Part shown: positions 1 to 64,000 of the stretch, in pieces
How positions within the stretch are numbered: the first letter of the stretch is position 1
Layout of the letters: every line of letters starts with the position of its first letter
Source of the DNA: a virus
Reading direction: 5' to 3' (one strand)
IMG/VR virus record: IMGVR_UViG_3300013101_002049
Coordinates: 86,129 to 150,128 of that record
Length of the DNA stretch: 64,000 nucleotides
Translations under genes and position numbers: made by a program
The notes under the pieces: model-generated
Seen by the model: only the letters and a program-made list of their open reading frames with translations
The model's database searches: none
What the model was told of the DNA's origin: nothing

Positions 1-2
1 AT

Positions 3-998
3 TATTATTATTTTAATGATAAATTGCAATTTGAAGGCGAGCATGGTTTGTGGGGTTATGGAAATGTTGATAGTTCAAATAATCGAATACTTAAACATTT
101 AGATGAGGATTTAAGCGTTATAGCTTCGTATAGTGAGAGTTTACAAGATTTTTTATATGATTTAGCAACTGAATATAACGGAAGAGGCTGTTGGTATACT
201 AATTCTATTGATGATACGTTAGTGCATATGAATAGTGATTGTACTAAAATAAATACTATTATTATGAATTCACCAAGAAGTGTAGCTCGAACTACTGATG
301 GTGGTTGTTGGGTACATGATACGGAGGATGAAAAAGTTTATAGATATGATTGGAGTGGTAATAGAATTAAAACTTTTGATTTACCTTATAATGCGATGTA
401 TCAAACACATGGGTTAAGTTTTATAATAGATGATCGCAGAGATGGTTTTTGGTATCGTCATGGTGATATAATACGTCATGTGACTAGTGCCGGTGCTGTG
501 GATGTAGGACCGGTTACGGTGGTGGATTCTAATCAAATGTTTGGATCTCCAATTGGTTGTTTTGTACATTCATCTGATGATAATAAGATGTATTGGATTA
601 ATATGAACGGCGGTATTGAAAGTTATCATTCTATGCCTGGAGGTGAATCTACTATTATATCTGGGTTTTATTATGGTTACGATGAATTTGAAGAATTTAA
701 AGAGCATTATATTCCGGTTTCTTATGACCCAGTTTGGGGAACTGGTGGTAGTTTGGAATGGCAAGAAGTAAGGAAAGATGGTTATTTTTTACCAAAAACT
801 CAATATCACCAGGCAGAAATTACTTTAAGAGGAACAGCAGAATTAGAAAAAATTATTATAGCGCCAGCTGTAAAAGTTCAAGATATACAACCAAAAAGTA
901 GTCGAAATATGTATGTGCGAACAAATATACCGCTCGAGGCTGATATATCTGATTATGAAATAAAATTAAGAACTTGGTGGGGGATAGAAGATATTTAA
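3..998 (+). CDS. phage structural protein, beta-propeller-like (5' end missing)
   Basis: The frame is open from the first bases of the window, so the N-terminus lies upstream; the only start inside is a TTG at 24 without a convincing ribosome site. About 332 residues are visible. Short strand patterns recur every 40-50 residues (GYGNVDSSNNRI, GGCWVHDTEDEKVYRYD, DGFWYRHGDIIRHV), as in NHL-like beta-propellers. The tail, after GGSLEWQEVRKDGYFLPKTQ, looks like a separate beta domain. It heads a run of adsorption-type genes, so a tail or fibre role is inferred. No enzyme motif is seen. Confidence 0.6.
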   Translation, partial: YYYFNDKLQFEGEHGLWGYGNVDSSNNRILKHLDEDLSVIASYSESLQDFLYDLATEYNGRGCWYTNSIDDTLVHMNSDCTKINTIIMNSPRSVARTTDGGCWVHDTEDEKVYRYDWSGNRIKTFDLPYNAMYQTHGLSFIIDDRRDGFWYRHGDIIRHVTSAGAVDVGPVTVVDSNQMFGSPIGCFVHSSDDNKMYWINMNGGIESYHSMPGGESTIISGFYYGYDEFEEFKEHYIPVSYDPVWGTGGSLEWQEVRKDGYFLPKTQYHQAEITLRGTAELEKIIIAPAVKVQDIQPKSSRNMYVRTNIPLEADISDYEIKLRTWWGIEDI

Positions 999-1020
999 TT
1001 GAATAAGGAGTAAAATTAAT

Positions 1021-1818
1021 ATGGGATATGCTACATGGAATCCATCAGATAAGCATAGTGATATAACATTATCTAATGGTAATTTAACTGTGGGACATAC
1101 TGGTTCCACTTATAGGTCTGTTAGATCTACTGTAAGTGTTAGCAGTGGTAAATGGTATTGGGAAATTACTGTTGATTCGTCTAGAGACCAAGTTTTTGGT
1201 GTGGGTAATAGTAGCGCGTCATTAAGTGAAGCACCTGGATGGAGTGATACTAGTGGCTGGGGTCTACAAGGTTATTATAGCCCAACAAGGTTATATCACA
1301 ATGGAAGTTATGATGGTTATGGAAGTCAGTGGTCAGATAACGATGTTATAGGAGTAGCTCTTGATTTGGATAATGGTAAATTGTGGTTTTCTAAAAATGG
1401 AGTATATCCAAATGGTGGAGATCCAGCTAATGGTACTAACCCTGGAGCAACTGGAGTAAGCGGGCACATTTATGCTATGGTTTCTCCGTATAATAGTAGT
1501 TGTTCGTCAACTACAAATTTTGGAAGTACACCATTTTCTTATACTGTGCCTAATGGATTTATGGCTGGTTTAACTGATTATTTAGGTTATTTTTCTGGTT
1601 ACGTTAAAGAGGGGGATGTAGCTGTTAGTAGAATTGTAAGATTGTATAATAGGAATAGTGGTTTATTAGTAGATTCAACTACATCAAGTGGTAATGGTTA
1701 TTATTATGTCGAAACAACATATTCTGGTGCACATTATTTAATAGCTTTAGATGATGATAGTGGTGATAGTTATAATATGGCTCGTTTAGATAAAATGATT
1801 CCTGTTAGTATAATTTAA
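1021..1818 (+). CDS. SPRY-domain phage structural protein with C-terminal beta-sandwich module
   Basis: 265 residues, with AAGGAG placed 5' of the ATG. Residues about 30-185 match the SPRY/B30.2 pattern: GKWYWEITVD, VFGVG, GWGLQGYY, DVIGVALDLDNGKLWFSKNG. SPRY domains bind proteins or ligands and occur in phage fibre proteins. Residues about 190-265 form a transthyretin/carboxypeptidase-regulatory-like module (SGYVKEGDVAVSRIVRLYNR ... GYYYVETTYSGAHYLIALDD) that recurs at the C-termini of the genes at 2646 and 4258. Probably a receptor-binding or decoration protein. Confidence 0.72.
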   Translation: MGYATWNPSDKHSDITLSNGNLTVGHTGSTYRSVRSTVSVSSGKWYWEITVDSSRDQVFGVGNSSASLSEAPGWSDTSGWGLQGYYSPTRLYHNGSYDGYGSQWSDNDVIGVALDLDNGKLWFSKNGVYPNGGDPANGTNPGATGVSGHIYAMVSPYNSSCSSTTNFGSTPFSYTVPNGFMAGLTDYLGYFSGYVKEGDVAVSRIVRLYNRNSGLLVDSTTSSGNGYYYVETTYSGAHYLIALDDDSGDSYNMARLDKMIPVSII

Positions 1819-1830
1819 AAGGAGGCAAAA

Positions 1831-2640
1831 ATGTCTATTTATGATCCACCTATTGGAAATGATGCTGATCTTATTTTTGTGTCTCCTGGTTATGAAGCTC
1901 CATTAGGGAATGATTCTGATTTGATTTTCGGTCCAGATATCATAGAAACGCTTTATCAGATTTGGACTGACGATGATTATGTTTATGCTGCTACAGCAAG
2001 AGGTTTAGATATTTATGACATTGAAACTGAAGAAAAATATGCTTTTATAAATTATTCAAATGGATTTAATACAGTATGGGCAAACGATGATAGAGTTTTT
2101 GTTGGCACAACTAATAGTGGTGTCAAATATTTTAATAAAACTTGTATTAGTGGTAGTATTAGTGATCCATACAATTTAATTATTTGTTTAAGTGATTTAA
2201 GTGATCTAACTTATTATAGTCAATTAACATCAACTTATATTAAATATATCCATGGAAATAGTGATAAATTATTGATTATCACAAACAGCGGTATCGATGT
2301 GGTAAAATTAGATCCACAGAGTTATCGAAGTCATTCTACAATGACAAGTGGTGTAAAAGGATTTATGACCTCGACTGGAAAATTTTACTATACAGTTTCA
2401 GGTACAAATGAATGGGCTATACATCGACTTAATACATGTTTAGTTGATTGGTCGGTTCCAGATAATGTGTATAGAACTGGAGGTAGTATATTTGATGCTG
2501 ACTTAACATTAAATGATATGTTTGTTACTGAAAATACTGCGTCGAATGATATATCAAACACATTGTTTGTTGCGACTTCAAGTGGTGTTTATGTAATTGA
2601 TGAAGGAAATGATCTATATGCTATTTATTATAAGGAGTAA
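1831..2640 (+). CDS. phage structural protein, beta-propeller-like
   Basis: 269 residues behind AAAGGAGG. It begins with a doubled motif, PPIGNDADLIF ... GYEAPLGNDSDLIFG, whose second half resembles the N-termini of the genes at 3938 and 8337. The rest has propeller-like blades (DDDYVYAATARGLDIYDIET, DDRVFVGTTNSGVKYFN, SDKLLIITNSGIDVVKLD, NTLFVATSSGVYVIDE). No catalytic motif. It lies between SPRY and LamG structural proteins, so a virion role is inferred. Confidence 0.6.
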   Translation: MSIYDPPIGNDADLIFVSPGYEAPLGNDSDLIFGPDIIETLYQIWTDDDYVYAATARGLDIYDIETEEKYAFINYSNGFNTVWANDDRVFVGTTNSGVKYFNKTCISGSISDPYNLIICLSDLSDLTYYSQLTSTYIKYIHGNSDKLLIITNSGIDVVKLDPQSYRSHSTMTSGVKGFMTSTGKFYYTVSGTNEWAIHRLNTCLVDWSVPDNVYRTGGSIFDADLTLNDMFVTENTASNDISNTLFVATSSGVYVIDEGNDLYAIYYKE

Positions 2641-2645
2641 AAATT

Positions 2646-3935
2646 ATGCCTTGGTTAGAAGGATGGTCTAATAGAATAAAACTGACATTAGATGGATCTA
2701 AAATTGATGAAGATCTTACTGATTTTCCATTGATGATTAATGTTGCATCGGGAACTGGTCGTACTAATAGCGATATAACTGATGTGTTTGATGAATTGTC
2801 TACAATTTCCGGAACTAAAAAAATAGCTGTAACAACTAGTGACGGTGAAACTCAGTGTTACATTGAAATAGAGATTTGGGATTGGATTAATAAAGATGCT
2901 TATCTTTGGACTAAAGTTCCAACTATTACATCTGGAACAAATATAAATCTTTATTTATACTATGATAAAGATCAGCCTGATAATACAACTTATGTTGAGA
3001 ATACTGGAACTTATCCAGCAACGGAAGTGTGGGATGATAATTTTAAAGCAGTATATCATTTTTCAGAGTCCAGCGGTCAATTAATAGATTCAACCTCTAA
3101 TAATTTCAATTGTACTGTTAATGGGAGTACTACTAGAAATCATGATTCTCCAGTAGGATATGCGTATAATTTTGATGGATCTGGGGATTACGCTGAGACC
3201 TTATCAAATATAGGTATATCATCTGATGATGTTAGAACATCTCAAGTAGTAATAAAAGCTAATTCAACATCTCAGTCTCAGTGGGCTTATTATTTAGGTT
3301 GGGGAGGTACAAACACGCTTATTGATTGGAATATGAACCACTTTAACGATACTGGTCGATGGGGAACAAGTTTGTGGGGTGTAGCTTATGATTATGATAG
3401 TAGTGTAGATATTGACACTGATAATTGGCATATTAATACATTCAGATATGATGGGTCTAATGTGTCTTCATTTATTGATTTAACTGAATTTGGTGTTAAT
3501 GCACATACACCTAACACTTCAGATACTCATTTATTTATCGGTGGTGGTCATTACGGTGGTAGGGATTTTAATTGTAAAATTTCTGAAGTGAGGATATCTG
3601 ATATAAATAGAGCTGATGCTTGGCTTAAAGCCGATTATTATTCAGTTCATGATGATTTAATAACTTTTAGTGATCCAGATAAAAGTGGACCACCAGTTTT
3701 AAGTTTTTCTGGTTATACTTATGAGATTGGATTACCGGTGTCAAGGATTGTGAGAGCTTATCGCCGTGATACTGGCGAGCTGGTAGATGAAACTACATCT
3801 GATTCATCAGGGTATTATTATTTAAATACTACAATTAGTGGCGAACATTCATTAGTTTGTTTAGATGACGTTGGTGGAAATGATTATAATGATTTGATTA
3901 TAGGGTGTGCTACTGCTTCTGGGATAGGAGGTTAG
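2646..3935 (+). CDS. DUF2341/LamG-like phage structural protein
   Basis: 429 residues. Residues 1-110 fit DUF2341 (WSNRIKLTLDGSKID, FPLMI, KIAVTTSDGETQCYIEIEIW, WTKVPTITSGTNINLYLYYD). Residues about 125-335 fit a concanavalin A/LamG jelly roll (AVYHFSESSGQLIDSTS, YAYNFDGSGDYAE, KISEVRISDINRADAWLKADYYS). The last 75 residues are the same beta-sandwich module as in the gene at 1021 (GLPVSRIVRAYRRDTGELVD). DUF2341-LamG proteins bind glycans and are common in fibres. Paralogue of the gene at 4258 without its extra insertions. Confidence 0.72.
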   Translation: MPWLEGWSNRIKLTLDGSKIDEDLTDFPLMINVASGTGRTNSDITDVFDELSTISGTKKIAVTTSDGETQCYIEIEIWDWINKDAYLWTKVPTITSGTNINLYLYYDKDQPDNTTYVENTGTYPATEVWDDNFKAVYHFSESSGQLIDSTSNNFNCTVNGSTTRNHDSPVGYAYNFDGSGDYAETLSNIGISSDDVRTSQVVIKANSTSQSQWAYYLGWGGTNTLIDWNMNHFNDTGRWGTSLWGVAYDYDSSVDIDTDNWHINTFRYDGSNVSSFIDLTEFGVNAHTPNTSDTHLFIGGGHYGGRDFNCKISEVRISDINRADAWLKADYYSVHDDLITFSDPDKSGPPVLSFSGYTYEIGLPVSRIVRAYRRDTGELVDETTSDSSGYYYLNTTISGEHSLVCLDDVGGNDYNDLIIGCATASGIGG

Positions 3936-3937
3936 TT

Positions 3938-4243
3938 ATGAATAATTTTAATTTCACTGAATCTGGTTATATTCCTCCGTTACAAACTGAATATAATTTT
4001 AATTTTGGAGAAGTATATAGTGTTTATAATATTATCAAGAGTTTGTCAGATTATTTTGTTGCAATATGGGCAGATTCGGACGCAAGTTTAGAAAACGGTA
4101 AGATGTATGTTAGTTCGGCTGCATCATTTAATATAATAAATTTAAGTACTCATAGTGTCGAAGACTATTATACTGAAAGTCATGCTGGAGAAGCTGGTGA
4201 AGTACTAGAAGGTGATGATATAGTTGATGTTAACACACTATAA
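3938..4243 (+). CDS. small structural protein with shared GYxPP N-terminal motif
   Basis: 101 residues from the ATG at 3938, chosen because ATAGGAGG sits just upstream; a GTG at 3905 in the same frame overlaps the previous gene and has no ribosome site. The N-terminus (NFTESGYIPPLQTEYNFNFG) resembles those of the genes at 1831 and 8337. The rest reads like a single propeller-type blade (KMYVSSAASFNIINLSTHSV). It may be a shortened relative of the gene at 1831. Function unknown; a virion component is inferred from context. Confidence 0.55.
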   Translation: MNNFNFTESGYIPPLQTEYNFNFGEVYSVYNIIKSLSDYFVAIWADSDASLENGKMYVSSAASFNIINLSTHSVEDYYTESHAGEAGEVLEGDDIVDVNTL

Positions 4244-4257
4244 AGGAGACCTACAAC

Positions 4258-7200
4258 ATGGGTTTTGATACATGGCAAAATAAATTAAAATTAACAATAG
4301 ATTCTTCTAAAATAGACGAAGATCTTACCAATTTCCCAATTTTGGTAGCTTTGTCTTCTGGAACTGGTATAACTAATTATGATGCTACTGATGTGTTTGA
4401 CCAGTTGGAGCCGAATACTATCTCTGGGGTTGCTGTGTCTGGTACATACGATGATTATACAAAATTGATGCTCCATATGGATGGGGATTTTTCTGATTCA
4501 CAACATACTATTACTATGAATGGTAATCCTAAATTATATGCTACTGGAATATTTAACGGTAGTATGTATTTTGATGGTGCTGGTGATTATTTAAATATTC
4601 CTGATAGTAGTGATTTTGATTTGACTTCTGTATTTACTATTGATTTTTGGTTTAAAACTAATACTTCAAACCAATGTTGTTTACTTAATACTGGAAATGC
4701 TAACAATTCCAATGAGTATCAGATCGAAATGAATAGAACAGCAGGTAAGTTGTCAGTGTATTCTTCTGGACAAAAATGTGTAACTGCTAGTTCTTGGAAT
4801 GATAACAATTGGCATCATTGCGCTTTAGTCTGTGATGGCACAGATATGAAAATGTATATAGATGGTGTAAAAGATGGAGAAGAACTTTCTTACGCTCCAT
4901 CGTGGACACCTACTGGAATGTATATAGGTTCTGCTGGAGGGTCTGAATATTACACTGGTTATATAGATGAATTACGTATATCAAAAGGGATATCAAGATG
5001 GACTTCAAATTTTACTACGCCGACTGAACCTTATACAACTGACTCTGGAACAGTTCTTTTGCTTCATATGGATGGAGATCAGTCTGAGTCACAACACACA
5101 GTTACTTTTAATGGTAACCCACAGTTGTACGCTACTGGTAAATTTAATGGTAGTATGTATTTTGATGGTACAGGAGATTATTTAAGTCTAAGTGATGATT
5201 CTGATTGGGATTTTGGAACTGGTGATTTTACTATAGATTTTTGGATAAATCCAGGAGTACTTCCAGCTAATTATTTTGAATTATCTGGAACAGCTACTGG
5301 TGATATGTTTATAGGTGGTAGATCTGGAACAGTAGGTATAGGTAGGGTAAATGTAGCTTGGGATCAGGAATATGTAGGGGGACTTTCTACCACTACATGG
5401 GCTCATATAGCTTTTGTTAGATTTAGTGGTGTATTAACTATTTATGTCAATGGTTTAAGTATTGGTTCGGATAATAATACTAATGATTATGATTTTAACT
5501 CTTTATATGTTGGTCGCCAATCAGGTTACTATTATACTGGTTATATAGATGAATTACGATTTTCTAAAGGAATTGCTCGTTGGACTTCAAATTTTATTCC
5601 TCCAACTGGACCTTATGGAAGTTCATGGGATAACAGAAAAAAAATAGCTGTAACTACTGAAGTTGCTTCTCCTGGTATATATGATCCAATGACTAAATTA
5701 TTATTGCATATGGACGGTGACCAGTCTGATTCTGAGCATACAGTCACATTTGCTGGAAATGCACAAAGTTATTCAGCTATTGGTAAATTTGATGGAAGTT
5801 ATAAATTTGATGGAGCTGGTGACTATTTGAATTTAGGAAGTGATTCTGATTGGAATTTTGGGTCGGAAGAATTTACTATAGATTTTTGGATGTATGCTAC
5901 TTCGAATGCAGATGAACGAGATGGTTTAATATGTGTCCAAAATGGATCAGGTGATATTGAAATACACATTGGTTTAGGCGTAGCTAGTTGGGGCAGCGCG
6001 GGTGATAAAATATGTTTATCTATTAATTATTCTGGTGGTTGGGGAGCAGATTTAGTTGGGTCTATTGGAGTATGTGATTCTACTTGGCATCATGTAGCTA
6101 TTACTAAAAGTGGTACCTCTTGGAAAACTTATATCGATGGCGTTGAGGATATCTCTACCACTTATAGTTTTAGTCCAGGAGCTGGAACATTGTTAATAGG
6201 TGCGCATATAACTACTGATAGATGGTTTAATGGTTATTTAGATGAAGTCCGAATTTCGAAAGGAGTTGTTCGATGGGATTCTAGTTTTACCCCACCAACA
6301 GAGGCTTATACGACTGATTCCGGAACAGTTTTGCTGCTTCATATGGATGGTGACCAATCTAGGTCAGAGCATTCATTTATGTTTAACGGTAATCCGCAAA
6401 TTTCCTCTGCTGAATATAAATTTAATAGTAGTTACTATTTTGATGGCAGCGGGGATTATTTGTCTATACCATCATCTACTGATTTTGGATTTGGTACAGA
6501 TGATTTTACAATAGAATGTTGGACAAAATTTGGGGGAAGTCAAACAAACGATTCGGTTATTTGTGCTAATTGGGAAGAAACTGGTGGTTCTTGGGCGGCT
6601 AATGAATGGACACTTCATAATAATCATCATGTTAGTGGAGGTTATTGGTCATTTTGGGTATATAATATAAATTCTAGTGCAGAGATATTAGTGTCTACAT
6701 CAGCATCAAATGATGATACTTGGACACATGTAGCTGTGGTTAGATCTGGTCAGAATTTTTATTTATTTGTTAATGGTGTTTTAGAAGATTCTACGTCTTC
6801 TAATCTTTCATTGGATGGTGGTGGATCTCACCCAGTTTATATAGGCGGGGATATAAGTACTATGTATTTAACTGGGTATGTTGAAGAGTTTCGTATATCT
6901 AAAGGAATAGCACGGTGGACCACAACATTCAGCGGGTTGTTGCCAACAGATGCTTATGCTAGATCTACAGGCGAAGTGCAATTACCAGTAGAAATAGAAC
7001 GTTGGGATAGTATAAATGAAAAAGCATGGTTGTGGACTCAGGTTCCAACTATTACGTCTGGTACTGATACAGATTTATATTTGTATTATGATAAAGATCA
7101 ATCTGATAATACAACTTATATAGGAGATACCGGTGAAGTAGCATCTCAAAATGTGTGGGATAATGATTTTGTTGGTGTTTGGCATATGAGTCAAGATCCA

Positions 7201-8325
7201 TCTGGTGGGCTTAGTACTATAAAAGATTCTACTTCATCTGTTAATGATGGGACCCCAGCTGGTTCTATGACTTCTACCGATTTAGTTGATGGTAAAATAA
7301 GTAAAGCCTTAGATTTTGATGGTAGTGATGATGTTATTACTCTTGGTACTATAACTACAGCAGCGTGGACGGCTGAAATTATATCGAAACCTATTAATTA
7401 CACACAAAGCGGTGATGGTTTTATTGTTTTTGATGGCAATGGTATTGTTCAGGCAAATGGTTATTGGGCTTTACTCGAAAATAGTGATTGTCAACGAAAA
7501 GGTAATTCCCTTTCTATAAGCGGTGATTTTGTAAACATAGTGGCTTCTTATGATGGAAGTTCTGTTTATAAAATGTATGAAAATGGTGTAGAAAATAGTT
7601 CATCACATGTTAATAGTGGTTGGGCTTTAGGTGATAAATACTATATAGCAGAGGGGTATAGTAGTCGTAGACCAGAAGGTAAAATTGACGAGGTTCGAGT
7701 GTCTAATACTGAGCGTTCTACTGCTTGGGTAAAATCTACTTATTATTCTAATTGGAATAATTTAATAACTTTTTCTGAATCATCGTTTGTTAATTTTGTT
7801 TTTAGTAATCCGGTTCCGGCGGATGCGTCCACTCAGTATGGTTATAGACATTTACTTAAAATAACTGTTACTACTAGTGGTAATACCGCTGCGTCATATG
7901 CGAATGATATTACTTTTTATGATGGGTCGGATAATAAAATAGGTAACACAGTATCTGGTGTGTCAAGTGGGGCACAATCAACTAGTACTGACTATTATCT
8001 TACTCCGACCGCTGGTACTAATAGTTGGTATGTATATTCAACTGCTAGCGGTTATGATGGCACAAGTTCTACTTATAGTTTTAATAATTTGTTTTTATGT
8101 GCGGGGTATACTGAGGTAGATGGTGTAAGAACTTCAGGTATTCCTGTTAGATTATATAAACGTAGTGATGGGTCGATGTTAGGTGAGGCTGTGACAAGTG
8201 GTGTAAGTGGTACATTTGTAATACCGACAAGTTATACGGGATATCATTATGCAGTGGCTTTACATCCTACAGATGATTATCGCAATGCAGAAATTTATGA
8301 TTGGTTAGCTCCGGTAGTTTCATAA
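4258..8325 (+). CDS. giant DUF2341 protein with five LamG domains, fibre/adhesin
   Basis: 1355 residues behind AAAGGAGACC. The DUF2341 domain is split: residues 1-62 match its start, about 452-475 a middle piece (WDNRKKIAVTT), and about 900-960 its end (PVEIERWDSINEKAWLW, LYLYYDKDQSDNTTY). Two LamG domains fill each gap (about 63-258 and 259-452; 475-682 and 683-898), each opening with LLLHMDGD-like sequence and closing with GYIDELRISKG-like sequence. A fifth LamG spans about 965-1175, followed by an Ig-like stretch and the beta-sandwich C-terminal module. Likely a glycan-binding fibre. Confidence 0.75.
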   Translation: MGFDTWQNKLKLTIDSSKIDEDLTNFPILVALSSGTGITNYDATDVFDQLEPNTISGVAVSGTYDDYTKLMLHMDGDFSDSQHTITMNGNPKLYATGIFNGSMYFDGAGDYLNIPDSSDFDLTSVFTIDFWFKTNTSNQCCLLNTGNANNSNEYQIEMNRTAGKLSVYSSGQKCVTASSWNDNNWHHCALVCDGTDMKMYIDGVKDGEELSYAPSWTPTGMYIGSAGGSEYYTGYIDELRISKGISRWTSNFTTPTEPYTTDSGTVLLLHMDGDQSESQHTVTFNGNPQLYATGKFNGSMYFDGTGDYLSLSDDSDWDFGTGDFTIDFWINPGVLPANYFELSGTATGDMFIGGRSGTVGIGRVNVAWDQEYVGGLSTTTWAHIAFVRFSGVLTIYVNGLSIGSDNNTNDYDFNSLYVGRQSGYYYTGYIDELRFSKGIARWTSNFIPPTGPYGSSWDNRKKIAVTTEVASPGIYDPMTKLLLHMDGDQSDSEHTVTFAGNAQSYSAIGKFDGSYKFDGAGDYLNLGSDSDWNFGSEEFTIDFWMYATSNADERDGLICVQNGSGDIEIHIGLGVASWGSAGDKICLSINYSGGWGADLVGSIGVCDSTWHHVAITKSGTSWKTYIDGVEDISTTYSFSPGAGTLLIGAHITTDRWFNGYLDEVRISKGVVRWDSSFTPPTEAYTTDSGTVLLLHMDGDQSRSEHSFMFNGNPQISSAEYKFNSSYYFDGSGDYLSIPSSTDFGFGTDDFTIECWTKFGGSQTNDSVICANWEETGGSWAANEWTLHNNHHVSGGYWSFWVYNINSSAEILVSTSASNDDTWTHVAVVRSGQNFYLFVNGVLEDSTSSNLSLDGGGSHPVYIGGDISTMYLTGYVEEFRISKGIARWTTTFSGLLPTDAYARSTGEVQLPVEIERWDSINEKAWLWTQVPTITSGTDTDLYLYYDKDQSDNTTYIGDTGEVASQNVWDNDFVGVWHMSQDPSGGLSTIKDSTSSVNDGTPAGSMTSTDLVDGKISKALDFDGSDDVITLGTITTAAWTAEIISKPINYTQSGDGFIVFDGNGIVQANGYWALLENSDCQRKGNSLSISGDFVNIVASYDGSSVYKMYENGVENSSSHVNSGWALGDKYYIAEGYSSRRPEGKIDEVRVSNTERSTAWVKSTYYSNWNNLITFSESSFVNFVFSNPVPADASTQYGYRHLLKITVTTSGNTAASYANDITFYDGSDNKIGNTVSGVSSGAQSTSTDYYLTPTAGTNSWYVYSTASGYDGTSSTYSFNNLFLCAGYTEVDGVRTSGIPVRLYKRSDGSMLGEAVTSGVSGTFVIPTSYTGYHYAVALHPTDDYRNAEIYDWLAPVVS
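4444..6950 (+). repeat. four tandem LamG-coding repeats
   Basis: Four coding repeats of about 590-650 bp starting near 4444, 5031, 5677 and 6301. The start of copies 2 and 4 (about 5030 and 6300) is nearly identical at DNA level (TDSGTVLLLHMDGDQS), and all share the closing (E)LRISKG..RWTS..F motif. Copies 1-2 and 3-4 form two pairs, which suggests duplication of a two-domain unit. Confidence 0.75.
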
Positions 8326-8336
8326 GGAGATCTTGA

Positions 8337-10367
8337 ATGGCATATGAAAAACCACCTATAAATAGAGTACCTTTTAGGTTTAGTTCAACTGGCTATTCAG
8401 CTCCAGATTTTAGTAATGAGCCATTTCAGTTCGGACTTAGACCTTCTCAGCAACAAACTGCTGATATGCGAGCTATGCTTGAGGTGTTTGGTAAATATTG
8501 CACCTCGACGTATACTTATGTTAAAGAAAGAAAAACATATGTTGTAGGTTACAGCGCTCACGGAGTACAAATTTTAAAAGGTAAAACGATTTATGGTGGT
8601 ATACGAGATCTTTGTGCATCGTTAGTAAGAACACCCCCATATTCAGATTTACCAGCATATATTTTTGTGGCCTATAATTTTCTTGATTTAAATGGTTATA
8701 TAAAAGCTACTATACAAGCCTACGCTGATTTGGTGGCTGAAGTTTATGGCGTACCTCCGTCGGATTTACCAGCTTTTATACATGGTTTTGATACTAGAAA
8801 TATCCCTGCTACTATTTATGGATGGGCTATAAAAGACCTACCGGCTTATATTGGTACTCATCCGCCAAGTGATTTGGCGGCTATTTTAAATGTAATTGAA
8901 ATAAGGAATTTGTCAGCGTCAATTACAGGTGAATGGTGGCACGGACAAGCTGATTTAGGGGCAGAATTTTATCGTATATGGGATCGTAAATATAAAGATT
9001 TACAGGCAATTTTACATGGTTGGCAAGAAGTTAATTTACCAGCTTATATTACTGCGGTTTATTTTAAAGATATTAATGCTCGAATTCAGAGTAGTACAAT
9101 AGTTGATTTGTTAGCTTATTTAAGCGCAGTCGCGCCAGTAGATTTGTCCGCTTTAATACATGGATTCGATACAAGAGATTTACCAGCTTATCTTACTGGT
9201 CAGTATGGTCCATATGATATACAAGCTTATTTGACCACTATACCTCCAAGAGATTTGAATGCGCGTATTAGAGGTTTTAAAGGAATAGAAGTTTCGTTTG
9301 ATTTACAAGGTATAGTCGGTGGTTGGGGTATCGGTGATTTGTCAGCGTATATTAATTCTATTAACTCAGTAGATTTGTCGGCGTATTTAAATCCTACAGG
9401 AAAGTCATCAGATATCGGTGCTTCAATTATACCTAATACCATTTTAATGAAACGAGCTATTCAGATCCCATTATTGGAACATAAAGATTTGAATGCATTA
9501 GTTAATTTTATGTGTTTTGGGTCAGGATATAAAGATTTATCAGCTTATGTTTATACACTTTATAAGTTAGATTTACCTGCTAATATTATAGGGTGGTATG
9601 GTAATACTTCTGATAATATTAAAGATTTAGGCGCTTATATAAATGCGGAAGATTATACCGTTCAAGATAAGTTTAATTTAAGATATGTTCCAGAGATAGA
9701 TAAGTATTCAAGATTAAAATTAAAATTTGGTGTACATGATAAGTACACAACTTGGGATACATTTAGAATATTATATGAAACTTATTATGCTAAAAATTTA
9801 CCTGCCTCTATAACAGGTGTGTTAACAAGCAGTGATTTAGGTGCCAGTTTAACAGCGGTTTTTGATTGGAATTACAGCGAATTGTCGGAATATGTTAAAC
9901 CTAAAACACACGAAGTGTTTATTAATATGGACAGATTCGAAGATCAATGGCGACGTTTCGTAGAATTAATGTTTGATAGAACTGGAACCACTCCATTTGA
10001 ATATTTTTATGTAAGTGGTACTCAGCGTGTATATAAAATTGATAGAACTCGTAAATGGACAATTTGGGTGGATGGGTATAGTCGGACAGAAAATAGTTTG
10101 GTTGAACGGGTTAATGTTCGACGTAAATATATATTTAATATGTCGCAATACAATACCGTTGATGAGGCTATAAGAGAATTAATGGAACGAGCGGCTCATC
10201 CAAGACGGGTGGATTTACCTGCGACTATAAATGCATTTTTTGAACCCCATTCAGATTTAACAGCATCTATTGTTTCTATCGAGAAATACACTTGGGTTAA
10301 ACATTTGACCGCTGAATTGAACGTAATTGAATATAAAGATTTGACCGCTGAAATAATTGGTAATTAA
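8337..10367 (+). CDS. DLxAxI-repeat phage structural protein
   Basis: 676 residues. The N-terminus (PPINRVPFRFSSTGYSAP, FQFG) carries the motif shared with the genes at 1831 and 3938. Residues about 91-440, 485-520 and 625-676 consist of about 30 copies of a 12-17 residue unit, [DN][LI]xAx[ILV] plus 6-11 variable residues (DLPAYITG, DLNARIRG, DLSAYINS, DLGASLTA). The regular hydrophobic spacing suggests a beta-solenoid or stacked fibre. Residues about 525-620 are non-repetitive (FEDQWRRFVELMFDRTG). I know no family with this repeat; a virion role is inferred. Confidence 0.65.
   Translation: MAYEKPPINRVPFRFSSTGYSAPDFSNEPFQFGLRPSQQQTADMRAMLEVFGKYCTSTYTYVKERKTYVVGYSAHGVQILKGKTIYGGIRDLCASLVRTPPYSDLPAYIFVAYNFLDLNGYIKATIQAYADLVAEVYGVPPSDLPAFIHGFDTRNIPATIYGWAIKDLPAYIGTHPPSDLAAILNVIEIRNLSASITGEWWHGQADLGAEFYRIWDRKYKDLQAILHGWQEVNLPAYITAVYFKDINARIQSSTIVDLLAYLSAVAPVDLSALIHGFDTRDLPAYLTGQYGPYDIQAYLTTIPPRDLNARIRGFKGIEVSFDLQGIVGGWGIGDLSAYINSINSVDLSAYLNPTGKSSDIGASIIPNTILMKRAIQIPLLEHKDLNALVNFMCFGSGYKDLSAYVYTLYKLDLPANIIGWYGNTSDNIKDLGAYINAEDYTVQDKFNLRYVPEIDKYSRLKLKFGVHDKYTTWDTFRILYETYYAKNLPASITGVLTSSDLGASLTAVFDWNYSELSEYVKPKTHEVFINMDRFEDQWRRFVELMFDRTGTTPFEYFYVSGTQRVYKIDRTRKWTIWVDGYSRTENSLVERVNVRRKYIFNMSQYNTVDEAIRELMERAAHPRRVDLPATINAFFEPHSDLTASIVSIEKYTWVKHLTAELNVIEYKDLTAEIIGN
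8607..10364 (+). repeat. degenerate DLxAxI coding repeat, about 30 units
   Basis: Short in-frame repeats encoding [DN][LI]xAx[ILV], mostly gat-tta-ccn-gct style codons, roughly every 36-50 bp. Dense from 8607 to about 9660, a pair near 9790-9900, then four units at 10207-10364. DNA copies are diverged while the amino-acid pattern is kept, which argues for selection on structure. Confidence 0.7.
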
Positions 10368-10379
10368 GTCATTTTTTGT

Positions 10380-10408
10380 CTAGCAAAATACGAATTTTAT
10401 TCTATAAT
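10380..10408 (+). promoter_or_regulatory. phage promoter, CTAGCA-17-TATAAT family
   Basis: CTAGCA at 10380-10385, 17-nt spacer ending ATTC, TATAAT at 10403-10408; the predicted start near 10415 gives a leader of about 30 nt with an AGGAG site before the thymidylate synthase gene at 10445. The same arrangement occurs at 37311, 47545, 54844, 55483 and 62691. It probably starts the 10.4 kb replication and nucleotide operon. Confidence 0.85.
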
Positions 10409-10444
10409 ATAGTTGAATCTCAATGATACAGGAGATAAAACTAT

Positions 10445-11098
10445 ATGAAATTAGAGTTTATTGAGGCAACAACTATTCCAGATAGTTGGTTTCAATCTGT
10501 TTATAAAATATTGGATTCTGGTAGAATTTATATAATAGATAGAGGCAGTTATGAAGGTCAACAGCGGTTAGAATTCGATCATATTACTATTCGTATAAAA
10601 TACCCCAATTCAAGACCCCTTCTTCCAGAATGTCCCCCTGGATGTGGTGTACCTAATCCTGCATCCAATGATTATCTTGAGGAATATCTTCCTTATTTAT
10701 TCACATCTTATAAACCAGCTAATACAATTTACACTTATGGTTCTTATCTTGAAAAACAAATAGAAAAAGTTATAGAAATATTTTCTAAAGGCTATCATGG
10801 TACCAATCAGGCTTGTATGACTGTTGGTGATACTGATTCTATTTTTCAATCTGATCCAGCTTGTTTGAAGATAATAGACTGTAGGGTTATAGACGATAAG
10901 TTAAATTTTATAATTTATTTTAGATCCAATGATTTATGGAATGGGTACCCAGTTAATATAGCTTCTTTACAGTTATTAAAGGAATATATTGCTGAGGCAT
11001 CCGGATTGGAAGATGGTGAAATAATATATAATAGTAAAGGTCTTCATTTATATAATCATGTGTGGGATATTGCTAAAGTAGTGGTGAATCATGAATAG
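10445..11098 (+). CDS. thymidylate synthase, archaeal-type
   Basis: 217 residues, close to the length of archaeal thymidylate synthases and shorter than bacterial ThyA. The core motifs are present: DPACLKIIDCRVIDDKLN (candidate catalytic Cys), YFRSNDLWNGYPVNIASLQL (substrate-binding RSxD and N) and SKGLHLYNHVW. In the known family these bind dUMP and phosphate and transfer the methylene group from folate. It lies in a nucleotide-metabolism operon with MazG, and dUTPase, RNR and dCMP deaminase occur elsewhere in the window. A hydroxymethylase variant acting on dCMP or dUMP cannot be excluded. Confidence 0.72.
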   Translation: MKLEFIEATTIPDSWFQSVYKILDSGRIYIIDRGSYEGQQRLEFDHITIRIKYPNSRPLLPECPPGCGVPNPASNDYLEEYLPYLFTSYKPANTIYTYGSYLEKQIEKVIEIFSKGYHGTNQACMTVGDTDSIFQSDPACLKIIDCRVIDDKLNFIIYFRSNDLWNGYPVNIASLQLLKEYIAEASGLEDGEIIYNSKGLHLYNHVWDIAKVVVNHE

Positions 11099-11179
11099 TG
11101 GTAGTGTAAATATATCTATAGTAAATTTGATAAATTTTGGAAATTCCTATAATAATGGTTGTATATTAGGAGTTAAAAA

Positions 11180-11464
11180 ATGGTTGGTGAAGAAGAACTT
11201 GATAAATTATATAAAGATTGCGTAGAAACTTGGGGGGTTGAGGCCCAGTTGAGACAAGCGCAAGAGGAATGTGCTGAATTAATTATCGCTGTAAACCATT
11301 TTTTTAGAAATAGAAAAAGTGGTTTGGATGAGATAATTGAGGAATCTGCTGATGTTTTTTTAATGGTTAATCAAGTTATGGAAATAGTAGGTAGGGATAA
11401 GGTTATGGAAGTCGTATCTTATAAAGCAGGTAGGACTAACAGATTGTTAAAAGGAGATAGTTAG
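11180..11464 (+). CDS. mazG: MazG-like nucleotide pyrophosphohydrolase
   Basis: 94 residues, a single MazG domain. The metal-binding pattern is EECAELIIA (helix 1) and EESADVFLMV (helix 2, ExxD). The family hydrolyses NTPs or dNTPs to monophosphates; phage MazG proteins are proposed to adjust nucleotide pools or (p)ppGpp-type signals. Preceded by TTAGGAG, just after thymidylate synthase and directly before the sliding clamp, so probably part of the same transcript. Confidence 0.78.
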   Translation: MVGEEELDKLYKDCVETWGVEAQLRQAQEECAELIIAVNHFFRNRKSGLDEIIEESADVFLMVNQVMEIVGRDKVMEVVSYKAGRTNRLLKGDS

Positions 11465-11465
11465 T

Positions 11466-12596
11466 ATGGAATTTACAATACCAGTTGAGACATTACAGAA
11501 TGTTGTAAGCAGAATGTCTCATATAATTAAATTGACTTCTGATGATGTAACTAGTATGATGTCAATCGAAGTCTATGATGATAGAGTTAAGTTTTGTGGT
11601 ACAGGTGGCGCAGTGCATGTAGTTATGACTGCAAGAGATTGTGAAATTACAGATAAAGGTAAAATTTTATTACAGTTACGTGACGTTAGTAATTATGTAG
11701 GGAAATTTGTACCACTCAGCGATGGTTTTGGAACAGAAAGTTTTAAAATTATAGCGGATGACAGGGAGGGGTTTATCAAAACAAAAACACATTTTGTATC
11801 TGGAAAACCTTCCTATAGGAAGCTAAAATTTAAGACATTTAATACTGGATTACTACCAGCAATTAAAGATTTTGATGATGCTCAGTTAATCGTAAATAGT
11901 GATATTTTATTGGAAGGTCTTAGTAAAATTGTTCATTGTGTTGATCCAGGAGAAATACGTGAAGCTCTTGCGGGGGTATATATCGCAATAGATCAAGACA
12001 AAATAGTCTTTGCTGGTACAAATGGCATCAAATTAGCCGAAGCAAGATTAAATATTGTTGCAGATATAAAACAAGCTCAATATGTTTTAAAGTTCTCTAT
12101 GGCTAATGCGATGAAGCAGTTGTTAGACCATAATTCACAGGTATTTATGAAGTTCGAAGGTAAAGATGTTTACATTAAGTGTAATGATGTGTATATTTCT
12201 GGTGGTTTAGTTTTGAATGAACCATATCCGGATTACAAATCTACATTAAAATCATACGAAAAGATTATATCAATACCACGATATGATTTGGTTGATAGTG
12301 TATCAGCTTCTATCGGTGTTTTAGATCCTGAAGATAATAATCGTTTAACGATAAGATTTGAAGGTAATAAAATGATGTTGAAGAACGATAGGGTAGAAGC
12401 TGTTCATGAATTTGATTATCAATTTGAGCATGATTTAGATGTGGATATAAATGGGTCTTATTTGTTGTCTATGATTACTAATTTCATAGGTGAAAATTTA
12501 GAAATATGTTTTATTGATAACAACAAACCAATTATTTTTAGGTCTAAAGATAATCCTGATCATACCGCTTTGTTGATGTTATTAAGGAGACGTTAA
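11466..12596 (+). CDS. dnaN: DNA polymerase III sliding clamp (beta subunit)
   Basis: 376 residues, the usual length for DnaN. It opens EFTIPVETLQNVVSRMSHII and contains GVYIAIDQDKIVFAGTNGIKLAEA, the typical beta-clamp second-domain signature, and ends TALLMLLRRR, comparable to the usual MPMRL tail. It encircles DNA and tethers the polymerase. A matching clamp loader (37369) and family A polymerase (39345) are encoded downstream. The stop codon overlaps the start of the next gene (TAATG). Confidence 0.85.
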   Translation: MEFTIPVETLQNVVSRMSHIIKLTSDDVTSMMSIEVYDDRVKFCGTGGAVHVVMTARDCEITDKGKILLQLRDVSNYVGKFVPLSDGFGTESFKIIADDREGFIKTKTHFVSGKPSYRKLKFKTFNTGLLPAIKDFDDAQLIVNSDILLEGLSKIVHCVDPGEIREALAGVYIAIDQDKIVFAGTNGIKLAEARLNIVADIKQAQYVLKFSMANAMKQLLDHNSQVFMKFEGKDVYIKCNDVYISGGLVLNEPYPDYKSTLKSYEKIISIPRYDLVDSVSASIGVLDPEDNNRLTIRFEGNKMMLKNDRVEAVHEFDYQFEHDLDVDINGSYLLSMITNFIGENLEICFIDNNKPIIFRSKDNPDHTALLMLLRRR

Positions 12597-13162
12597 TGAT
12601 TGAAGATCAAACTAATTTATTTTCCGATGGGAAATCTATTGAAGAGGCTCGCATTGATGCTGCTAAAGATATATTGCTTGCGGCAGGATATCGTATAATT
12701 GATCCTATAATGATTAATGATCAGATAACAACACAAAAATGTTTGAGGGATTATTTTTATATGCGTTTGGATTCTAAATATCCAAATAGACGTTTATTAC
12801 GCCAGCCTAATATAAAATATGATATGCAGATGATTAGTCGATTTGTTAAATCTCAAATGGACGGTGCTAGTGAGAAACGTGCAATACAGGAATGTGTTAG
12901 AATTATTGATGCATTATTTAATTATGAGGAAGAATTTAATTTTAAATATCCTATATCTGATATAGGCATTTTAGGTCAAGGTAAATTGGCGTGGATTACA
13001 GAAAAAGCTCTTATAATTCTTGATAAAAAACGTCATGAGAAAATTGAAAAAGAAATGTATAAAAAAGCCGATGAAATAGAAAATGCTTGTGATGTTGATG
13101 TGGAAGAAAGAATACGTAGTTTAGACGCTTTGTTAGAAAATATGGGGGCTAATAATGGTTAA
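12596..13162 (+). CDS. hypothetical protein between clamp and RecA
   Basis: 188 residues; not recognised. The C-terminal third is charged and probably helical (KKRHEKIEKEMYKKADEIENA). No cysteine cluster, Walker motif or membrane segment. It starts within the dnaN stop and overlaps recA by 8 bp, so it is tightly co-translated with replication genes; a helicase-loading or DNA-binding accessory role would fit but is only a guess from position. Confidence 0.6.
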   Translation: MIEDQTNLFSDGKSIEEARIDAAKDILLAAGYRIIDPIMINDQITTQKCLRDYFYMRLDSKYPNRRLLRQPNIKYDMQMISRFVKSQMDGASEKRAIQECVRIIDALFNYEEEFNFKYPISDIGILGQGKLAWITEKALIILDKKRHEKIEKEMYKKADEIENACDVDVEERIRSLDALLENMGANNG

Positions 13163-14201
13163 AAAGAAAGAAAAGGATAAGGAAAAGCCTAAAAAAATGG
13201 TTAATTTGTTACAACTTGCTGAAAAAACCATTGAAAAAAAGTATGGTAAGGGCATAATTAGCAGTTTAGGTGAGCATGAGGACTTAATTATAGATGCTAT
13301 TTCAACCGGTTGTTTATCATTGGATGCGGCTTTAGGCATTGGGGGGTTTGCTCGAGGTCGTTTGTATGAGGTGTTTGGTCCTCATAGTAGTGGTAAATCT
13401 ACCTTAGCACTTAGTGTTATTATGCAAGCATTATTAAGATCTTTGGTAGTAGTGTATATAGATGCTGAACATGCTCTTGATCCTAAATTGGTAAGAAATA
13501 TGGGAAAACAAGTCGGGGTGGATGCAGACCAGATCAAACTAGTGCAAGCATATACTGGTGACGATAATTTACAAATTGCGGAAGAGTTAATGAAAACTGG
13601 CGAAGTAGATATTGTTGTTGTTGATAGTGTATCGGCACTTTTACCAAAAGGCATGGCTGAGGGTGAGATTGGTGATAATTATATTGGCCAATTAGCAAGG
13701 TTGATGAGTAAAGCTTGTAATAAACTTACACCGGTAGCTAATCGCACTAATACTCTTTTAATTTTTATTAATCAGATTAGACATGATATTGGTAAATGGG
13801 GTGATAGTCGAGTACCTACAGGTGGAGAGGCATTGGCTTTTTATGCAACTGGACGTATACGTGTTGAAGGTGGTGAAAGTAAATCCACACGTATTTTGAA
13901 TGATGATGGTGTGGTAATCGGTCATGAAAGTAATTTTTTAGTGATAAAAAACAAACTTGCTGCTCCTTGGAGAACAGCTAAAATAAATTTGATTTATGGA
14001 CAGGGGTATGATTTTGCAGCTGAAGTAGTAAATTTATCTATTGATTTTGGTCTTATAGAACAATCTGGTGCGTGGTTTGAGGCTGATGGTTATCGTATAC
14101 AAGGTAAGAAGAATTTGGTTGATTTATTTAGGGAAAAACCTGAATTGTATACTGATTATCGTAGTAAATGCATGGCTATGGTGGGGCTAAAAGATGAGTA
14201 A
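13155..14201 (+). CDS. recA: RecA recombinase
   Basis: 348 residues. Walker A GPHSSGKST at about 75-83, IDAEHALDP, Walker B VVVDSVSALLPK, the L1/L2 regions around GQLARLMSKA and FINQIR, then GGEALAFYA. This is a full bacterial-type RecA rather than a T4 UvsX-like protein. It forms filaments on single-stranded DNA for strand exchange. The N-terminus is Lys-rich (VKKKEKDKEKPKK), an unusual extension. It overlaps its neighbours on both sides and has GGGGGC upstream of the ATG. Confidence 0.92.
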   Translation: MVKKKEKDKEKPKKMVNLLQLAEKTIEKKYGKGIISSLGEHEDLIIDAISTGCLSLDAALGIGGFARGRLYEVFGPHSSGKSTLALSVIMQALLRSLVVVYIDAEHALDPKLVRNMGKQVGVDADQIKLVQAYTGDDNLQIAEELMKTGEVDIVVVDSVSALLPKGMAEGEIGDNYIGQLARLMSKACNKLTPVANRTNTLLIFINQIRHDIGKWGDSRVPTGGEALAFYATGRIRVEGGESKSTRILNDDGVVIGHESNFLVIKNKLAAPWRTAKINLIYGQGYDFAAEVVNLSIDFGLIEQSGAWFEADGYRIQGKKNLVDLFREKPELYTDYRSKCMAMVGLKDE

Positions 14202-14538
14202 GCAATCCAATGACATTTACGATTTGTTAGTTAAAACATTTCCATATAGTATAGTGAAAAAGGAATATTATATTAAATACAAAGGGCAAAAATTGTTTTT
14301 TGATTTTTATGTCAAGGACTTTAATTTATTGTTTGAAGTTCAAGGTCGGCAGCATAGTGAATATGTAAGTCATTTTCACGGCAATCGTCAGGGATTTCTG
14401 GAAACTAAACGGCGTGATAATCTCAAAATTCAGTATTGTCAAGAAAATGATTTGGATTTAATAACGATTAACTATGATGAAGAAATAATTACATCAGATG
14501 AATTGATTGAAAAGATAAATAGTATATTGAGTCGATAG
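14194..14538 (+). CDS. small PD-(D/E)XK / Vsr-like endonuclease
   Basis: 114 residues. YKGQKLFFDFYVKDFNLLFEVQGRQH gives the D...ExQ core of small PD-(D/E)XK nucleases, followed by TKRRDNLKIQYCQENDLDLITI, the R..D.K(k)..c...g..li.i tail seen in Vsr/DUF559-type proteins. It probably nicks or cuts DNA; next to recA it may serve recombination or repair. The exact family is uncertain. It overlaps the recA stop by 8 bp. Confidence 0.65.
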   Translation: MSKQSNDIYDLLVKTFPYSIVKKEYYIKYKGQKLFFDFYVKDFNLLFEVQGRQHSEYVSHFHGNRQGFLETKRRDNLKIQYCQENDLDLITINYDEEIITSDELIEKINSILSR

Positions 14539-14551
14539 AGGTAATATTTTT

Positions 14552-14809
14552 ATGGTAGATATAATAATTAAAGATCAGAAAGATGATATATTAGATAAAG
14601 ATTGCCCTGATTTTGTTTCGTTGGAAGATGGAACAATAATAGGTGATAAGAAATATTGTAATCTTTCATTTCAATGTAAACAAATTGGTTTTTACTCTGA
14701 GTATTGTGAATTTTTTGATGAAGAAGGTAATGTGGTACTTAAAGATTATCTATGTACTGGTAAAAGGTTGAAGCCAGGGGAAGCCACTAAAGATGAGGAA
14801 GCCAGATAA
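14552..14809 (+). CDS. hypothetical small protein with cysteines
   Basis: 85 residues, not recognised. Four Cys are spread through it (KDCPDF, KYCNLSFQCKQ, EYCEFF, YLCTGK), consistent with a small metal-bound or disulfide fold but not a standard zinc ribbon. Acidic N-terminus. It sits between the endonuclease and a coiled-coil protein in the replication operon and its last base is the first base of the next gene's start. Confidence 0.5.
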   Translation: MVDIIIKDQKDDILDKDCPDFVSLEDGTIIGDKKYCNLSFQCKQIGFYSEYCEFFDEEGNVVLKDYLCTGKRLKPGEATKDEEAR

Positions 14810-15279
14810 TGAATATGCCTGATTATTTAAAGCGACGTTCAGAAGAACTTTTACTTGACAAGATGCCAAGGAATGGACATATTATGGATGAAATATTTCA
14901 ATTTGATGTAAGGAATTTGGAATCAACCACTTCGCTTAAAATAAGTCAGTTTGTTATTGGTTTATCTCAGTTTTTGATTTACTTTGGCTCACAGATTAAC
15001 CAAACTAAAGTAGCATTGATGCGGAAACGTAATGTAATTGATTCATATATAGATAAATCTGATATAAAGGCTAGAACTAAAGCTGAAAAGCGCTGTAAGG
15101 TTATTGATTCTAATCCAGAATTACAGCAGATTGAATTGGGTATAGAATTAGCCGAACAAGAGTTAGCATTGGTTGAAAATAGAGAGAAGTATTTAATAGA
15201 ATTAATTAATAGTTTTAAACGTGAACTGACTCGTCGCGAAAATGAATTAAAATTAATTAGAACTGAGAGAAGATCATAA
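14809..15279 (+). CDS. coiled-coil protein upstream of helicase
   Basis: 156 residues, largely helical with a charged second half (LQQIELGIELAEQELALVEN, INSFKRELTRRENELKLI) likely to form a coiled coil. Position next to recA and directly before dnaB, and the size, are like recombination mediators of the UvsY kind, but I see no sequence signature, so this is only a possibility. Starts on the preceding stop (ATAATGAAT) and overlaps the helicase start. Confidence 0.55.
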   Translation: MNMPDYLKRRSEELLLDKMPRNGHIMDEIFQFDVRNLESTTSLKISQFVIGLSQFLIYFGSQINQTKVALMRKRNVIDSYIDKSDIKARTKAEKRCKVIDSNPELQQIELGIELAEQELALVENREKYLIELINSFKRELTRRENELKLIRTERRS

Positions 15280-16733
15280 TGAGTGAGGGTATCAAAAATT
15301 TATTTTGCCGTGCTATATATGAACGTGCAGTTTTAGCGTATTGTTTTAGATCAGCCGATAATTATTATACAATTACGTCTATAGTTTCTGGTGATGATTT
15401 TCTTAGTCCTGAGCATAAACTTATTTTCACTATTTTAGGAACATTAATCAAGCGCGGCGTATCATCATTCGATAGTACTTTGGTAATTAATGAGGCTAAA
15501 ACTGATGGTGTTTTAAAGCAAGTTGGTGGATATGAGTATGTAGATGCTGTTATAGGTACAGATGTAAGTGATGGTAATTTAGAATATTATGTTAAAAAAT
15601 TACTTGATGCAAGCACGAAATACAAACTTTATAATCGCTTAAAAAAGCACTGCCGTACTTTAGAAGATAAAGCACAAGACGAAGATATCACTTCTGATAA
15701 TTTGATGAATTTGGCTGAGTCAGATATTATGGATTTGTCGATGCAATCAAAGTTTGTTAAAGAACCCAAAAATTTATCTGATGGTTTGGAAGAATATATT
15801 GAAGAGCGACGTAATAATCCGATTGAATATTGTGGTATTAGTAGTGGTTTTCCGATAGTTGATAAGCGCATAGATGGATTAGTTCCTGGAACATTACATG
15901 TTATTTGTGCTCGACCAAAAGAAGGTAAGAGTACGTTTTTATCTTGTGTAAGTTCCTATGTAGCTTATAATTTGCGTAAGCCGGTATTATACGTGGATAC
16001 TGAAATGCCTTTTGAACAATGGCGAGATAGAATAGTTTCAATGCTTTCTGGTGTTCCTGAAAGACGTGTAAAACATGGTGGATATAACGATGATGAATAT
16101 GAACGTATATCAAAAGCATTAACTCTCATCAAAGGTAGTAAATTGTTCCATGAATTTATGCCTGGTTATGATGTTGATAAATTAATATCAGTTTATAAAA
16201 AGTATAAGTATAAAGAAGATATTGGTTTAGCAGTCTTTGATTACATTAAAGCACCTTCTGGATCAGATTTTCAGAATAAGAAGGAGTATCAAATCATCGG
16301 CGATGTAACCACTGCATTGAAAGATTTGTCAGGTGAATTAGATATACCAGTATTGGCTGCTAATCAGATTAATCGACAAGAAGATATTGCTGATAGTGAT
16401 AGAGTATTGAGATATGCAGATGTTATAGCTTTTTTTCGAAGACGTACTGCTGAAGAGTTAAAGGATATTGAAGATAAATACGCGCCATTTCATAATGATT
16501 ACGGTACGTATAAGTTGTGGATAAAAGAAAGTCGTAGGGGTGGTCATACACCACCCGACGGTATTGGGTTTTCATTTAAAAAACGAATGTTATTGGTGCA
16601 TGAATCTAAGCGACAACTGATAGATTACGATAGTTCTGAATATAATGAAAAAGAGGAAGTTGAAGATGAACACAGTACTCCAGATGCAACCGACAGCACA
16701 GTGGAGAAAGCCGATGGAAAGTCGTATTTCTAA
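15279..16733 (+). CDS. dnaB: replicative DNA helicase, DnaB-like
   Basis: 484 residues. N-terminal domain (RAIYERAVLAYCF ... DDFLSPEHKLIFTIL) and RecA-like C-terminal domain with Walker A ARPKEGKST (about 210-218), Walker B VLYVDTEMP and VFDYIKAP, and PVLAANQINRQ. The hexamer unwinds the fork ahead of the polymerase. The typical Arg finger region is less clear (YADVIAFFRRR). Acidic, low-complexity C-terminus (EKEEVEDEHSTPDATDS), whose DNA overlaps the start of the primase gene. Confidence 0.88.
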   Translation: MSEGIKNLFCRAIYERAVLAYCFRSADNYYTITSIVSGDDFLSPEHKLIFTILGTLIKRGVSSFDSTLVINEAKTDGVLKQVGGYEYVDAVIGTDVSDGNLEYYVKKLLDASTKYKLYNRLKKHCRTLEDKAQDEDITSDNLMNLAESDIMDLSMQSKFVKEPKNLSDGLEEYIEERRNNPIEYCGISSGFPIVDKRIDGLVPGTLHVICARPKEGKSTFLSCVSSYVAYNLRKPVLYVDTEMPFEQWRDRIVSMLSGVPERRVKHGGYNDDEYERISKALTLIKGSKLFHEFMPGYDVDKLISVYKKYKYKEDIGLAVFDYIKAPSGSDFQNKKEYQIIGDVTTALKDLSGELDIPVLAANQINRQEDIADSDRVLRYADVIAFFRRRTAEELKDIEDKYAPFHNDYGTYKLWIKESRRGGHTPPDGIGFSFKKRMLLVHESKRQLIDYDSSEYNEKEEVEDEHSTPDATDSTVEKADGKSYF

Positions 16734-17736
16734 AGAGGAGTTTAATTATAGATTAACACGGTTACAGGAAGCCGTAGATGCTGAACAGTTGTTGCGTTTA
16801 TTGGGTTTTCAAATAACTCGTGTAACTGAAAGAGAAGTACGTGCCCCATGTGCTGTTCATGGTGGTGATAATAAAACGGCGTTTAGAATGAATAAAGATA
16901 CTAAAAGATGGGTGTGTTTTTCTCATCAATGCCACGAAGATATTGGATTCGGTGTAATCGATTTAGTAAAACATATGCTAAATATGAATTTTGCTGAAGC
17001 GGTCAAATATTTAGAAAGTATTACTGGTATAGATATTCATGATGAATCTGACTATGTTGAATATCAACGACAAAAAGAACGACAGGAAGTTATACATCAA
17101 GCTGATAATCGTAAAATACCACTAGCATTAATTGATGAGTCGTTTTTAAATAGTTTCGGGAAGTTTAGATCTGATTATTTTGAACACGAAGAAAATGGTG
17201 GTTTTTCAAAAGAATTATTAGATCTATTTGAAATAGGTGGTGGTTACGTTGATAAATTTGGATTTCAACGAGATGTTATACCAATACACGATGTTAATGG
17301 TAGATTATTAGCATACAGTGCTCGAGATATTACTGGAAAAGCGGATTATGATTATAAGTATTTACTAACTGAAGGATTTGACAAAGATAAAGTTTTATAT
17401 AATCTGTTTCGAGCAAAAGATTATATGACAGAATCTCGTATTATTATTGTTGTTGAAGGGTTTAAATCTGTTTGGAATTTACATCGATCAGGATATAAAA
17501 ATGTTGTTGCGTGTATGGGTAGTACTATTACATCTGGACAACAGAATTTATTATATAAACATGCTTTTAAAGTAATAACTTTATTTGATGGGGATGAAGC
17601 AGGCATCAAAGGTACTCTTAGGGCTTTGAATGATATGAAAGGTAAGATAGATATAATACCACTATTTATACCATATGCTGAAAAAGATCCAGGAGATCTT
17701 ACTATAAACGAACTACATGGTATTTTAAGGAGATAG
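16714..17736 (+). CDS. dnaG: DNA primase, DnaG-like (CHC2 zinc finger plus Toprim)
   Basis: About 340 residues. CHC2-type zinc finger at the N-terminus (CAVHGGDN ... CFSHQCHED), followed by the helical YLESITGI segment and Toprim motifs VVEGFKSVWNL (about 245) and LFDGDEAGIKG (about 292). It makes RNA primers with the adjacent helicase. I chose the ATG at 16714 (GGAG 7 nt upstream, 20-bp overlap with dnaB); in-frame ATGs at 16666 and 16645 would overlap dnaB by 68 and 89 bp. Short compared with cellular DnaG, as usual in phages. Confidence 0.85.
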   Translation: MESRISKEEFNYRLTRLQEAVDAEQLLRLLGFQITRVTEREVRAPCAVHGGDNKTAFRMNKDTKRWVCFSHQCHEDIGFGVIDLVKHMLNMNFAEAVKYLESITGIDIHDESDYVEYQRQKERQEVIHQADNRKIPLALIDESFLNSFGKFRSDYFEHEENGGFSKELLDLFEIGGGYVDKFGFQRDVIPIHDVNGRLLAYSARDITGKADYDYKYLLTEGFDKDKVLYNLFRAKDYMTESRIIIVVEGFKSVWNLHRSGYKNVVACMGSTITSGQQNLLYKHAFKVITLFDGDEAGIKGTLRALNDMKGKIDIIPLFIPYAEKDPGDLTINELHGILRR

Positions 17737-17738
17737 CG

Positions 17739-18098
17739 ATGAAAGATTCTTTTAAAAAGGTGATTGGCACACCTACTATGATGATGTTACCAGCAAGAAA
17801 TTATACATTTAAAGTTTTTGAAGAAGATTATAGTATAATTTTACCGAGAAAAGGTAAATACAAAGATTTTGATGATGAGTTATTTAGTGAAGAAGATGGT
17901 GAATTCAATATAATGGATCATATAAGTGAAGAAACTGGTCATGTATTGTTTATGCCGTCATTATCAAAAGTTTTGTTTGCTACTGCACAGTATCCAGATT
18001 TAGAAGAAGATCAAGCTTTTGTGCCTGTTGCGTTAATTATTCGTAACGAAGAGGTAGAAATTTTAGGTAATGTAATTCAGATGATAAAGGAGAATTAA
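17739..18098 (+). CDS. hypothetical protein in replication operon
   Basis: 119 residues, not recognised. Mixed alpha/beta with an acidic centre (DFDDELFSEEDGEFN) and a hydrophobic C-terminal half (FVPVALIIRNEEVEILGNVI). No motif seen. It directly follows the primase, two bases after its stop. Confidence 0.55.
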   Translation: MKDSFKKVIGTPTMMMLPARNYTFKVFEEDYSIILPRKGKYKDFDDELFSEEDGEFNIMDHISEETGHVLFMPSLSKVLFATAQYPDLEEDQAFVPVALIIRNEEVEILGNVIQMIKEN

Positions 18099-18099
18099 T

Positions 18100-18489
18100 A
18101 TGACAGAGTTGATTAGTGATCGAAAATGTCCGTCTTGTGGTAATAATACTGGAGTGGTAATGCATTTTGAAGAAATTCCTTGTACTTGTGGTAGGTCAGT
18201 AAAAATGGAATATATAGTATGTGAATGTGGATATTCTTGGCGATCTGCTGATGATAAGTTCCTTGATGGCTGTATAATTAATGTAGAAAATGTGGAAGAA
18301 TTGATTAATGAAGTAGAGGAATTTTTCGAAGATCAAGGCGTGTTTAATAATATGCAACAAGGTGGAAGTATGGAAGAGCTAATTCATAGATGTTTAAGAT
18401 GCGGCGAAGTAGTCGTTCAAGTAAATCCTACAACATTTGAATGCCCTATATGCGGATTTTCTTGGGAAATGGGTGAGTTTAATGAATAA
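18100..18489 (+). CDS. double zinc-ribbon protein
   Basis: 129 residues with two zinc-ribbon units: N-terminal CPSCG ... CTCG and CECGYSW, and C-terminal CLRCGEVV ... CPICGFSWE. An acidic helix links them. Such proteins bind nucleic acid or act as transcription adaptors. GGAG lies before the ATG, and the last codons overlap the RuvC start (ATGAATAA), pointing to coupled translation. Confidence 0.65.
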   Translation: MTELISDRKCPSCGNNTGVVMHFEEIPCTCGRSVKMEYIVCECGYSWRSADDKFLDGCIINVENVEELINEVEEFFEDQGVFNNMQQGGSMEELIHRCLRCGEVVVQVNPTTFECPICGFSWEMGEFNE

Positions 18490-18973
18490 TATATTATCGT
18501 TTGATGTTTCTTCGGTAAAAACTGGGTGGTCTTTTATAAAAGAAGGCAAATTAAAAGAGTTTGGTTTGATTGTGCCACCGAAGAGTTTTGCTATTCAGGA
18601 AAAGTTATATTGGTTTAAGAACGAAGTTAAGGCATTATTTAAAATTTATTTTCCTGAATATGTAGTTATAGAAGAGACATATTTGAAAAATGTTAAAACT
18701 TTAAAAACATTAATGCAATTTATAGGGGTAATAAATTTGGAGTGCTTTTGTGAATTAGGAGAAGAGCCCACGTTTGTTAGTCCCCAAACTGTTCGTAGTT
18801 ATTATGAGTTAAAAACTAAAGAAGAAGTATTTGATTACGTTAAAAACAAATACAAGGTTAAATTAAAAAATTATACATTTGAAACGGGAAATGATATAAC
18901 TGATTCAATTTTACAAGGTTTATATATAAATCAGGTGTTATTGGAAGTTCAAGAAGGAGATCAATATGAGTGA
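18482..18973 (+). CDS. ruvC: RuvC-like Holliday junction resolvase
   Basis: About 163 residues from the ATG at 18482, chosen for the GGGTGAG before it; a start at 18437 would run through the zinc-ribbon gene. Catalytic acids fit RuvC: LSFDVSSVKTGW (D near the N-terminus), YVVIEETYL (E), and ETGNDITDSILQGL (two D near the end). The enzyme cleaves four-way junctions made by recombination or replication, consistent with recA nearby. Confidence 0.78.
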   Translation: MNNILSFDVSSVKTGWSFIKEGKLKEFGLIVPPKSFAIQEKLYWFKNEVKALFKIYFPEYVVIEETYLKNVKTLKTLMQFIGVINLECFCELGEEPTFVSPQTVRSYYELKTKEEVFDYVKNKYKVKLKNYTFETGNDITDSILQGLYINQVLLEVQEGDQYE

Positions 18974-20105
18974 AAATAAACAAATTTTTATGTCAGCAAC
19001 ACGTATGTCCACTTATCTGACTTGTAAGTGGAAATATTGGTGTGGTTATGTATTACACTTGCCTCGAAAGGATAATGTTTCGTTTAAGTTAGGTATAGCG
19101 GTACATGAGTCTTTAGCTAAGGCAGGTGAGATTTGGAAGAAGAAAGAACAATTCACTGCGAGTGATATTAGACGTATCAAAGATGAGTATAGGAAGATAG
19201 CTGCTCGAGAAGGTATCCAGAATATGTCAATTTATGATGATGGGTTAGAAATGGTTTTAAATCGGGTTGACTCATTTGACGCGGGTACTATAATAACTGT
19301 TGAGGATAGATTTAAAGTAACTACACCAGATGGAGTTATTATTATTGGTGCTATGGATAAAGTTTTAGAGTTAAATGACGAAAGTTTGTTGGTTGTGGAT
19401 TATAAAACCTCTAAATACTTTTTGACTCCAGATGAGTTGAAAGCTGATATTCAGTTGTCTATTTATGATTTGGTGGCAAGTCTTAAATTTCCTGATTATA
19501 AGCGTATTATTTTGTCTTTGGATTATCTAAGAGGTGAACCAGTTTATACTTATAGAACTGTTAAAGAACGTAAAACATTTGCTAAATATTTATTGGCTGT
19601 TCATAATGAGATGCTAAAATTGGAAGAGAAGGACGCGAAACCTACCATCAATGATATGTGTAATTGGTGTGATTTTAAGGATAGTTGCTCTGCTTATAAG
19701 GATTCAGTTGTAAAAAAAAGCATTTTCAAAAAAAATCTAAACGAGTACGACAACGACGAACTGGTAGCCGAGTATCTCGACGTAAAAAATAAAGCTCGCA
19801 TCTTGTATGAATATGAAAAGCAACTAAAGACCCATATTATGCAGAAGATAAATGAAGAAGAAAGTGATTTAATTGGTAGTGGAAAACTAATGTATATTAA
19901 GCAAAATGGTAAAGTAACGTATGATCCTGCTACTATTTCTAAGCATGTACCAAAAGCAGATTTTCTTAAAATGGTAACAGTAGGAAAGAAATTTGTGGAT
20001 GAGTATTTAAGAGCTCATCCTGAAGTAAGACCGTTGGTTATGGAAACAGCGAGGAAAAATTTTACATTACCATTTTTGGCTTATCGAACACTGAAAAAGA
20101 AATAG
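18966..20105 (+). CDS. PD-(D/E)XK nuclease, RecB/Cas4-like
   Basis: 379 residues. ATRMSTYLTCKWKYWCGYVL then GIAVHESL, core GAMDKV ... LLVVDYKTSK (about 129-150; D and ExK-type VDYKT), QLSIYDL, and a C-terminal CNWCDFKDSC. The distant N-terminal Cys plus three C-terminal Cys suit an Fe-S cluster as in AddB/Cas4. Probably a single-strand exonuclease in recombination. A C-terminal helical extension follows. Around 19738-19800 codon choice shifts to C/G-ending codons. Confidence 0.78.
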   Translation: MSENKQIFMSATRMSTYLTCKWKYWCGYVLHLPRKDNVSFKLGIAVHESLAKAGEIWKKKEQFTASDIRRIKDEYRKIAAREGIQNMSIYDDGLEMVLNRVDSFDAGTIITVEDRFKVTTPDGVIIIGAMDKVLELNDESLLVVDYKTSKYFLTPDELKADIQLSIYDLVASLKFPDYKRIILSLDYLRGEPVYTYRTVKERKTFAKYLLAVHNEMLKLEEKDAKPTINDMCNWCDFKDSCSAYKDSVVKKSIFKKNLNEYDNDELVAEYLDVKNKARILYEYEKQLKTHIMQKINEEESDLIGSGKLMYIKQNGKVTYDPATISKHVPKADFLKMVTVGKKFVDEYLRAHPEVRPLVMETARKNFTLPFLAYRTLKKK

Positions 20106-20115
20106 GAGGAGTATT

Positions 20116-22563
20116 ATGGATAAGGGAAAGAAAATTAGAGTTTTTGCGTATTGTGATTCACCAACTTGTGCTACAGGATTTGGTACAGTTTCAAGGAATA
20201 TATTCGAAGGTTTGTATAACACAGGTCGTTACGATATTGATGTGTTTGGAATTAATTATTGGGGTGATCCTCATAATTTTCCGTATCGCATTTGGCCAGC
20301 AGGTACAAATAAAGATAGAGACCCTTATGGTAGGCAAAAAGCAGTAAGTATGATACCTCGTATGCAATTTGATCTATTATTTTTGTTACAGGATTCATTT
20401 ATTATGGATTTTTTGCCCGTTTTGTTGCCTCATATGAAGGAAAATAGCTCTAAATCTTTTAGATCAATACTATATTTTCCGGTGGATTCTGTTTTGAAAG
20501 AGAAGTGGGGTAAAAATATTTCGGATGCTGACACTATCGTTGCTTATTCTGAATTTGGAAAGCAAGAAGCTTTGAAAGTTATGCCTAATCATGAGGATAT
20601 GAAAGTTATACCGCATGGTGTTAATACTCGTGAATTTTATCCACTACCTAAGCATGAAGTTGAAGCTTTTCGTAAAGAATATTTTAAGTCAGAAGCAGAT
20701 AAATTTATTATTACAAATCTTAATCGTAATCAACAACGTAAGGATGTTCCAAGAACTATTCAAGCTTTTAAAGAGTTTAGAAAACAAGTTCCTGAATCTA
20801 TTTTGTATCTTCATATGGCTATGCAAGATCAGGGATGGGATTTACCTGAGATATGTAGACAGATTGGACTGGATATTACTAAGGATGTTATTTTTCCGCA
20901 GAATTTTGGGCCTAATCAAGGTTATCCTCGTGAAATTGTTAATGCATTATATAATTCAAGTGACGTCATTGTAAGTACAACGCTTGGCGAAGGTTTTGGC
21001 CTTTGTTTAAGCCCCGATACTAATGTTTATACATCTAATGGTATTAAGACGATGGACGAATTAACAATAAATGACGCTGTATTATCGTCTAATGGTGAAT
21101 ATAATAATATCGAAGCTATATTATCTAGGGACTACAACGATTATTTGTATGAAATAACTACTTGGTTAAGTAATATACCTATAAAAGCATCGTCAGATCA
21201 CGGTTTCCTAGTATACAATGATGAGTTTGTTTGGAAGAAAGCTTCACAATTAAAAATAGGTGATAAATTGCTTTTTCCGTGTAATTATGCGTATAAAAAT
21301 GAGAATACTACTATTGATGTGCTAGATACTATTTATACATTTTTGAATAAAAGGCAAAAGGATAATATTGTAGTTAAAAATGGCCAGGTTCGTATACAAT
21401 CGAATTTTAAACAAGAAGAAAATTTTATACCGAAATATATAAATATTGATAAAGATTTTTGTAAATTGATGGGTTTGTATTTGGCAGAAGGGTCTTTAAG
21501 TTCTGTTAAGATGGATTCTGTAACATTTTCTTTTAATAAAAATGAAAAGGAGTCTATCGAGTTTGTTATCGCTAAAATGAAAGACGTTTTTGGGCTAGAT
21601 TTTTATGAACTCAAAGATAAACAGTTGAATTATAATGGATATTCTATAAGATTTTATTCTTCCGTAGTTGCATATTTATTTTATGCATTATGTGGCAAAG
21701 GTGCTAGAACAAAGAAAATTTCAACTATATTATTAAATTTAGATAAGCCAATGTTAATTAAATTAGTAGAAGGTGTGTATATTGGTGATGGTAGTTATAG
21801 CGAGTCTCAATATGAAATATCTTTCTCTACAACTTCTAGAGATATAGCTTATAATTTACGTTTGATTTTGTCACGTCTTGGTATATTATCATCTGTACGT
21901 ACTTCTAGAGTAGAATATAAAGTGAATGTTAGTGGTGTGTCGCGAGAAAATTTGCAAAAACTATTTGGTATGAATGTTGTTAAGGTTGATAGAACAAGAG
22001 CAAATGAGCGGGCTTCTATAAGTGATGAGTATTTAATATTACCGGTAAAGAATATTGATAAAGTACATTATAAAGGAAAACTTATAGATATTCAAGTAGC
22101 AAATACTAATGATTTTGTTGCTGAAAATGTTATTGTTCATAATTCGTGGATTGAAGCCATGGCTACTAAAGTACCAATTGTTATGCCAAATAATACAGCT
22201 ATGTCGGAATTTATTACTGAGGACAGGGGGTATCTTGTTAATAGCGGCAGCAATCCAAGTTTATGGACAGTAATTCCACATGATAATGAAGTTATGCGTC
22301 CATTAGTAGATGTTGATGATATGGTGAAAACTCTAGTTCATATTTATAATAATAGAGATGAAGCACGTACTAAAGCTGAAAATGCTTATAAATGGATTGT
22401 TAATGAGATGGATTGGCAGCGGGGTATTGTACCGCGATGGGTTGATGTTTTTGACGAAGCTTATGAATTGATTCAGAGAGAGGATAAAGAGCATAGTGAG
22501 GATGTAGAAGCACTTGTTGACCAATTAGGTAAGAAAAAAATTATTGAGTCGGAGGAATTATAA
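20116..22563 (+). CDS. GT4-type glycosyltransferase interrupted by an intein
   Basis: 815 residues precursor; about 435 after intein removal. The N-extein has the GT-B start CDSPTCATGFGTVSRNIFEG and VIPHGVNTREFYPL; the junction reads GEGFGL^SWIEAMA, the donor-sugar binding E-x7-E motif of GT4. The intein occupies residues 297-676. The next gene (22564) has the same motif uninterrupted (GEGFGLVPFEAG). The enzyme should move a nucleotide sugar onto an acceptor in the glycan island; the substrate is unknown. Preceded by AGGAGG. Confidence 0.85.
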   Translation: MDKGKKIRVFAYCDSPTCATGFGTVSRNIFEGLYNTGRYDIDVFGINYWGDPHNFPYRIWPAGTNKDRDPYGRQKAVSMIPRMQFDLLFLLQDSFIMDFLPVLLPHMKENSSKSFRSILYFPVDSVLKEKWGKNISDADTIVAYSEFGKQEALKVMPNHEDMKVIPHGVNTREFYPLPKHEVEAFRKEYFKSEADKFIITNLNRNQQRKDVPRTIQAFKEFRKQVPESILYLHMAMQDQGWDLPEICRQIGLDITKDVIFPQNFGPNQGYPREIVNALYNSSDVIVSTTLGEGFGLCLSPDTNVYTSNGIKTMDELTINDAVLSSNGEYNNIEAILSRDYNDYLYEITTWLSNIPIKASSDHGFLVYNDEFVWKKASQLKIGDKLLFPCNYAYKNENTTIDVLDTIYTFLNKRQKDNIVVKNGQVRIQSNFKQEENFIPKYINIDKDFCKLMGLYLAEGSLSSVKMDSVTFSFNKNEKESIEFVIAKMKDVFGLDFYELKDKQLNYNGYSIRFYSSVVAYLFYALCGKGARTKKISTILLNLDKPMLIKLVEGVYIGDGSYSESQYEISFSTTSRDIAYNLRLILSRLGILSSVRTSRVEYKVNVSGVSRENLQKLFGMNVVKVDRTRANERASISDEYLILPVKNIDKVHYKGKLIDIQVANTNDFVAENVIVHNSWIEAMATKVPIVMPNNTAMSEFITEDRGYLVNSGSNPSLWTVIPHDNEVMRPLVDVDDMVKTLVHIYNNRDEARTKAENAYKWIVNEMDWQRGIVPRWVDVFDEAYELIQREDKEHSEDVEALVDQLGKKKIIESEEL
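21004..22143 (+). other. intein with LAGLIDADG endonuclease, in the glycosyltransferase
   Basis: 380 residues. Starts CLSPDTNVYTSNGIKTMDEL (block A); block B is KASSDHGFLVYN; ends LIDIQVANTNDFVAENVIVHN, followed by Ser as +1 nucleophile. Two LAGLIDADG motifs are visible, LMGLYLAEGS and LVEGVYIGDGS, so a homing endonuclease is present and looks intact. Terminal His-Asn is canonical. Confidence 0.9.
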
Positions 22564-23682
22564 ATGGAGATACGGGGTATTAAATATGTAGGCCCTATAT
22601 TTGATGTGTCTGGTTATGGGCAAGCAGCTAGAGGGTATGCTTTGTCATTACATAAATTGGGAATTCCTTTGACTATTGATTCTGTATCTTTTGAAGAGGG
22701 GTTGGCTGATTTTGGAGAAACTAGTCGTATTTTAGCTCCTCTTGTAGATAAAAATATAGATTATAATATAGTAATTATCCATCTAACTGCTAATTTATTT
22801 TGTTCTAAGGCTGAACCTGGTAAAATGAATATAGGTTATTTTGTGTGGGAAACCGATAAAGTTCATGAGGAATGGGTGGAAGAGGCCAATAAAAGTGTAA
22901 GTTTTGTGATGACTGCTTCTCAATGGGGAGCAGATATATTTAGAAAATCTGGTATAACTGTGCCGGTGGCTGCTATTCCTCATGGGATTGATGCTGATGA
23001 ATTTGTTGATGTTGACCCATATACTGTTGCTGGTGTAAAACAGAATGCTTATAAATTTTATGGAATATTTCAATTTACTGAACGTAAGCACCCGATGGCA
23101 TTAATTAAATCATATTGGAGTGCTTTTCAAAATAATGAAAATGTAGCTCTTATTTTGAAAACGTATCGTAATGGATTTGCGGATAGTGAAAAAGAGGCTA
23201 TACGAGCAACAATAAAAAGATTAAAAAAAGTAACTAATATGCCTATATACCCACCTATATATTTAATATCTGAACGTTTGGATAGATCTGAACTATTAGG
23301 ACTTCATAAAACATGTGATTGTTTGGTTCATTTGGATCGTGGGGAAGGTTTTGGTTTGGTGCCTTTTGAAGCTGGTGTATGCGGCAATCCTATATTAATT
23401 ACTGGATGGGGCGGTGCACTAGAATATGCTAAGGAAGATAATAGTTATTTAGTTAATTATACTCTTACGCCAGTATTTGGCATGCCTTGGTCACCATGGT
23501 ATTCTGGAAATCAGTTATGGGCTGAACCGGATTGTGGCCACGCGATTGAATTACTGCGTGAAATTTATAATAATCAGGGTGAAGCACGTATCCGTGGTGA
23601 GAAACTGAAACAATATATTATTGATAATTTTAGTTGGGAAAATGTTGGTAGTAAAATAATAGAAACAATAAAGTCTTTGTAG
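22564..23682 (+). CDS. GT4-family glycosyltransferase
   Basis: 372 residues, GT-B fold. YVGPIFDVSGYGQAARGYAL at the N-terminus, IPHGIDADEFV, FTERKHPMALIKSY, and the donor motif DRGEGFGLVPFEAGVCGNPI. A paralogue of the preceding glycosyltransferase, carrying no intein at the same motif. Starts one base after the previous stop. Acceptor and donor unknown. Confidence 0.82.
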   Translation: MEIRGIKYVGPIFDVSGYGQAARGYALSLHKLGIPLTIDSVSFEEGLADFGETSRILAPLVDKNIDYNIVIIHLTANLFCSKAEPGKMNIGYFVWETDKVHEEWVEEANKSVSFVMTASQWGADIFRKSGITVPVAAIPHGIDADEFVDVDPYTVAGVKQNAYKFYGIFQFTERKHPMALIKSYWSAFQNNENVALILKTYRNGFADSEKEAIRATIKRLKKVTNMPIYPPIYLISERLDRSELLGLHKTCDCLVHLDRGEGFGLVPFEAGVCGNPILITGWGGALEYAKEDNSYLVNYTLTPVFGMPWSPWYSGNQLWAEPDCGHAIELLREIYNNQGEARIRGEKLKQYIIDNFSWENVGSKIIETIKSL

Positions 23683-23692
23683 GAGATTAGAA

Positions 23693-24610
23693 ATGAATGT
23701 AATAATGAGACCAGTTTGGAATAGACCTGAGATGCTTTATTTATCAATGGAAGCTGAGCTGGAAGCTCGTAAGCACCATGAGTTTTCGAATGATTTACTA
23801 ACAGTTTTTGTTTTGGATCATGGGTATAATGAAAAAGTATTAGAAATAGTTGAGAGTTATCCTGAGCCAAAAAAAATTATTAAAAGACAAAAGCGCTTAG
23901 GCTTAACCGTTAATATACTTGAAGGTATGAAAGAATCATTTACACATGCTGATGATTACATTATTTATATAGAAGATGATATGGTGGTGCACAAGACTTA
24001 TTTTCAGTTTTTGGATGTACTTATGAATTTAGTAAAACCAGAAGAATATTCTGTGATTATAGGTCATAGTAAAGGTATTCAGAACAAAGGCCGCAAAAAT
24101 TTTGATCCTCCTAATGTGGATTTAAATGTGGTGGTGAAAGACCATGTGTATGCAGCTTTCGCTAGTTTGATAAGAAAAGAATTTTTTAATAATTATATTT
24201 TACCTTGTATTGGACCGACGTATTATAAAAATTTTGGTACGAGAGATAAATTTGTCACTGCTTTGGGAACTAAATATCAACAAGATAAGCGATTTAAATA
24301 TAAAGGTAAATCTATGCATGCTCATAATGAGCAAGCTGGTTTAATTAATCGTTTGGTTGATGTAGCATTAATTGAAGAAGGTAAATGTACTTTAAGACCT
24401 GTTGCTACAAGAACTATACATATAGGAGTGTATGGAAAAAATCGACCTGGCAATATACCTGGGAAAGATTTTAACGAACGGCTATCATTACTTAGACATG
24501 CGGTAGAAAACAATAAGTTGTATGATTTAACTAGATCTAAACAATATGATGACTATGAAGGATTTTCGCCGAGATTAGATGAATGGGATGGGACTTTATA
24601 TGTCAAATAG
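23693..24610 (+). CDS. GT-A-type glycosyltransferase (GT2-like)
   Basis: 305 residues. N-terminal MRPVWNRPEMLYLSMEAELE and LLTVFVLDHGYN, then YIIYIEDDMVVHKTYF, an EDD metal/nucleotide-sugar motif of the GT-A fold, and HAHNEQAGLINRLVDVA near the end. No membrane segment. Probably a cytoplasmic transferase adding a sugar to the island's product. The end overlaps the next gene by 11 bp. Confidence 0.65.
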   Translation: MNVIMRPVWNRPEMLYLSMEAELEARKHHEFSNDLLTVFVLDHGYNEKVLEIVESYPEPKKIIKRQKRLGLTVNILEGMKESFTHADDYIIYIEDDMVVHKTYFQFLDVLMNLVKPEEYSVIIGHSKGIQNKGRKNFDPPNVDLNVVVKDHVYAAFASLIRKEFFNNYILPCIGPTYYKNFGTRDKFVTALGTKYQQDKRFKYKGKSMHAHNEQAGLINRLVDVALIEEGKCTLRPVATRTIHIGVYGKNRPGNIPGKDFNERLSLLRHAVENNKLYDLTRSKQYDDYEGFSPRLDEWDGTLYVK

Positions 24611-25472
24611 AATACTTTTTTGTACTGGTGAAGGCGTTGGAAATGTTATTCAAACTATACCTGTACTTCGTACTTTAAGAGAATCACTAGGGGTTAAAAT
24701 AGATTTTTGGTATGTTTATGGTACTTTTCAATTGCCTAAGATAATTCCATATGTTGATAAATGGATAGTTGGCAATCAGATTCGAAACATGGATATGAAT
24801 AGATATGTTGGCGCTGTATCTACTAAATGGACAAGGAAGCATATTAAAAATTTACCTATTCCTATTCTAAATAAGATTTCTGATTTAAGTATGGTAAGAT
24901 CAGAAGTCGATTGTTATATGGATATTGCACGAAGTTTAAAAGTAAACGATGAGGATTTATTATGGTGGGGTAAATGTAATTATAATAGATCTGACGAATT
25001 TTATGATGTAGTGATACATAACGGTTATAATTTTAAAGGATCTTCTGATTGGAAGTTAAAAAGTTATCCAAGATATAAAGAAGTGGTGAAATTATTATCT
25101 GGAGATGTATCTTTATGTTCAGTGGGCAGTAAAGGTGAACATATTAAAGGTACGATAGATAAAACCGGTTTGAATATTCTAGATAGTTTAGGCATAATTA
25201 AAAATGCTAAAGTATTTTTGGGTAATGATAGCGGATTATATCATTGTGCGAATGCATTAGATGTGCCAAATTTAGTGATATTTACTTATACGTCTACAGA
25301 AAAAAATTATGACAAAAGATTTCATAGAAAAGCTAAAATAATATGCAGGAAAGATTTAGAATGTAGATGGTGCCAATGTGAACCAAGATTTAAAACCTGT
25401 AAGACAAGAGAATGTAGAAATATAGAACCTAAATTGATAGTAGATGTTGTATTGGAGAAATTAAATGGATAA
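24600..25472 (+). CDS. GT9-like (heptosyltransferase family) protein
   Basis: About 290 residues from the ATG at 24600, which overlaps the previous stop by 11 bp; two earlier in-frame ATGs exist. ILFCTGEGVGNVIQTIPVLRTL resembles the N-terminal motif of ADP-heptose:LPS heptosyltransferases, and FLGNDSGLYHCANALDVPNLVIF is the conserved GNDSG-H-A-A donor motif. A Cys-rich segment near the end (CRKDLECRWCQCEPRFKTC) is unusual and may bind metal. Confidence 0.75.
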   Translation: MSNRILFCTGEGVGNVIQTIPVLRTLRESLGVKIDFWYVYGTFQLPKIIPYVDKWIVGNQIRNMDMNRYVGAVSTKWTRKHIKNLPIPILNKISDLSMVRSEVDCYMDIARSLKVNDEDLLWWGKCNYNRSDEFYDVVIHNGYNFKGSSDWKLKSYPRYKEVVKLLSGDVSLCSVGSKGEHIKGTIDKTGLNILDSLGIIKNAKVFLGNDSGLYHCANALDVPNLVIFTYTSTEKNYDKRFHRKAKIICRKDLECRWCQCEPRFKTCKTRECRNIEPKLIVDVVLEKLNG

Positions 25473-26145
25473 ATGTTTGGGTTTTGGTGGACTTGGTGAT
25501 TGTTTTATAGTAGGATTAAAATTGATGGAATATCCTAATGAATATGTATATGTGCATATAGATAATTCTAAATCAAGATTAACATCTTCTATGTATTTAA
25601 TGGAACATTTAGGTATACCTGCTATTGGGAAGGTAGTAAAAAATATTAAACGGTGGTGGTATACAAACCATAATCAATTTGATAAATGTTTTAATGTGTT
25701 TGCTAATGGGTATATTGATATACCAAAAAGGGATTACCATTGGGAACCTTGTAGAGATGAAGGATATAAAAATCCATATAGAAAAGAATTAAAAACGAAA
25801 ACAGATTTTATAGCAGTACAAATTAATTCTGGTGGGCAGAGAAGTTATAAATATAAGCCAATAATTGAATATGTTTATGCAAATTATGATAGAAATAAAA
25901 TACTATGGTTTGGCACTGATACAGAATTTCATGCTGAATATGGAACAAATTATTGTGGGAAAATAGATTTTATTTCAGCGTTAGAAAAAATATCTGAATG
26001 TAAATATTTTGTTGGTTTTAATAGTGTGTTACTTTATTGGTCATTGTGGAATAAATTAGATTGTTTTTTATTTACAGATCATCAAGGTAAAGAGGATTTA
26101 CGAATACATAAAGAGTGGAAAAAACATTTGGAGTTTGATATATGA
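25465..26145 (+). CDS. GT9-like protein, divergent
   Basis: 226 residues. CLGFGGLGDCFIVGLKLMEY at the start and FISALEKISECKYFVGFNSVLLYWS near the end resemble a reduced GT-B/GT9 fold (compare GLGD and GNDSG regions), but the donor motif is altered to GFNSVL. It overlaps the GT9 gene before it by 8 bp and the sulfotransferase after it by 4 bp. Function uncertain. Confidence 0.5.
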   Translation: MDKCLGFGGLGDCFIVGLKLMEYPNEYVYVHIDNSKSRLTSSMYLMEHLGIPAIGKVVKNIKRWWYTNHNQFDKCFNVFANGYIDIPKRDYHWEPCRDEGYKNPYRKELKTKTDFIAVQINSGGQRSYKYKPIIEYVYANYDRNKILWFGTDTEFHAEYGTNYCGKIDFISALEKISECKYFVGFNSVLLYWSLWNKLDCFLFTDHQGKEDLRIHKEWKKHLEFDI

Positions 26146-26777
26146 AAATTCTTATAATAGGCTTTCAACGAGGTGGTACTACATTACTTAGGCGATTGAT
26201 GCATAATCATCCGGATGTACAATGTATGATTCATGAGAAGCGCATTTTAAATCGTAAAGATAATGGGGAATCGTTATTAAATGATTTAGACATAGATAAA
26301 ACTGGAAATTGGGGTGAGAAAGTACCGTGGAATTCTTCAGATGGATCTGAAATAATAATTTATGGTAAGAAATGGTTAGAAGAATTCGGGGATGAAGCCA
26401 GGATAGTTCATATAGTAAGACATCCGGTTGATAGTGGGTTGTCAAATCAAAGACTTGGTTGGATGCAACTAAACAGAGCTGTGGATAATGCTCAAAAATC
26501 TATACCTTTAGTAATAAACGCTTTTAAAAATGATAATAGATATTTGGCTATTGCTTTTGAAGATTTAGTTACTAATCCAGAAAAAGTATTGAAAAAAATA
26601 TTTAAGTTTTGCGTACTTAATGATGACGGGGCTTCCAGAGATATAAGTAATTTAAAAAAGAAAGATTTAAGATACTATGATGGTATAAAAGCTAGTAAAG
26701 CATATGAATATAAAAAGGTAGATAATTTGAATTGTAAAATACCTGATTATAGTAAAATACTGGAGTTAATAAAATGA
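26142..26777 (+). CDS. sulfotransferase-family protein
   Basis: 211 residues. The PAPS-binding 5' loop is clear at the N-terminus (IIGFQRGGTTLLRRLMHNHP) and the 3' phosphate motif follows (IVHIVRHPVDSGLSNQRLGW). Family members transfer sulfate from PAPS to hydroxyls or amines of sugars. In a glycosyltransferase island the obvious substrate is a glycan, a rare decoration for a phage. Starts with an ATGA overlap. Confidence 0.78.
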   Translation: MKILIIGFQRGGTTLLRRLMHNHPDVQCMIHEKRILNRKDNGESLLNDLDIDKTGNWGEKVPWNSSDGSEIIIYGKKWLEEFGDEARIVHIVRHPVDSGLSNQRLGWMQLNRAVDNAQKSIPLVINAFKNDNRYLAIAFEDLVTNPEKVLKKIFKFCVLNDDGASRDISNLKKKDLRYYDGIKASKAYEYKKVDNLNCKIPDYSKILELIK

Positions 26778-27751
26778 AGTATTTAATGTTGCGTGGCCAG
26801 GTACCAATTGATCGTGATCCAAAAGAGATAGTATTTGAATATTTAGAAGACATTGATGATGTTTGGACACAATTATTTTATGCTATATTAGATAAGGATG
26901 ATGAAGGTGAATTATGGTATTGGGGTGGTACACGAGAAAAAAAATTTACAGCGAATTTTGTAGAGCGCTGGGTACCAAATTATGACCAATACAAGACGAG
27001 TTTTATTCCTGATGTAATATTTTGTCGTGGGGGATTTCCAGAATATCATGTAGTTCTTCGAAGATTTCCTAACTCTATAAAGATTTATTATGGGGCTGGT
27101 AGAAGATTTTTACCCCAACCCGGTTTTTATGATTATGATATCATTTTGCAAGATTCACCAGAACAAGTACTGGAATGTCGAGAAAAATTTCCTAAAGCAT
27201 TGACTACATTATTTATTAAGCCAGCGGCTGATAATATATTTTATCCGATGCCTCATATTAAAAAAGAATATGATATTTGTTTTCCTGCTAATGCGGCTCA
27301 AACTTTTAAAGGTCATAAATTTGTGTATGACACTGTGCCAAGTGATATGACATTGTTAAATCTTGGTAATCGAAATGATAGATATAAGTACCCAGCCAAT
27401 GTTACTTCTTATAGAGTGTTAAGACCCAAAATGGCTGAAAATATAGCTAAATGTAAAGTGGGTATAGTAGCAGTTCAAAGTGAAATAGATTCATGCCCTA
27501 GAGTAATTCCAGAAATGTTAGCATGCGGCATTCCTATTGTCGCACTTGATAGAGTCCGGTTTTGGCGAGATAAATATATAGTCACTAGTGTTACTGGTGA
27601 ATTAACTACGTTGAATAAATTCTGGATAAAAGTAAGATTTGTACTTGATAATTTAGAAGAGTATGTACCGAGAAAATATTATGAAAATAATTTATCACTT
27701 GACTATGCTGCTAGATTTATAAAGGAGAAGATAAATGAAGTTAGCATTTAA
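26774..27751 (+). CDS. GT4-like glycosyltransferase
   Basis: 325 residues, GT-B type. KPAADNIFYPMP, DICFPANAAQTFKGHKFVYD, and near the C-terminus VQSEIDSCPRVIPEMLACGIPIVALD, matching the donor-site region PR-IPEMLACG of GT4 enzymes. The usual EGFG motif is replaced by SEIDSCPR. Overlaps both neighbours. Confidence 0.7.
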   Translation: MKYLMLRGQVPIDRDPKEIVFEYLEDIDDVWTQLFYAILDKDDEGELWYWGGTREKKFTANFVERWVPNYDQYKTSFIPDVIFCRGGFPEYHVVLRRFPNSIKIYYGAGRRFLPQPGFYDYDIILQDSPEQVLECREKFPKALTTLFIKPAADNIFYPMPHIKKEYDICFPANAAQTFKGHKFVYDTVPSDMTLLNLGNRNDRYKYPANVTSYRVLRPKMAENIAKCKVGIVAVQSEIDSCPRVIPEMLACGIPIVALDRVRFWRDKYIVTSVTGELTTLNKFWIKVRFVLDNLEEYVPRKYYENNLSLDYAARFIKEKINEVSI

Positions 27752-28685
27752 CGGATTAAATAGCGGATTAGGTAATAATGGTGGATCAAGAACAATTATT
27801 AAATGTTGTGAAGTTTTAAATAGTTTGGGACATAGTTGTGATATAATTGCTAATGTAGATAATTTTTCATGGTTTGATCATAAACCAGTTATAAATTATT
27901 TACCAACCAATTTGGATGCCATTATTTCAATAGCTGCTGTAGATGTACCACTTACTTTAAGAATAGCAGTCCCAGTTAAAGCTTGGTATATTAGAGGACA
28001 TGAATCATGGGCTAATCCAGAGCATCTTTTGGTGGATTATTATAAAAATGAAAATATTTTGAATGTAGTAAATTCAAATGGACTTAAACAATTATTGTCT
28101 ACGTGGGGCGCTGATTCCTATGTCATTTATCAAGGCATTGATTTTGATTGGTGGGAAGATAGAAAGTTACGTAAGGATGGTATAATACGTATAGGATGTT
28201 TATACGGATCAAAACTTACTAAACGTTGGCAAGATTTTGTTAAACTTCATAGCATACTTGGTGATGAAAAATATGAATACGTATCTATTGGAGACGTTAA
28301 ACCTAAATCGAATTTTATAAAAAAATCATGGGCTAATATAAATCATGATGAACTTTGTAATGTTTATAGTTCTTGTGATATATGGTTTGCACCTACTGAA
28401 CTAGAAGGTCTTCATAATGTTCCTATTGAGGCTGCTCTATGTGGATGTTTGATAGTGTGTGGTGATGAGCCTATGAATGGGATGATATATGATTATGCTT
28501 TTCCTAATAATACCGCAATGGTTTATGACAGGAAAGACATTAAGCATGCTGCTGAACTTATTAAAAATCCTAATTGGGAATTAATTGGTAGAATGCAAAA
28601 ACATATTAAAGAAAATATAGGATCACGCGAGACTAATATAAAGAAACTTGTGAAGTTATTGGAGATGACTGATGAAACTATATAA
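27735..28685 (+). CDS. GT4-like glycosyltransferase
   Basis: 316 residues. FNGLNSGLGNNGGSRTIIKC resembles the GT-B glycine-rich start, VIYQGIDFDWWE the interdomain motif, and APTELEGLHNVPIEAALCGCLIV the donor-binding E-x7-E motif. Overlaps the previous gene by 17 bp and the methyltransferase after it by 14 bp. Confidence 0.75.
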   Translation: MKLAFNGLNSGLGNNGGSRTIIKCCEVLNSLGHSCDIIANVDNFSWFDHKPVINYLPTNLDAIISIAAVDVPLTLRIAVPVKAWYIRGHESWANPEHLLVDYYKNENILNVVNSNGLKQLLSTWGADSYVIYQGIDFDWWEDRKLRKDGIIRIGCLYGSKLTKRWQDFVKLHSILGDEKYEYVSIGDVKPKSNFIKKSWANINHDELCNVYSSCDIWFAPTELEGLHNVPIEAALCGCLIVCGDEPMNGMIYDYAFPNNTAMVYDRKDIKHAAELIKNPNWELIGRMQKHIKENIGSRETNIKKLVKLLEMTDETI

Positions 28686-29241
28686 ACATAAAGATTATGA
28701 TAATTATAAAGCAGCCCAAATAGATAAAAATGTAAGAAAGTTAAAAAATATATGGGTTAAACCGAAAGAGATATCTTTAGTGGTCGGACATATAAATAAA
28801 TACATCCCTAATGCTAAATTTGGTATATGTCATGGTGTGAGAAATGCGTGGGAAGTTAAACAGTTTAGGAAATTATTAAATATAAATGTTATTGGCACTG
28901 ATATAGCACCATCGGTATCTAAATTTGAACATACACTAGAATGGGATTTTCATGAGGTAAAAGAAGAATGGGTTGGTAATGTGGATTTTATATATAGTAA
29001 TTCTTTCGATCATTCTTATGACCCTGGTATGTGTTTAGATAAATGGATGAGTTGCTTAACTAAAGATGGTATATGTTATATACATTGGATGAAAACTAAT
29101 GAAACTAAAATTGATGCTGCTGATTGTTTTGCAGCTTATCAAAAGGAATATCGAAAGATGTTTAATAAAAAATATAAGGTTATAGCTGAATTACCTAGTG
29201 CGGGGGGAACTCGTGTTATTTTTGCTATAAAGTCTAAATAA
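28672..29241 (+). CDS. class I SAM-dependent methyltransferase-like protein
   Basis: 189 residues. Weak Rossmann signature: FGICHGVRNAWEVKQF in place of the glycine-rich motif I, VIGTDIAP as motif II with acidic residue, DFIYSNSFDHSYDPGMCLDKW as the post-motif, and GICYIHW. This is typical of small sugar O-methyltransferases, but motif I lacks the usual GxGxG, so activity is uncertain. Confidence 0.6.
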   Translation: MKLYKHKDYDNYKAAQIDKNVRKLKNIWVKPKEISLVVGHINKYIPNAKFGICHGVRNAWEVKQFRKLLNINVIGTDIAPSVSKFEHTLEWDFHEVKEEWVGNVDFIYSNSFDHSYDPGMCLDKWMSCLTKDGICYIHWMKTNETKIDAADCFAAYQKEYRKMFNKKYKVIAELPSAGGTRVIFAIKSK

Positions 29242-29258
29242 AGAGGTAGGATTTAAAG

Positions 29259-29990
29259 ATGTGGGATCAATTAAGAGATATAAAGATGACAAGAAGTATA
29301 GATAATCTTGAAGAAGGCTGTTTAACTTTCGCTAAGACAGAAAAGCATTTACAAAAACTTAAAAATATAAATTTAAAGATTAGTGTTATGGTTCCTCATG
29401 ATATTGATTCTTCTGGTTTGCCTTCTAGCGTAAATATATATAAAGTAAGAAAGGGTGAAAATCTTAAAAATGTTTTTATACGTATCCATAATAGAATAAA
29501 TAAATATGTAGATCCAAAAGAGAATATTATAAGTTCTAAGGCAATTATTGATCCAACCGCGATAATTGGAATACCTGGAAATAATATAACCAAAATGGCT
29601 AATGGTCGAATAATTAATATGAAACATATGGGTAATGTTATAATCGAAGACTATGTTGAGGTACAGGCTTTATCAATTGTGCATAGATCTGTTTTTGATT
29701 CAACAATTATAAGAAAAAATGCACAAATTTTTGCAAAAGTTAACATTGGACATAATTGTGATATAGGAGAAAGCACTATTATTTGCCCAGGAAGTTTATT
29801 AGCTGGTGGAACTAAGGTTGGAAGTAATTGTTATATATGGCAAGGTGTTATAACTAGAAGTAATATATCTATATGTGATAATGTGATAATTGGAGCTGGG
29901 TCTTTAGTGTTAGATGATATTAAAAAACCTGGAGTTTATTTTGGAAGTCCGGTTAAATATATAAAACCTTATGATGAGGAAATACGATGA
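29259..29990 (+). CDS. hexapeptide-repeat acyltransferase (PglD/NeuD-like)
   Basis: 243 residues. After an N-terminal region of about 90 residues, the left-handed beta-helix begins (SSKAIIDPTAIIG, HMGNVIIEDYVEVQALSIVH, KVNIGHNCDIGESTIICPGS, NVIIGAGSLVLDDI, GVYFGSPVKYIKP). The likely catalytic His is in NIGHNCDIG. It probably acetylates an amino- or hydroxyl-sugar nucleotide. Confidence 0.72.
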   Translation: MWDQLRDIKMTRSIDNLEEGCLTFAKTEKHLQKLKNINLKISVMVPHDIDSSGLPSSVNIYKVRKGENLKNVFIRIHNRINKYVDPKENIISSKAIIDPTAIIGIPGNNITKMANGRIINMKHMGNVIIEDYVEVQALSIVHRSVFDSTIIRKNAQIFAKVNIGHNCDIGESTIICPGSLLAGGTKVGSNCYIWQGVITRSNISICDNVIIGAGSLVLDDIKKPGVYFGSPVKYIKPYDEEIR

Positions 29991-30463
29991 ATATAATTGG
30001 TAATAAATTTGAACATGGAGAAGAATTTGAAATAGGTTATTTTAATGTAATTGGTAATAATGTTAAAGTGGGTAGTTATGTAAAGATTGGCCATCATTGT
30101 ATAATTGAGGATAATGTAGAAATTGCGGATAACGTTATACTTCAAGGAAATATTAAAATAGCTGAAGGAGCAGTTATTGGTAATAATTGCGTATTAAAGC
30201 ACGGTACTATTTTAACAAATAAAACAACCCTTAAAGATGACGTTTTTATGGGGCCTAATACGATTACACTTGGAGGCACACATGAAAGAAAAACTGAGCA
30301 TGGTACTATCATAGGAAATAGATGTTATATTGGTGGAGGTACTCAAATAGCCGCAAATAAAAAATTATGTGATGATGTAACGGTCGGAGCCCTTTCATTT
30401 GTTAATAGAAATATAGTTAAACCTGGACTATATGTTGGTATTCCTGTAAGGAGTCTTCGATGA
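29987..30463 (+). CDS. hexapeptide-repeat acetyltransferase
   Basis: 158 residues, almost all left-handed beta-helix repeats: VKVGSYVKIGHHCIIEDNVE, IAEGAVIGNNCVLKHGTIL, DDVFMGPNTITLGGTHERKT, NRCYIGGGTQIA, and the closing PGLYVGIPVRSLR. Similar in plan to WlbB-type sugar acetyltransferases. Starts with an ATGA overlap, so it is coupled to the preceding acyltransferase. Confidence 0.72.
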   Translation: MNIIGNKFEHGEEFEIGYFNVIGNNVKVGSYVKIGHHCIIEDNVEIADNVILQGNIKIAEGAVIGNNCVLKHGTILTNKTTLKDDVFMGPNTITLGGTHERKTEHGTIIGNRCYIGGGTQIAANKKLCDDVTVGALSFVNRNIVKPGLYVGIPVRSLR

Positions 30464-31389
30464 AAATACTATTATTAAATCCTAATCGCATTAAACGTCA
30501 TAATTGGGGGCATCAATTATTTAAAAACGAATTATCTAATTACCATGATGTTACCTATTATGGAAGCGGATTTTCTGGTTATAATAAAAATCTAACAGTA
30601 TCAGAAGTAATAAAACAATTTAATATACCTTTTGATTTAATTTTAACTTATGAAGCTAAATGGAGTTCATTTGCACGTGGTTTGAAAAATGTGGGAGATA
30701 TTCCAAAAGCACATATTCAAATTGATTATTCAAAAGCTACGAAAACATGGAATGGTGCGGCTAAAAAGGAAAATGTTGAAAGGTTTTTAAATAAAAATAA
30801 ATATGATATATTTTTTGTAACCTCGACTTCAAATCAAAGTGCTTTTAAAAAAAGTTTAAAAACTGATAAGGTGTTTGTTTTGCCGTTTTCGGTAGATACA
30901 ACGATATATAAAGATCAAAATCTTAAAAGAGATATCGATGTTATGGCAACTTATAGTACACATATTGGAGTATATCCTAATAGAAAGAATATACAGAATT
31001 TGATTAAGAAAATGAATTTAAAATCTTTTACTTCACGCGTACTTCATAGAGCTTATGTGAAAGCTATTAATCGGTCTAAAATTTTCATTATTAGTAATAA
31101 TTTTAATAAACGATTGAGTATGAAATATACTGAAGCTATGGCTTGTGGAGCTATGGTTTTAGCGGATGAACCAGAAGATTTAGAATTACAAGGATTTAAA
31201 AATGGTAAACATTTAGTATTATATAAAGATTTAAAGGATATGAAGAAAAAAATATCATATTATCTTAAACATGATGAGGAACGCCAAAAAATAGCCAATC
31301 AGGGAATGAAATTTGTACAGAATAATCATAGTTGTAAAAAGAGAGTGGAACAATTCACTGAAATAATTAAACGGGAGCTTAACATATGA
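30460..31389 (+). CDS. CgeB-like glycosyltransferase
   Basis: 309 residues. DLILTYEAKWSSFARGLKN and AHIQIDYSKAT in the N-domain; VFVLPFSVDTTIYKD, RDIDVMATYSTHIGVYPNRK, and KRLSMKYTEAMACGAMVLAD (E-x7-E-like donor site), ending LKHDEERQKIANQGMKFVQ, which is the pattern of the glycosyl transferase group 1_2/CgeB family. Starts and ends in 4-bp overlaps. Confidence 0.75.
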   Translation: MKILLLNPNRIKRHNWGHQLFKNELSNYHDVTYYGSGFSGYNKNLTVSEVIKQFNIPFDLILTYEAKWSSFARGLKNVGDIPKAHIQIDYSKATKTWNGAAKKENVERFLNKNKYDIFFVTSTSNQSAFKKSLKTDKVFVLPFSVDTTIYKDQNLKRDIDVMATYSTHIGVYPNRKNIQNLIKKMNLKSFTSRVLHRAYVKAINRSKIFIISNNFNKRLSMKYTEAMACGAMVLADEPEDLELQGFKNGKHLVLYKDLKDMKKKISYYLKHDEERQKIANQGMKFVQNNHSCKKRVEQFTEIIKRELNI

Positions 31390-31953
31390 AAAAAATAAAT
31401 TTAGGCACCTCTGTTAAATGGCAAGCTGTTGATAAAAGAGACGTATTGGATGTTCGTGAAAAAAGTTTTGAATGATATGCCATTTCCTAAAGGGTTAATA
31501 TTAGAAATAGGCTGTGCATCAGGTAATTTTTTTAATATATTACGCAATAAGAATTTTAAAAATAATCGTTATATTGGAATAGATTTAGATTCACGGCAAA
31601 TAGAAAAAGCTAGAAGTAATTTTCCTAAAGAAGATTTTATTTGTGGTAATGTATTAGATGATAAATTTAATAAGCTTATAAAATCGGCTAATATTATAGT
31701 ATCTTTTGAAGTATTAGAGCATATAGATTTGGATAAAAAATTGTTTAATAAAATTAAAAGTAATACTCCTATTATATTCTCAGTTCCAAATTTTAAATAC
31801 AGAAGTACATTTCCTGATGGTCATAAAAGATGGTTTGATTTGGATGGGTGGATAGATAGATATAAAGACATTATAGATATTAGTGAAGTATGGTCTATTA
31901 AACATTATAAAAAAGATCGAAAAATATTTGTTTTTCAATCTACTAGGAGATAG
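31386..31953 (+). pseudogene. SAM-dependent methyltransferase with an apparent +1 frameshift
   Basis: The expected start is the ATG at 31386, in an ATGA overlap with the previous stop like its neighbours. That frame reads MKKINLGTSVKWQAVDK and then hits a stop. Shifting by one base at the A-run 31434-31437 continues as ETYWMFVKKVLNDM into a normal methyltransferase: LILEIGCASGNFFNIL (motif I), YIGIDLDSRQIEKA (motif II), IIVSFEVLEHID, ending at 31953. Either a real frameshift, a programmed slip or a sequencing error. Without repair, translation would have to start at the TTG at 31429 (174 residues). Confidence 0.7.
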
Positions 31954-31955
31954 TA

Positions 31956-33017
31956 ATGAAAATATTTTTAGTAGGTGGAGCTAGACCAAATTTTATAAAA
32001 ATAGCCCCAATCACCAGAGCTTGTATTAAATTTGATATGGAATACAAACTTATTCATACCGGGCAGCATTATGATTTTAATATGTCGGAATTATTTTTTG
32101 AGCAATTAAAAATAAAAAGTCCAGACTATAATTTGAATGTAGCCTCATCCACTCATGCTGATCAGACTGCTAAAATTATGCAAAGATTCGAAAAAATATG
32201 TTTAATGGATACGCCTAATGTGGTGATTGTTGTAGGAGATGTTAACTCCACTTTGGCCTGTTCGATTGTAGTTTCAAAGATAGAAAATATTAAATTAGCT
32301 CATGTTGAAGCGGGATTACGTTGTTTTGATAGACGTAAGCCAGAAGAAATAAATCGGGTAGTGACCGATGTGTTATCAGATTATTTATTTGTTACTAATG
32401 ATGGTGCTGTAAAAAATCTTACAAAAGAAGGTATAGAAAGAGAAAAAATATTTCTGGTTGGTGATACTGTTATTGACAGCTTAATTCATAGCTTACCTAA
32501 GATAAAGACTTCTGTTGGAGATGATTATGTTTTAGTAACTATACACAGACCGTTAAGTACAGATAAAAAAGATCGTTTAGAAACTATTTTGAAAGCTTTA
32601 GTAAAAATATCTAAAGATATAAATATAGTTTTTCCTATACACCCTAGAACTCTAAATAAAATAGAGCAATTTAATCTTCAAAGCTATATCAAAAAGTTAA
32701 ATATAATAGAACCTGTAGGTTATTTAGATTTTTTGTCGTTATTGGTGAATTCTAAAGCAGTTGTCTCCGATTCTGGAGGATTACAGATTGAAACGTCTTT
32801 TTTAGGAATCCCATGTATTTCTATAATGAATAGTACAGCTAATTTATATACGTTGAATCAAGGCACCAATGTATTAGTGAGTTATGATGTGGAAGATATA
32901 TACACACAATTAATGAGGGTGATAGGAACAAATTGTGTGCTTTATAGAGATAAACTTACTGATGGAAAGTCAGCAGAGCGAATATTAAAAATACTTATGG
33001 AGAAAGAATATGTTTAA
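31956..33017 (+). CDS. UDP-HexNAc 2-epimerase (WecB/WbpI-like)
   Basis: 353 residues, full family length. Signatures: GGARPNFIKIAPITRA, LIHTGQHYDFNMSELFFEQL, VVGDVNSTLACSIV, HVEAGLRCFDRRKPEEINR, VTIHRPLSTDKK, FPIHPRT and SDSGGLQIETSFLGIPC. It interconverts UDP-GlcNAc-type and UDP-ManNAc-type sugars. Given WbpB- and WbpD-like neighbours it could be the WbpI-type epimerase acting on a diacetamido-uronic acid; sequence alone cannot separate the two. Confidence 0.85.
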   Translation: MKIFLVGGARPNFIKIAPITRACIKFDMEYKLIHTGQHYDFNMSELFFEQLKIKSPDYNLNVASSTHADQTAKIMQRFEKICLMDTPNVVIVVGDVNSTLACSIVVSKIENIKLAHVEAGLRCFDRRKPEEINRVVTDVLSDYLFVTNDGAVKNLTKEGIEREKIFLVGDTVIDSLIHSLPKIKTSVGDDYVLVTIHRPLSTDKKDRLETILKALVKISKDINIVFPIHPRTLNKIEQFNLQSYIKKLNIIEPVGYLDFLSLLVNSKAVVSDSGGLQIETSFLGIPCISIMNSTANLYTLNQGTNVLVSYDVEDIYTQLMRVIGTNCVLYRDKLTDGKSAERILKILMEKEYV

Positions 33018-33642
33018 TCGCATACTTTGTTTAGGAGCGCATACAGATGATGGAGAGTTTGGATGTGGTGGAACATTAGCTAAATTTATTGGTGAAAATA
33101 AAGAAGTATATTATGCTACATTTTCATTTGCTGAAAAATCTTTAATTAAAGGATTTACTAATGATTCAACACATAAAGAGATTTTAGAAGCAACTTCGAT
33201 TTTAGGATTGAATAAAGATAATCTCATTACTTTTAATTATGAAGTTCGAAAATTTGATAGTTATCGCCAAGATATATTGGAAGATATGGTTAAATTAAAT
33301 AGTCGATTAAAACCAGATTTAGTGCTCACGCATAATACCCAGGATACACATCAGGATCATGAAGTTATTTGTAAGGAAAGTTTTAGAGCTTTTAAACAAA
33401 CTTCATCTATTTTTGGATATGAATCATTTAAAAATAATCGGAGATTTAATTCAGATATCTATATCGAGTTATTAGATAAGTATATAGATATAAAATTAAA
33501 AGCCATTCAATGTTATAAATCACAGATAGTTAAGAAAGAAAGTAATACTTTTATAATTAAGCAAGCAGCGATGGTTAGAGGTGCAAATATTGGATGTAAA
33601 TATGCAGAATGTTTTGAAAATATTAAATTTATAATGAGGTAA
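33010..33642 (+). CDS. PIG-L/LmbE-family deacetylase
   Basis: 210 residues. The zinc motif AHTDDGEFGCGGTLAKF (AHxDD) is at the N-terminus, HNTQDTHQDHEVICKES provides the second HxxH-type ligand set, and YESFKNNRRF follows. The family removes N-acetyl groups from GlcNAc-containing substrates. It overlaps the epimerase by 8 bp, so a deacetylation step on the same sugar is likely. Confidence 0.8.
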   Translation: MFNRILCLGAHTDDGEFGCGGTLAKFIGENKEVYYATFSFAEKSLIKGFTNDSTHKEILEATSILGLNKDNLITFNYEVRKFDSYRQDILEDMVKLNSRLKPDLVLTHNTQDTHQDHEVICKESFRAFKQTSSIFGYESFKNNRRFNSDIYIELLDKYIDIKLKAIQCYKSQIVKKESNTFIIKQAAMVRGANIGCKYAECFENIKFIMR

Positions 33643-33649
33643 TAATAAA

Positions 33650-34528
33650 ATGAAATTTGCTCTAATAGGGGCTGCTGGATATGTAGCTCCAAGACATATG
33701 CAAGCTATTTATGAAACTGGAAATGATTTAGTAGCAGCATTAGACCCCCATGATTCTGTTGGTATATTGGATCGTTATTTTTTTAATTGTGAGTTTTTTA
33801 CTGAAACTGAAAGGTTTGATAGGCATTTGGAAAAATTGCGTAGAGAAGGTGAGAGGGTGCATTATATTAGTATCTGTTCGCCAAATTATTTACATGATGC
33901 TCATTGTAGATTAGCTCTTAGAGTTGGATCGAACGCTATTTGTGAAAAGCCTTTAGTATTAAATCCTAGAAATATAGATCAGTTGGTAGAATTAGAGAAA
34001 GAATATAATAAAAAAGTTTATGTAGTTTTGCAATTAAGATTGCAGAAAGAACTATTGAAACTTAAATCAGAGTTAGATAACACATATCGAGTGGTGGATA
34101 TAAAATATATTACCCCCAGAGGTCAGTGGTATTTTAGATCTTGGAAAGGTGATGAAAATAAATCTGGTGGATTAGCTTCTAATATAGGAGTGCATTTATT
34201 TGATATGGTTATTTGGTTGTTTGGAAAAGTAGAGGATTTTGTGATAAGTAAAAAAATAAACAATAAGGTAGTGGGTACATTACTATTAGAAAGAGCCAAG
34301 GTAAAATTTATGTTATCTACTGATAATCAAGATTTGCCGGATGGTTATGAATTTTATAGATCTATAACTATTGATGGTAATCCTATTAAGTTTGATAAAA
34401 ATTTTACTCATTTACATACAGATATCTACAAAAATATATTGAATGGAGATGGTTTTGGCTTAGAAGATGCTAGACCTTCAATAGATTTGGTTTACAAAAT
34501 AAGGAAGTTGAATAATGTGGTGTCATAA
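33650..34528 (+). CDS. Gfo/Idh/MocA dehydrogenase, WlbA/WbpB-like
   Basis: 292 residues. N-terminal NAD site [55 protein letters not shown], and the family's [10 protein letters not shown] (EKP catalytic Lys). [22 protein letters not shown] is the usual C-domain motif. It matches WlbA/WbpB, which oxidises C3 of UDP-GlcNAc uronic acid. It directly precedes a WbpD-like acetyltransferase. Confidence 0.82.
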
Positions 34529-35000
34529 ATCTTCATATATAGATGACTGTGTAATTGGCGAAGGTACTAAAATATGGCATTTTTGTCATATTTATAACTC
34601 AATTATAGGTAAGAATTGTGTTATAGGTCAAAACGTGATGATAGGCCCAGATGTAAAGGTTGGTAATGGCTGTAAAATACAAAATAATGTATCATTGTAT
34701 AAGGGCATTGTATTAGATGACGATGTATTCATAGGGCCGTCAGCTGTTTTTACTAATGTAATTAATCCACGGTCTTTTATAAATAGAAAAGCTGAATTTT
34801 TAAATACATTTATTCATAAGGGCGCTACTATTGGAGCTAATGCTACCGTATTATGTGGCGTCACTATTGGAGAATATTCTTGTGTAGCAGCTGGGGCTGT
34901 GGTAACTAAAAATGTTGATCCTTATACATTAGTTGTTGGTAATCCTGCTAAATATACAAAAATGATTGGCTGCGATTTTAATTTGAATGGGGTAATATAA
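34515..35000 (+). CDS. WlbB/WbpD-like N-acetyltransferase
   Basis: 161 residues. Strong match to the WbpD pattern: [95 protein letters not shown]. This family adds the 3-N-acetyl group to UDP-2-acetamido-3-amino-glucuronate. Overlaps the dehydrogenase by 14 bp. The aminotransferase (WbpE) and the WbpA oxidase needed in between are not in this window. Confidence 0.85.
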
Positions 35001-35001
35001 T

Positions 35002-35934
35002 TTGAAAGATTTTAAAAAAGGCTTAGGAAAAATATTAGTTATCGGTGATTTAATGCTAGATAATTATATATTGGGAACTGTTGATAGGGTTTCTCCAGAG
35101 GCACCAGTACCGGTAGTTCGTGTAGATAAAGAAACATTAACACTCGGGGGATCAGCGAACGTTGTAAACAATTTCTGTGGGTTAGGAGTAAAACCCTTAA
35201 TTTGTGGTGTAGTTGGTTCTGATATTAACGCAGGGCATATATTATCTATGTTAAGTGAAAAAGATTTATTTATAGATGGTATTATAATTGATGGTGATAG
35301 ACCTACAACGATTAAGACTAGGGTGGTTGGAAACGATCAACAAGTAGTGCGTATTGATTACGAGAAAATATCCACAGTAAATAATCGTATTACTAAAGAG
35401 ATGTTAAATTTTGTACAGACAAACAAAAGAAGTATTGATATGATAATCATTTCTGATTATGGTAAAGGTGTTGTTTCACGTCAGCTTATTGTTGAATTGA
35501 CAGCTATAAGTGGATCTATACCAATTTTAGTTGATCCACATGTTACCAATTTCAAACATTATGTTGGGATTACAGGTTTAACACCTAATCATCATGAGGC
35601 TGGTGATTTTTGCGGTTTTAAATTGACTAATGATGAACGAGTAATTAAAGCAGGCGATTATATTTTAGATAAGTTAAAATGTGAATATGTATTGATTACT
35701 AGAGGTTCTGAAGGCATGACATTATGTACAAAGTCTGATGTGTTTCATATATCTACAGTTGCTCAAGAGGTATATGATGTTTCTGGCGCCGGGGATACGG
35801 TTATTAGTGTATTTGCTTATGGATTAGTACAAGGTATGTCATTATTTGAATCAGCTAAACTATCTAATAAAGCTGCTGGAATTGTGGTTGGTGAACGAGG
35901 GACCTCAGTTATTACGAAGGAGAAATTATTATAG
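35002..35934 (+). CDS. PfkB-type sugar kinase, HldE kinase-domain-like
   Basis: 310 residues from a TTG start, chosen because it follows GGGG by 9 nt; no in-frame ATG fits better. VIGDLMLDNYILGTVDRVSP and EAPVPVV are diagnostic for the D-glycero-D-manno-heptose-7-phosphate kinase domain of HldE; LGGSANVVNN, GLTPNHHEAG and the ATP/anion site DVSGAGDTVISVFAYGL follow. Only the kinase half is here; a nucleotidyltransferase follows as a separate gene. Confidence 0.82.
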   Translation: MKDFKKGLGKILVIGDLMLDNYILGTVDRVSPEAPVPVVRVDKETLTLGGSANVVNNFCGLGVKPLICGVVGSDINAGHILSMLSEKDLFIDGIIIDGDRPTTIKTRVVGNDQQVVRIDYEKISTVNNRITKEMLNFVQTNKRSIDMIIISDYGKGVVSRQLIVELTAISGSIPILVDPHVTNFKHYVGITGLTPNHHEAGDFCGFKLTNDERVIKAGDYILDKLKCEYVLITRGSEGMTLCTKSDVFHISTVAQEVYDVSGAGDTVISVFAYGLVQGMSLFESAKLSNKAAGIVVGERGTSVITKEKLL

Positions 35935-35948
35935 TTGGAGGTGTATAA

Positions 35949-36725
35949 ATGGATTTTGTAATTATCAGTGGTTATTTTAATCCAATTCATAAAGGACATA
36001 TAGATTATATCAAGGCAGCAAAAGATCTTGGTGATTCGTTGATCGTTATTGTAAATAATGATGTACAGCAAGAAATTAAGAAAGGTAAAATAATTTTACC
36101 TGAAACAGATAGAATGGAGATTGTTAAATCTTTGAAGTATGTGGACGAATGTGTTCTAGCTATTGATCAGGATAATACAGTGATTAAAACATTAGAAATG
36201 TTGGCAGACAGAATAAAATCTGAAGGTGACTATTGTATTAGGTTTGCAAACGGTGGTGATAGACATTCAGAGGGGGTAGTTCCTGAATCAGTTTTATCCG
36301 AGAAATACAATATTGAATTTGTTTATGGGGTAGGTGGAACAACTAAAAGGGATTCAAGTACTCGTATCAACTCTTTAATGAAAGAATCTTTTACTATAAC
36401 TCATCCTGAATATCATAATAAGGTTTGGGGGTCAGAAGAATGGATAGTGAATAGTCAGTTATATTGTGGAAAGATATTAAATGTTAATAAAGGGCATAAT
36501 TGTAGCTATCATTTTCATAAAATAAAAGATGAAACGTTTTATATTTTATCTGGTACTGTAGCAATGACGATTGAAGGGGAAACACGTATCATGGGTATAG
36601 GAGATGTTGTTCATTTAGCTCCATATACTAAACACACATTCAAAGCTTTAGAAAACACTCAGATATTAGAGATTTCAACACAACATTTTGAGGAGGATAG
36701 TCATCGATTGACTAAAAGTATATAA
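35949..36725 (+). CDS. cytidylyltransferase-like nucleotidyltransferase fused to cupin
   Basis: 258 residues. Residues 1-145: SGYFNPIHKGHIDYIKAAKD (HxGH motif), LIVIVNNDVQQ, RFANGGDRH and GGTTKRDSSTRI, like the HldE C-terminal half or other cytidylyltransferase-like enzymes. Residues 150-258: cupin with KVWGSEEWIVN, YHFHKIKDETFYILSG, GDVVHLAPYTKHTF, EISTQHFEEDSHRL. The fusion suggests nucleotide transfer coupled to isomerisation of a sugar. Preceded by GGAGG; follows the kinase. Confidence 0.78.
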   Translation: MDFVIISGYFNPIHKGHIDYIKAAKDLGDSLIVIVNNDVQQEIKKGKIILPETDRMEIVKSLKYVDECVLAIDQDNTVIKTLEMLADRIKSEGDYCIRFANGGDRHSEGVVPESVLSEKYNIEFVYGVGGTTKRDSSTRINSLMKESFTITHPEYHNKVWGSEEWIVNSQLYCGKILNVNKGHNCSYHFHKIKDETFYILSGTVAMTIEGETRIMGIGDVVHLAPYTKHTFKALENTQILEISTQHFEEDSHRLTKSI

Positions 36726-36727
36726 AA

Positions 36728-37231
36728 ATGGAAATGATTTTTGAAAGACCGATAAAATTAATTGTCTCCGAAATAGATGGAGTTCTTACAAATGGCACAT
36801 ACGCAGAGGATGAATTAGGTAATACCTTATATAAAGTTTTTAATCAAAAAGATTTTTTTGTGATTAATGAATTAAAGAAGTATTATAAGGTAGTTTTTCT
36901 TTGTGATGATAATAAGATTAATTATAATATGTGCCAGCGTAAAAGTTTGCCATTTTATTGGGGTAAAGGAAGTAAAGGTAAGTATGAAATTATACCTAAT
37001 ATATTAAGGCGTTATGATGCTACCCCTGATAGTACTATTTACATAGGTTCGAAACTATCAGATAAGAAATGTATGCAATTGATACCTTATTCTATGTGCC
37101 CGGATGATGTTGGTGATTATTTAAGAAGCATTGCTTGGGCTCCATTTATTGCAAAAGGTGGTGAAGGTATTTTTATTGAGTTGCTCGACCTTTTACAAGA
37201 GAATATAAGAAAATATATAAATTTAATATAA
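36728..37231 (+). CDS. KdsC-like HAD protein with altered catalytic motif
   Basis: 167 residues, KdsC/C0-type HAD without cap (LIVSEIDGVLTNGTYAEDEL, FNQKDFFVINEL, IYIGSKLSDKKCMQLI). The nucleophile motif, usually DxDGVxTDG, reads EIDGVLTNG, so the first Asp is Glu, and motif IV reads GSKLSD rather than GDDxxD. Phosphatase activity is doubtful; a regulatory or binding role is possible. Last gene of the glycan island. Confidence 0.7.
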   Translation: MEMIFERPIKLIVSEIDGVLTNGTYAEDELGNTLYKVFNQKDFFVINELKKYYKVVFLCDDNKINYNMCQRKSLPFYWGKGSKGKYEIIPNILRRYDATPDSTIYIGSKLSDKKCMQLIPYSMCPDDVGDYLRSIAWAPFIAKGGEGIFIELLDLLQENIRKYINLI

Positions 37232-37254
37232 AAATGATAAAAAATGATAGATAA

Positions 37255-37288
37255 TTATATATTTTTATATAAATTCTTCGTTTTTTTT
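37255..37288 (+). terminator. weak terminator-like hairpin after the glycan island
   Basis: TTATATA at 37255-37261 pairs with TATATAA at 37266-37272 around a TTTT loop; eight T residues follow at 37281-37288. The stem is A/T only and the T-run is 8 nt away, so termination would be inefficient. It lies between the island and the next promoter. Confidence 0.35.
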
Positions 37289-37310
37289 CTGAAAAAAATG
37301 ATAAATTAAC

Positions 37311-37339
37311 CTAGCAATATTGAAATAATATTCTATAAT
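37311..37339 (+). promoter_or_regulatory. phage promoter, CTAGCA-17-TATAAT family
   Basis: CTAGCA 37311-37316 and TATAAT 37334-37339 with a 17-nt spacer ending ATTC. Lies 30 bp before the dnaX ATG (37369), which has GGAGAAGG as ribosome site. It should start the second replication operon independently of the glycan island. Confidence 0.85.
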
Positions 37340-37368
37340 ATAAGTGTAGTTTATAACGGAGAAGGGCT

Positions 37369-39354
37369 ATGATAAAGAAGAGAAGGAAAGGTGATTTAAA
37401 TGTTGCATATCGACCTTACCGCATTGATGAGGTATTTGGTCATGATCGTATAAAAAATATGATCTCGGGATATTTAGAAAATGCTACATTACCACATGCC
37501 TCATTGTTTACTGGACCAGCAGGTTGTGTGGATTGCGATACTGAATTTTTTACTGGTTATGGTTGGAAAAAGATTTCCGAATACACTGATGGTGATTTAG
37601 TAATGCAGTATGATACTGCTACTAAGATAGCATCGTTAGTTAAACCGTTTAGGTATATAAAGAAGCCAGTAGATAAATTATTTCATTTTAAAACTAAATA
37701 TGGATTGGATCAGTGTTTAAGTAAAGATCATAGGGTATTATATTCATTACGAAAAAGTGGTTTACATACTGATAGTTTTGAGTCAATAATAAACACACAC
37801 AATACTAATAAGTATGGTTTTAATGGTAAATTTTTAACATCGTTTAATTTAGATGCATCTGCTGGTATTGATATGTGTTCCGCGGATTTACGTGTAATGG
37901 TTATGATAATTGCTGATGCAACTATTGACCCTAATAGAACAAAGTGTTGTCTTAATTTAAAAAAGAAAAGAAAAATAGAACGTGCTCATAAATTATTAAA
38001 CGAGGCAGGTATTGAATATTCTACATTAACCCAGGGTGATTATACACGATTTTATTTTATACCTCCAATTAGAACTAAGGAATTTGATAGTTACTTTTAT
38101 GGTTGTAATGCCAATCAATTAGAGACTATATCATCTGAGGTGGTTTTGTGGGATGGTGATCAAAATAATATTTTCTTTACAACATCTAAACAAAGTGCAG
38201 ATTTTATACAATATGCATTTACTGCTTCTGGTTATAGAGCTTCGATAAATATTGATGATAGGCGAATAAATAATAGGTCTATTACTTACAGGGTTATCAG
38301 ATCTACTAGTACTGTTTGCGGATTTAGTACTGTGGCCGATAGAAAGACTGTTATTTCTGAATATACACCAATAGATGGTTATCAATATTGTTTTACAGTT
38401 CCATCATCTTATTTAGTACTTAGAAGAAATAATTGCATATTTATAACTGGTAATTGTGGTAAAACGACTTTTGCTAGGATAGTTGCTTTAGGTTTGAATT
38501 GTGAAACAGGTGTTACATCTAATCCATGTTGTGAATGTTCTACATGTAAAAGTATTATAGCATTGAATAGTCTTTCAGTATTAGAGTTAGATGGTGCAAG
38601 AACAGGAAATGTTGATACTGTCAAACGTGTATTAAATGATTTACCCGCGGCTCCCTTTGGTAATGATAGAGTGCGGGTATTAATTCTTGATGAGGCGCAT
38701 AAACTTAGTGACGCCGCAGAGGATTCCCTCCTAAAGTTTTTAGAAGACACACCTGCTCATGTGTATATTATATTATGTACCAATGAGCCTCAAAAACTTA
38801 AAGAAGCCATTCGACAGCGTTGTAAAATGATTCAATTTAGTAGATTGGAGCGCAAACCTATATATGAGTTATTAGAACAAGTTGCGCAGTTTGAAGGTAT
38901 GAATTATAACTCAAAAATTCTTAATAAAATTACTGAGGAATGCGAAGGGACACCGCGTATAGCGTTGTCTTTTTTACAGCAGATTAATGCTGAAGGTAGT
39001 TGGACGAATGAAGCGGTTGGTTTTATTTTAAGTGCTGGCCTCGAAGCAGATCAACAAGAAGTTATAGATATGTGTAGATTGTTAGTTAAGAATCATGGCC
39101 AATGGCAACCAGTTCAAAATATTTTTTTGAAGTTGGTTAAAAAAATTCCAGTAGAAACTATGCGTATAGCGGCTACTGGATTTTTATCTGGATGTTTTAA
39201 GAGATCGACTTCCATTGAAGATGCAACTCGTTACGCTAAATGTGTAGAGTTAGTTGGGCAGTTATATTATGGACCTAAGCCCGAGCATATGTTATTGATG
39301 AAATTGTTTCGGAGTTATAATATTATACATTCGGGGAAGGATATATGGACATAA
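37369..39354 (+). CDS. dnaX: clamp loader ATPase, DnaX-like, interrupted by an intein
   Basis: 661-residue precursor, about 351 residues once spliced. YRPYRIDEVFGHDRIKNMI opens the AAA+ module; Walker A is split, GPAG^CGKTTFAR; after the intein come the zinc-binding CCECSTCKS, Walker B VLILDEAHKLSDAAEDSLLK and sensor 1 IILCTNEPQKL, PRIALSFLQ. It loads the phage's DnaN clamp. Only one loader subunit is visible, so it may form a homo-oligomer or use host subunits. The end overlaps the polymerase gene by 10 bp. Confidence 0.88.
   Translation: MIKKRRKGDLNVAYRPYRIDEVFGHDRIKNMISGYLENATLPHASLFTGPAGCVDCDTEFFTGYGWKKISEYTDGDLVMQYDTATKIASLVKPFRYIKKPVDKLFHFKTKYGLDQCLSKDHRVLYSLRKSGLHTDSFESIINTHNTNKYGFNGKFLTSFNLDASAGIDMCSADLRVMVMIIADATIDPNRTKCCLNLKKKRKIERAHKLLNEAGIEYSTLTQGDYTRFYFIPPIRTKEFDSYFYGCNANQLETISSEVVLWDGDQNNIFFTTSKQSADFIQYAFTASGYRASINIDDRRINNRSITYRVIRSTSTVCGFSTVADRKTVISEYTPIDGYQYCFTVPSSYLVLRRNNCIFITGNCGKTTFARIVALGLNCETGVTSNPCCECSTCKSIIALNSLSVLELDGARTGNVDTVKRVLNDLPAAPFGNDRVRVLILDEAHKLSDAAEDSLLKFLEDTPAHVYIILCTNEPQKLKEAIRQRCKMIQFSRLERKPIYELLEQVAQFEGMNYNSKILNKITEECEGTPRIALSFLQQINAEGSWTNEAVGFILSAGLEADQQEVIDMCRLLVKNHGQWQPVQNIFLKLVKKIPVETMRIAATGFLSGCFKRSTSIEDATRYAKCVELVGQLYYGPKPEHMLLMKLFRSYNIIHSGKDIWT
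37525..38454 (+). other. intein in DnaX Walker A
   Basis: 310 residues (53-362). Starts CVDCDTEFFTGYGWKKISEY; block B is LSKDHRVLYSL; ends YQYCFTVPSSYLVLRRNNCI then FITGN, followed by Cys. The penultimate residue is Gly instead of His, as known for a group of inteins ending TGN. A diverged LAGLIDADG-type segment is at VMVMIIADATIDP, where the acidic residue remains; endonuclease activity is uncertain. Confidence 0.88.
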
Positions 39355-41174
39355 GTTATGATAATGGATTGCCGGACCTTCCGCCACCAAATTATCAATA
39401 CATTACAAATACTGAAGAAGCTTTAAAAGTATTACCTGAAATTGAAAGGTACGATTTGATTGAAGTGGATACAGAGACAACTGCTTTGGATCCATTTATG
39501 GCGAAAATAGTACTAATTCAAATAGGCGTGCTTGGTAAATCTTACGTGTTTGATGTTCGTGATGGTAATGTTCGTGCGGAAGTTTTGAAATCGTTATTAG
39601 AAGGCGATGGTTCTTTAAAACTTTTACAAAATGCTGCTTATGATTTTGAGGTACTAAAAACTAATTTTGATATCGAGTTAAATCGTATTTATGATACAAT
39701 GTTAGTTGAACAGTTGTTGTATTTAGGATTACATCAGAAAGCAAGTTTGGACCATTTAGTTGGTAAATATTTACATATGAAGATGCCTAAAGATATTGCA
39801 ACTTCGTTTGTTAATTATCATCAAAAATATCAAGAATACCAACTTAGATACGCGGCGAATGATGTTTCAGTTTTGCGTGACATTTATAACATGCAGATGC
39901 CTAAGTTACGTCAAGATGGTTTGATGCGAGTTGCTAAATTAGAATTTGATTTTATTAAACCATTAGCAGAAATGGAATTAAATGGAATGTTGTTAGATGT
40001 TCCTCAATGGCGTAATATTCTTAATGATATGGTTGTTGAAAGAGATAGATTACGTATTCAGTTAGGAAGTGTATTTGAAGATACTATTGATCAGACTACG
40101 TTATTTGGTGTATCATTGATGAATTTAGATAGTCCTGCACAGGTTATTAAAGGGCTACAAAAAGTAGGTGTTTATGTTGATAGTACGGATGTTAAGGAGT
40201 TAAATAAACATAAGAAAAATCCAGTTGTAAAATTGTTATTGGAATATCGTAAATATGAAAAGTTCATCACTACATATGGTGAGCCGATGATTGATCGTAT
40301 TCATCCAAAGACTGGTAGATTACATACCAAATTTAAGCAGATGGTTGACACTGGTAGAATGAGTTCTTCAAATCCTAATTTACAAAATATTCCAAAAGAG
40401 CAGAAATATAGGTCTTGTTTTATCGCTCGACCAGGGTATAAGATTATTACGTGTGATATGAGCGCCGCGGAACTTCGTATCATTGCTAATTTGTCACGTG
40501 ATCCATTATGGGTTAAGATATTTAACGAAGGTGGTGATTTACATACTGTTTCTGCTGCTGGTATTTATGGAATATCTGAAGATGAAGTAATGGCTGATAA
40601 AAAACTGGATGATGAAGATCCAAATAAAAAGAATTATAGATCTAATTCCAAACCTATTTCTTTTGGTTTGGCTTATGGACTTTCAGAACATGGATTGTCT
40701 TTACGTCTTGGTATTTCTAAAGATGAAGCTAAAAAGATGATTTTGAATTATTTTAAAAAATATCCTTTAGTTCATAAATTTTTGGAAGAATCTGGTCGTA
40801 ATGCTGTGTTGAATAGATTTTCTGCATCTATTAGTGGGCGCAGACGGTATTATACTTTACCTGACCCCACTGATCCAGATTTTAAGAAAATTCGTGGTGC
40901 TATTGAAAGGCAAGGTAAAAATATGCCAATTCAAGCGGCAAATGCTGATACAATAAAACAAGCCATGATTCATGTTACTGAAAGAATTAAACCGTATGAT
41001 GCTCGTTTGTTATTAACGGTGCATGATGAAGTTATAGTTGAAGCTCGAGAGGATCAAGTAGAAGAAGTTAAACCTATTGTAGAACAATCTGTTAAAGACG
41101 GGTTTGATGATTTTTTCGAGTTAGTTAAAATGAAAGCTGGCGCTGATGTAGCTAATCATTGGGTGAAAGGGTAG
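39345..41174 (+). CDS. polA: family A DNA polymerase with 3'-5' exonuclease
   Basis: 609 residues. Exonuclease: LIEVDTETTALDP (DxE), NAAYDFEVL, YAANDVSVLRDIY (YxxxD), so DEDDy residues are intact. Polymerase: DTGRMSSSNPNLQNIP, IITCDMSAAELRIIANLS (motif A), RSNSKPISFGLAYGLSEHG (motif B), SGRRRYYTLPD, LLTVHDEVIVEA (motif C). There is no 5' nuclease domain. This is the replicative enzyme, presumably working with DnaN, DnaX, DnaB and DnaG from the same window. Confidence 0.93.
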   Translation: MDISYDNGLPDLPPPNYQYITNTEEALKVLPEIERYDLIEVDTETTALDPFMAKIVLIQIGVLGKSYVFDVRDGNVRAEVLKSLLEGDGSLKLLQNAAYDFEVLKTNFDIELNRIYDTMLVEQLLYLGLHQKASLDHLVGKYLHMKMPKDIATSFVNYHQKYQEYQLRYAANDVSVLRDIYNMQMPKLRQDGLMRVAKLEFDFIKPLAEMELNGMLLDVPQWRNILNDMVVERDRLRIQLGSVFEDTIDQTTLFGVSLMNLDSPAQVIKGLQKVGVYVDSTDVKELNKHKKNPVVKLLLEYRKYEKFITTYGEPMIDRIHPKTGRLHTKFKQMVDTGRMSSSNPNLQNIPKEQKYRSCFIARPGYKIITCDMSAAELRIIANLSRDPLWVKIFNEGGDLHTVSAAGIYGISEDEVMADKKLDDEDPNKKNYRSNSKPISFGLAYGLSEHGLSLRLGISKDEAKKMILNYFKKYPLVHKFLEESGRNAVLNRFSASISGRRRYYTLPDPTDPDFKKIRGAIERQGKNMPIQAANADTIKQAMIHVTERIKPYDARLLLTVHDEVIVEAREDQVEEVKPIVEQSVKDGFDDFFELVKMKAGADVANHWVKG

Positions 41175-41177
41175 AAT

Positions 41178-41606
41178 ATGGAAATTAAAATTCACAGGTT
41201 AGATGATAATGCAATTGTGCCTACATATGGTTCTGATGGTGCAGCATGTTTAGATCTTTATTCAGTAGATGTAGTTATTATAAGACCAGGTGATGTTCGT
41301 TATATACGAAGCGGATGGTCGTTTAGTATACCTGAAGGATATGAAGTTCAGATTTATCCTCGGAGTGGTATAGCTTGTAAAAAGCAGTTGATTGTTTTAA
41401 ATTCTCCTTGTATTATTGATAGTGATTATCGTGGAGAAGTTTATACATATATGAAAAATATCAGTAATGAATCTTTTATGTTTCGTCAGGGAGATAGATA
41501 CGCCCAAATGGCTATTAAACGAAGCATTCCCGTAGAGTTTGATGTTGTTGATGAATTAGATGAAACAGAACGCGGTGAAGGCGGATTCGGATCGACTGGT
41601 ACTTAA
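41178..41606 (+). CDS. dut: dUTPase
   Basis: 142 residues, usual trimeric dUTPase length. The five motifs are readable: GSDGAACLDLYS (1), PRSGIA (2), NSPCIIDSDYRGEVY (3), RQGDRYAQMAI (4), ERGEGGFGSTGT (5). It hydrolyses dUTP to dUMP, feeding the thymidylate synthase at 10445 and keeping uracil out of DNA. Four bases after polA. Confidence 0.92.
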   Translation: MEIKIHRLDDNAIVPTYGSDGAACLDLYSVDVVIIRPGDVRYIRSGWSFSIPEGYEVQIYPRSGIACKKQLIVLNSPCIIDSDYRGEVYTYMKNISNESFMFRQGDRYAQMAIKRSIPVEFDVVDELDETERGEGGFGSTGT

Positions 41607-41619
41607 TAGGGGGAAAGAT

Positions 41620-44600
41620 ATGGGTAAGTTATCTGAAAACGGAAAAAAAGTGGCAGAAGATAGATATTTTATGGATGATGAAGATTGGGATGGTTGTGCT
41701 AGTCGTGTTGGTACAGTTGTAGCTGGCGCCGAAAATTCTAATTCATTGAAATATTCTGACAAATTTAGTGAAATGATTTATAATATGGATTTTTTACCCG
41801 GTGGAAGAATATTACGTAATGCTGGTCGTCCGAGGGGATCTATGTTTAATTGTTATCACTTACCGATAGGAGATTCACGTGAAGAAATTGGCCAGTTTTA
41901 CAAGGATTCATTAATTTTATGGGGTGAAGGTGGTGGGATAGGTGTTAATGCGTCTTCTTTACGCCCTAAAGGAGCGGATATCAAAGGTGTTGGCGGTAAA
42001 TCATCGGGGCCTGTTAGTTTTTTAAGAGCGTCAGATTCTATTGCGGAAACTGTTGAAAGTGGAGGTTCTCGTAGAGCTGCTGCTCTAGCATTGATGCATG
42101 TTGCTCATCCTGATATTATGCGGTTTATTGATGCTAAGTTAAAACATGGAGAATTATCACATTACAATATTTCTGTAGCTGTTTCAGAGGATTTTTTAGC
42201 AGCCGTTGAAGCAGATATAGATTGGGAATTCAAATTTTATCAAAAAGCATACGGAAAAATAAGAGCTAGATATATATGGGATAAAATAATAGAAAATATG
42301 ATTAAATGCGCAGAGCCTGGTTTATTAAATTGGGATAATTTAACTAAAAATAATTCGTATTATTACGATCCGGTTATGGGCTGTAACCCCTGTCTTACTG
42401 GTAGTACTAAAATATATGTCGCTGATGGGCGTAGGTATGTATCAATAAAAGAATTGGCTGATGAAGGTAAAGATGTGCCTGTTTTTTGCTATAATAAAAA
42501 AACGCAGAAACCGGAAGTTAAAATGATGCGTAGACCACGTATAACTGGTTATAATAAGAAAATTTTGAAAGTAACTTTAGATGATGGTTCATCTATACGT
42601 TGTACAGAAAATCATGAATTTTATATGAAGGATGGTAGTATTAAACGGGCTGATGAATTGAAGTCAGGAGATAGATTGCATCATTTAGTTTCGTATAATG
42701 CGTCATTAGAAGAGATTTTTAAAGGTTCTAATTCTAGGTCTTCTGATTATGTTTGGTTAAATACAGGTTTTGCCAATACATTAAGTGAGCATAGGTTAGT
42801 TGCTGAATTTAAATTAGGCAGAAAATTAAGAGTTGGTGAGGTAGTTCATCATAAAGATAGAAATAGTTTAAATAATTGTTGTACCAATTTAATGGTGATG
42901 ACTAAGAAGGAGCATGATAAATTACATACTGCTGATATGATGGGTGAAAAAAATCCTATGAATAGATTTCCTGAGAAGAACTGGTTGATAAAACAAGATC
43001 ACTCTGGTAGTAATAATGGTAGGTTCAAAGGATATACTCCTGATCAAGTGTTTGATTTGGCAGTAGAATATTCTCTTAAGTTAGGTAGGCGTATTACTCA
43101 GAAAGAATGGTTTAAATATTGTAGAAAAAACGATATTTCAAATAGTCGTTATTCATTAGGTAAATACACATCACCTAGTAAGTTATTGAAAGCTGCAGCA
43201 GAGAAAGCTGACGTAGTAGTTTATAATTATTCAGCTAATATTAGATCATATAGACGTTACCTTAAATTGTTAAAAGAAACTGATTTAAATATATTTTTTG
43301 AAAATGGTCGTATTTATGTAAATAAAAAATGTGAATGGTGTGGTAAATCATTTATAGTAAATTGGGATAATAGGGAGCGAGCTTTTTGTTCTAGAAAATG
43401 TTCTAGTGATTATGGTTGGAATAATGAAGTAAGTAGATCTAAATTTTATTCTCATTATGAAAATAAACAACAGGAAACAAGAAATGCTCAAATCAATATT
43501 TATAATGAATTAAAGAAAACATTTGGAAGAGATCCGTTGAAAAAAGAATGGATGAGTGCTTGTAAGAAAAACAATGTACCTTCTAGGATACGAAGTGCTA
43601 ATGAGTCTGGATTTAATGAGTATTGTTTTACATCATATAAGGAATTAAAAGAAGCGGCTGAATTAAATTTTGTAGTAGTTTCTGTTGAAGAAGATGGGTA
43701 TGAAAATGTGTATAATGGTACAGTAGATGAGCATCATAATTTTTATATTATGGTAAGTGAAGCCGAAACTAAATCCAAAAAACCTAAATATAACAATGTG
43801 TTATGCGCCCAGTGTGGCGAGGCAATTTTAGCACCTTACGATGTTTGTGATTTAGGTTCATTAGTGCTTCCAAATTTTATTACTGGTACAATTAACACTA
43901 ATTGGAAGAAACTAGAAGAAGTGATTAAACTATCGGTTAGATTTTTGGATGACGTAATAGATGTAAATAAATATGTATTAAAAGAAATTGATATTAAAGC
44001 GCATAATTCTCGTCGTATTGGATTAGGAGTTATGGGATTAGCTGAATATCTTTTCGCTAAGAAATTAATATACGGTTCTACCAAAGCGGTTGTTGAGATA
44101 GAACGACTTATGAGGTTTATTCGAGATGTAGTTTATGAAACTTTAATTGAATTGTCTGATGAAAAAGGTGCTTTTCCTAAATTTGAACCAGTTGCTTATG
44201 GTAAATCATCTTTTATACGTAAATTACCTGCGTCATTGCGTATGAAAGTTAAAGAGCATGGTGTTCGTTGTGTTACTGGATTAGCTATTGCACCTACAGG
44301 AACTATTAGTTTGTTAGCTGATGTTACATCTGGGGTAGAACCGCTATTTAGAAAGGCATATATGAGGCACGACCGCGTAGGTGATCGGATGTATATTCAT
44401 CCAATTTATAAACAGTTTCTTGAAGATAAAAATAAAATTGAAAGTTGGTATGTTGATACAGATGATTTGAAACCCGAAGACCATTTTGAAATTCAATCAG
44501 TGGTGCAACGATATGTTGATGGTGCAGTTTCAAAAACTATTAATATGCCTGCTGGAACTACTTCGGAAGAATTGAGTAAATTGTCATTAGAATATGTAAG

Positions 44601-44763
44601 AGATTTAAAAGGTGTGACAGTTTATGTTGATGGTAGTAGAGAAGGTCAGATTTTAAACAAGGTAACTGAAAAAGAAGTTAAAAGTTATTTAAAAGGAAAT
44701 AAAGAAATTACTTCAGCAGGAGAAGAATCAGTGATGTGCGCGTCTGGTTCCTGTGAGATTTAG
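41620..44763 (+). CDS. nrdJ: class II (B12-dependent) ribonucleotide reductase interrupted by an intein
   Basis: 1047-residue precursor, about 573 once spliced. The start at 41620 follows AGGGGGAAAG; an ATG at 41560 lies inside dut. FLPGGRILRNAG, MFNCYHLPIG, WGEGGGIGVNASSLRPKG, GKSSGPVSFLRASDSI, GGSRRAAALAL, then GCNP^CGEAILAPYDVCDLGS after intein removal, and SVMCASGSCEI as the redox tail. The Cys of CGE is the thiyl-radical site in the family. No NrdB or NrdD/G partner is seen, consistent with class II. Confidence 0.88.
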   Translation: MGKLSENGKKVAEDRYFMDDEDWDGCASRVGTVVAGAENSNSLKYSDKFSEMIYNMDFLPGGRILRNAGRPRGSMFNCYHLPIGDSREEIGQFYKDSLILWGEGGGIGVNASSLRPKGADIKGVGGKSSGPVSFLRASDSIAETVESGGSRRAAALALMHVAHPDIMRFIDAKLKHGELSHYNISVAVSEDFLAAVEADIDWEFKFYQKAYGKIRARYIWDKIIENMIKCAEPGLLNWDNLTKNNSYYYDPVMGCNPCLTGSTKIYVADGRRYVSIKELADEGKDVPVFCYNKKTQKPEVKMMRRPRITGYNKKILKVTLDDGSSIRCTENHEFYMKDGSIKRADELKSGDRLHHLVSYNASLEEIFKGSNSRSSDYVWLNTGFANTLSEHRLVAEFKLGRKLRVGEVVHHKDRNSLNNCCTNLMVMTKKEHDKLHTADMMGEKNPMNRFPEKNWLIKQDHSGSNNGRFKGYTPDQVFDLAVEYSLKLGRRITQKEWFKYCRKNDISNSRYSLGKYTSPSKLLKAAAEKADVVVYNYSANIRSYRRYLKLLKETDLNIFFENGRIYVNKKCEWCGKSFIVNWDNRERAFCSRKCSSDYGWNNEVSRSKFYSHYENKQQETRNAQINIYNELKKTFGRDPLKKEWMSACKKNNVPSRIRSANESGFNEYCFTSYKELKEAAELNFVVVSVEEDGYENVYNGTVDEHHNFYIMVSEAETKSKKPKYNNVLCAQCGEAILAPYDVCDLGSLVLPNFITGTINTNWKKLEEVIKLSVRFLDDVIDVNKYVLKEIDIKAHNSRRIGLGVMGLAEYLFAKKLIYGSTKAVVEIERLMRFIRDVVYETLIELSDEKGAFPKFEPVAYGKSSFIRKLPASLRMKVKEHGVRCVTGLAIAPTGTISLLADVTSGVEPLFRKAYMRHDRVGDRMYIHPIYKQFLEDKNKIESWYVDTDDLKPEDHFEIQSVVQRYVDGAVSKTINMPAGTTSEELSKLSLEYVRDLKGVTVYVDGSREGQILNKVTEKEVKSYLKGNKEITSAGEESVMCASGSCEI
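42391..43812 (+). other. intein with HNH endonuclease and C-terminal Gln, in NrdJ
   Basis: 474 residues (258-731). Starts CLTGSTKIYVADGRRYVSIK; block B SIRCTENHEFYMKDG; ends HHNFYIMVSE then an insertion, NNVLCAQ, followed by Cys of CGE. The final residue is therefore Gln, not Asn. The centre has EHRLVAEFKLGRKLRVGEVV, HHKDRNSLNNCCTNL and KKEHDKLH (HNH), then a zinc-like CEWCGKSF ... CSRKCSS. Gln-ending inteins are known in RNR genes of some viruses. Confidence 0.82.
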
Positions 44764-44772
44764 GAGTTTTTT

Positions 44773-45141
44773 ATGGAAAAAGTTCTATGTGCGTTTTGTA
44801 AATTTGAAATTGATGGTAGATGTGTTAAGAAAAAAAGTAAGGTCAATTTAAAAAAGAAACGGTTGTGTAAATTTTATCAAGACGATGACGATAAAATACA
44901 GGCTATCGCTGAGCGGAAGTTAAATGCTAAAAAACCAACTGTTTATTTTCGACCTGATTGGTATTGGGATCGAAAAAATTTTATTAAAAAGATGAAAAAG
45001 GAAGAGGAAGATCGGGCTGTGCGATCTCCATCAATTTTTACTGGAGATCTTGAGCACCCAATCACTGGTGATTTAAGTAGATTTTTTAAATCTACTGTAG
45101 GAGAGGAGTCAAATGATGGAAGTGACGCTGGAAATAACTAA
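44773..45141 (+). CDS. hypothetical Cys-containing protein
   Basis: 122 residues, not recognised. N-terminal CAFCKFEIDGRCVKKK ... RLCKFYQDD gives four Cys, likely a small zinc or disulfide unit; the rest is basic and then Ser/Asp-rich. It follows nrdJ by 9 bp and overlaps the radical SAM gene by 29 bp. A role connected to RNR is possible but unsupported. Confidence 0.5.
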   Translation: MEKVLCAFCKFEIDGRCVKKKSKVNLKKKRLCKFYQDDDDKIQAIAERKLNAKKPTVYFRPDWYWDRKNFIKKMKKEEEDRAVRSPSIFTGDLEHPITGDLSRFFKSTVGEESNDGSDAGNN

Positions 45142-45646
45142 TCATTGTCCTAATACCTGTAGATATTGTTCAACCAATGCAAGTCCGCAGGGAGGTTTAT
45201 ATTTAACGGTTGAAGAAATAAATTTGTTTCTTCGTAGACTTGATTTTGACAGTAAAATTGGACGGATAAATATTTCGGGGGGAGAGCCTTTGTCCCACCC
45301 GGATTTTTATCAAATATTATGTTTGTGTAAAAGATATAGTTCAGAAGTGTGGGTTTATACTAATGCTTTGACCAATATTATTTATAACAGTGATATTGTA
45401 AAAGAGATAGAAGTTGAAGCTAATGTTTGTATTGTTCCTGGTAAATCGATGTATATACCTGAGAAGGCGGATAGAGTGCATCTTTTACAGTTAGTGAATC
45501 AAGGACGTGCAAAGGATATGAAACCTGCAAATTTACATGCTTCTGGTAATATATCTAAAAGTGAGCATAATTGTAAAACATGTGATCATATCTTATTACA
45601 AGCAAATAAAAAAGTGGTAAAAGCTCCTTGTAAGAAAGAGTATTAA
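45113..45646 (+). CDS. radical SAM protein, short
   Basis: 177 residues. CPNTCRYCSTNAS is the CxxxCxxC cluster motif near the N-terminus, and ISGGEPLSHPDF the GGEP motif that binds the SAM amino group; VWVYTNAL follows. A C-terminal CKTCDH ... CKKEY may bind a second cluster. Much shorter than most radical SAM enzymes, so only part of the barrel is present. Substrate unknown. Two adjacent ATGs, 45113 and 45116. Confidence 0.75.
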   Translation: MMEVTLEITNHCPNTCRYCSTNASPQGGLYLTVEEINLFLRRLDFDSKIGRINISGGEPLSHPDFYQILCLCKRYSSEVWVYTNALTNIIYNSDIVKEIEVEANVCIVPGKSMYIPEKADRVHLLQLVNQGRAKDMKPANLHASGNISKSEHNCKTCDHILLQANKKVVKAPCKKEY

Positions 45647-46272
45647 TGAGACATCCAGCTAAATATTCAGATGTACTATTGCCAGTGTTCAATGAATACT
45701 TGAAAAATGCAAATCTTGTATTAGACCCATTTGCAGGAACTGGCAAATTAAGACAAATAATTCCCAATGCTGTGTTGTTGGAGATAGAATTTGAATGGGC
45801 TTCTATGTGTGATGCTGTTGTTGCCGATTCCCAGTTTATGCCATTTGGTGATAATATATTCGAGGCTATATGTACGTCGCCGACATATGGTAATAGAATG
45901 GCTGATCATTTTGTAGACCATCAGAAAGACAAAAAGTATGTTAGAAATACATATAGACATTGTTTGGGAAAAGAGTTAAACACTAATAATTCTGGAAGAA
46001 TGCAATGGGGTAAAAAATATAGAGATTTACATATAAACGTTTGGAAAGAATGTAAACGAGTGTTAAAAGATGATGGGTTATTTATATTAAATATAAGTGA
46101 CCATATAAGAAAAGGTAAAATAATATCAGTATCAGATTGGCATCTTGGTATATTGAGTGAGATTGGATTTTCAATTGAGAAAAAAATTGAAATCAAGACG
46201 CCGAGGCAGAGAATGGGCAGTAATTCTCATCTAAGAGTAAACTGTGAATATGTATTTATTTTAAGGAATTAA
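45646..46272 (+). CDS. DNA methyltransferase-like protein (N4/N6 type)
   Basis: 208 residues. The SAM motif LVLDPFAGTGKL is near the N-terminus and AICTSPTYGNRM is at the catalytic position, where [DNS]PP[YFW] is expected; here the second Pro is Thr (SPTY). YRDLHINVWKECKRVLKDDG and YVFILRN fit the rest of the fold. It may still methylate, or may act on RNA. Overlaps the radical SAM stop by one base. Confidence 0.7.
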   Translation: MRHPAKYSDVLLPVFNEYLKNANLVLDPFAGTGKLRQIIPNAVLLEIEFEWASMCDAVVADSQFMPFGDNIFEAICTSPTYGNRMADHFVDHQKDKKYVRNTYRHCLGKELNTNNSGRMQWGKKYRDLHINVWKECKRVLKDDGLFILNISDHIRKGKIISVSDWHLGILSEIGFSIEKKIEIKTPRQRMGSNSHLRVNCEYVFILRN

Positions 46273-46274
46273 TT

Positions 46275-47981
46275 ATGAAATCTAAACCAACATATGAATT
46301 AGAATTATCTTTGAAAAATCAAGGGTATAGTTATATTATAGGAATTGATGAGGCTGGTCGTGGTTGTGAGAAACCAGACGCTGAAGTTCTTACTAATAAT
46401 GGGTGGAAATATTACACAGAGATAGATGTAGATAGTGATAGTATTTTATCTTATACTGTAGATGGAAATATTGAGTGGCAAAATATAGCTGGAGTGGTAG
46501 AAAAGAATTTTGATGGTAATTTAATAGAGTTGAAAAATAGAAGCGTTCATATGTTAGTAACACCAGATCATTGTTTTGATGTGTTGAAAAGAACTTTTAA
46601 AAGAGATAAATCCAATAATAATAAATTGAAAATGATTGGTTATAAATTTAGAGGTAGAAAATCAGTAAGAAATATTTCAAATAATGATTTTATACCTCGT
46701 GGTGGTAATTGGTGTGGTAATAACATGGATCGTTTTATATTACCATCAGTTGATAAACATATTTATAATAGTACTGAAAGGGATTATAAAGAAAAGAAAA
46801 TTTCTATGAATGTGTGGTCTGCATTTATGGGTATATATTTATCTGAAGGTAGTTGTAGATTCGATGAAGATACATATAATTATAATGTTATTATATCTCA
46901 ATCTAAAACATCCGTACATTATAAAGATATTTATACTTTATTAAATAAATTACCTTTTGACGTTAAAGAATGTGGGGTAGGATTTGTAATTTATGATAAA
47001 CAACTTGCTAGTTATATGCATCAATTTGGTGATGTATATATTAAATATATTCCTAATTATATTAAAGAATTAAATTCTGATTTATTGAATATATTTATAC
47101 AATGGGCTATTAAAGGAGATGGTTCTTGCTATATTGGTAAAAATAGACAGGAAGTTTGCACATATTATACTGTGTCTGAAAGATTACGTGATGATTTTGA
47201 AGAAATTTTACTAAAAGCTGGTTGGACATATAAAACTTCAATACGAGAACCTAAAAATAGGATCATTAAAAATAGATTAATTTCTAAAGAAAATCAAAAA
47301 GATTGTTTTGAAATTAGATTACGTAGAAATAATAAAATATCTTGTAAATATTTACATAAAAAGTTAATACCATACAAAGGTAAAGTGTTTTGTTTATCGT
47401 TACCAAACTACCATAATTTTTATGTACGAAGATCTGGATCAGGTTATTTTACTGGTAATAGTTTAGCTGGCCCTGTAGTTGCAGCATCAGTAATGATTCC
47501 AGATGGTTTTGATACATCTGGTATAAATGATTCTAAAAAATTATCTAGCAAAAAGCGAGAATTATTCTATAATAGAATTATAACAGAGTGTCCGTATTAC
47601 GTAAGCGCTGTGGATGAAAATATGATAGATGCTATAAATATAAGAGAAGCCACAAAATTAGCAATGAGGAATGTAATTAGAGGAATGAATAAATCAGATT
47701 TCGCTTTAGTAGATGGGAATTTTATTCCAGATTTAATCCAAATCCCCGCACGAGCCGTCGTGAATGGGGATTCTTTGTCTGTATCTATTGCAGCAGCCTC
47801 TATTATTGCAAAAGTTCAAAGAGATGCACATATGGAAGCCATGCATCAAATATACCCTATTTATGGATTTAATAGACACAAAGGTTATGGTACTAAATAC
47901 CATAGAGAATCTATAAAAATTTACGGACCGTGTTCTATTCATAGGAAAACCTTTGGAGGTGTTAAAGAATATGTTAGATAA
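46275..47981 (+). CDS. rnhB: RNase HII interrupted by an intein
   Basis: 568-residue precursor, about 203 once spliced, the usual RNase HII size. IIGIDEAGRG^SLAGPVVAAS (catalytic D-E and GRG motif, split by the intein), INDSKKLSSKKRELF, FALVDGN, SIIAKVQRDAHM, and GYGTKYHRESI with FGG at the end. It removes RNA from RNA-DNA hybrids, for example primers. A promoter of the phage family lies within its 3' coding part (47545). Confidence 0.88.
   Translation: MKSKPTYELELSLKNQGYSYIIGIDEAGRGCEKPDAEVLTNNGWKYYTEIDVDSDSILSYTVDGNIEWQNIAGVVEKNFDGNLIELKNRSVHMLVTPDHCFDVLKRTFKRDKSNNNKLKMIGYKFRGRKSVRNISNNDFIPRGGNWCGNNMDRFILPSVDKHIYNSTERDYKEKKISMNVWSAFMGIYLSEGSCRFDEDTYNYNVIISQSKTSVHYKDIYTLLNKLPFDVKECGVGFVIYDKQLASYMHQFGDVYIKYIPNYIKELNSDLLNIFIQWAIKGDGSCYIGKNRQEVCTYYTVSERLRDDFEEILLKAGWTYKTSIREPKNRIIKNRLISKENQKDCFEIRLRRNNKISCKYLHKKLIPYKGKVFCLSLPNYHNFYVRRSGSGYFTGNSLAGPVVAASVMIPDGFDTSGINDSKKLSSKKRELFYNRIITECPYYVSAVDENMIDAINIREATKLAMRNVIRGMNKSDFALVDGNFIPDLIQIPARAVVNGDSLSVSIAAASIIAKVQRDAHMEAMHQIYPIYGFNRHKGYGTKYHRESIKIYGPCSIHRKTFGGVKEYVR
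46365..47459 (+). other. intein with LAGLIDADG endonuclease, in RNase HII
   Basis: 365 residues (31-395). Starts CEKPDAEVLTNNGWKYYTEI; block B is MLVTPDHCFDVL; ends VFCLSLPNYHNFYVRRSGSG then YFTGN, followed by Ser. The penultimate residue is Gly. Two endonuclease motifs are present, FMGIYLSEGS and FIQWAIKGDGS, so a homing nuclease is likely active. Confidence 0.9.
47545..47573 (+). promoter_or_regulatory. phage promoter inside the rnhB coding sequence
   Basis: CTAGCA 47545-47550, 17-nt spacer ending ATTC, TATAAT 47568-47573: all positions conserved in the other five copies are kept, although this stretch codes for LSSKKRELFYNR. Transcription would start near 47580 and serve the gene at 47971 and those after it. 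Confidence 0.75.
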
Positions 47982-48333
47982 AGGAGATTTAAATAGTCAA
48001 AAATTATATCTAAATGAAAAACTGCATGATGTGATAGTTATTTTTATTGAAGGGCCTGGTGAGTCTCGTCATAGACTACGGGAAGCCTGGAACAAAGGTA
48101 AACTCTTAGCAATAGCTTCTGTAGTATCATCAAGCAAAGAATTTACTGGTATACATGCGGATTATCTAAATAGATATTTGAAACATTTAAGGAAAGATTT
48201 ACTGAAGTATGGTGAAGTTCATGAAACTATTAATAAGGTGCGTAATAAAACAGCTTCACGTATTATGGGTAATTTGTATAACTTTTTGTATATGCTCCAT
48301 GATAGCGTTGGTTTAGAATTAGAGGAAAAATGA
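47971..48333 (+). CDS. hypothetical protein
   Basis: About 120 residues from the ATG at 47971, which follows GGAGG by 11 nt; a TTG at 47953 lies deeper in rnhB. Not recognised. Helical and basic (HADYLNRYLKHLRKDLLKYG, KVRNKTASRIMGNLYNFL). Overlaps rnhB by 11 bp. No known motif. Confidence 0.55.
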   Translation: MLDKGDLNSQKLYLNEKLHDVIVIFIEGPGESRHRLREAWNKGKLLAIASVVSSSKEFTGIHADYLNRYLKHLRKDLLKYGEVHETINKVRNKTASRIMGNLYNFLYMLHDSVGLELEEK

Positions 48334-49097
48334 ACTACGAAAAAATATATCATAACTTAATGAACACACGAAAAAATAGAATTTTACATGGTGGAATTCA
48401 TTATGAAAAACATCATATATTACCAAAATGTTTTGGTGGTAAAAGAGTTAAGAGTAATTTAGTGCATTTAACTTATAGAGAGCATTTTATAGCACATAAA
48501 TTGTTGTTTAAACTTAGTGCGGGTAAAAATAAAACTAAAATGGGGTATGCTCTACATAGATTATGTACTATAAATAACGGAACCCAAAAGTACAGAATAA
48601 AATATAGTAGAGAGTTTGAAAAAATAAAAATACAGATATATGAATTTATACAGGGAGAGAATCACCCTACTTATGGTAAAAAAATGCCGAAAGAATTTTG
48701 TGAAAAAATGTCAAAAGTTATGAAAGGGCCTGGAAATCATAGATACGGTAAGCCGCCATGGAATAAGGGACTTACAAAAGAGACAGATGCTAGAGTTAAA
48801 GCATATGGTATAAAAGGATCAAAAACTAACACTGGTAGGAAAGTATCAGAAGCACAAAAGAAACTAATGAGTGAATTAATGAAGGGTAAAAATACATATA
48901 TAAGGTCAAAAGAACATAGAGAAAAAATCTCTAAAACACTTATGGGTAGAAAATTACCGAAAGAAGTATGTATGAAAATGTCAGCATCGCATAAAGGTAT
49001 TCCACAGAAGAAATTGACTTGCCCACATTGTGGTAAAATAGGTGGAACAACTATGTATAGATGGCATTTTGATAAATGTAAATATAAGGAGAATTAA
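48330..49097 (+). CDS. free-standing HNH homing endonuclease with NUMOD3 repeats
   Basis: 255 residues. YEKHHILPKCFGG plus SNLVHLTYREHFIAHKLL is the HNH motif; then NUMOD3-like DNA-binding repeats: GENHPTYGKKMPKEFCEKMS, GNHRYGKPPWNKG, SEAQKKLMSELMKGK, SKEHREKISKTLMGRKL, and a zinc finger CPHCGKIGG ... HFDKC. Overlaps both neighbours, suggesting insertion between rnhB-operon genes without breaking them. Confidence 0.82.
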   Translation: MNYEKIYHNLMNTRKNRILHGGIHYEKHHILPKCFGGKRVKSNLVHLTYREHFIAHKLLFKLSAGKNKTKMGYALHRLCTINNGTQKYRIKYSREFEKIKIQIYEFIQGENHPTYGKKMPKEFCEKMSKVMKGPGNHRYGKPPWNKGLTKETDARVKAYGIKGSKTNTGRKVSEAQKKLMSELMKGKNTYIRSKEHREKISKTLMGRKLPKEVCMKMSASHKGIPQKKLTCPHCGKIGGTTMYRWHFDKCKYKEN

Positions 49098-49098
49098 A

Positions 49099-49503
49099 AT
49101 GGGAGAGATCAAGCAGATAATTGTAATGCGAAAGGATCTTCATTGTAGGGCTGGAAAGATAGCGGCACAGGTAGCTCATGCATCTATGAAAGTAATTTTA
49201 GACATGATGTCTAAAGAACGAGTATCTGGTGGAATGCAAAAATGGTCCTTACTGATGCATGAGGAAGATGATATATTTACTTGGCTTGATGGTCAATTCA
49301 CCAAGATAGTTCTATATGTACCTGATCTTGATTACATGATGAATCTCAAGGATAGAGCAGAAATGTTCGGTGTGCCTACAGCGCTCATCATCGACGCTGG
49401 TAAAACTGAATTTCATAATAAACCTACTCCGACAGCGTTAGCGCTTGGGCCTGCTGATTCAGATGTATTAGGAGAATTAACTGGAGATTTAAAACTAATA
49501 TGA
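49099..49503 (+). CDS. pth2: peptidyl-tRNA hydrolase, Pth2 family
   Basis: 134 residues from the ATG at 49099 behind AAGGAGAA. IKQIIVMRKDLHCRAGKIAA, QVAHAS (family signature), KIVLYVP, AEMFGVPTALIIDAGKTEF, TPTALALGP and GELTGDLKLI cover the whole Pth2 domain. It releases peptides from peptidyl-tRNA. Pth2 is the archaeal/eukaryotic type and unusual in a phage. Confidence 0.88.
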   Translation: MGEIKQIIVMRKDLHCRAGKIAAQVAHASMKVILDMMSKERVSGGMQKWSLLMHEEDDIFTWLDGQFTKIVLYVPDLDYMMNLKDRAEMFGVPTALIIDAGKTEFHNKPTPTALALGPADSDVLGELTGDLKLI

Positions 49504-50258
49504 AAAGTATTAATGAATTATCAAAAAAGGATATAAAAGATATAGAATTATTAGTTTTTGATGTGGATGGTGTATTAGTTCGTCGAGGGACTGTAATTAA
49601 ATCCAATAGATCATATCTTGAACTAGAAGTAAAAGTAATAGATCCATTTCAAATAGATCAGATTTGGAGATTGTCTCAATGTGGTTTTAAAATCAATATT
49701 AATTCTGGTCGTGGTTTATATATGTTACAACTTATGTTTCGTGAAGTATTACCATATGTTAGTTTGACTTATGAGAATGGAAGCGCTACTTGGTATGAAG
49801 GAAATATAGTACAGCATGTAAATAGTTATAGTCGATTAACTGATGCACTTAGTGAACTCTTATTTATTGAAGATGAACGAATAGATGGTTGGGAACCAAA
49901 AGAGTTTATTATAACTATTCATTGTTCTGAACGAGTTCCAGCGATAGAAAAAGTAATGTCGAAATTTGAGAATCTTTATTGTTTGTGGAATAGTGAAGCA
50001 TACGATATTGGGATCAAAAATGATCAAACAAAAGCAATTGGTTTAAAAAGTCTTATGAATTTTTTAAAATTAGAAAAACAAAATGTGTTAGTAATCGGAG
50101 ATAACTATAACGATAAAAGTATGATGGATATTGGCGGTGTTCGTATCACAGCTGATAAAGACAGGGTATCTGGTGATTTTTGGGTCCCATTGAACGGTGA
50201 TCGATTACCCGCCGATATTTTGATGGATAAAATTTTAAATTTAAAGTGTGAGGTTTAA
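49500..50258 (+). CDS. HAD-superfamily hydrolase (Cof/phosphomannomutase-like)
   Basis: 252 residues. LLVFDVDGVLVRRGTVI has the intact DxD nucleophile; FKININSGRGLYML is motif II; DQTKAIGLKSLM and VLVIGDNYNDKSMMD are motifs III and IV (GDxxND). The cap between about 85 and 180 fits the Cof type that dephosphorylates sugars. Starts with an ATGA overlap on pth2. Substrate unknown. Confidence 0.75.
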   Translation: MKSINELSKKDIKDIELLVFDVDGVLVRRGTVIKSNRSYLELEVKVIDPFQIDQIWRLSQCGFKININSGRGLYMLQLMFREVLPYVSLTYENGSATWYEGNIVQHVNSYSRLTDALSELLFIEDERIDGWEPKEFIITIHCSERVPAIEKVMSKFENLYCLWNSEAYDIGIKNDQTKAIGLKSLMNFLKLEKQNVLVIGDNYNDKSMMDIGGVRITADKDRVSGDFWVPLNGDRLPADILMDKILNLKCEV

Positions 50259-50259
50259 A

Positions 50260-50472
50260 ATGGAAGAATTTGTTCAATATAAATTTGAGACAAGTATTTA
50301 TGAATTGAGATTAAATCAAGCGGTTATTTCAGATAATGATTGGTGGGAAGAAGATGTGGCTCCATTAACTATTTTAAGGGTGCCTGGTGGTTGGATTTAT
50401 TATAATACGCATTTAGGTAGTAACGGTGTGTTTGTTCCGTTTGATAATGAATTTATGAAAAGGAGTAAATAA
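50260..50472 (+). CDS. hypothetical small protein
   Basis: 70 residues from the ATG at 50260, preceded by GTGAGG; an in-frame start at 50248 would overlap the HAD gene. VAPLTILRVPGGWIYYN and GVFVPFDNEFM suggest a small beta fold. Not recognised. Confidence 0.5.
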   Translation: MEEFVQYKFETSIYELRLNQAVISDNDWWEEDVAPLTILRVPGGWIYYNTHLGSNGVFVPFDNEFMKRSK

Positions 50473-50843
50473 TGAATTTGTTTCAAAAAGGTAAATTTGA
50501 ATTACATTCAGGAGTTATAAGTGATTTTAAGATTGATTGTGATGCATTTACAGATGCAGATATTGAAACGATAGCATATATTATATCAAAAAATATTAAA
50601 TTCAAAGATGTAGTAGGTGTTCCAAGCGGTGGTTTACGATTAGAAAAAGCTTTGGAAAAATATATTTCAAATCGTGGGTGTCATTTGATAGTGGATGATG
50701 TATTAACCACTGGTGATAGTATGAATGTATTGAAAAAAGAAATGTATGGAGATAACGGCCTCGGAGTAAAAGGTGTAGTTATATTTGCTCGAAATAAATG
50801 CCCTGATTGGATACATCCTGTTTTCAATATGTGGGGGGATTGA
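50472..50843 (+). CDS. phosphoribosyltransferase-like protein
   Basis: 123 residues. HLIVDDVLTTGDSM is the PRPP-binding motif of type I phosphoribosyltransferases, preceded by VVGVPSGGLRLEKAL. The size is small for an orotate-type enzyme. It may salvage a base or act as a regulator; a missing N-terminal hood makes the substrate unpredictable. Confidence 0.7.
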   Translation: MNLFQKGKFELHSGVISDFKIDCDAFTDADIETIAYIISKNIKFKDVVGVPSGGLRLEKALEKYISNRGCHLIVDDVLTTGDSMNVLKKEMYGDNGLGVKGVVIFARNKCPDWIHPVFNMWGD

Positions 50844-50844
50844 T

Positions 50845-50928
50845 ATGGAAGATTTAAGACGAGTAGAAATTTTAGATGAAGATGGGTGGCGAGAAGCAGA
50901 ATTTGTTGAAATACAACCTCATGTCTAA
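50845..50928 (+). CDS. very small ORF (27 aa)
   Basis: MEDLRRVEILDEDGWREAEF..., 27 residues, with a G-run (GGGGGG) 7-12 nt before the ATG and a start 1 bp after the previous stop. It overlaps the next start (ATGTCTAA). Not recognised. The spacing and ribosome site support translation. Confidence 0.4.
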   Translation: MEDLRRVEILDEDGWREAEFVEIQPHV

Positions 50929-51094
50929 CATCTACAAATGGTACATCATTTTAAAGTATAATTATTATAAATTATATTGGAAATTTCATAAACCAAGAAA
51001 ACCAAGTAGTTTTTATAAATGGATAGAATATTACTATAGTGTATTAGATCAAAAAGCAGTGTGCTTGGGAGTTTTAGATGATAAATCAGAATAA
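50921..51094 (+). CDS. small aromatic-rich protein
   Basis: 57 residues from the ATG at 50921 inside the preceding small ORF's last codons. IYKWYIILKYNYYKLYWKFH is rich in Tyr, Trp, Lys and may form an amphipathic or membrane-associated helix. No known family. Confidence 0.4.
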   Translation: MSNIYKWYIILKYNYYKLYWKFHKPRKPSSFYKWIEYYYSVLDQKAVCLGVLDDKSE

Positions 51095-51254
51095 ATGCAA
51101 TTGTGAAATAATGACAGATAAAGGATTAAAGTTATGCAACAAGCCAGCTATATGGAAGCATCCTCGATATCTTGATGGTAAGTTTTGTGAGGAATGTAAA
51201 GAAAACGTGGCTTATTTTTTTCCAAATGATTGGTGTTTGCTGGAGGAAGATTAA
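51078..51254 (+). CDS. small Cys-rich protein (58 aa)
   Basis: 58 residues: NKCNCEIMTDKGLKLCNKPA ... FCEECKENV. C-x-C, a third Cys, then CxxC suggest a zinc-binding knuckle. The ATG at 51078 overlaps the previous gene by 17 bp and follows GGGAG. Part of a run of miniproteins. Confidence 0.5.
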   Translation: MINQNKCNCEIMTDKGLKLCNKPAIWKHPRYLDGKFCEECKENVAYFFPNDWCLLEED

Positions 51255-51450
51255 GATTGGTAAATCATATATAGACAATCATAAAGCAAGAAAAAATAGA
51301 GGTAAGCCCGCATTCGATAAAAAAGCGTTATGTCGTAAATCTATTTCTGTATGTCAATTATGCGGAAATAAATGTAGGGCTTCAAAACTTATAGAAGGTA
51401 TATGCCCATTATGCTATGATAGAATAAAGGATAACTATAATGGCAGATAA
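51226..51450 (+). CDS. zinc-ribbon-like small protein
   Basis: 74 residues from the ATG at 51226; that ATG overlaps the previous ORF by 29 bp and its ribosome site is weak, so the start is uncertain (a GGAGG lies at 51242-51246, downstream of this ATG). VCQLCGNKCRASKL ... GICPLCYDRI supplies two CxxC pairs. The basic middle (NHKARKNRGKPAFDKKALCRK) may bind nucleic acid. Confidence 0.5.
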   Translation: MIGVCWRKIKIGKSYIDNHKARKNRGKPAFDKKALCRKSISVCQLCGNKCRASKLIEGICPLCYDRIKDNYNGR

Positions 51451-51628
51451 ATATAGTAGTTTTGATATACCAATAAAATATCAAAATAGAATTGATATAA
51501 TGGCTAGAGGTATGGAAAGAGCATTACAATCGTTAGGTTTAGATATAGAAATAAAGTCAAAACGTTTTATGGGTGGGGATGGAGAACGAATTTCATTTGA
51601 ATTTACCAATCATGCAAAGGAGAATTAA
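51440..51628 (+). CDS. hypothetical small protein
   Basis: 62 residues, starting in the last codons of the previous gene. IDIMARGMERALQSLGLDIE is helical. RFMGGDGERISFEF follows. Not recognised. Confidence 0.5.
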   Translation: MADKYSSFDIPIKYQNRIDIMARGMERALQSLGLDIEIKSKRFMGGDGERISFEFTNHAKEN

Positions 51629-51629
51629 A

Positions 51630-51758
51630 ATGATGCCGACAGAACAAAGGTGCCCAAGTTGCGGCACAATATTTATTGGATCTGACGCAATAGGAGATGT
51701 GTGTGATAATTGTAGATCTTACAAGTGGAAAGTTGTGCCTTTTAGATATAGATCCTGA
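51630..51758 (+). CDS. zinc-ribbon miniprotein (42 aa)
   Basis: 42 residues from ATGATG at 51630 behind AAAGGAGAA; an in-frame start at 51573 would run through the preceding gene. RCPSCGTIFIGSDAIGDVCD then NCRSYKW gives a two-CxxC ribbon, close in plan to the ribbons at 18100 and 56788. Confidence 0.55.
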   Translation: MMPTEQRCPSCGTIFIGSDAIGDVCDNCRSYKWKVVPFRYRS

Positions 51759-52455
51759 AGATGTTATTCCTGGTGGTGTTTTTAGAACTTGTGACGTTTA
51801 CAAATCTGGCGGCGGGTATGATAAATTTCCTGGCATATATGAGCGTAGGTATGGTGTAAAAACAAATCCTAAACAATTTGTAGTTCAGTTATATGGATGT
51901 CATTTAAAATGCCCTTATTGTTACGTAACACAAGATGGTATCTGGGGTGATTACAAAAAATATACATCAGAGCAATTAGTTAAAGAATTTCTTAAATCAG
52001 GATGTGAAGTGTTTCATTTAATGGGGGGTTCACCTGCTTTGTATATCGAATATTGGCCTGAACTTATTGGTATGCTTGATAATTATTTGGGAAGTAATAT
52101 GATTTTTCATAGTGATTTAACTTTAACTGAAAAAAGATTTAATCGACCATTATTAAAGGCTATTTCACAGCCAAATTGTTTGTATGCTGTAAATGTCAAG
52201 GGTGTGACCCCACAAGATTATGAAAGAAATACAGGTAAGAAATTTGATAGTTCTATGTTCTGGATGAATTTATGGGATATGATGGTTTGTGAAGTGCCGT
52301 TTTACATCACATTTACCAATCCTGATATGGATCATTATTCAGAATTTGTGGATCACATTAAACATATTTATGGCGAAGAGTTATTGGAAGATAGTTTTAT
52401 TATAGATTTGATAGATTATAAGGCGGTAGAAAATTGTGAAAGAATTCATAGATAA
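51697..52455 (+). CDS. radical SAM protein
   Basis: 252 residues with the ATG at 51697, which overlaps the previous gene by 62 bp; in-frame TTG at 51733 is an alternative. VQLYGCHLKCPYCYVTQDGI carries CxxxCxxC; FHLMGGSPALYIEYW replaces the usual GGEP with GGSP. Later elements (SNMIFHSDLTL, ISQPNCLYAVNVKG, YITFTNPDMD) fit a radical SAM barrel. Similar in layout to activating enzymes or QueE-like proteins, but the substrate cannot be read. Confidence 0.72.
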   Translation: MCVIIVDLTSGKLCLLDIDPEDVIPGGVFRTCDVYKSGGGYDKFPGIYERRYGVKTNPKQFVVQLYGCHLKCPYCYVTQDGIWGDYKKYTSEQLVKEFLKSGCEVFHLMGGSPALYIEYWPELIGMLDNYLGSNMIFHSDLTLTEKRFNRPLLKAISQPNCLYAVNVKGVTPQDYERNTGKKFDSSMFWMNLWDMMVCEVPFYITFTNPDMDHYSEFVDHIKHIYGEELLEDSFIIDLIDYKAVENCERIHR

Positions 52456-53194
52456 AATACATAATAAAGATATACATGAATTATTGAGAGAATTACCAAA
52501 TAAATCAATAGACCTTGTATATTCTGATATAGATTATAATGTTGGTGTAAAATATGGTGGAAAATCTTACACCAAAATATTTAAGGAATATATATCTGAA
52601 TACGTGGCTTTAGCATCAGAATCAGTGCGTGTATTAAAAGATACTGGCAGTGCGTTTTTTATTAATTATCCAAAGAATAATGCTTTTTTATGGGTTAATT
52701 TTTTAGACAACGCTTGTTATGACGTTCAAGAATATGTATGGATATATAATTCTAATATAGGGCATTCGCCCAGACGATTTACTACGGCACATAGGTCAAT
52801 ATTACATTGTCGTATGTCAAAAGAAAGTAAATTCTATAAGGATAATGTGGCTCAGCCATATGTAAATCCTACTGATAGAAGGATAAGGCGATTAATGAGA
52901 AAAGGTAGTAAGGGTAGAGCCCCTTACTCATGGTTTTATTCGGATTTGGTTAAAAATGTAACTAAGGGTAGTAAAAATATTAACCATCCCTGTGTCATAC
53001 CGGAAAAGGTGTCTTCCTTATTAATTAAGAGTGTTACTAAGCCAGGTGATACTGTATTAATCTTATTTGCGGGAAGTGGATCAGAAATAAATGTTTGCCG
53101 TCGATTAGGCAGGCATTTTATTGCGGCTGAATTGAATGATGATTACTGTGATTTTATAGAAAAGCAATTAGATGAGCGGTTAATTTCGTTCTAA
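52436..53194 (+). CDS. DNA methyltransferase-like protein, degenerate motif IV
   Basis: 252 residues from a GTG start. LVYSDIDYNVGVKYGG stands where DPPY is expected, so the Pro-Pro is lost; VLILFAGSGSEINVCRRLGR is the SAM motif (FxGxGS) and FIAAELNDDYCDFIEKQL the following acidic motif. Beta-class order (IV before I). GHSPRRFTTAHRSILHC in the middle is typical. It may be inactive or act on another base. Confidence 0.7.
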   Translation: MKEFIDKIHNKDIHELLRELPNKSIDLVYSDIDYNVGVKYGGKSYTKIFKEYISEYVALASESVRVLKDTGSAFFINYPKNNAFLWVNFLDNACYDVQEYVWIYNSNIGHSPRRFTTAHRSILHCRMSKESKFYKDNVAQPYVNPTDRRIRRLMRKGSKGRAPYSWFYSDLVKNVTKGSKNINHPCVIPEKVSSLLIKSVTKPGDTVLILFAGSGSEINVCRRLGRHFIAAELNDDYCDFIEKQLDERLISF

Positions 53195-53207
53195 TGAGGG
53201 AAGAGCT

Positions 53208-53465
53208 ATGGTTAGAATAACTGGATATGATAAGGGATTGGTGATGTTTCATTGTGATAAATGTGATTATACTGGGGTTAAAGATATATCATCGTATATA
53301 ACAGCTGATTGTGTGTTTAGTATTGAACCGATATGTATAGTTTGTGGTGATAGTGGTTGTTTAGATTTTTTATATTGTTCAACTGAATATAAAGCAAAGG
53401 AATTATTGGCAGAGTTCGAAGCGTTAAAATCCAGAAGGGGGGGATTAAAATGCCAATTATTATAA
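53208..53465 (+). CDS. zinc-ribbon-like small protein
   Basis: 85 residues. FHCDKCDYTGVKD ... CIVCGDSGCLDFLYC offers several CxxC pairs; the C-terminal half is helical (YKAKELLAEFEALKSRRGG). The last codons overlap the next gene by 16 bp. Not recognised further. Confidence 0.5.
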   Translation: MVRITGYDKGLVMFHCDKCDYTGVKDISSYITADCVFSIEPICIVCGDSGCLDFLYCSTEYKAKELLAEFEALKSRRGGLKCQLL

Positions 53466-53662
53466 AAAATAGATCGCAGTATGCAAAAGAGGCTGTAGAT
53501 AGAATTGTTAAACAATTAGAAGAGATGCAACAAGAGGTAATTGAAAGTGTTGAAAAGGCATCAACTATGTTGGTATCAGTAGAAGCTTTATATGAAATAC
53601 GAGATTATATTGATCAGTTAATATTAAATTGGAAGGATGAGAAAATAGAATTGGAGGATTAA
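53450..53662 (+). CDS. small helical protein
   Basis: 70 residues. Almost entirely helical, likely a coiled coil (YAKEAVDRIVKQLEEMQQEV, SVEALYEIRDYIDQLILN). Good GGGGGG site upstream. Not recognised. Confidence 0.5.
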   Translation: MPIIIKNRSQYAKEAVDRIVKQLEEMQQEVIESVEKASTMLVSVEALYEIRDYIDQLILNWKDEKIELED

Positions 53663-53666
53663 TAAT

Positions 53667-54155
53667 ATGAAAAGAATTTCGTGGGACGATTTGTTTATGG
53701 CTATGGTTTATTTAATGTCTATGAAAAGTAAGGATACAAAGACACATGTAGGAGCGGTGATAGTAGGCCCCTTAAATGAAGTACTATCGGTAGGTTTTAA
53801 TGGTATGCCTATTGGTGTAAATGATAATATAACTAAAAGATATGAGCGCCCAGAAAAATATTATTGGATGGAACATGCTGAAAGAAATGCGATACTTTTA
53901 TCACCTTATAATGTTAGAGGTTGTAAAATGTATACTAATGGGATACCCTGTATGAATTGTGCTAGAAGTATAGTACAGGTTGGTATATCAGAAGTAATTG
54001 TAGATAAAGTTTGGGATGATAATAACTATAATCAATGGATTGAAGAAGCTGAGCGTACTAAAACAATGTTTGAGGAATCTGGAGTTAAACTTAGATTTTG
54101 GGATGGTCAGTTGATTAGTGAAATTTATCGATTTCGAAATGGTGAAAAACTTTAA
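53667..54155 (+). CDS. dcd: dCMP deaminase
   Basis: 162 residues. Zinc and catalytic motif EHAERNAILL (HAE) near residue 68 and IPCMNCARSIVQVGI (PCxxC) near 95. HVGAVIVGP and GFNGMPIG are dCMP-deaminase features. It converts dCMP to dUMP, feeding thymidylate synthase, and completes a dTMP supply set with dUTPase and class II RNR. The symbol is a generic one for this activity. Confidence 0.85.
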   Translation: MKRISWDDLFMAMVYLMSMKSKDTKTHVGAVIVGPLNEVLSVGFNGMPIGVNDNITKRYERPEKYYWMEHAERNAILLSPYNVRGCKMYTNGIPCMNCARSIVQVGISEVIVDKVWDDNNYNQWIEEAERTKTMFEESGVKLRFWDGQLISEIYRFRNGEKL

Positions 54156-54164
54156 GGAGGTTAC

Positions 54165-54824
54165 ATGCCGACACTGGAATCTGTTAATGGATATGATATA
54201 AATCTTGTTGATCCTAGGTTTAGTAGAAAAAGTCGAAAAAGAAGGAGATGTTACATGCCACGAAAGAAAATTAAACCACCACGTACAGAGGGTGAGGTAC
54301 TTCAAAAAATAGCGGATTGGTGTACAGATTTACATCCGAGAGTTGAGGTTCAAAAATCTGAATATGAAAAGTTAATAGAAAGTACTGGCGAGAAAAAAAT
54401 TATTGATGCGACTATGATTGGAAAATATAAACGCAAAAGTAAATCTGGTGCAAAAGGATGTTTGATCGCTGAGTTAGAATTTGAAGAGCATAAAGCTAGA
54501 CGGTATAGTATTCTTAAAGATATGCCTATGATTACTATTCCATTAAGAAAATTACCTTATTGGCGTAATGATATACCACAATATTGGTTAAAAGTGGATA
54601 AAGATGGCACACCATTTATGATAAATTATAGATATGTGGCAAATAATAGTGATAATTTAGATAAAATGCAACGTCAAGGTAAATGGCAAAACAATGACCA
54701 GATTGTGCGAATTAAAGTTGCTGAACGTAAAGATAAGAAATCCAAATGGCCTAGATATGTAATTATGGGTTGGGATAGAATATTTAAAGAATTGAATAAA
54801 GTTGTTAGATTGGCAGGATTTTAA
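54165..54824 (+). CDS. hypothetical basic protein with two possible starts
   Basis: 219 residues from 54165 (AAGGAGG 4 nt upstream) or 189 from the in-frame ATG at 54255 (GAAGGAG 8 nt upstream). Both starts are within GTTACATGCC, almost identical. Basic N-terminus (RKSRKRRRCYMPRKKIKPP). A D...AELEFEEHK pattern in the middle could be a divergent nuclease core, but I do not claim it. Confidence 0.5.
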   Translation: MPTLESVNGYDINLVDPRFSRKSRKRRRCYMPRKKIKPPRTEGEVLQKIADWCTDLHPRVEVQKSEYEKLIESTGEKKIIDATMIGKYKRKSKSGAKGCLIAELEFEEHKARRYSILKDMPMITIPLRKLPYWRNDIPQYWLKVDKDGTPFMINYRYVANNSDNLDKMQRQGKWQNNDQIVRIKVAERKDKKSKWPRYVIMGWDRIFKELNKVVRLAGF

Positions 54825-54843
54825 TAAAAAATGAATTTTTTAT

Positions 54844-54872
54844 CTAGCAAAATTGAAAAAATATTCTATAAT
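54844..54872 (+). promoter_or_regulatory. phage promoter, CTAGCA-17-TATAAT family
   Basis: CTAGCA 54844-54849 and TATAAT 54867-54872, 17-nt spacer ending ATTC. The start would be at about 54879, immediately before the hairpin at 54881, and the gene at 54944 follows. Confidence 0.85.
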
Positions 54873-54880
54873 AGATATAG

Positions 54881-54915
54881 AGGTCAGTGGAGTTTATCTT
54901 CGCTGACCTTTTTTA
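54881..54915 (+). terminator. hairpin with T-run at the very 5' end of the transcript
   Basis: AGGTCAGTG (54881-54889) pairs with CGCTGACCT (54901-54909) giving 9 bp with one G-U, an 11-nt loop, and six T from 54909 to 54914. It has terminator form but starts at about +2 of the promoter just upstream, so it could be an attenuator, a short RNA, or a 5' stabilising hairpin. Confidence 0.7.
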
Positions 54916-54943
54916 TTATACAACATTATAGGAGGAAGTAATC

Positions 54944-55456
54944 ATGGCACATTTTAATGGAGATCAGTATGACAATTTTCAATTTAATCCTGGAAGTATT
55001 GGAGCTGATTGGAAATTTGGGACACAACCAGCTTACGATATGAGACCGCTTGCGGCAAGGATTGCTAGATGGAATATCGATTATGCGGGACCAAGAATGA
55101 GTGACGATTATACGCGCACTAGTCTTGGCTTTGCTTTTAAAGGTAATATTGAAAACCCGAAAAAGCAGCCTGGTATTGGTTTTGGTACAGATTGGGATGT
55201 ATATAACTATAATCCATTTGTATGGGGTTATGCAGTTGCTCATCGTAGAGTTAATGCTGATCCTATGTTCAAAATTACTGAGAAGAGGGGTACTGTAGCG
55301 CCGCCAGCTAAGGATGTTATGGATCGAAAAGAAGTAAGTGCATCTGGCATGAGTCAGTACAAAAACTACCCATCTGAGGGTTGGTCATCTTTTGGTAAGA
55401 AATATGATAAAGAAAGAGCATGGGCTGGTAATACATGGATTAATGGTATGGTATAA
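54944..55456 (+). CDS. hypothetical protein under its own promoter
   Basis: 170 residues, AGGAGG upstream. Rich in Gly, Trp, Asn and Tyr (NFQFNPGSIGADWKFG, WDVYNYNPFVWGYAV, GNTWINGMV). No Cys, no membrane segment. Its own promoter and good ribosome site suggest strong expression; it may be a structural or abundant early protein. Not recognised. Confidence 0.6.
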   Translation: MAHFNGDQYDNFQFNPGSIGADWKFGTQPAYDMRPLAARIARWNIDYAGPRMSDDYTRTSLGFAFKGNIENPKKQPGIGFGTDWDVYNYNPFVWGYAVAHRRVNADPMFKITEKRGTVAPPAKDVMDRKEVSASGMSQYKNYPSEGWSSFGKKYDKERAWAGNTWINGMV

Positions 55457-55482
55457 TTATAGTAAAAATTAGTATTATTTAT

Positions 55483-55511
55483 CTAGCAAAATGAGCATTT
55501 TATTCTATAAT
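55483..55511 (+). promoter_or_regulatory. phage promoter, CTAGCA-17-TATAAT family
   Basis: CTAGCA 55483-55488, TATAAT 55506-55511, 17-nt spacer ending ATTC. The predicted start near 55518 leaves a 14-26 nt leader before the gene at 55532/55544. Confidence 0.85.
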
Positions 55512-55531
55512 ATATGTGAGGGCAGATACCG

Positions 55532-55759
55532 GTGGAATATAAGATGCATTGTATTTTATGCGGTTGTAAATGGGGTACAGGAGAAGATATTGGAAGTTCT
55601 GGAATTTGTCCCCAATGTTTTAAAAAATGGATTAATGCTCGTAAAAAGGTAAATAATTTAAGAGAATGTTATGGAGAGTATGGACAGCACGATGATGTGG
55701 ATTGTGTGAATTGCTCCGTGATGAATTTATGTTTTAAGGATACTTATGGAAATAAATAG
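55532..55759 (+). CDS. zinc-ribbon small protein
   Basis: 75 residues from the GTG at 55532 (GAGGG 9 nt upstream), or 71 from the ATG at 55544 with GGTGG as site. CILCGCKWGTGEDIG ... ICPQCFKKW forms a zinc ribbon; DCVNCSVMNLCF adds more Cys. Overlaps the methyltransferase by 14 bp. Confidence 0.55.
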   Translation: MEYKMHCILCGCKWGTGEDIGSSGICPQCFKKWINARKKVNNLRECYGEYGQHDDVDCVNCSVMNLCFKDTYGNK

Positions 55760-56582
55760 AATTTATTGTGGTGATTCGAGACAAATGAATGAAATTGAGA
55801 ATGATTGTGTTCATTTAACAGTCACATCACCTCCATATTATGTAGGAAAAGAATATGAAAAGTATTTACCAACTTTGAATAGTTATTTTCAAATGCTTTA
55901 TGATGTGTTTATAGAAGTGCATCGAGTAACTATTCCAGGCGGTAAAATCATTGTAAATATAGGAGATATAGCGGTTGGTTCTAATTACAATGAGGGATTT
56001 CCAGAAGAGATTATGGTGATTTCTAAATTAGTGGAATTTATGCGCGAATTGGGTTCGTATTTATATGCACGAATTATATGGGAAAAAGATGATCCGTGGG
56101 CAAATAGCTCTCATGTCTCTTTTCATAGTAAAGTTCAACATGCAGAATATCGTGTTTTACCTGCGTGGGAATATGTATTTGTATTTAGAAAAGGTAAAGA
56201 GGTTCGCAAAGATAAATTCGCTAGTGATGGTAGATGGATCACTAAGAGTGAATGGAAAAAATTAGCGCATGGTATATGGAATATACGTTCTGTGCAATCT
56301 AATAGTTTTCATGAAGCAATGTTTCCAGAATTGTTAGTTAAAAATTGTATTAAGTTGTATAGTTTTAACGATGATATTATATTAGACCCGTTTATGGGTA
56401 GTGGAACTACGGCTATTGTGGCTAAGAAGCTTGGTAGGAATTATATTGGTTATGAAAAAGAACCGAAGTATGTTAATTTAGCTAATAATAGAATAGCGTC
56501 AGTTACATCTAATATGATAACACCGTCAGAAGAATATATTGATAAAACAATGAATGCTGAATTACAAGAAAGGTTTATTTAA
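55746..56582 (+). CDS. DNA methyltransferase (beta class, N4-C or N6-A)
   Basis: 278 residues. Catalytic TSPPYYVGKEYEKY near residue 27, SAM motif ILDPFMGSGTTAIVAKKLGR near 213, and IGYEKEPKYV after it. Order IV-...-I is the beta class. All key motifs intact, so it is probably active and protects phage DNA or modifies host DNA. No cognate restriction enzyme is visible. Confidence 0.85.
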   Translation: MEINRIYCGDSRQMNEIENDCVHLTVTSPPYYVGKEYEKYLPTLNSYFQMLYDVFIEVHRVTIPGGKIIVNIGDIAVGSNYNEGFPEEIMVISKLVEFMRELGSYLYARIIWEKDDPWANSSHVSFHSKVQHAEYRVLPAWEYVFVFRKGKEVRKDKFASDGRWITKSEWKKLAHGIWNIRSVQSNSFHEAMFPELLVKNCIKLYSFNDDIILDPFMGSGTTAIVAKKLGRNYIGYEKEPKYVNLANNRIASVTSNMITPSEEYIDKTMNAELQERFI

Positions 56583-56773
56583 TGGAATCTCCATGTGATT
56601 GTAAAGATATGTTATGGATGATGAAAAACAATAAGGTTTTTCGAAAATCTGATGGTAGATGGATGCTCACATGGATAGAATTAGACAAAGAAGATAAAAA
56701 AGGCATTAATATAGAAAAGTTTGGTGTTGTTATTCATCATTGCATGTTTTGTGGTAAAAAAGTAAACAATTAA
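56582..56773 (+). CDS. small Cys-containing protein
   Basis: 63 residues. CDCKDMLWMMKNNKVFRKSD and HHCMFCGKKV give two CxC/CxxC pairs, a likely single zinc site. Overlaps the methyltransferase stop by one base. Confidence 0.5.
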   Translation: MESPCDCKDMLWMMKNNKVFRKSDGRWMLTWIELDKEDKKGINIEKFGVVIHHCMFCGKKVNN

Positions 56774-56787
56774 TCGGAGGATAGCCA

Positions 56788-56940
56788 ATGAAAACTGGTA
56801 ATAGAGGTATTGCAAAGACTGTAGGTGGAAAAACAGTTAAAATGACGGTTAAGGTTCAGTGCCCTAATTGTGGAAAGGAATATATTATCCAATCTGATGT
56901 TCCTATGAGAGATCAGCAGGTGTGTCCTGATTGTAGATAA
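56788..56940 (+). CDS. zinc-ribbon miniprotein (50 aa)
   Basis: 50 residues: VQCPNCGKEYIIQSDVPMRD ... CPDCR. Classical CxxC-CxxC ribbon with a basic N-terminus (KTGNRGIAKTVGGKTVK). CGGAGG upstream of the ATG. Likely nucleic-acid binding. Confidence 0.6.
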   Translation: MKTGNRGIAKTVGGKTVKMTVKVQCPNCGKEYIIQSDVPMRDQQVCPDCR

Positions 56941-56985
56941 ACGGCAAGGAAGAATTTTAAAAAAAGATTTTGGAGGATTTGAATT

Positions 56986-57441
56986 ATGAGTAAAACAATG
57001 AATAAATTTAATCGAGGTTTGAATTATTTGTCACGAGGTCAATTTAAGGCTGCTATTAAGAATTTTGAAGCTGCTGTTCGTAGTGGTGATGGAACAAATT
57101 TACAACGAGATGTAGCGGCATTTTACATGGTCAATACTGCGAAATATCGCAGGGAATGGAAGAAAAGACGGTATGGTAATGCTAATCTTTTCTGGTATGA
57201 TCCAGAGGATAATAGTGGAAGAGCTTGGTCAGACGTGGATATTGCCGCTGTCTTGCTTACACCTAATACTAAAAAGATGAACGATTATCTTAGCAAGTTT
57301 CTCGGCAGAAACTTGAATGCTATTAGTTTTCAAAGACGTTACGCTTATGGACGGCCACTTGCATCTTGGCGAAATGAAAGTGGAAAGCGTTATACTCGCT
57401 ACACTCAGACTAAGAACGTGTATCGTAGACTTGGTGCTTAA
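56986..57441 (+). CDS. hypothetical protein, N-terminal TPR-like
   Basis: 151 residues. RGLNYLSRGQFKAAIKNFEA resembles one tetratricopeptide unit. The remainder is basic and aromatic (YRREWKKRRYGNANLFWYD, SFQRRYAYGRPLAS). TTGGAGG is its ribosome site. Immediately downstream lies a structured 57.44-57.61 kb RNA region, which would be its 3' untranslated region. Not recognised. Confidence 0.55.
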   Translation: MSKTMNKFNRGLNYLSRGQFKAAIKNFEAAVRSGDGTNLQRDVAAFYMVNTAKYRREWKKRRYGNANLFWYDPEDNSGRAWSDVDIAAVLLTPNTKKMNDYLSKFLGRNLNAISFQRRYAYGRPLASWRNESGKRYTRYTQTKNVYRRLGA

Positions 57442-57442
57442 T

Positions 57443-57608
57443 AGTACCAGCACTCTGTAGCGGCTGGTTATGCGTAAAGGTTTTTTGGTACTTCCTTGCG
57501 TCCTAAAATTTTAAGTTATTTGAAAAGCTGCTCGAATAACTTTACCTTAAACATAACCTCAGAGTGTTGTCTATATATAAGGTGGGTGCTCTTCGTTGAG
57601 CACCCGCC
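57443..57608 (+). ncRNA. candidate structured RNA element with possible pseudoknot
   Basis: Helices read by eye: 57448-57457 with 57560-57569 (10 bp, one G-U); 57466-57472 with 57552-57558 (GGTTATG/CATAACC); 57477-57481 with 57544-57548 (AAGGT/ACCTT); 57513-57523 with 57532-57542 (11 bp, one G-U); 57582-57591 region GGTGGGTGCTC with GAGCACCCGCC ending 57608 (11 bp, TTCGTT loop). AGTACC (57443-57448) can pair with GGTACT (57487-57492), crossing the outer helix. No ORF. Class unknown. Confidence 0.6.
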
Positions 57609-57630
57609 TAAACATATCCGAGGATGAAAA

Positions 57631-57984
57631 ATGGAACTACAAGATATATTAGTAGTAGAATATTTAACTCAGCGGGTAATATTTTTTATTGAGAGGTTTG
57701 GTTATCATAATTTAGATATAATAGAAACCTCAAAAGGTGGTATTTCGTATCTTAAAGATAATTTGTATGATTATATATTTTTAGGTGGTGAGTTAGGAAA
57801 AGAAGGTGGTAGTGGTTGTGAAGTAGCTTATTTTTTAAATGATGAGCAAGGTAATCCTAATGTAATGGCGAATATAATTATACATAGTTGGAATTTAATG
57901 GAAGTTGATAAAATGATACAGTTATTACCACAAGCGAAATATTTACCATTTAATGAAAAACAATTGAGCACATTATCTATTTAG
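57631..57984 (+). CDS. receiver-like protein (cyclic-phosphate-processing type), degenerate
   Basis: 117 residues. YDYIFLGGELG ... GSGCEVAYFL and NIIIHSWNLMEVDKMIQLLP resemble the phage-associated cyclic-phosphate processing receiver family, where LDHDLG and HSWNP are typical. The acidic pair is replaced by GGE, so it may have lost phospho-acceptor function. GAGGA lies 6 nt before the ATG. Moderate confidence in the family call. Confidence 0.55.
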   Translation: MELQDILVVEYLTQRVIFFIERFGYHNLDIIETSKGGISYLKDNLYDYIFLGGELGKEGGSGCEVAYFLNDEQGNPNVMANIIIHSWNLMEVDKMIQLLPQAKYLPFNEKQLSTLSI

Positions 57985-57994
57985 TGCGGGGGCC
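57985..57994. repeat. left arm of 10-bp GC-rich inverted repeat flanking hsp20
   Basis: TGCGGGGGCC starts right after the stop codon of the previous gene; the reverse complement GGCCCCCGCA lies at 58520-58529, just after the hsp20 stop. A run of this G+C content is rare in this genome. Confidence 0.8.
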
Positions 57995-58016
57995 TAGAAA
58001 ATAAAATTCTAGGAGG
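57993..58016 (+). promoter_or_regulatory. hairpin over the hsp20 ribosome site (candidate RNA thermometer)
   Basis: CCTAGAA (57993-57999) pairs with TTCTAGG (58007-58013), 7-nt loop. The Shine-Dalgarno AGGAGG (58011-58016) has its first three bases in the stem, 8 nt from the ATG. A weak stem over the ribosome site of a heat-shock gene is the classic layout of an RNA thermometer. Confidence 0.55.
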
Positions 58017-58024
58017 TACGTGTC

Positions 58025-58510
58025 ATGAATAGAAAAAGTTTGCTGCCAAGTACTGCTTCATATTGGGGGGTACCTGTTCTTAGACGTTTACGTGATGACA
58101 TGGACGAAATGTTTGAGTCTTTTTTTGCAGATGTATTTAAAACCCCGGCGATGAAAGTTTTTGAAGATGTTCAGACTGGTGCTTCGTTTCCTAAAATTAA
58201 TGTTTCGGAAACAGATGCAGGTTATAATGTAGAGATAGCGGTAGCTGGATTCGAAAAAAATGATGTTAATCTTGAATTAAGAGATAACACCTTATTTATT
58301 TCGGCTGATAAAAAGTCTGAAGATGAAGAAGAAGAAAAAAGTTATATTCGTAAAGAGATTTCTTCTAGATCTTTCCGTAGAGCAGTTAGATTTCCTTGTG
58401 AAGTTACCGAAGAGGTTAGTGCTAATTACAAAGATGGTATAATTAACGTGCAAGTTAGTAAAGCCGTTGAACCCGAAAAGGAAGAAGGAATTAAAATCGA
58501 TATTGAATAA
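58025..58510 (+). CDS. hsp20: small heat-shock protein, Hsp20/alpha-crystallin
   Basis: 161 residues. The alpha-crystallin domain is complete: FPKINVSETDAGYNVEIAVA, GFEKNDVNLELRDNTLFISA, SYIRKEISSRSFRRAVRFP, YKDGIINVQVSKA. N-terminal arm contains RRLRDDMDEMFESFF. It holds unfolded proteins for refolding; phage copies occur in cyanophages, where they may aid capsid assembly. Flanked by the GC-rich inverted repeat and preceded by a hairpin. Confidence 0.9.
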   Translation: MNRKSLLPSTASYWGVPVLRRLRDDMDEMFESFFADVFKTPAMKVFEDVQTGASFPKINVSETDAGYNVEIAVAGFEKNDVNLELRDNTLFISADKKSEDEEEEKSYIRKEISSRSFRRAVRFPCEVTEEVSANYKDGIINVQVSKAVEPEKEEGIKIDIE

Positions 58511-58519
58511 TTAAGTCAT

Positions 58520-58529
58520 GGCCCCCGCA
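58520..58529. repeat. right arm of the inverted repeat flanking hsp20
   Basis: GGCCCCCGCA, exact reverse complement of 57985-57994. It lies 10 bp after the hsp20 stop and 25 bp before the next start. Confidence 0.8.
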
Positions 58530-58554
58530 TTAAAAATTTATGGAGGTGATTGTT

Positions 58555-58749
58555 ATGCCAAGAATGGATGGGACTGGCCCGATGGGTCAAGGCCCAATGA
58601 CTGGTCGTGGTTTTGGATCATGTGATGATGATAAGTTGGATAAGCCCGTAAGAGCAGAGCGTGGATTGAGTCCTTGTGGTCGTGGTTTAGCTAACAGACG
58701 TGGTTTTGGTCGTGGTAATCGTGGTCGTAATGGTAGACAAAGAGTTTAA
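58555..58749 (+). CDS. DUF5320-like small Gly/Arg-rich protein
   Basis: 64 residues from the ATG at 58555, chosen because GGAGGTG lies 7 nt before it; an ATG at 58540 precedes that site. The N-terminus MPRMDGTGPMGQGPMTGRGF is the signature of DUF5320, small proteins common in anaerobes near metal-cofactor genes. It ends in a Gly/Arg/Asn-rich tail (GFGRGNRGRNGRQ). Function unknown. Confidence 0.65.
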   Translation: MPRMDGTGPMGQGPMTGRGFGSCDDDKLDKPVRAERGLSPCGRGLANRRGFGRGNRGRNGRQRV

Positions 58750-58765
58750 GAAAGGGGGGTTTAAC

Positions 58766-58894
58766 ATGGCAAGAGGTCAAAAAGACGGAACTGGACGTGG
58801 TAAAGGTCGTTCAGGTGGTTTGAGACGTAATAAAAATCCAAAACCTTGTGGTAAAGGTGGTGGAGGCCGTGGTAAAGGTAAAAATAGAAAATAA
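58766..58894 (+). CDS. Gly/Lys/Arg-rich miniprotein (42 aa)
   Basis: 42 residues, behind a GGGGGG site: ARGQKDGTGRGKGRSGGLRR ... GGGGRGKGKNRK. The DGTG and GRG motif recalls the preceding DUF5320-like protein, so it may be a shortened relative. Strongly basic; could bind nucleic acid. Confidence 0.5.
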   Translation: MARGQKDGTGRGKGRSGGLRRNKNPKPCGKGGGGRGKGKNRK

Positions 58895-58919
58895 TAATTA
58901 AAGGACGAGGAGATTTAAT

Positions 58920-59399
58920 ATGAGTAGATATTATGAAGCAGATGATTTGGTTTATAATTTAATACAGGCATTGATATATGATGAGGAACGCTTTCCTTAT
59001 TTAAAACCTGCCGCTATTAAAGCGGTAATGGATAATAAACCAAAGATTGATAAATTAACTAATAGAGTCACATTTGCTTATATTAAAACAGCAAATGAGG
59101 TTGAAAGATTTTTAACAAAAGATGGTCATAATTTAGAAGGTATTGATTACATTATGTTCATTAATGATATTGTATGGGAATTAGCCAGCGATAAGGATAA
59201 GAAACGGATTATTTCTCATGAACTACGCCATACATTTTTGGATGATAAAGGAAATTTTAAGATAGTTAAGCATGACATTGAGGATTTTTATGCAGAAGTT
59301 AAATTAAACGAAGATGATCCTATGTGGGGGCAATCTTTAGGTGCTATCGCTATTGCCAAGATCGAACAGATGAAGGAAGAGGCAAAGGCTAATAGATAA
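58920..59399 (+). CDS. putative phage metallopeptidase
   Basis: 159 residues. ISHELRHTFLDD gives HExxH (HELRH), and VKHDIEDFYAEV an acidic third ligand region. VTFAYIKTANEVERF and DYIMFINDIVWELAS precede it. This is the pattern of the small PhageMetallopep family, with zinc-dependent peptidase activity predicted. Substrate unknown. Confidence 0.72.
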   Translation: MSRYYEADDLVYNLIQALIYDEERFPYLKPAAIKAVMDNKPKIDKLTNRVTFAYIKTANEVERFLTKDGHNLEGIDYIMFINDIVWELASDKDKKRIISHELRHTFLDDKGNFKIVKHDIEDFYAEVKLNEDDPMWGQSLGAIAIAKIEQMKEEAKANR

Positions 59400-59409
59400 G
59401 GGGGTTTTT

Positions 59410-59733
59410 ATGGAACCACAGAGAGAAAAGATGTTAGAGGACTGGATAGCTATTCGAAACGCTATATTACGAGCTGAAGCCGGTGAATTATTAGTTAAGT
59501 ATATGCGTGAATCCGATTTTATTGTTATGGAAGGTGAAGGTGGAGAAAGAGCGAGTGAGATTCAGCGATTAAAAGACGAAAAGAAAGATAAAATTGTCGG
59601 AATTTATGTTGATTTAGTTCTTAAGTTCCCTGAAGCGTTGGATAGAGATTTTACGAAAGAGGAAATTAGTGATATTCAAAGCGCTCTTGATGTTTTAGCG
59701 AAAGCGCAACAAAAGCAAGAAGGGAAGGAATAA
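59410..59733 (+). CDS. hypothetical helical protein
   Basis: 107 residues, largely helical (EDWIAIRNAILRAEAGELLV, ISDIQSALDVLAKAQQKQEG). No motif. Its TAA stop is directly followed by the first base of tRNA-Thr. Confidence 0.55.
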   Translation: MEPQREKMLEDWIAIRNAILRAEAGELLVKYMRESDFIVMEGEGGERASEIQRLKDEKKDKIVGIYVDLVLKFPEALDRDFTKEEISDIQSALDVLAKAQQKQEGKE

Positions 59734-59810
59734 GCCGCTATAGCTCAGGAGGTTAGAGCGTATCCTTGGTAAGGATAAGGCCATCGGTTCAACTCCGATT
59801 AGCGGCTCCA
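59734..59810 (+). tRNA. tRNA-Thr (anticodon GGT)
   Basis: Acceptor GCCGCTA/TAGCGGC, D stem GCTC/GAGC, anticodon stem TATCC/GGATA with loop TTGGTAA (GGT), T stem ATCGG/CCGAT with loop TTCAACT, discriminator T and encoded CCA. G1-C72 and C2-G71 agree with known Thr identity. All stems are complete. The gene abuts the preceding stop codon. Confidence 0.93.
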
Positions 59811-59837
59811 GTTTAATCTGGTTATTGGAGGGAGTAT

Positions 59838-61844
59838 ATGCCGCGGAATCTGATTAGGCAGTTTGAACAGGTAAGGGGAACCTACACGTTTTTTTATGAT
59901 ATGTTCCGTCAATATGCGGAGCAAGCTGGTCGGCATTATTTTACTGGCACACTATCAGTTGTATCAGGTTCGACTACTGTTATAGATTCGTCTACTACAT
60001 TTGAAGAAGATGAATTAGGAAATTTTATTGTTATTGATAGTGGTGCTGAATCCGGTGTATATCAGTTAACTGCATGTAGTGGTTCGCTCAATGCTGAAGT
60101 AGATCCTGCGATATCAGGAACGAATGCGTCTGCTTCTTATAGACGACATTATTACCAAAATTTAGAAGATGACCTAAATTATTTAAGAAAGATGCTCCAA
60201 TTAGTTATTGGAGAAGATAGTTGGTATGATGAGCCAAATACGGATTTACGAAATATGGCGTATCTTATACCTAAGCGCCCTAATTATTTAGGCGAAACTA
60301 CTCAATATGCACAGCGCCCCGGCACTGTGTCTTTTTCTTTATCCGATATAAATCAAACCGGCGGGGTTAGTAGCAATAATCCCGCTGCGTACTATACAGA
60401 TAACATATCAAGTACCTCTCCTGGCACAACAGTTAGATTTACAGATGATAATACAATGATAATTTCCGTAACTGGTGGGTTTTATCCAGCTGATATGGGT
60501 TATTTACGTGTTTATAAAGATAGTGCATTGGTCGGCGAGTTAGATTTATCATCAGTGTGGACATCAGATGGTTGTGTTTACGAGGAAGAGGAATCAGATG
60601 TTGGAAATAATCCTAACCATACAGCGGCTGGTGGATTGGACATTTTTAATTTGACAAATAGACGTTGTATGAATGATTCTGTTGATGGATATGGTTATTT
60701 TTGGCCGCCCTATCAAATAGCTAGTATGAGTTGTACATTAAGTTTAGATGAAGGTTTTACTGGTCAGATATATATACAGCATAGTAGTGGAGGGGGTTCT
60801 CAAAATTATACATATTCATCTTTTTGGGTTGATACAAGTAGTCAATCCATCTCACCGTCAGCTCCTACTGTTGTTTCAGGAATAAATGTTTTGAAATATT
60901 TAAGTGGTGTATCGTATTTTGATACTGGAAGTCAATTTACGATTTCAGGTACAAACAGTGATGCTCTATTTGATGAAGGGTATCGCACAAATAGCCCTAT
61001 GACTTTTTGTTTAAGTCAATTTAACGCATCAAATATTAGTCCAACCTATAATCAAATAGGATTGTCCACTCCACTTGACATTTCTGATACAATAGCTGGA
61101 TTAGGTGGATATGGTACTACTTTTTCAGTGGGTAGTGGTAATTTTAGAGATTTAGATGCTAGAGCACAGGTACGTTATTATAATGTATTTACAAATTCCC
61201 AGTCAGGCGATTCCGCCGCTGGGATTTTTCGTATCGATACCTATGGCACAACTAGTACAAATTTAATAGAGTATTTTGATGATGAGCACAAAAGATATAA
61301 AGGTACTGAAAATTTTAATGATATTACTTTAGGTGACGACCCTGATACTGATAGTGCTTGGGATGAAACAGATAATATATTATCTATTCCTGGATTAGTT
61401 GTATACAACGGTACTTTGAAATATCCTACTATTAACCATTCATTATATAAGCCTTTTGGTCCTGATTATAGTAGTGCATCTGGTGATTTTTATTATTATA
61501 GAATATTTATTGCATCTGGGGCATTTACTCATGGCACCATAACTTTCAGTGGGTGGTCAAATGCGTTAAGTACTATACAAGGTAGTGATGTTGAAATATA
61601 TATGCGTTATCCAAATTGCAGTGATTATGGAAATGGTAATAGTGCCACCTGGCAAGATTTAAGTGTTGATCAGCAAAATTATGGTGGTGATGGTTGTCTT
61701 GGTGCTGGCTCTTCTGGTAGCGTGGTAGCTTTTAGTTTTGGAACCACAAGTTCAAGTTCTTTTGGTAACAGAGTTATTGTACGTATTAAATTTAGTAGTA
61801 ACGTAACCGCTTTGAGTACAGTAACTTTTAGCCCAACTTTATAA
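59838..61844 (+). CDS. phage structural protein (tail/fibre-like)
   Basis: 668 residues behind TGGAGGG. N-terminus IRQFEQVRGTYTFFYDMFRQ is helical, then a beta-rich and Ser/Thr/Gly-rich body (FTGTLSVVSGSTTVIDSSTT, GDFYYYRIFIASGAFTHG). A linker LEDDLNYLRKMLQLVIGED separates two parts. Typical of large fibre or baseplate-associated proteins, no enzyme motif seen. Confidence 0.65.
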   Translation: MPRNLIRQFEQVRGTYTFFYDMFRQYAEQAGRHYFTGTLSVVSGSTTVIDSSTTFEEDELGNFIVIDSGAESGVYQLTACSGSLNAEVDPAISGTNASASYRRHYYQNLEDDLNYLRKMLQLVIGEDSWYDEPNTDLRNMAYLIPKRPNYLGETTQYAQRPGTVSFSLSDINQTGGVSSNNPAAYYTDNISSTSPGTTVRFTDDNTMIISVTGGFYPADMGYLRVYKDSALVGELDLSSVWTSDGCVYEEEESDVGNNPNHTAAGGLDIFNLTNRRCMNDSVDGYGYFWPPYQIASMSCTLSLDEGFTGQIYIQHSSGGGSQNYTYSSFWVDTSSQSISPSAPTVVSGINVLKYLSGVSYFDTGSQFTISGTNSDALFDEGYRTNSPMTFCLSQFNASNISPTYNQIGLSTPLDISDTIAGLGGYGTTFSVGSGNFRDLDARAQVRYYNVFTNSQSGDSAAGIFRIDTYGTTSTNLIEYFDDEHKRYKGTENFNDITLGDDPDTDSAWDETDNILSIPGLVVYNGTLKYPTINHSLYKPFGPDYSSASGDFYYYRIFIASGAFTHGTITFSGWSNALSTIQGSDVEIYMRYPNCSDYGNGNSATWQDLSVDQQNYGGDGCLGAGSSGSVVAFSFGTTSSSSFGNRVIVRIKFSSNVTALSTVTFSPTL

Positions 61845-61857
61845 GGAGAAGTAGTAG

Positions 61858-62694
61858 ATGGCTTTTGATGATACCTATAGAGAAAGTATACAAAATAAGC
61901 ATTTGGGTAATGTAGGTTTCACATCTACTGCTAAAGGTGTTACTAATGAAGCTAATGCTGACATTAATCCGCATCAATTAAATGCGTATCAAATACCCGC
62001 GCATAATGTAGTAGATGAATATGGGCCTTTAGTTGCGAGTGGTATTGCAGCTGAGTTAGTTGAAGAACACATTGTTAAGCTTACAGCGGATCCAACTGTT
62101 AATAATAATAAAGCATGGTTAGCTTATGAAGATAATTGTGTCGTATCTGGTCATTTAAGCAGGGGTCATATACGATTAAATCAGTTTATCCGTGTAGCTG
62201 AAACACAATATAAACTGAGGGTATTTGAGGATAATGGAGCTGGCACAGCTCCAGATTATTCAAAAGAGATTTTTCCGTCAGAAACACAATTTAATTGGGA
62301 TTATAATGCGGGTGCGGGTACTTTATATTTTGATGAAGATCCCTCTAATAATGGGAAAACGTTGCCTTTATGGGGTGTTTTTTATAACTATATCGGAGAA
62401 TCTGTTGGTGATGCACTTGCTACATTTAGTGGTACACCTGGGGCTTCTCATGAGCATTTTGATGTGGATTTTACGTATGTGTCTGGAAATACGTGGGTTT
62501 ACGATCCAAATCCAGGCGTATTTTCCACTGTGCCAGAGCAGTTAGCTATTTATGTAAATGGTGTAAAAAATAAGTCGAATGATGTGTCATATTATGCACC
62601 TACGATTTCTGGGGGTAAATTGTATATAGATTTTGGTTATAACGTTAATTCATCTGGTTGGTGGGTTAATGGAACTTATATATTAAGTGTCTAG
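61858..62694 (+). CDS. phage structural protein
   Basis: 278 residues, AAGGAGAAG upstream. N-terminus DDTYRESIQNKHLGNVGFTS; NPHQLNAYQIPAHNVVDEYG; C-terminal half has beta strands (DVDFTYVSGNTWVYDPNPG, SGGKLYIDFGYNV). No known catalytic motif. Its TAG stop lies within the CTAGCA of the next promoter. Confidence 0.6.
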   Translation: MAFDDTYRESIQNKHLGNVGFTSTAKGVTNEANADINPHQLNAYQIPAHNVVDEYGPLVASGIAAELVEEHIVKLTADPTVNNNKAWLAYEDNCVVSGHLSRGHIRLNQFIRVAETQYKLRVFEDNGAGTAPDYSKEIFPSETQFNWDYNAGAGTLYFDEDPSNNGKTLPLWGVFYNYIGESVGDALATFSGTPGASHEHFDVDFTYVSGNTWVYDPNPGVFSTVPEQLAIYVNGVKNKSNDVSYYAPTISGGKLYIDFGYNVNSSGWWVNGTYILSV

Positions 62695-62719
62695 CAAAAT
62701 GAAAAAAATATACTATTAT
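62691..62719 (+). promoter_or_regulatory. phage promoter, variant -10, overlapping a stop codon
   Basis: CTAGCA 62691-62696 and TATTAT 62714-62719, 17-nt spacer. The -10 differs from TATAAT at one base. The TAG stop of the upstream gene (62692-62694) is part of the CTAGCA element. The gene at 62767 follows. Confidence 0.75.
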
Positions 62720-62766
62720 ATAGATAGTAGTATGAATTTTTAAATTTAAGGTCAGAGGTTAAAGGA

Positions 62767-63129
62767 ATGGCGGTTTATAAAATATCTGGAGATATTACTG
62801 AAGATGCATTGATCTATGTTATACAGGATGAAGAATATAAAGGTAAACGTAGGGTGTCTGCGGGTCATTATGAAATAGTATTTGAATCTGAATCTGATAG
62901 TGCAATTATAGCTGTAGCCGAAAATCCTAACGGTAAGATTTTAAGTTTTGGTAATATTACAGTTATAGATGCGGATGGCCAGACACCGAATTTACATTTT
63001 AATGAGTCATTATCAGCTATCATAAATAATTTGACTGGGATATATAATTCTTTGAATGGATTATATGATGTATCGCAAGATATTATAGATGATTTAGATA
63101 GTGTTATTAATAGATTACGAAGTATATAG
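62767..63129 (+). CDS. small beta-sandwich structural protein
   Basis: 120 residues. The N-terminal part (YKISGDITEDALIYVIQDEE, GHYEIVF) matches the beta-sandwich module of the genes at 1021 and 2646 and the start of the gene at 63889. The tail is helical (SLSAIINNLTGIYNSLNGLY), probably a trimerisation coil. Virion role inferred. Confidence 0.6.
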   Translation: MAVYKISGDITEDALIYVIQDEEYKGKRRVSAGHYEIVFESESDSAIIAVAENPNGKILSFGNITVIDADGQTPNLHFNESLSAIINNLTGIYNSLNGLYDVSQDIIDDLDSVINRLRSI

Positions 63130-63130
63130 T

Positions 63131-63886
63131 ATGATATATCTTAAAAATGTACAAGAAATAAGAAACATAGAGTATGTTAATAAATTAGGCGCAGAGCTTT
63201 TACAAATATGTTATGAGTATTTAAAGCCTGGTATTGTGACTTTAGAGTTAGATGAAATAGTTAATAAATTTTGTGCTGATAGAAAAGTTATCCCATCATT
63301 TAGAAATTATAGAGGATTTCCACATAGTTTATGTGTATCAGTGAATGAAGAAATTATACATGGATTTCCAAACGAAAGGGTCGTTAAGGCCGGCGATATT
63401 GTAAGTGTTGATTTAGGTTTAAATTGGCATAATTATTATAGTGATGCTGCCTTTACAAAAATAATTGGTAAAGTTACAAATTCAACAAAAAAATTAGTTA
63501 AAACTACACGTGAATGTTTATATAAAGGTATATCAAAAGCTAAACATGGTAATCGTCTTAATGATATTTCAGCAGCTATTCAATTACACGCTGAATTAAA
63601 AGGATTTGATGTAGTTCGCGAATATGTTGGTCATGGTGTTGGGTTGGCAGTACATGAAGATCCAAAGATACCTAATTATGTATCACACGGTATTAATTGG
63701 AAATTACGAACCGGGATGGTAGTAGCTATCGAGCCGATTGTTGTGGCTGGTAGTTATGAAGTTTATGTTGGGAAAAATAATTGGACAGTTATTACTAAAG
63801 ATCATAAATTAGCAGCGCACTTTGAGCATTCCATTGCTATAACGGGTGATAAACCGATTATATTAAGTGAACTTTATGGAGGATAA
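63131..63886 (+). CDS. map: methionine aminopeptidase
   Basis: 251 residues from the ATG at 63131, one base after the previous stop. Type I features: FRNYRGFPHSLCVSVNEEII, HGFPNERVVKAGDIVSVDLG (metal Asp), NYYSDAAFTK (metal Asp), VREYVGHGVGLAVHEDP (His), VAIEPIVV (Glu), HFEHSIAIT (Glu). All five metal ligands are present. It removes N-terminal Met; rare in phages and placed among structural genes. Confidence 0.9.
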   Translation: MIYLKNVQEIRNIEYVNKLGAELLQICYEYLKPGIVTLELDEIVNKFCADRKVIPSFRNYRGFPHSLCVSVNEEIIHGFPNERVVKAGDIVSVDLGLNWHNYYSDAAFTKIIGKVTNSTKKLVKTTRECLYKGISKAKHGNRLNDISAAIQLHAELKGFDVVREYVGHGVGLAVHEDPKIPNYVSHGINWKLRTGMVVAIEPIVVAGSYEVYVGKNNWTVITKDHKLAAHFEHSIAITGDKPIILSELYGG

Positions 63887-63888
63887 AA

Positions 63889-64000
63889 ATGTCATACAAA
63901 ATTTCTGGAACTTTAAATGACAGCGCCAGAATTTTAGTATTAAAAGAATCTGACTGGTCGATAGAGTCTAACTCGTTGGAATCAGTGGGAGATTACGAAA
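63889..64000 (+). CDS. beta-sandwich protein, paralogue of the gene at 62767 (3' end missing)
   Basis: 37 codons are visible before the window ends. SYKISGTLNDSARILVLKES ... GDYE resembles the start of the gene at 62767 (VYKISGDITEDALIYVIQDE ... GHYE). GGAGG lies 7 nt upstream. Probably a tandem duplicate separated by map. Confidence 0.6.
   Translation, partial: MSYKISGTLNDSARILVLKESDWSIESNSLESVGDYE

Follow-up and report, generated by a model that had tools for sequence, protein, structure and literature searches.

A phage locus with two conserved glycosyltransferases and an exchanged cassette of sugar-building genes

The window analysed here is a 64,000-nucleotide stretch of a 150-kb phage record (IMG/VR IMGVR_UViG_3300013101_002049, positions 86,129 to 150,128), the phage origin of which is confirmed by replication, major head protein, baseplate-type and tape-measure genes. 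Its sugar-building locus (20116-37231, ~17 kb) comprises 20 successive open reading frames (ORFs) on the plus strand; Pfam places 17 of them among glycosyltransferases (GTs) and sugar enzymes, 15 with scores above cut-off (Table 1). The run of about 20 consecutive glycan genes described in a first-pass annotation is thus borne out, and its gene list holds overall, except that the second methyltransferase (g85) is only a guess. From GT4a to the HAD, the junctions measure -32 to +39 nt and 9 of the 19 overlap; one transcription unit is therefore likely. From the overlapping starts, that annotation had already proposed one co-translated unit. The first sizeable gap after this run, of 137 nt, lies ahead of the clamp loader. 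Promoter and terminator scans did no better than on shuffled sequence. A megablast search of the locus against 50,697 phages returned no match, GT4a had none among cellular sequences, and the primase found only distant relatives there, in a Peptoniphilus contig and mixed MAGs.

Table 1. Genes of the locus, its neighbours and the thymidylate-synthase-family gene of the window.
Feature	Coordinates	Strand	Evidence
Methanogen-type thymidylate-synthase-family protein (g63)	10445..11098	+	TIGR03283 E 7e-23, below cut-off; PF00303 45 bits, above
PD-(D/E)XK nuclease (g76)	18966..20105	+	PF12705 E 2.8e-22; conserved left neighbour
GT4a (g77), first invariant GT, with LAGLIDADG intein	20116..22563	+	Pfam GT4; 3OY2 best match
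GT4b (g78), second invariant GT	22564..23682	+	PF00534 above cut-off; best match 3OY2
GT2/GT-A transferase (g79)	23693..24610	+	PF00535 E 1.9e-7
GT9 (heptosyltransferase-family) protein (g80)	24579..25472	+	PF01075 E 6.6e-9
Cassette protein without Pfam family (g81)	25465..26145	+	84% identical homologue, same place in L010
Sulfotransferase (g82)	26142..26777	+	PF13469 E 1.4e-17
GT4-like protein (g83)	26774..27751	+	PF13692 E 0.004, below cut-off
GT4-like protein (g84)	27735..28685	+	PF00534 E 1.7e-5, just below cut-off
Possible methyltransferase (g85)	28672..29241	+	PF08241 E 0.17 only
Hexapeptide acyltransferase (g86)	29259..29990	+	PF00132 E 1.3e-14
Hexapeptide acyltransferase (g87)	29987..30463	+	PF00132 E 2.3e-18
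GT4-type transferase (g88)	30460..31389	+	PF13524 E 2.1e-24
SAM methyltransferase (g89)	31429..31953	+	PF13489 E 6e-11
Non-hydrolysing UDP-GlcNAc 2-epimerase, WecB type (g90)	31956..33017	+	PF02350 E 6e-92; NCBIfam wecB TIGR00236 288 bits, cut-off 210
PIG-L/BshB-type N-deacetylase (g91)	33010..33642	+	PF02585 E 1.3e-16
Gfo/Idh/MocA dehydrogenase (g92)	33650..34528	+	PF01408 E 5e-18
NeuD/WbpD-type hexapeptide acetyltransferase (g93)	34515..35000	+	PF00132 E 5e-31
HldE N-domain-type heptose-7-phosphate kinase, PfkB (g94)	35002..35934	+	TIGR02198 341 bits, cut-off 345
Cytidylyltransferase-cupin fusion, HldE C-domain-type nucleotidyltransferase (g95)	35949..36725	+	TIGR02199 E 7e-15, below cut-off; PF07883
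KdsC/KDN-9-phosphatase-like HAD (g96)	36728..37231	+	NCBIfam only: NF058599 E 8e-15, below cut-off
DNA polymerase III delta'-type clamp loader (g97), right neighbour	37369..39354	+	PF13177 E 2.6e-25

GT4a and GT4b display the features of GT4/GT-B enzymes, namely two Rossmann domains and a donor-site E-x7-E motif, and chlorovirus B736L (3OY2) is the solved structure nearest to both, whether profiles or folds are compared. GT4a is split by a 380-residue LAGLIDADG intein (residues 297-676, about 21004-22143) that sits in the donor-site motif, between EGFGL and SWIEAMA, where intein-free homologues run through. It has a splicing domain, a Cys at its start and His-Asn at its end, and the extein is continuous in homologues. 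The first reading of the sequence had overlooked this intein. Inteins recur in both GT4a and GT4b, at several sites, a pattern usual for essential proteins. The clamp loader carries one as well, of about 307 residues, and its homologue in contig L028 is without residues 54-361. Homing endonucleases are also inserted near the locus.

Comparison with about 70 distinct viral contigs related to this locus separates a conserved frame from an exchanged interior. The frame has the order PD-(D/E)XK nuclease, GT4a, GT4b, KdsC-like HAD, clamp loader and PolA, with the cassette inside, between GT4b and the HAD, and the locus lies between replication genes in nearly all contigs. The nuclease is found directly or nearly upstream of GT4a for 70 of the 71 distinct GT4a sequences, and of 50 readable contigs, 48 have GT4b downstream of GT4a. 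Two isolates share the order of these three genes: Flavobacterium phage immuto and Microcystis phage Mel-JY01, the latter with one additional gene. At the right end, which is invariant in the main clade, homologues of the HAD adjoin the clamp loader in 12 sampled records. In many relatives, the slot between GT4a and GT4b contains a thymidylate-synthase-type gene; three kinds occur (methanogen-type ThyA, ThyX and divergent ThyX), and the homologue of g63 is located there in other contigs. Since this frame includes GT4a, GT4b and the HAD and only the middle is swappable, the term “island” used in the first-pass annotation has to be given up, and a free-standing, horizontally acquired island is rejected.

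Complete cassettes span 4.9-16.4 kb and 6-17 genes, and one contig (L081) has no cassette on the plus strand. Contigs with 71-76% core-protein identity may have as few as 12-18% of the window's cassette genes in common; contig L033, for example, has a core 76% identical to that of the window, has 12-18% of the cassette genes in common and keeps 12 of 12 replication-block genes. In the close relative L010, the sulfotransferase is missing between g81 and g83. All-against-all clustering distributed 235 cassette proteins over 86 clusters, 46 of them singletons, with the GT2/GT-A transferase g79 as the commonest transferable GT (homologues in 9 cassettes). Sugar enzymes predominate in the cassette gene census, and multi-pass proteins are absent from the cassettes. 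Two presumed starter enzymes are thus kept at the same spot while most of the other genes are swapped, from which it would seem that every virus makes a sugar decoration of its own, with its particle as the most likely site, much as in some giant viruses.

A hydropathy scan detected no multi-pass protein in 20116-37231. The Wzx flippase (PF01943), Wzy_C (PF04932) and Bac_transf (PF02397) families are absent from 25 whole records, in which WecA-type proteins (PF00953) also gave nothing above cut-off; the positive controls worked. With flippase, Wzy_C and initiating transferases missing, an exported polysaccharide from a Wzx/Wzy O-antigen or capsule locus is rejected for the sampled records. Since the export and lipid-linked initiating families are absent, the glycan products are probably assembled in the cytosol on a phage macromolecule. 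Both the lack of flippase, polymerase and membrane protein and the cytoplasmic assembly proposed at first sight are therefore supported. Two other candidates were discarded: a bacillithiol-like small molecule, in which the GT4 and deacetylase would play BshA and BshB (NCBIfam scores far below cut-off; deacetylase outside the frame), and 7-deazaguanine modification by way of radical-SAM genes (QueE scores far below cut-off).

The reading we prefer, which we take to be about as likely as not, is a two-layer, cytosolic glycan-assembly unit of the phage, with a virion surface protein as most likely acceptor and surface variation as its likely use. In the order of action that we infer, the invariant, cytosolic GT4a and GT4b would lay a common stub on a phage-made acceptor, and the exchanged cassette downstream would provide strain-specific nucleotide sugars, further GTs and cap modifications. 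Judged by family membership, the window's phage may employ a UDP-ManNAc-type sugar together with sulfate, methyl and acetyl groups, and a probable NDP-heptose, made by the kinase, the HAD and the nucleotidyltransferase and used by the GT9 protein. The sugars would be added directly in the cytoplasm, without lipid carrier or export, and could serve to vary the particle surface for adsorption or shielding.

As to the acceptor, the sequence evidence leans to virion protein over DNA. Virion protein is favoured by the likeness to B736L, by the relatives of GT4a that adjoin capsid or head genes in S-CBS4, phiPsal1, Mae-JY09 and KellEzio, and by the avoidance of hexamer palindromes. The window has a deficit of such palindromes (p 6e-7), as do another part of its genome and 10 of 14 relatives, hinting that the phage DNA is exposed to restriction; a T4 segment shows no such deficit. 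It has to be taken into account, however, that this segment is the sole positive-modification control and that some relatives show no avoidance, that B736L itself has no proven acceptor (PMC9614988), and that the locus lies in the replication block and not beside capsid genes. In 8 of 13 relatives, moreover, GT4a has a lysine-rich N-terminal tail with a net charge of +9 to +12, which could suit DNA.

That replication-block location, and the thymidylate-synthase-type genes often present between the GTs, make DNA a possible acceptor. The thymidylate-synthase-family enzyme would then make a hydroxymethylated base, to be glycosylated by GT4a and extended by GT4b and the cassette, and the product would block restriction enzymes and Cas nucleases. 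Glycosylation of DNA by phage GTs is established (PMC6024577; Pyle 2024 as cited in PMC12619734). The window itself combines g63 with a dCMP deaminase (at 53667). We nonetheless regard this route as rather unlikely, as no hydroxymethylase is proven: synthase and hydroxymethylase are indistinguishable from the sequence of g63, the ThyA type is limited to 4 of 21 records, apart from some weak hits to ordinary ThyA, and ThyX is not known as a hydroxymethylating enzyme. A search for Tet_JBP gave no match, the positive control being likewise silent. The avoided palindromes and the three N6/N4 DNA methylases encoded by the window's phage also speak against it, and the known DNA glycans are far simpler than a product of up to 17 genes with sulfation would be. 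A wider version, in which a widespread lineage of large phages coats its genomic DNA with complex, strain-specific oligosaccharides (several sugars with sulfate, methyl and acetyl) and changes the sugar type as the cassette recombines around two fixed core DNA GTs, appears improbable to us.

We see a similarly small chance that the enzymes remodel a host glycan or a soluble metabolite, for instance against superinfection or to deplete host nucleotide sugars. Remodelling of surface O-chains has been proposed for GT-rich variable regions of pelagimyophages (PMC7029224), and the cassette enzymes resemble those of LPS and capsule, but flippase, polymerase, lipid-linked initiating transferase and membrane anchor are absent in the tested records, although the product might yet be processed by enzymes of the host. 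It is hardly credible that the cassette is a passive dumping site, where bacterial sugar genes gained by horizontal transfer collect without sharing a product. Although high turnover, the many singletons and the insertion of homing endonucleases nearby would fit such a site, the genes are intact and closely spaced in one orientation, nearly all of them encode glycan enzymes, and GT4a and GT4b, both repeated intein targets, persist in almost every contig.

These comparisons point to a phage “serotype” locus: across about 70 distinct uncultivated contigs, and in cultured relatives, a presumed starter GT pair stays while the other genes are exchanged. With the virion as target, the surface sugars of phages would vary like bacterial capsules, with effects on adsorption, shielding and host range; with DNA as target, no DNA glycan known so far would be as elaborate. 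The gene order is the same in the isolate immuto, which has a laboratory host (Flavobacterium sp. LMO8), and the acceptor question is therefore testable.

Glycan genes encoded by phages are already known, and so is the glycosylation of virions and of DNA. With clade-specific glycogene clusters known in mimiviruses as well (PMC9614988), the locus is the undescribed system of the first-pass annotation only in part. In Flavobacterium phage vB_FspM_immuto_2-6A (NC_055915, 48.0-60.0 kb), PD-(D/E)XK nuclease, GT and GT are likewise followed in one run by GT2, aminotransferases, methyltransferase and epimerase, but the GT pair is only about 25% identical, the cassette is another one and its function is unreported. 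Mycobacteriophages that glycosylate their virions also encode GTs, and GT4-type relatives lie beside actinophage capsid genes; as described in PMC11256854 and in Freeman 2023 (as cited in PMC12619734), however, they have one or two GTs near structural genes, without a swappable sugar cassette. DNA glycosylation of the T4/RB69 type resembles our locus in its GTs in the early or replication region and a thymidylate-synthase-family gene nearby, but it depends on a hydroxymethylase and attaches 1-2 sugars (PMC6024577; Pyle 2024); the profile matches of the window's locus include no T4-type GTs. The “host recognition cluster” of pelagimyophages and cyanomyophages is a hypervariable region with GTs and rfaE-type genes too, but it is situated in the structural region with tail fibres, and no invariant GT pair has been described for it (PMC7029224). 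Moraphages are large, uncultivated phages with several conserved core GTs, but they are PolB phages, with no cassette described (PMC12619734). The mimivirus glycogene clusters and chlorovirus capsid glycans (PMC9614988, PMC7826918) share with our locus clustered virus-encoded GTs and nucleotide-sugar enzymes, an invariant core with a clade-specific outer part, bacterial-type rare sugars and, in B736L, the nearest solved GT. In contrast to these systems, the locus belongs to a tailed phage and forms one compact operon in the replication block. If a virion protein is the acceptor, the locus would correspond, among phages, to the clade-specific glycogene clusters of mimiviruses and to the core-plus-variable capsid glycans of chloroviruses.

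The full viral record has 150,128 bases, and the window is taken from 86129-150128. Twenty ORFs, called mechanically and all on the plus strand, fill positions 20116-37231 of the window, and their junctions range from -32 to +39 nt. Nearly all gene assignments of the first-pass annotation in this stretch were upheld by Pfam and NCBIfam, with several annotations in the cassette, the swappable sugar genes, lying below curated cut-offs. Two methyltransferases had been proposed, the second of which (28672-29241) is weak, and Pfam gave no family assignment for 25465-26145. The first gene, GT4a, had been read as a plain glycosyltransferase; it does belong to GT4, but is not plain, as a 380-aa LAGLIDADG intein lies between EGFGL and SWIEAMA, where intein-free homologues are continuous.

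Relatives were drawn from viral contigs, all of them fragments, with the upstream PD-(D/E)XK nuclease and GT4a as queries. The nuclease precedes GT4a in 70 of 71 distinct GT4a sequences, and as both genes served as queries against the collections, this linkage is visible in both directions. A second glycosyltransferase, GT4b, lies downstream in 48 of the 50 GT4a contigs with enough sequence; of the two exceptions, one contig ends too early and the other (L108) represents a different context. To the right of GT4b follows the cassette. In the main clade the next gene codes for a KdsC-like HAD, with those for the clamp loader, DNA polymerase A and then ribonucleotide reductase behind it. The GT4a search returned no match in cellular genome contigs.

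In the window, as well as in contigs L019, L094, L095, L096 and L103, the GT4a intein occupies the EGFGL site; in L023 it lies elsewhere in GT4a. Several insertion sites are used in GT4b, which has two inteins simultaneously in L094 and L095. The proteins in which inteins usually persist are conserved and needed ones, and their presence would fit a central role of the GT4a/GT4b pair. The window phage has four inteins in all, that of RNase HII being probable. The slot between the two genes holds methanogen-type ThyA, ThyX or divergent ThyX, varying by contig (L044-L076, L056, L064, L065, L067, L079); ThyA of L057 and, judged by sequence, ThyX of L064 and the ThyX-like protein of L094 also contain inteins.

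Complete cassettes (n = 14) span 4.9-16.4 kb and hold 6-17 genes each; L081 has no cassette genes on the plus strand. Their proteins form 86 clusters, 46 of them singletons, and a Pfam census of 97 cassette proteins returned mostly GT2 transferases, NAD-sugar epimerases/dehydratases, methyltransferases, DegT aminotransferases, Gfo/Idh/MocA dehydrogenases and sulfotransferases. Between the window and L033, core proteins are 76% identical and 12/12 replication-block genes are retained, with 12-18% of cassette genes common to both; for L032, which is incomplete, the values are 83% and 29-62%. The pairwise common fraction is 0.50 at core identities of at least 70%, and falls to 0.27, 0.18 and 0.09 as core identity drops. 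Cassette turnover is thus faster than core divergence.

The window cassette encodes a WecB-type epimerase, an N-deacetylase, a dehydrogenase and a NeuD-type acetyltransferase. Its kinase, nucleotidyltransferase-cupin and HAD resemble the ADP-heptose route, whose isomerase was not found in this cassette, and are accompanied by a GT9 protein, a family that uses ADP-heptose as donor. From these likenesses we infer the sugar identities. Searches of 25 records found no Wzx (PF01943), Wzy_C (PF04932) or Bac_transf (PF02397), and no WecA (PF00953) match above cut-off; positive controls match in 9-13 of 14 genomes. A hydropathy scan gave single weak peaks at most.

That the glycan is built on a virion protein has, in our estimate, about an even chance of being correct. 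The best matches of GT4a and GT4b are to chlorovirus B736L, both by profile (E 1e-11 and 4e-12) and by fold (E 2e-20 and 5e-18), and head genes adjoin GT4a relatives in S-CBS4, phiPsal1, Mae-JY09 and KellEzio. Phage DNA is a possible, though rather unlikely, acceptor: the locus sits within the replication block, three kinds of thymidylate-synthase-type gene occupy the GT4a-GT4b slot, the GT4a tail is lysine-rich in 8/13 sequences, and a related arrangement in RM378 adjoins polymerase and reductase genes. Against this, there is no universal hydroxymethylase candidate, and the product would be large and sulfated.

Hexamer palindromes are rarer than expected in the window (p 6e-7), as they are in a further stretch of the same record (p 4e-4). 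Of 14 relatives, 10 share this shortage and four show no effect; a 49-kb T4 segment, the single control, shows no under-representation (p 0.36). Such avoidance may be a sign of restriction pressure, as if the phage DNA were still exposed to restriction, and counts in favour of virion protein as the acceptor.

Elsewhere in the record, outside the window (G000:C1:28607-51202, overlapping L003 and L004), an ORF of 7531 aa has a C-terminus that resembles tape-measure proteins (LSPGEFVLNKEA) and, close to the N-terminus, a stretch that resembles a DEDD exonuclease; at 1.5 Å per residue it would imply a tail of ~1.1 micrometres. The peptidyl-tRNA hydrolase listed below occurs in a phage whose replication genes are bacterial-type. 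Contig L137 (WJJK01000056.1), binned in a Candidatus Altiarchaeales MAG, shares this replication block (45% for RecA, 38% for primase), and its placement reflects either mis-binning or a clue to the host.

Further intein-bearing genes and other genes, by position in the window
Feature	Position	Remark
Clamp loader, intein-bearing	37369-39354	
Ribonucleotide reductase, intein-bearing	41560-44763	
RNase HII	46275-47981	probable intein
N6/N4 DNA methylases (three)	45646-46272, 52436-53194, 55746-56582	
Small radical-SAM genes	45113-45646, 51697-52455	beside first two methylases
Peptidyl-tRNA hydrolase	49042-49503	PTH2-type (archaeal-type)

In the literature searched, whose coverage is incomplete, no phage locus with a conserved frame and cassette is described. 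The same order of nuclease, two glycosyltransferases and sugar genes occurs in Flavobacterium phage immuto, whose annotation lists these genes without explaining them, and Microcystis phage Mel-JY01 has a similar one. Phage precedents are DNA glycosylation (PMC6024577), the glycosyltransferase-rich variable regions of pelagimyophages (PMC7029224) and mycobacteriophage virion glycosylation (Freeman 2023, as cited in PMC12619734; PMC11256854). Among large viruses, mimivirus glycogene clusters are clade-specific, one having 21 genes as well as sulfate enzymes, and in the chlorovirus glycan the core is conserved (PMC9614988, PMC7826918).

What the first reader, a model, noticed from the sequence alone, without database searches (positions are those of the whole stretch)
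57443..57608. Structured intergenic RNA with long nested helices and a possible pseudoknot
Between two small genes, about 165 nt form a 10-bp closing helix, two internal helices and an 11-bp terminal hairpin, followed by another 11-bp hairpin with a TTCGTT loop. AGTACC/GGTACT can pair across the closing helix. G+C is locally high. I do not recognise a known RNA class (no tmRNA, RNase P, hammerhead or known riboswitch motifs seen).
Basis: seen in the sequence. Interest (0 to 1): 0.72.

Follow-up and report, generated by a model that had tools for sequence, protein, structure and literature searches.

The report
Structured gap in a phage operon
A phage operon has a strongly folded non-coding stretch between two genes: its last hairpin is an ordinary, position-conserved intergenic hairpin, while the larger fold in front of it is an orphan with no detectable relatives, so a new RNA class is possible but not shown.

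Summary
It is best read as two things. (1) The 3' hairpin (57580-57609, 12 bp, no U-run, 10 nt before the Shine-Dalgarno) carries most of the folding signal (z -4.9). It recurs at the same place, with unrelated sequence, in the only relative that shares both flanking genes (L190). Such hairpins are enriched in this phage family. (2) The 122-nt core (57448-57569; z -3, top 1-2% of windows) is an orphan. It is missing from L190's gap and matches nothing in Rfam, phages, plasmids or the related virus records searched. The core shows two possible pseudoknots, one (GCGGCU/AGCUGC) geometrically plausible. I commit to an intercistronic mRNA structure that segments or stabilises the p151 / cREC-HSP20 transcript (0.45). 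The clearest RNA evidence lies 400 nt downstream: in nine of nine loci the HSP20 gene is bracketed by a 13-22 bp helix whose arms differ in most lineages yet always pair; these genes take the top 11 places among 2,698.

The parts
56986..57441 (+). p151: upstream orphan gene, weak N-terminal TPR similarity, basic C-terminal half
   Evidence: one homologue found, L190:2436-2900, 61% identity
57448..57457 (+). P1 closing helix, 5' strand CAGCACUCUG (pairs 57560-57569)
57560..57569 (+). P1 closing helix, 3' strand CAGAGUGUUG
57466..57472 (+). P2 5' strand GGUUAUG (pairs 57552-57558 CAUAACC)
57552..57558 (+). P2 3' strand CAUAACC
57477..57481 (+). P3 5' strand AAGGU (pairs 57544-57548 ACCUU)
57544..57548 (+). 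P3 3' strand ACCUU
57483..57508 (+). weak hairpin A (UUUUGG/CUAAAA plus 2 bp), worth about -4.6 kcal/mol; competes with pseudoknot PK1
57513..57542 (+). P4, 11-bp hairpin AAGUUAUUUGA/UCGAAUAACUU with 8-nt loop AAAGCUGC
57460..57465 (+). possible PK2, 5' strand GCGGCU (internal loop between P1 and P2) pairing with the P4 loop AGCUGC 57526-57531; 6 bp, -7.8 kcal/mol
   Evidence: both loops unpaired in the ensemble; chance about 0.001-0.005 for one loop pair, before correcting for having looked at several
57526..57531 (+). possible PK2, 3' strand AGCUGC (P4 loop)
   Evidence: chance 0.036 for an exact 6-mer partner
57487..57492 (+). possible PK1, 3' strand GGUACU
57570..57579 (+). TCTATATATA just before the hairpin; L190 has ACATATAT in the same place. 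Promoter-like at most, unproved
   Evidence: not listed by the consensus promoter scan
57580..57609 (+). 3' hairpin, 12 bp, UUCGUU loop, no U-run; position-conserved intergenic hairpin
   Evidence: z -4.87; counterpart at L190:2945-2980; enrichment of such hairpins
57620..57623 (+). Shine-Dalgarno GAGG of the cREC gene, outside the hairpin stem
57631..57984 (+). cREC gene (PF20274 cyclic-phosphate processing receiver domain)
   Evidence: syntenic in relatives
57980..57994 (+). 5' arm of the HSP20-bracketing helix, TTTAGTGCGGGGGCC (separate feature, same operon)
58520..58534 (+). 3' arm of the HSP20-bracketing helix, GGCCCCCGCATTAAA (separate feature, same operon)

Best explanation
The stretch is an intercistronic structure of a phage operon mRNA, made of two layers. 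Its 3' hairpin (57580-57609) is one of the stable, non-terminator hairpins this phage family keeps in gaps between genes, often just upstream of a Shine-Dalgarno sequence. The larger fold before it (57448-57569) is a lineage-specific addition at the same gene boundary. Likely mechanism (inferred): the structures block exonucleases and/or direct endonuclease cleavage at the boundary, so that the upstream p151 segment and the downstream cREC-HSP20 segment have separate stabilities and expression levels; the free Shine-Dalgarno means translation of cREC is not shut off. Shown: the fold is unusually stable, it lies between a stop codon and a free Shine-Dalgarno, the hairpin has a counterpart in the one relative with both flanking genes, such hairpins are enriched family-wide, and no U-run follows. 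Inferred: transcription across the gap, processing or stabilisation, and any role for the core.
For: Stability. Same hairpin position with unrelated sequence in L190 (the two gaps do not align better than shuffles, P = 0.63). Enrichment of stems of 9 bp or more in intergenic DNA: 5 in G000 against 0-1 in ten shuffles, 27 in relatives against 0-4 in three shuffles, several directly before a Shine-Dalgarno. No T-run follows the hairpin and the terminator scan does not list it. All neighbouring genes lie on the + strand, and P1, hairpin A, P4 and the 3' hairpin each contain a G.U pair valid only on the + strand (for the 3' hairpin). Elsewhere in the same operon, pairing and not sequence is demonstrably conserved (HSP20 helix).
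Against: No transcript data. The core is absent from L190 and from every other record searched, so it cannot be essential to the boundary. The core's folding is only modestly better than shuffled sequence and nearly as good on the other strand.
Confidence: 0.45

Rival explanations
1. The core 57443-57570 is a discrete non-coding RNA with a compact tertiary fold: P4 folds back at the three-way junction so that its loop (AGCUGC) kisses the P1/P2 internal loop (GCGGCU), with a second pseudoknot AGUACC/GGUACU. It would be cut out of the operon transcript and act in trans.
For: Both PK2 loops are unpaired in the ensemble and complementary over 6 bp. P4 (11 bp) is about as long as P2 plus P3 (12 bp), so fold-back docking is geometrically plausible (lengths; inference). 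Several long helices in 122 nt.
Against: No homologue, no covariation; pseudoknots found by eye after the fact; no promoter or processing evidence.
Confidence: 0.22
2. Only the 3' hairpin is functional; the core is a neutral insertion or decaying sequence that happens to fold well.
For: Core missing in L190, which shares both flanking genes; core z about -3, reached by 1-2% of windows of this genome.
Against: Phage genomes are under pressure to lose such DNA (general knowledge); the core has long, mostly uninterrupted helices in an A+T-rich genome.
Confidence: 0.22
3. Cis-regulatory leader (riboswitch- or thermometer-like) for the cREC-HSP20 genes.
For: Lies directly upstream of cREC and, further on, of a small heat-shock protein gene.
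Against: The Shine-Dalgarno is free and 10 nt beyond the hairpin; no alternative terminator; no Rfam match; HSP20 has its own leader, and in several relatives its own promoter-like sequence.
Confidence: 0.08
4. DNA-level element: a miniature transposon-like insert whose terminal inverted repeat is the closing helix.
For: CAGCACTCTG/CAGAGTGTTG brackets a segment absent from L190.
Against: Single copy in its own 150-kb record; no copy in 1.3 Mb of relatives; no target-site duplication seen.
Confidence: 0.03

Closest known systems
Intercistronic stabiliser / processing hairpins of bacterial and phage operon mRNAs
   Same: Stable stem-loop without U-run between a stop codon and the next Shine-Dalgarno; conserved in position, not sequence
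   Different: Here a 122-nt multi-helix fold precedes it; processing not shown
GOLLD, ROOL and other ornate RNAs, some found in phages (PMC12286853, PMC2864571)
   Same: Multi-helix non-coding RNA, some in phage genomes
   Different: Those are several hundred nt, widespread and covariation-supported (own knowledge); this is 122 nt and an orphan, and no Rfam model matches it
Phage T4 stable RNAs of unknown function near its tRNA genes (own knowledge)
   Same: Small phage RNAs about 120-140 nt without known function
   Different: No relation in sequence tested; here no transcript is known

Membership tests
Any Rfam 15 family (riboswitches, ribozymes, tmRNA, RNase P, GOLLD etc.) | Covariance-model match at the curated score | tested here: not met
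   only tRNA-Thr 59734-59807; E up to 10, nothing convincing
Intrinsic terminator | G+C-rich stem followed by a U-run | tested here: not met
   one search lists none here; hairpin is followed by AAACATATCC
Intercistronic non-terminator hairpins of this phage family | Strong stem between stop codon and Shine-Dalgarno, no U-run, recurring at the same boundary in relatives | tested here: met
   (for the 3' hairpin only; one relative with the same boundary)
Intercistronic stabiliser / processing element | Changes mRNA half-life or is a cleavage site | not testable with these tools
   needs RNA-seq and deletion
New structured-RNA class | Several homologues with compensatory base-pair changes | tested here: not met
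   no homologue of the core:
HDV-like ribozyme | P3 hairpin between P2 and the 3' strand of P1, nested double pseudoknot | tested here: not met
   fold shows no hairpin between the P2 strand and GGUACU; no Rfam hit
Miniature transposon | Several copies, target-site duplication | tested here: not met
   single copy

The most novel reading that the evidence does not exclude
The core is the first known member of a compact phage non-coding RNA class, closed by a 10-bp helix and folded back on itself by a kissing interaction between the P4 loop and the P1/P2 internal loop, plus a flanking pseudoknot.
Probability: 0.12. Interest if true: 0.7.

Novelty: new member of a known kind. Interest (0 to 1): 0.38.

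Why it matters
For the finding itself: it shows that a striking single-sequence fold can be one ordinary, position-conserved hairpin plus an orphan that comparative data do not yet support. If the core proved to be a real RNA it would be a new compact phage RNA. The work on its neighbourhood uncovered a better-supported RNA feature in the same operon: a long-range helix that joins the 5' leader and the 3' flank of the phage HSP20 gene in all nine loci tested, kept by pairing and not by sequence, which makes a specific model (end-to-end closed HSP20 message) testable.

Tried and rejected
DNA similarity to phages and plasmids: nothing. Best DNA hits in 50 related records: L091 lies in what I read as an intein within a terminase gene and L092 in an ORF, so chance. 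Single-sequence covariance model R1 over 50 records, then 5 more including L190: nothing at a meaningful level. Pattern scans for core motifs in IMG/VR and GTDB genomes: hits not recognised by the model. Three single-protein scans of IMG/VR found no relatives; the major head protein, the p170 alignment and the cREC alignment did. AlphaFold model of p151 too poor to use (mean pLDDT 45). Alignment of the two gaps (window, L190): not better than shuffles. HSP20 has no match in the annotated phage collection at E 1e-8. HDV-like, terminator, miniature transposon and Rfam readings rejected as listed.

Full report
Where it is. The window is the last 64 kb of a 150,128-nt IMG/VR virus record. The phage has RecA, a sliding clamp, a DNA polymerase A, several genes with what look like inteins, and a major head protein with at least 186 relatives in IMG/VR, the 80 fetched being 80-98% identical in their best segment. 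Around the finding all genes are on the + strand: p170 (54944), an N6/N4 DNA methylase, two small CxxC proteins, p151 (56986-57441), the gap, cREC (57631, PF20274), HSP20 (58025), two small Gly-rich ORFs, a phage metallopeptidase (58920), then tRNA-Thr.

Is the observation right? Yes for the helices; see the observation check for coordinates. 57430-57650 folds at z -5.1, and the 166-nt window at 57441 is the most stable of 6,384 after correction for G+C. Split in two, the 3' hairpin has z -4.87 and the core z -2.96; about 1-2% of 128-nt windows of this genome are as extreme as the core. The reverse complement of the core also folds (z -2.5), but P1, hairpin A, P4 and the 3' hairpin each contain a G.U pair that would be an A.C mismatch on the other strand, which mildly favours the + strand.

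Homologues. Nothing similar to the core was found in phage or plasmid records, in 50 related virus records by DNA or by a single-sequence covariance model, in pattern scans of IMG/VR and of GTDB genomes, or in 1.3 Mb of relatives read directly. The operon itself is syntenic: p170 - CxxC - (variable) - cREC - HSP20 - small ORF - metallopeptidase, with some genes missing in some lineages, in a dozen relatives. In these p151 and the gap are absent; where cREC is present it follows another gene closely. One record, L190, has p151 (61%), cREC (45%), HSP20 (48%) and the metallopeptidase (60%) in order. Its p151-cREC gap is 100 nt, contains a 14-bp hairpin at 2945-2980 just before the Shine-Dalgarno and preceded by ACATATAT (TCTATATATA in the window), and lacks the core. 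The two gaps do not align better than shuffled sequence. So a hairpin is kept in position while its sequence is replaced, and the core is lineage-specific. One relative cannot tell gain from loss.

What kind of thing is the hairpin? Stems of at least 9 bp with at least 4 G-C pairs in intergenic DNA are far above chance in this phage (5 against 0-1 in ten shuffles) and its relatives (27 against 0-4 in three shuffles), and several sit right before a Shine-Dalgarno. It has no U-run and is not a terminator. This is a familiar kind of intercistronic element.

What could the core be? Two tertiary contacts are possible. GCGGCU (57460-57465) with the P4 loop AGCUGC (57526-57531) is better: -7.8 kcal/mol, both loops open in the ensemble, chance about 0.001-0.005 for that loop pair, and P4 (11 bp) is about as long as P2+P3 (12 bp), so P4 could fold back and dock. 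I found this after seeing the fold, so the probabilities are optimistic. Without homologues it stays a prediction.

Mechanism. I commit to an intercistronic mRNA structure that separates the stability and expression of the p151 segment from the cREC-HSP20 segment (0.45). Shown: position, stability, recurrence of the hairpin, lack of a terminator tail, free Shine-Dalgarno. Inferred: transcription through the gap and effect on decay or processing. Rivals: a discrete ncRNA (0.22), a functional hairpin plus neutral core (0.22), a cis-regulatory leader (0.08), a transposon-like insert (0.03).

Found on the way, and stronger than the finding. In all nine HSP20 loci examined (window, L101, L103-L107, L109, L190) the sequence upstream of the HSP20 start (helix arm beginning 31-81 nt before it) pairs with sequence beginning 7-41 nt after its stop in a 13-22 bp helix, and the arms differ in sequence between most lineages (two close relatives, L101 and L109, share theirs). 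Scored the same way, 2,698 genes of these phages have a 99.5th percentile of 31.8; the HSP20 helices score 30-46.5 and fill ranks 1-11 (some loci are represented twice in that list). Several helices shorten sharply if A.C is allowed instead of G.U (14 to 6, 13 to 6, 15 to 11, 15 to 10 bp), which points to selection on the + strand, as RNA; one (L109) instead lengthens. In L103, L104 and L105 a TTGACA promoter-like sequence ends just before the 5' arm, so the arm would lie at the very 5' end of the message (inference). My literature searches found no report of it, but they were few. E. coli IbpA, a small heat-shock protein, represses its own translation through its 5' UTR (PMC10474464, abstract read); that is a lead, not a test.

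Noticed in passing
window 57980-57994 / 58520-58534; L101, L103-L107, L109, L190: HSP20 gene bracketed by a 13-22 bp long-range helix in nine of nine loci, arms different in most lineages but always pairing, ranks 1-11 of 2,698 genes; G.U usage mostly points to RNA on the + strand.
   Followed up: yes
L161:2488-3243; L104:11935-12279: Two other genes with 14-15 bp bracketing helices.
   Followed up: no
window 10368-10444, 37232-37368, 54825-54943, 55457-55543; L009:9463-9563: Repeated promoter-like pair CTAGCAAAAT (CTAGCAATAT at 37232) ... TTCTATAATA (TCCTATAATA in L009) in five intergenic regions; probably this phage's own promoter type.
   Followed up: no
L006:4767-4831 (after the major head protein gene): 13-bp hairpin preceded by TATAAATATA, like a T4 late promoter box, and a second outer inverted repeat TATCGTAT/ATACGATA.
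   Followed up: no
window 20116-22563, 37369-39354, 41560-44763, 46275-47981: Probable inteins in a glycosyltransferase, a clamp-loader-like ATPase, a ribonucleotide reductase and an RNase HII (read translations, not tested).
   Followed up: no
window 22564-37231: Long run of sugar and glycan genes (glycosyltransferases, acyltransferases, UDP-GlcNAc epimerase-like, HldE-like kinase and nucleotidyltransferase) inside the phage (by eye).
   Followed up: no
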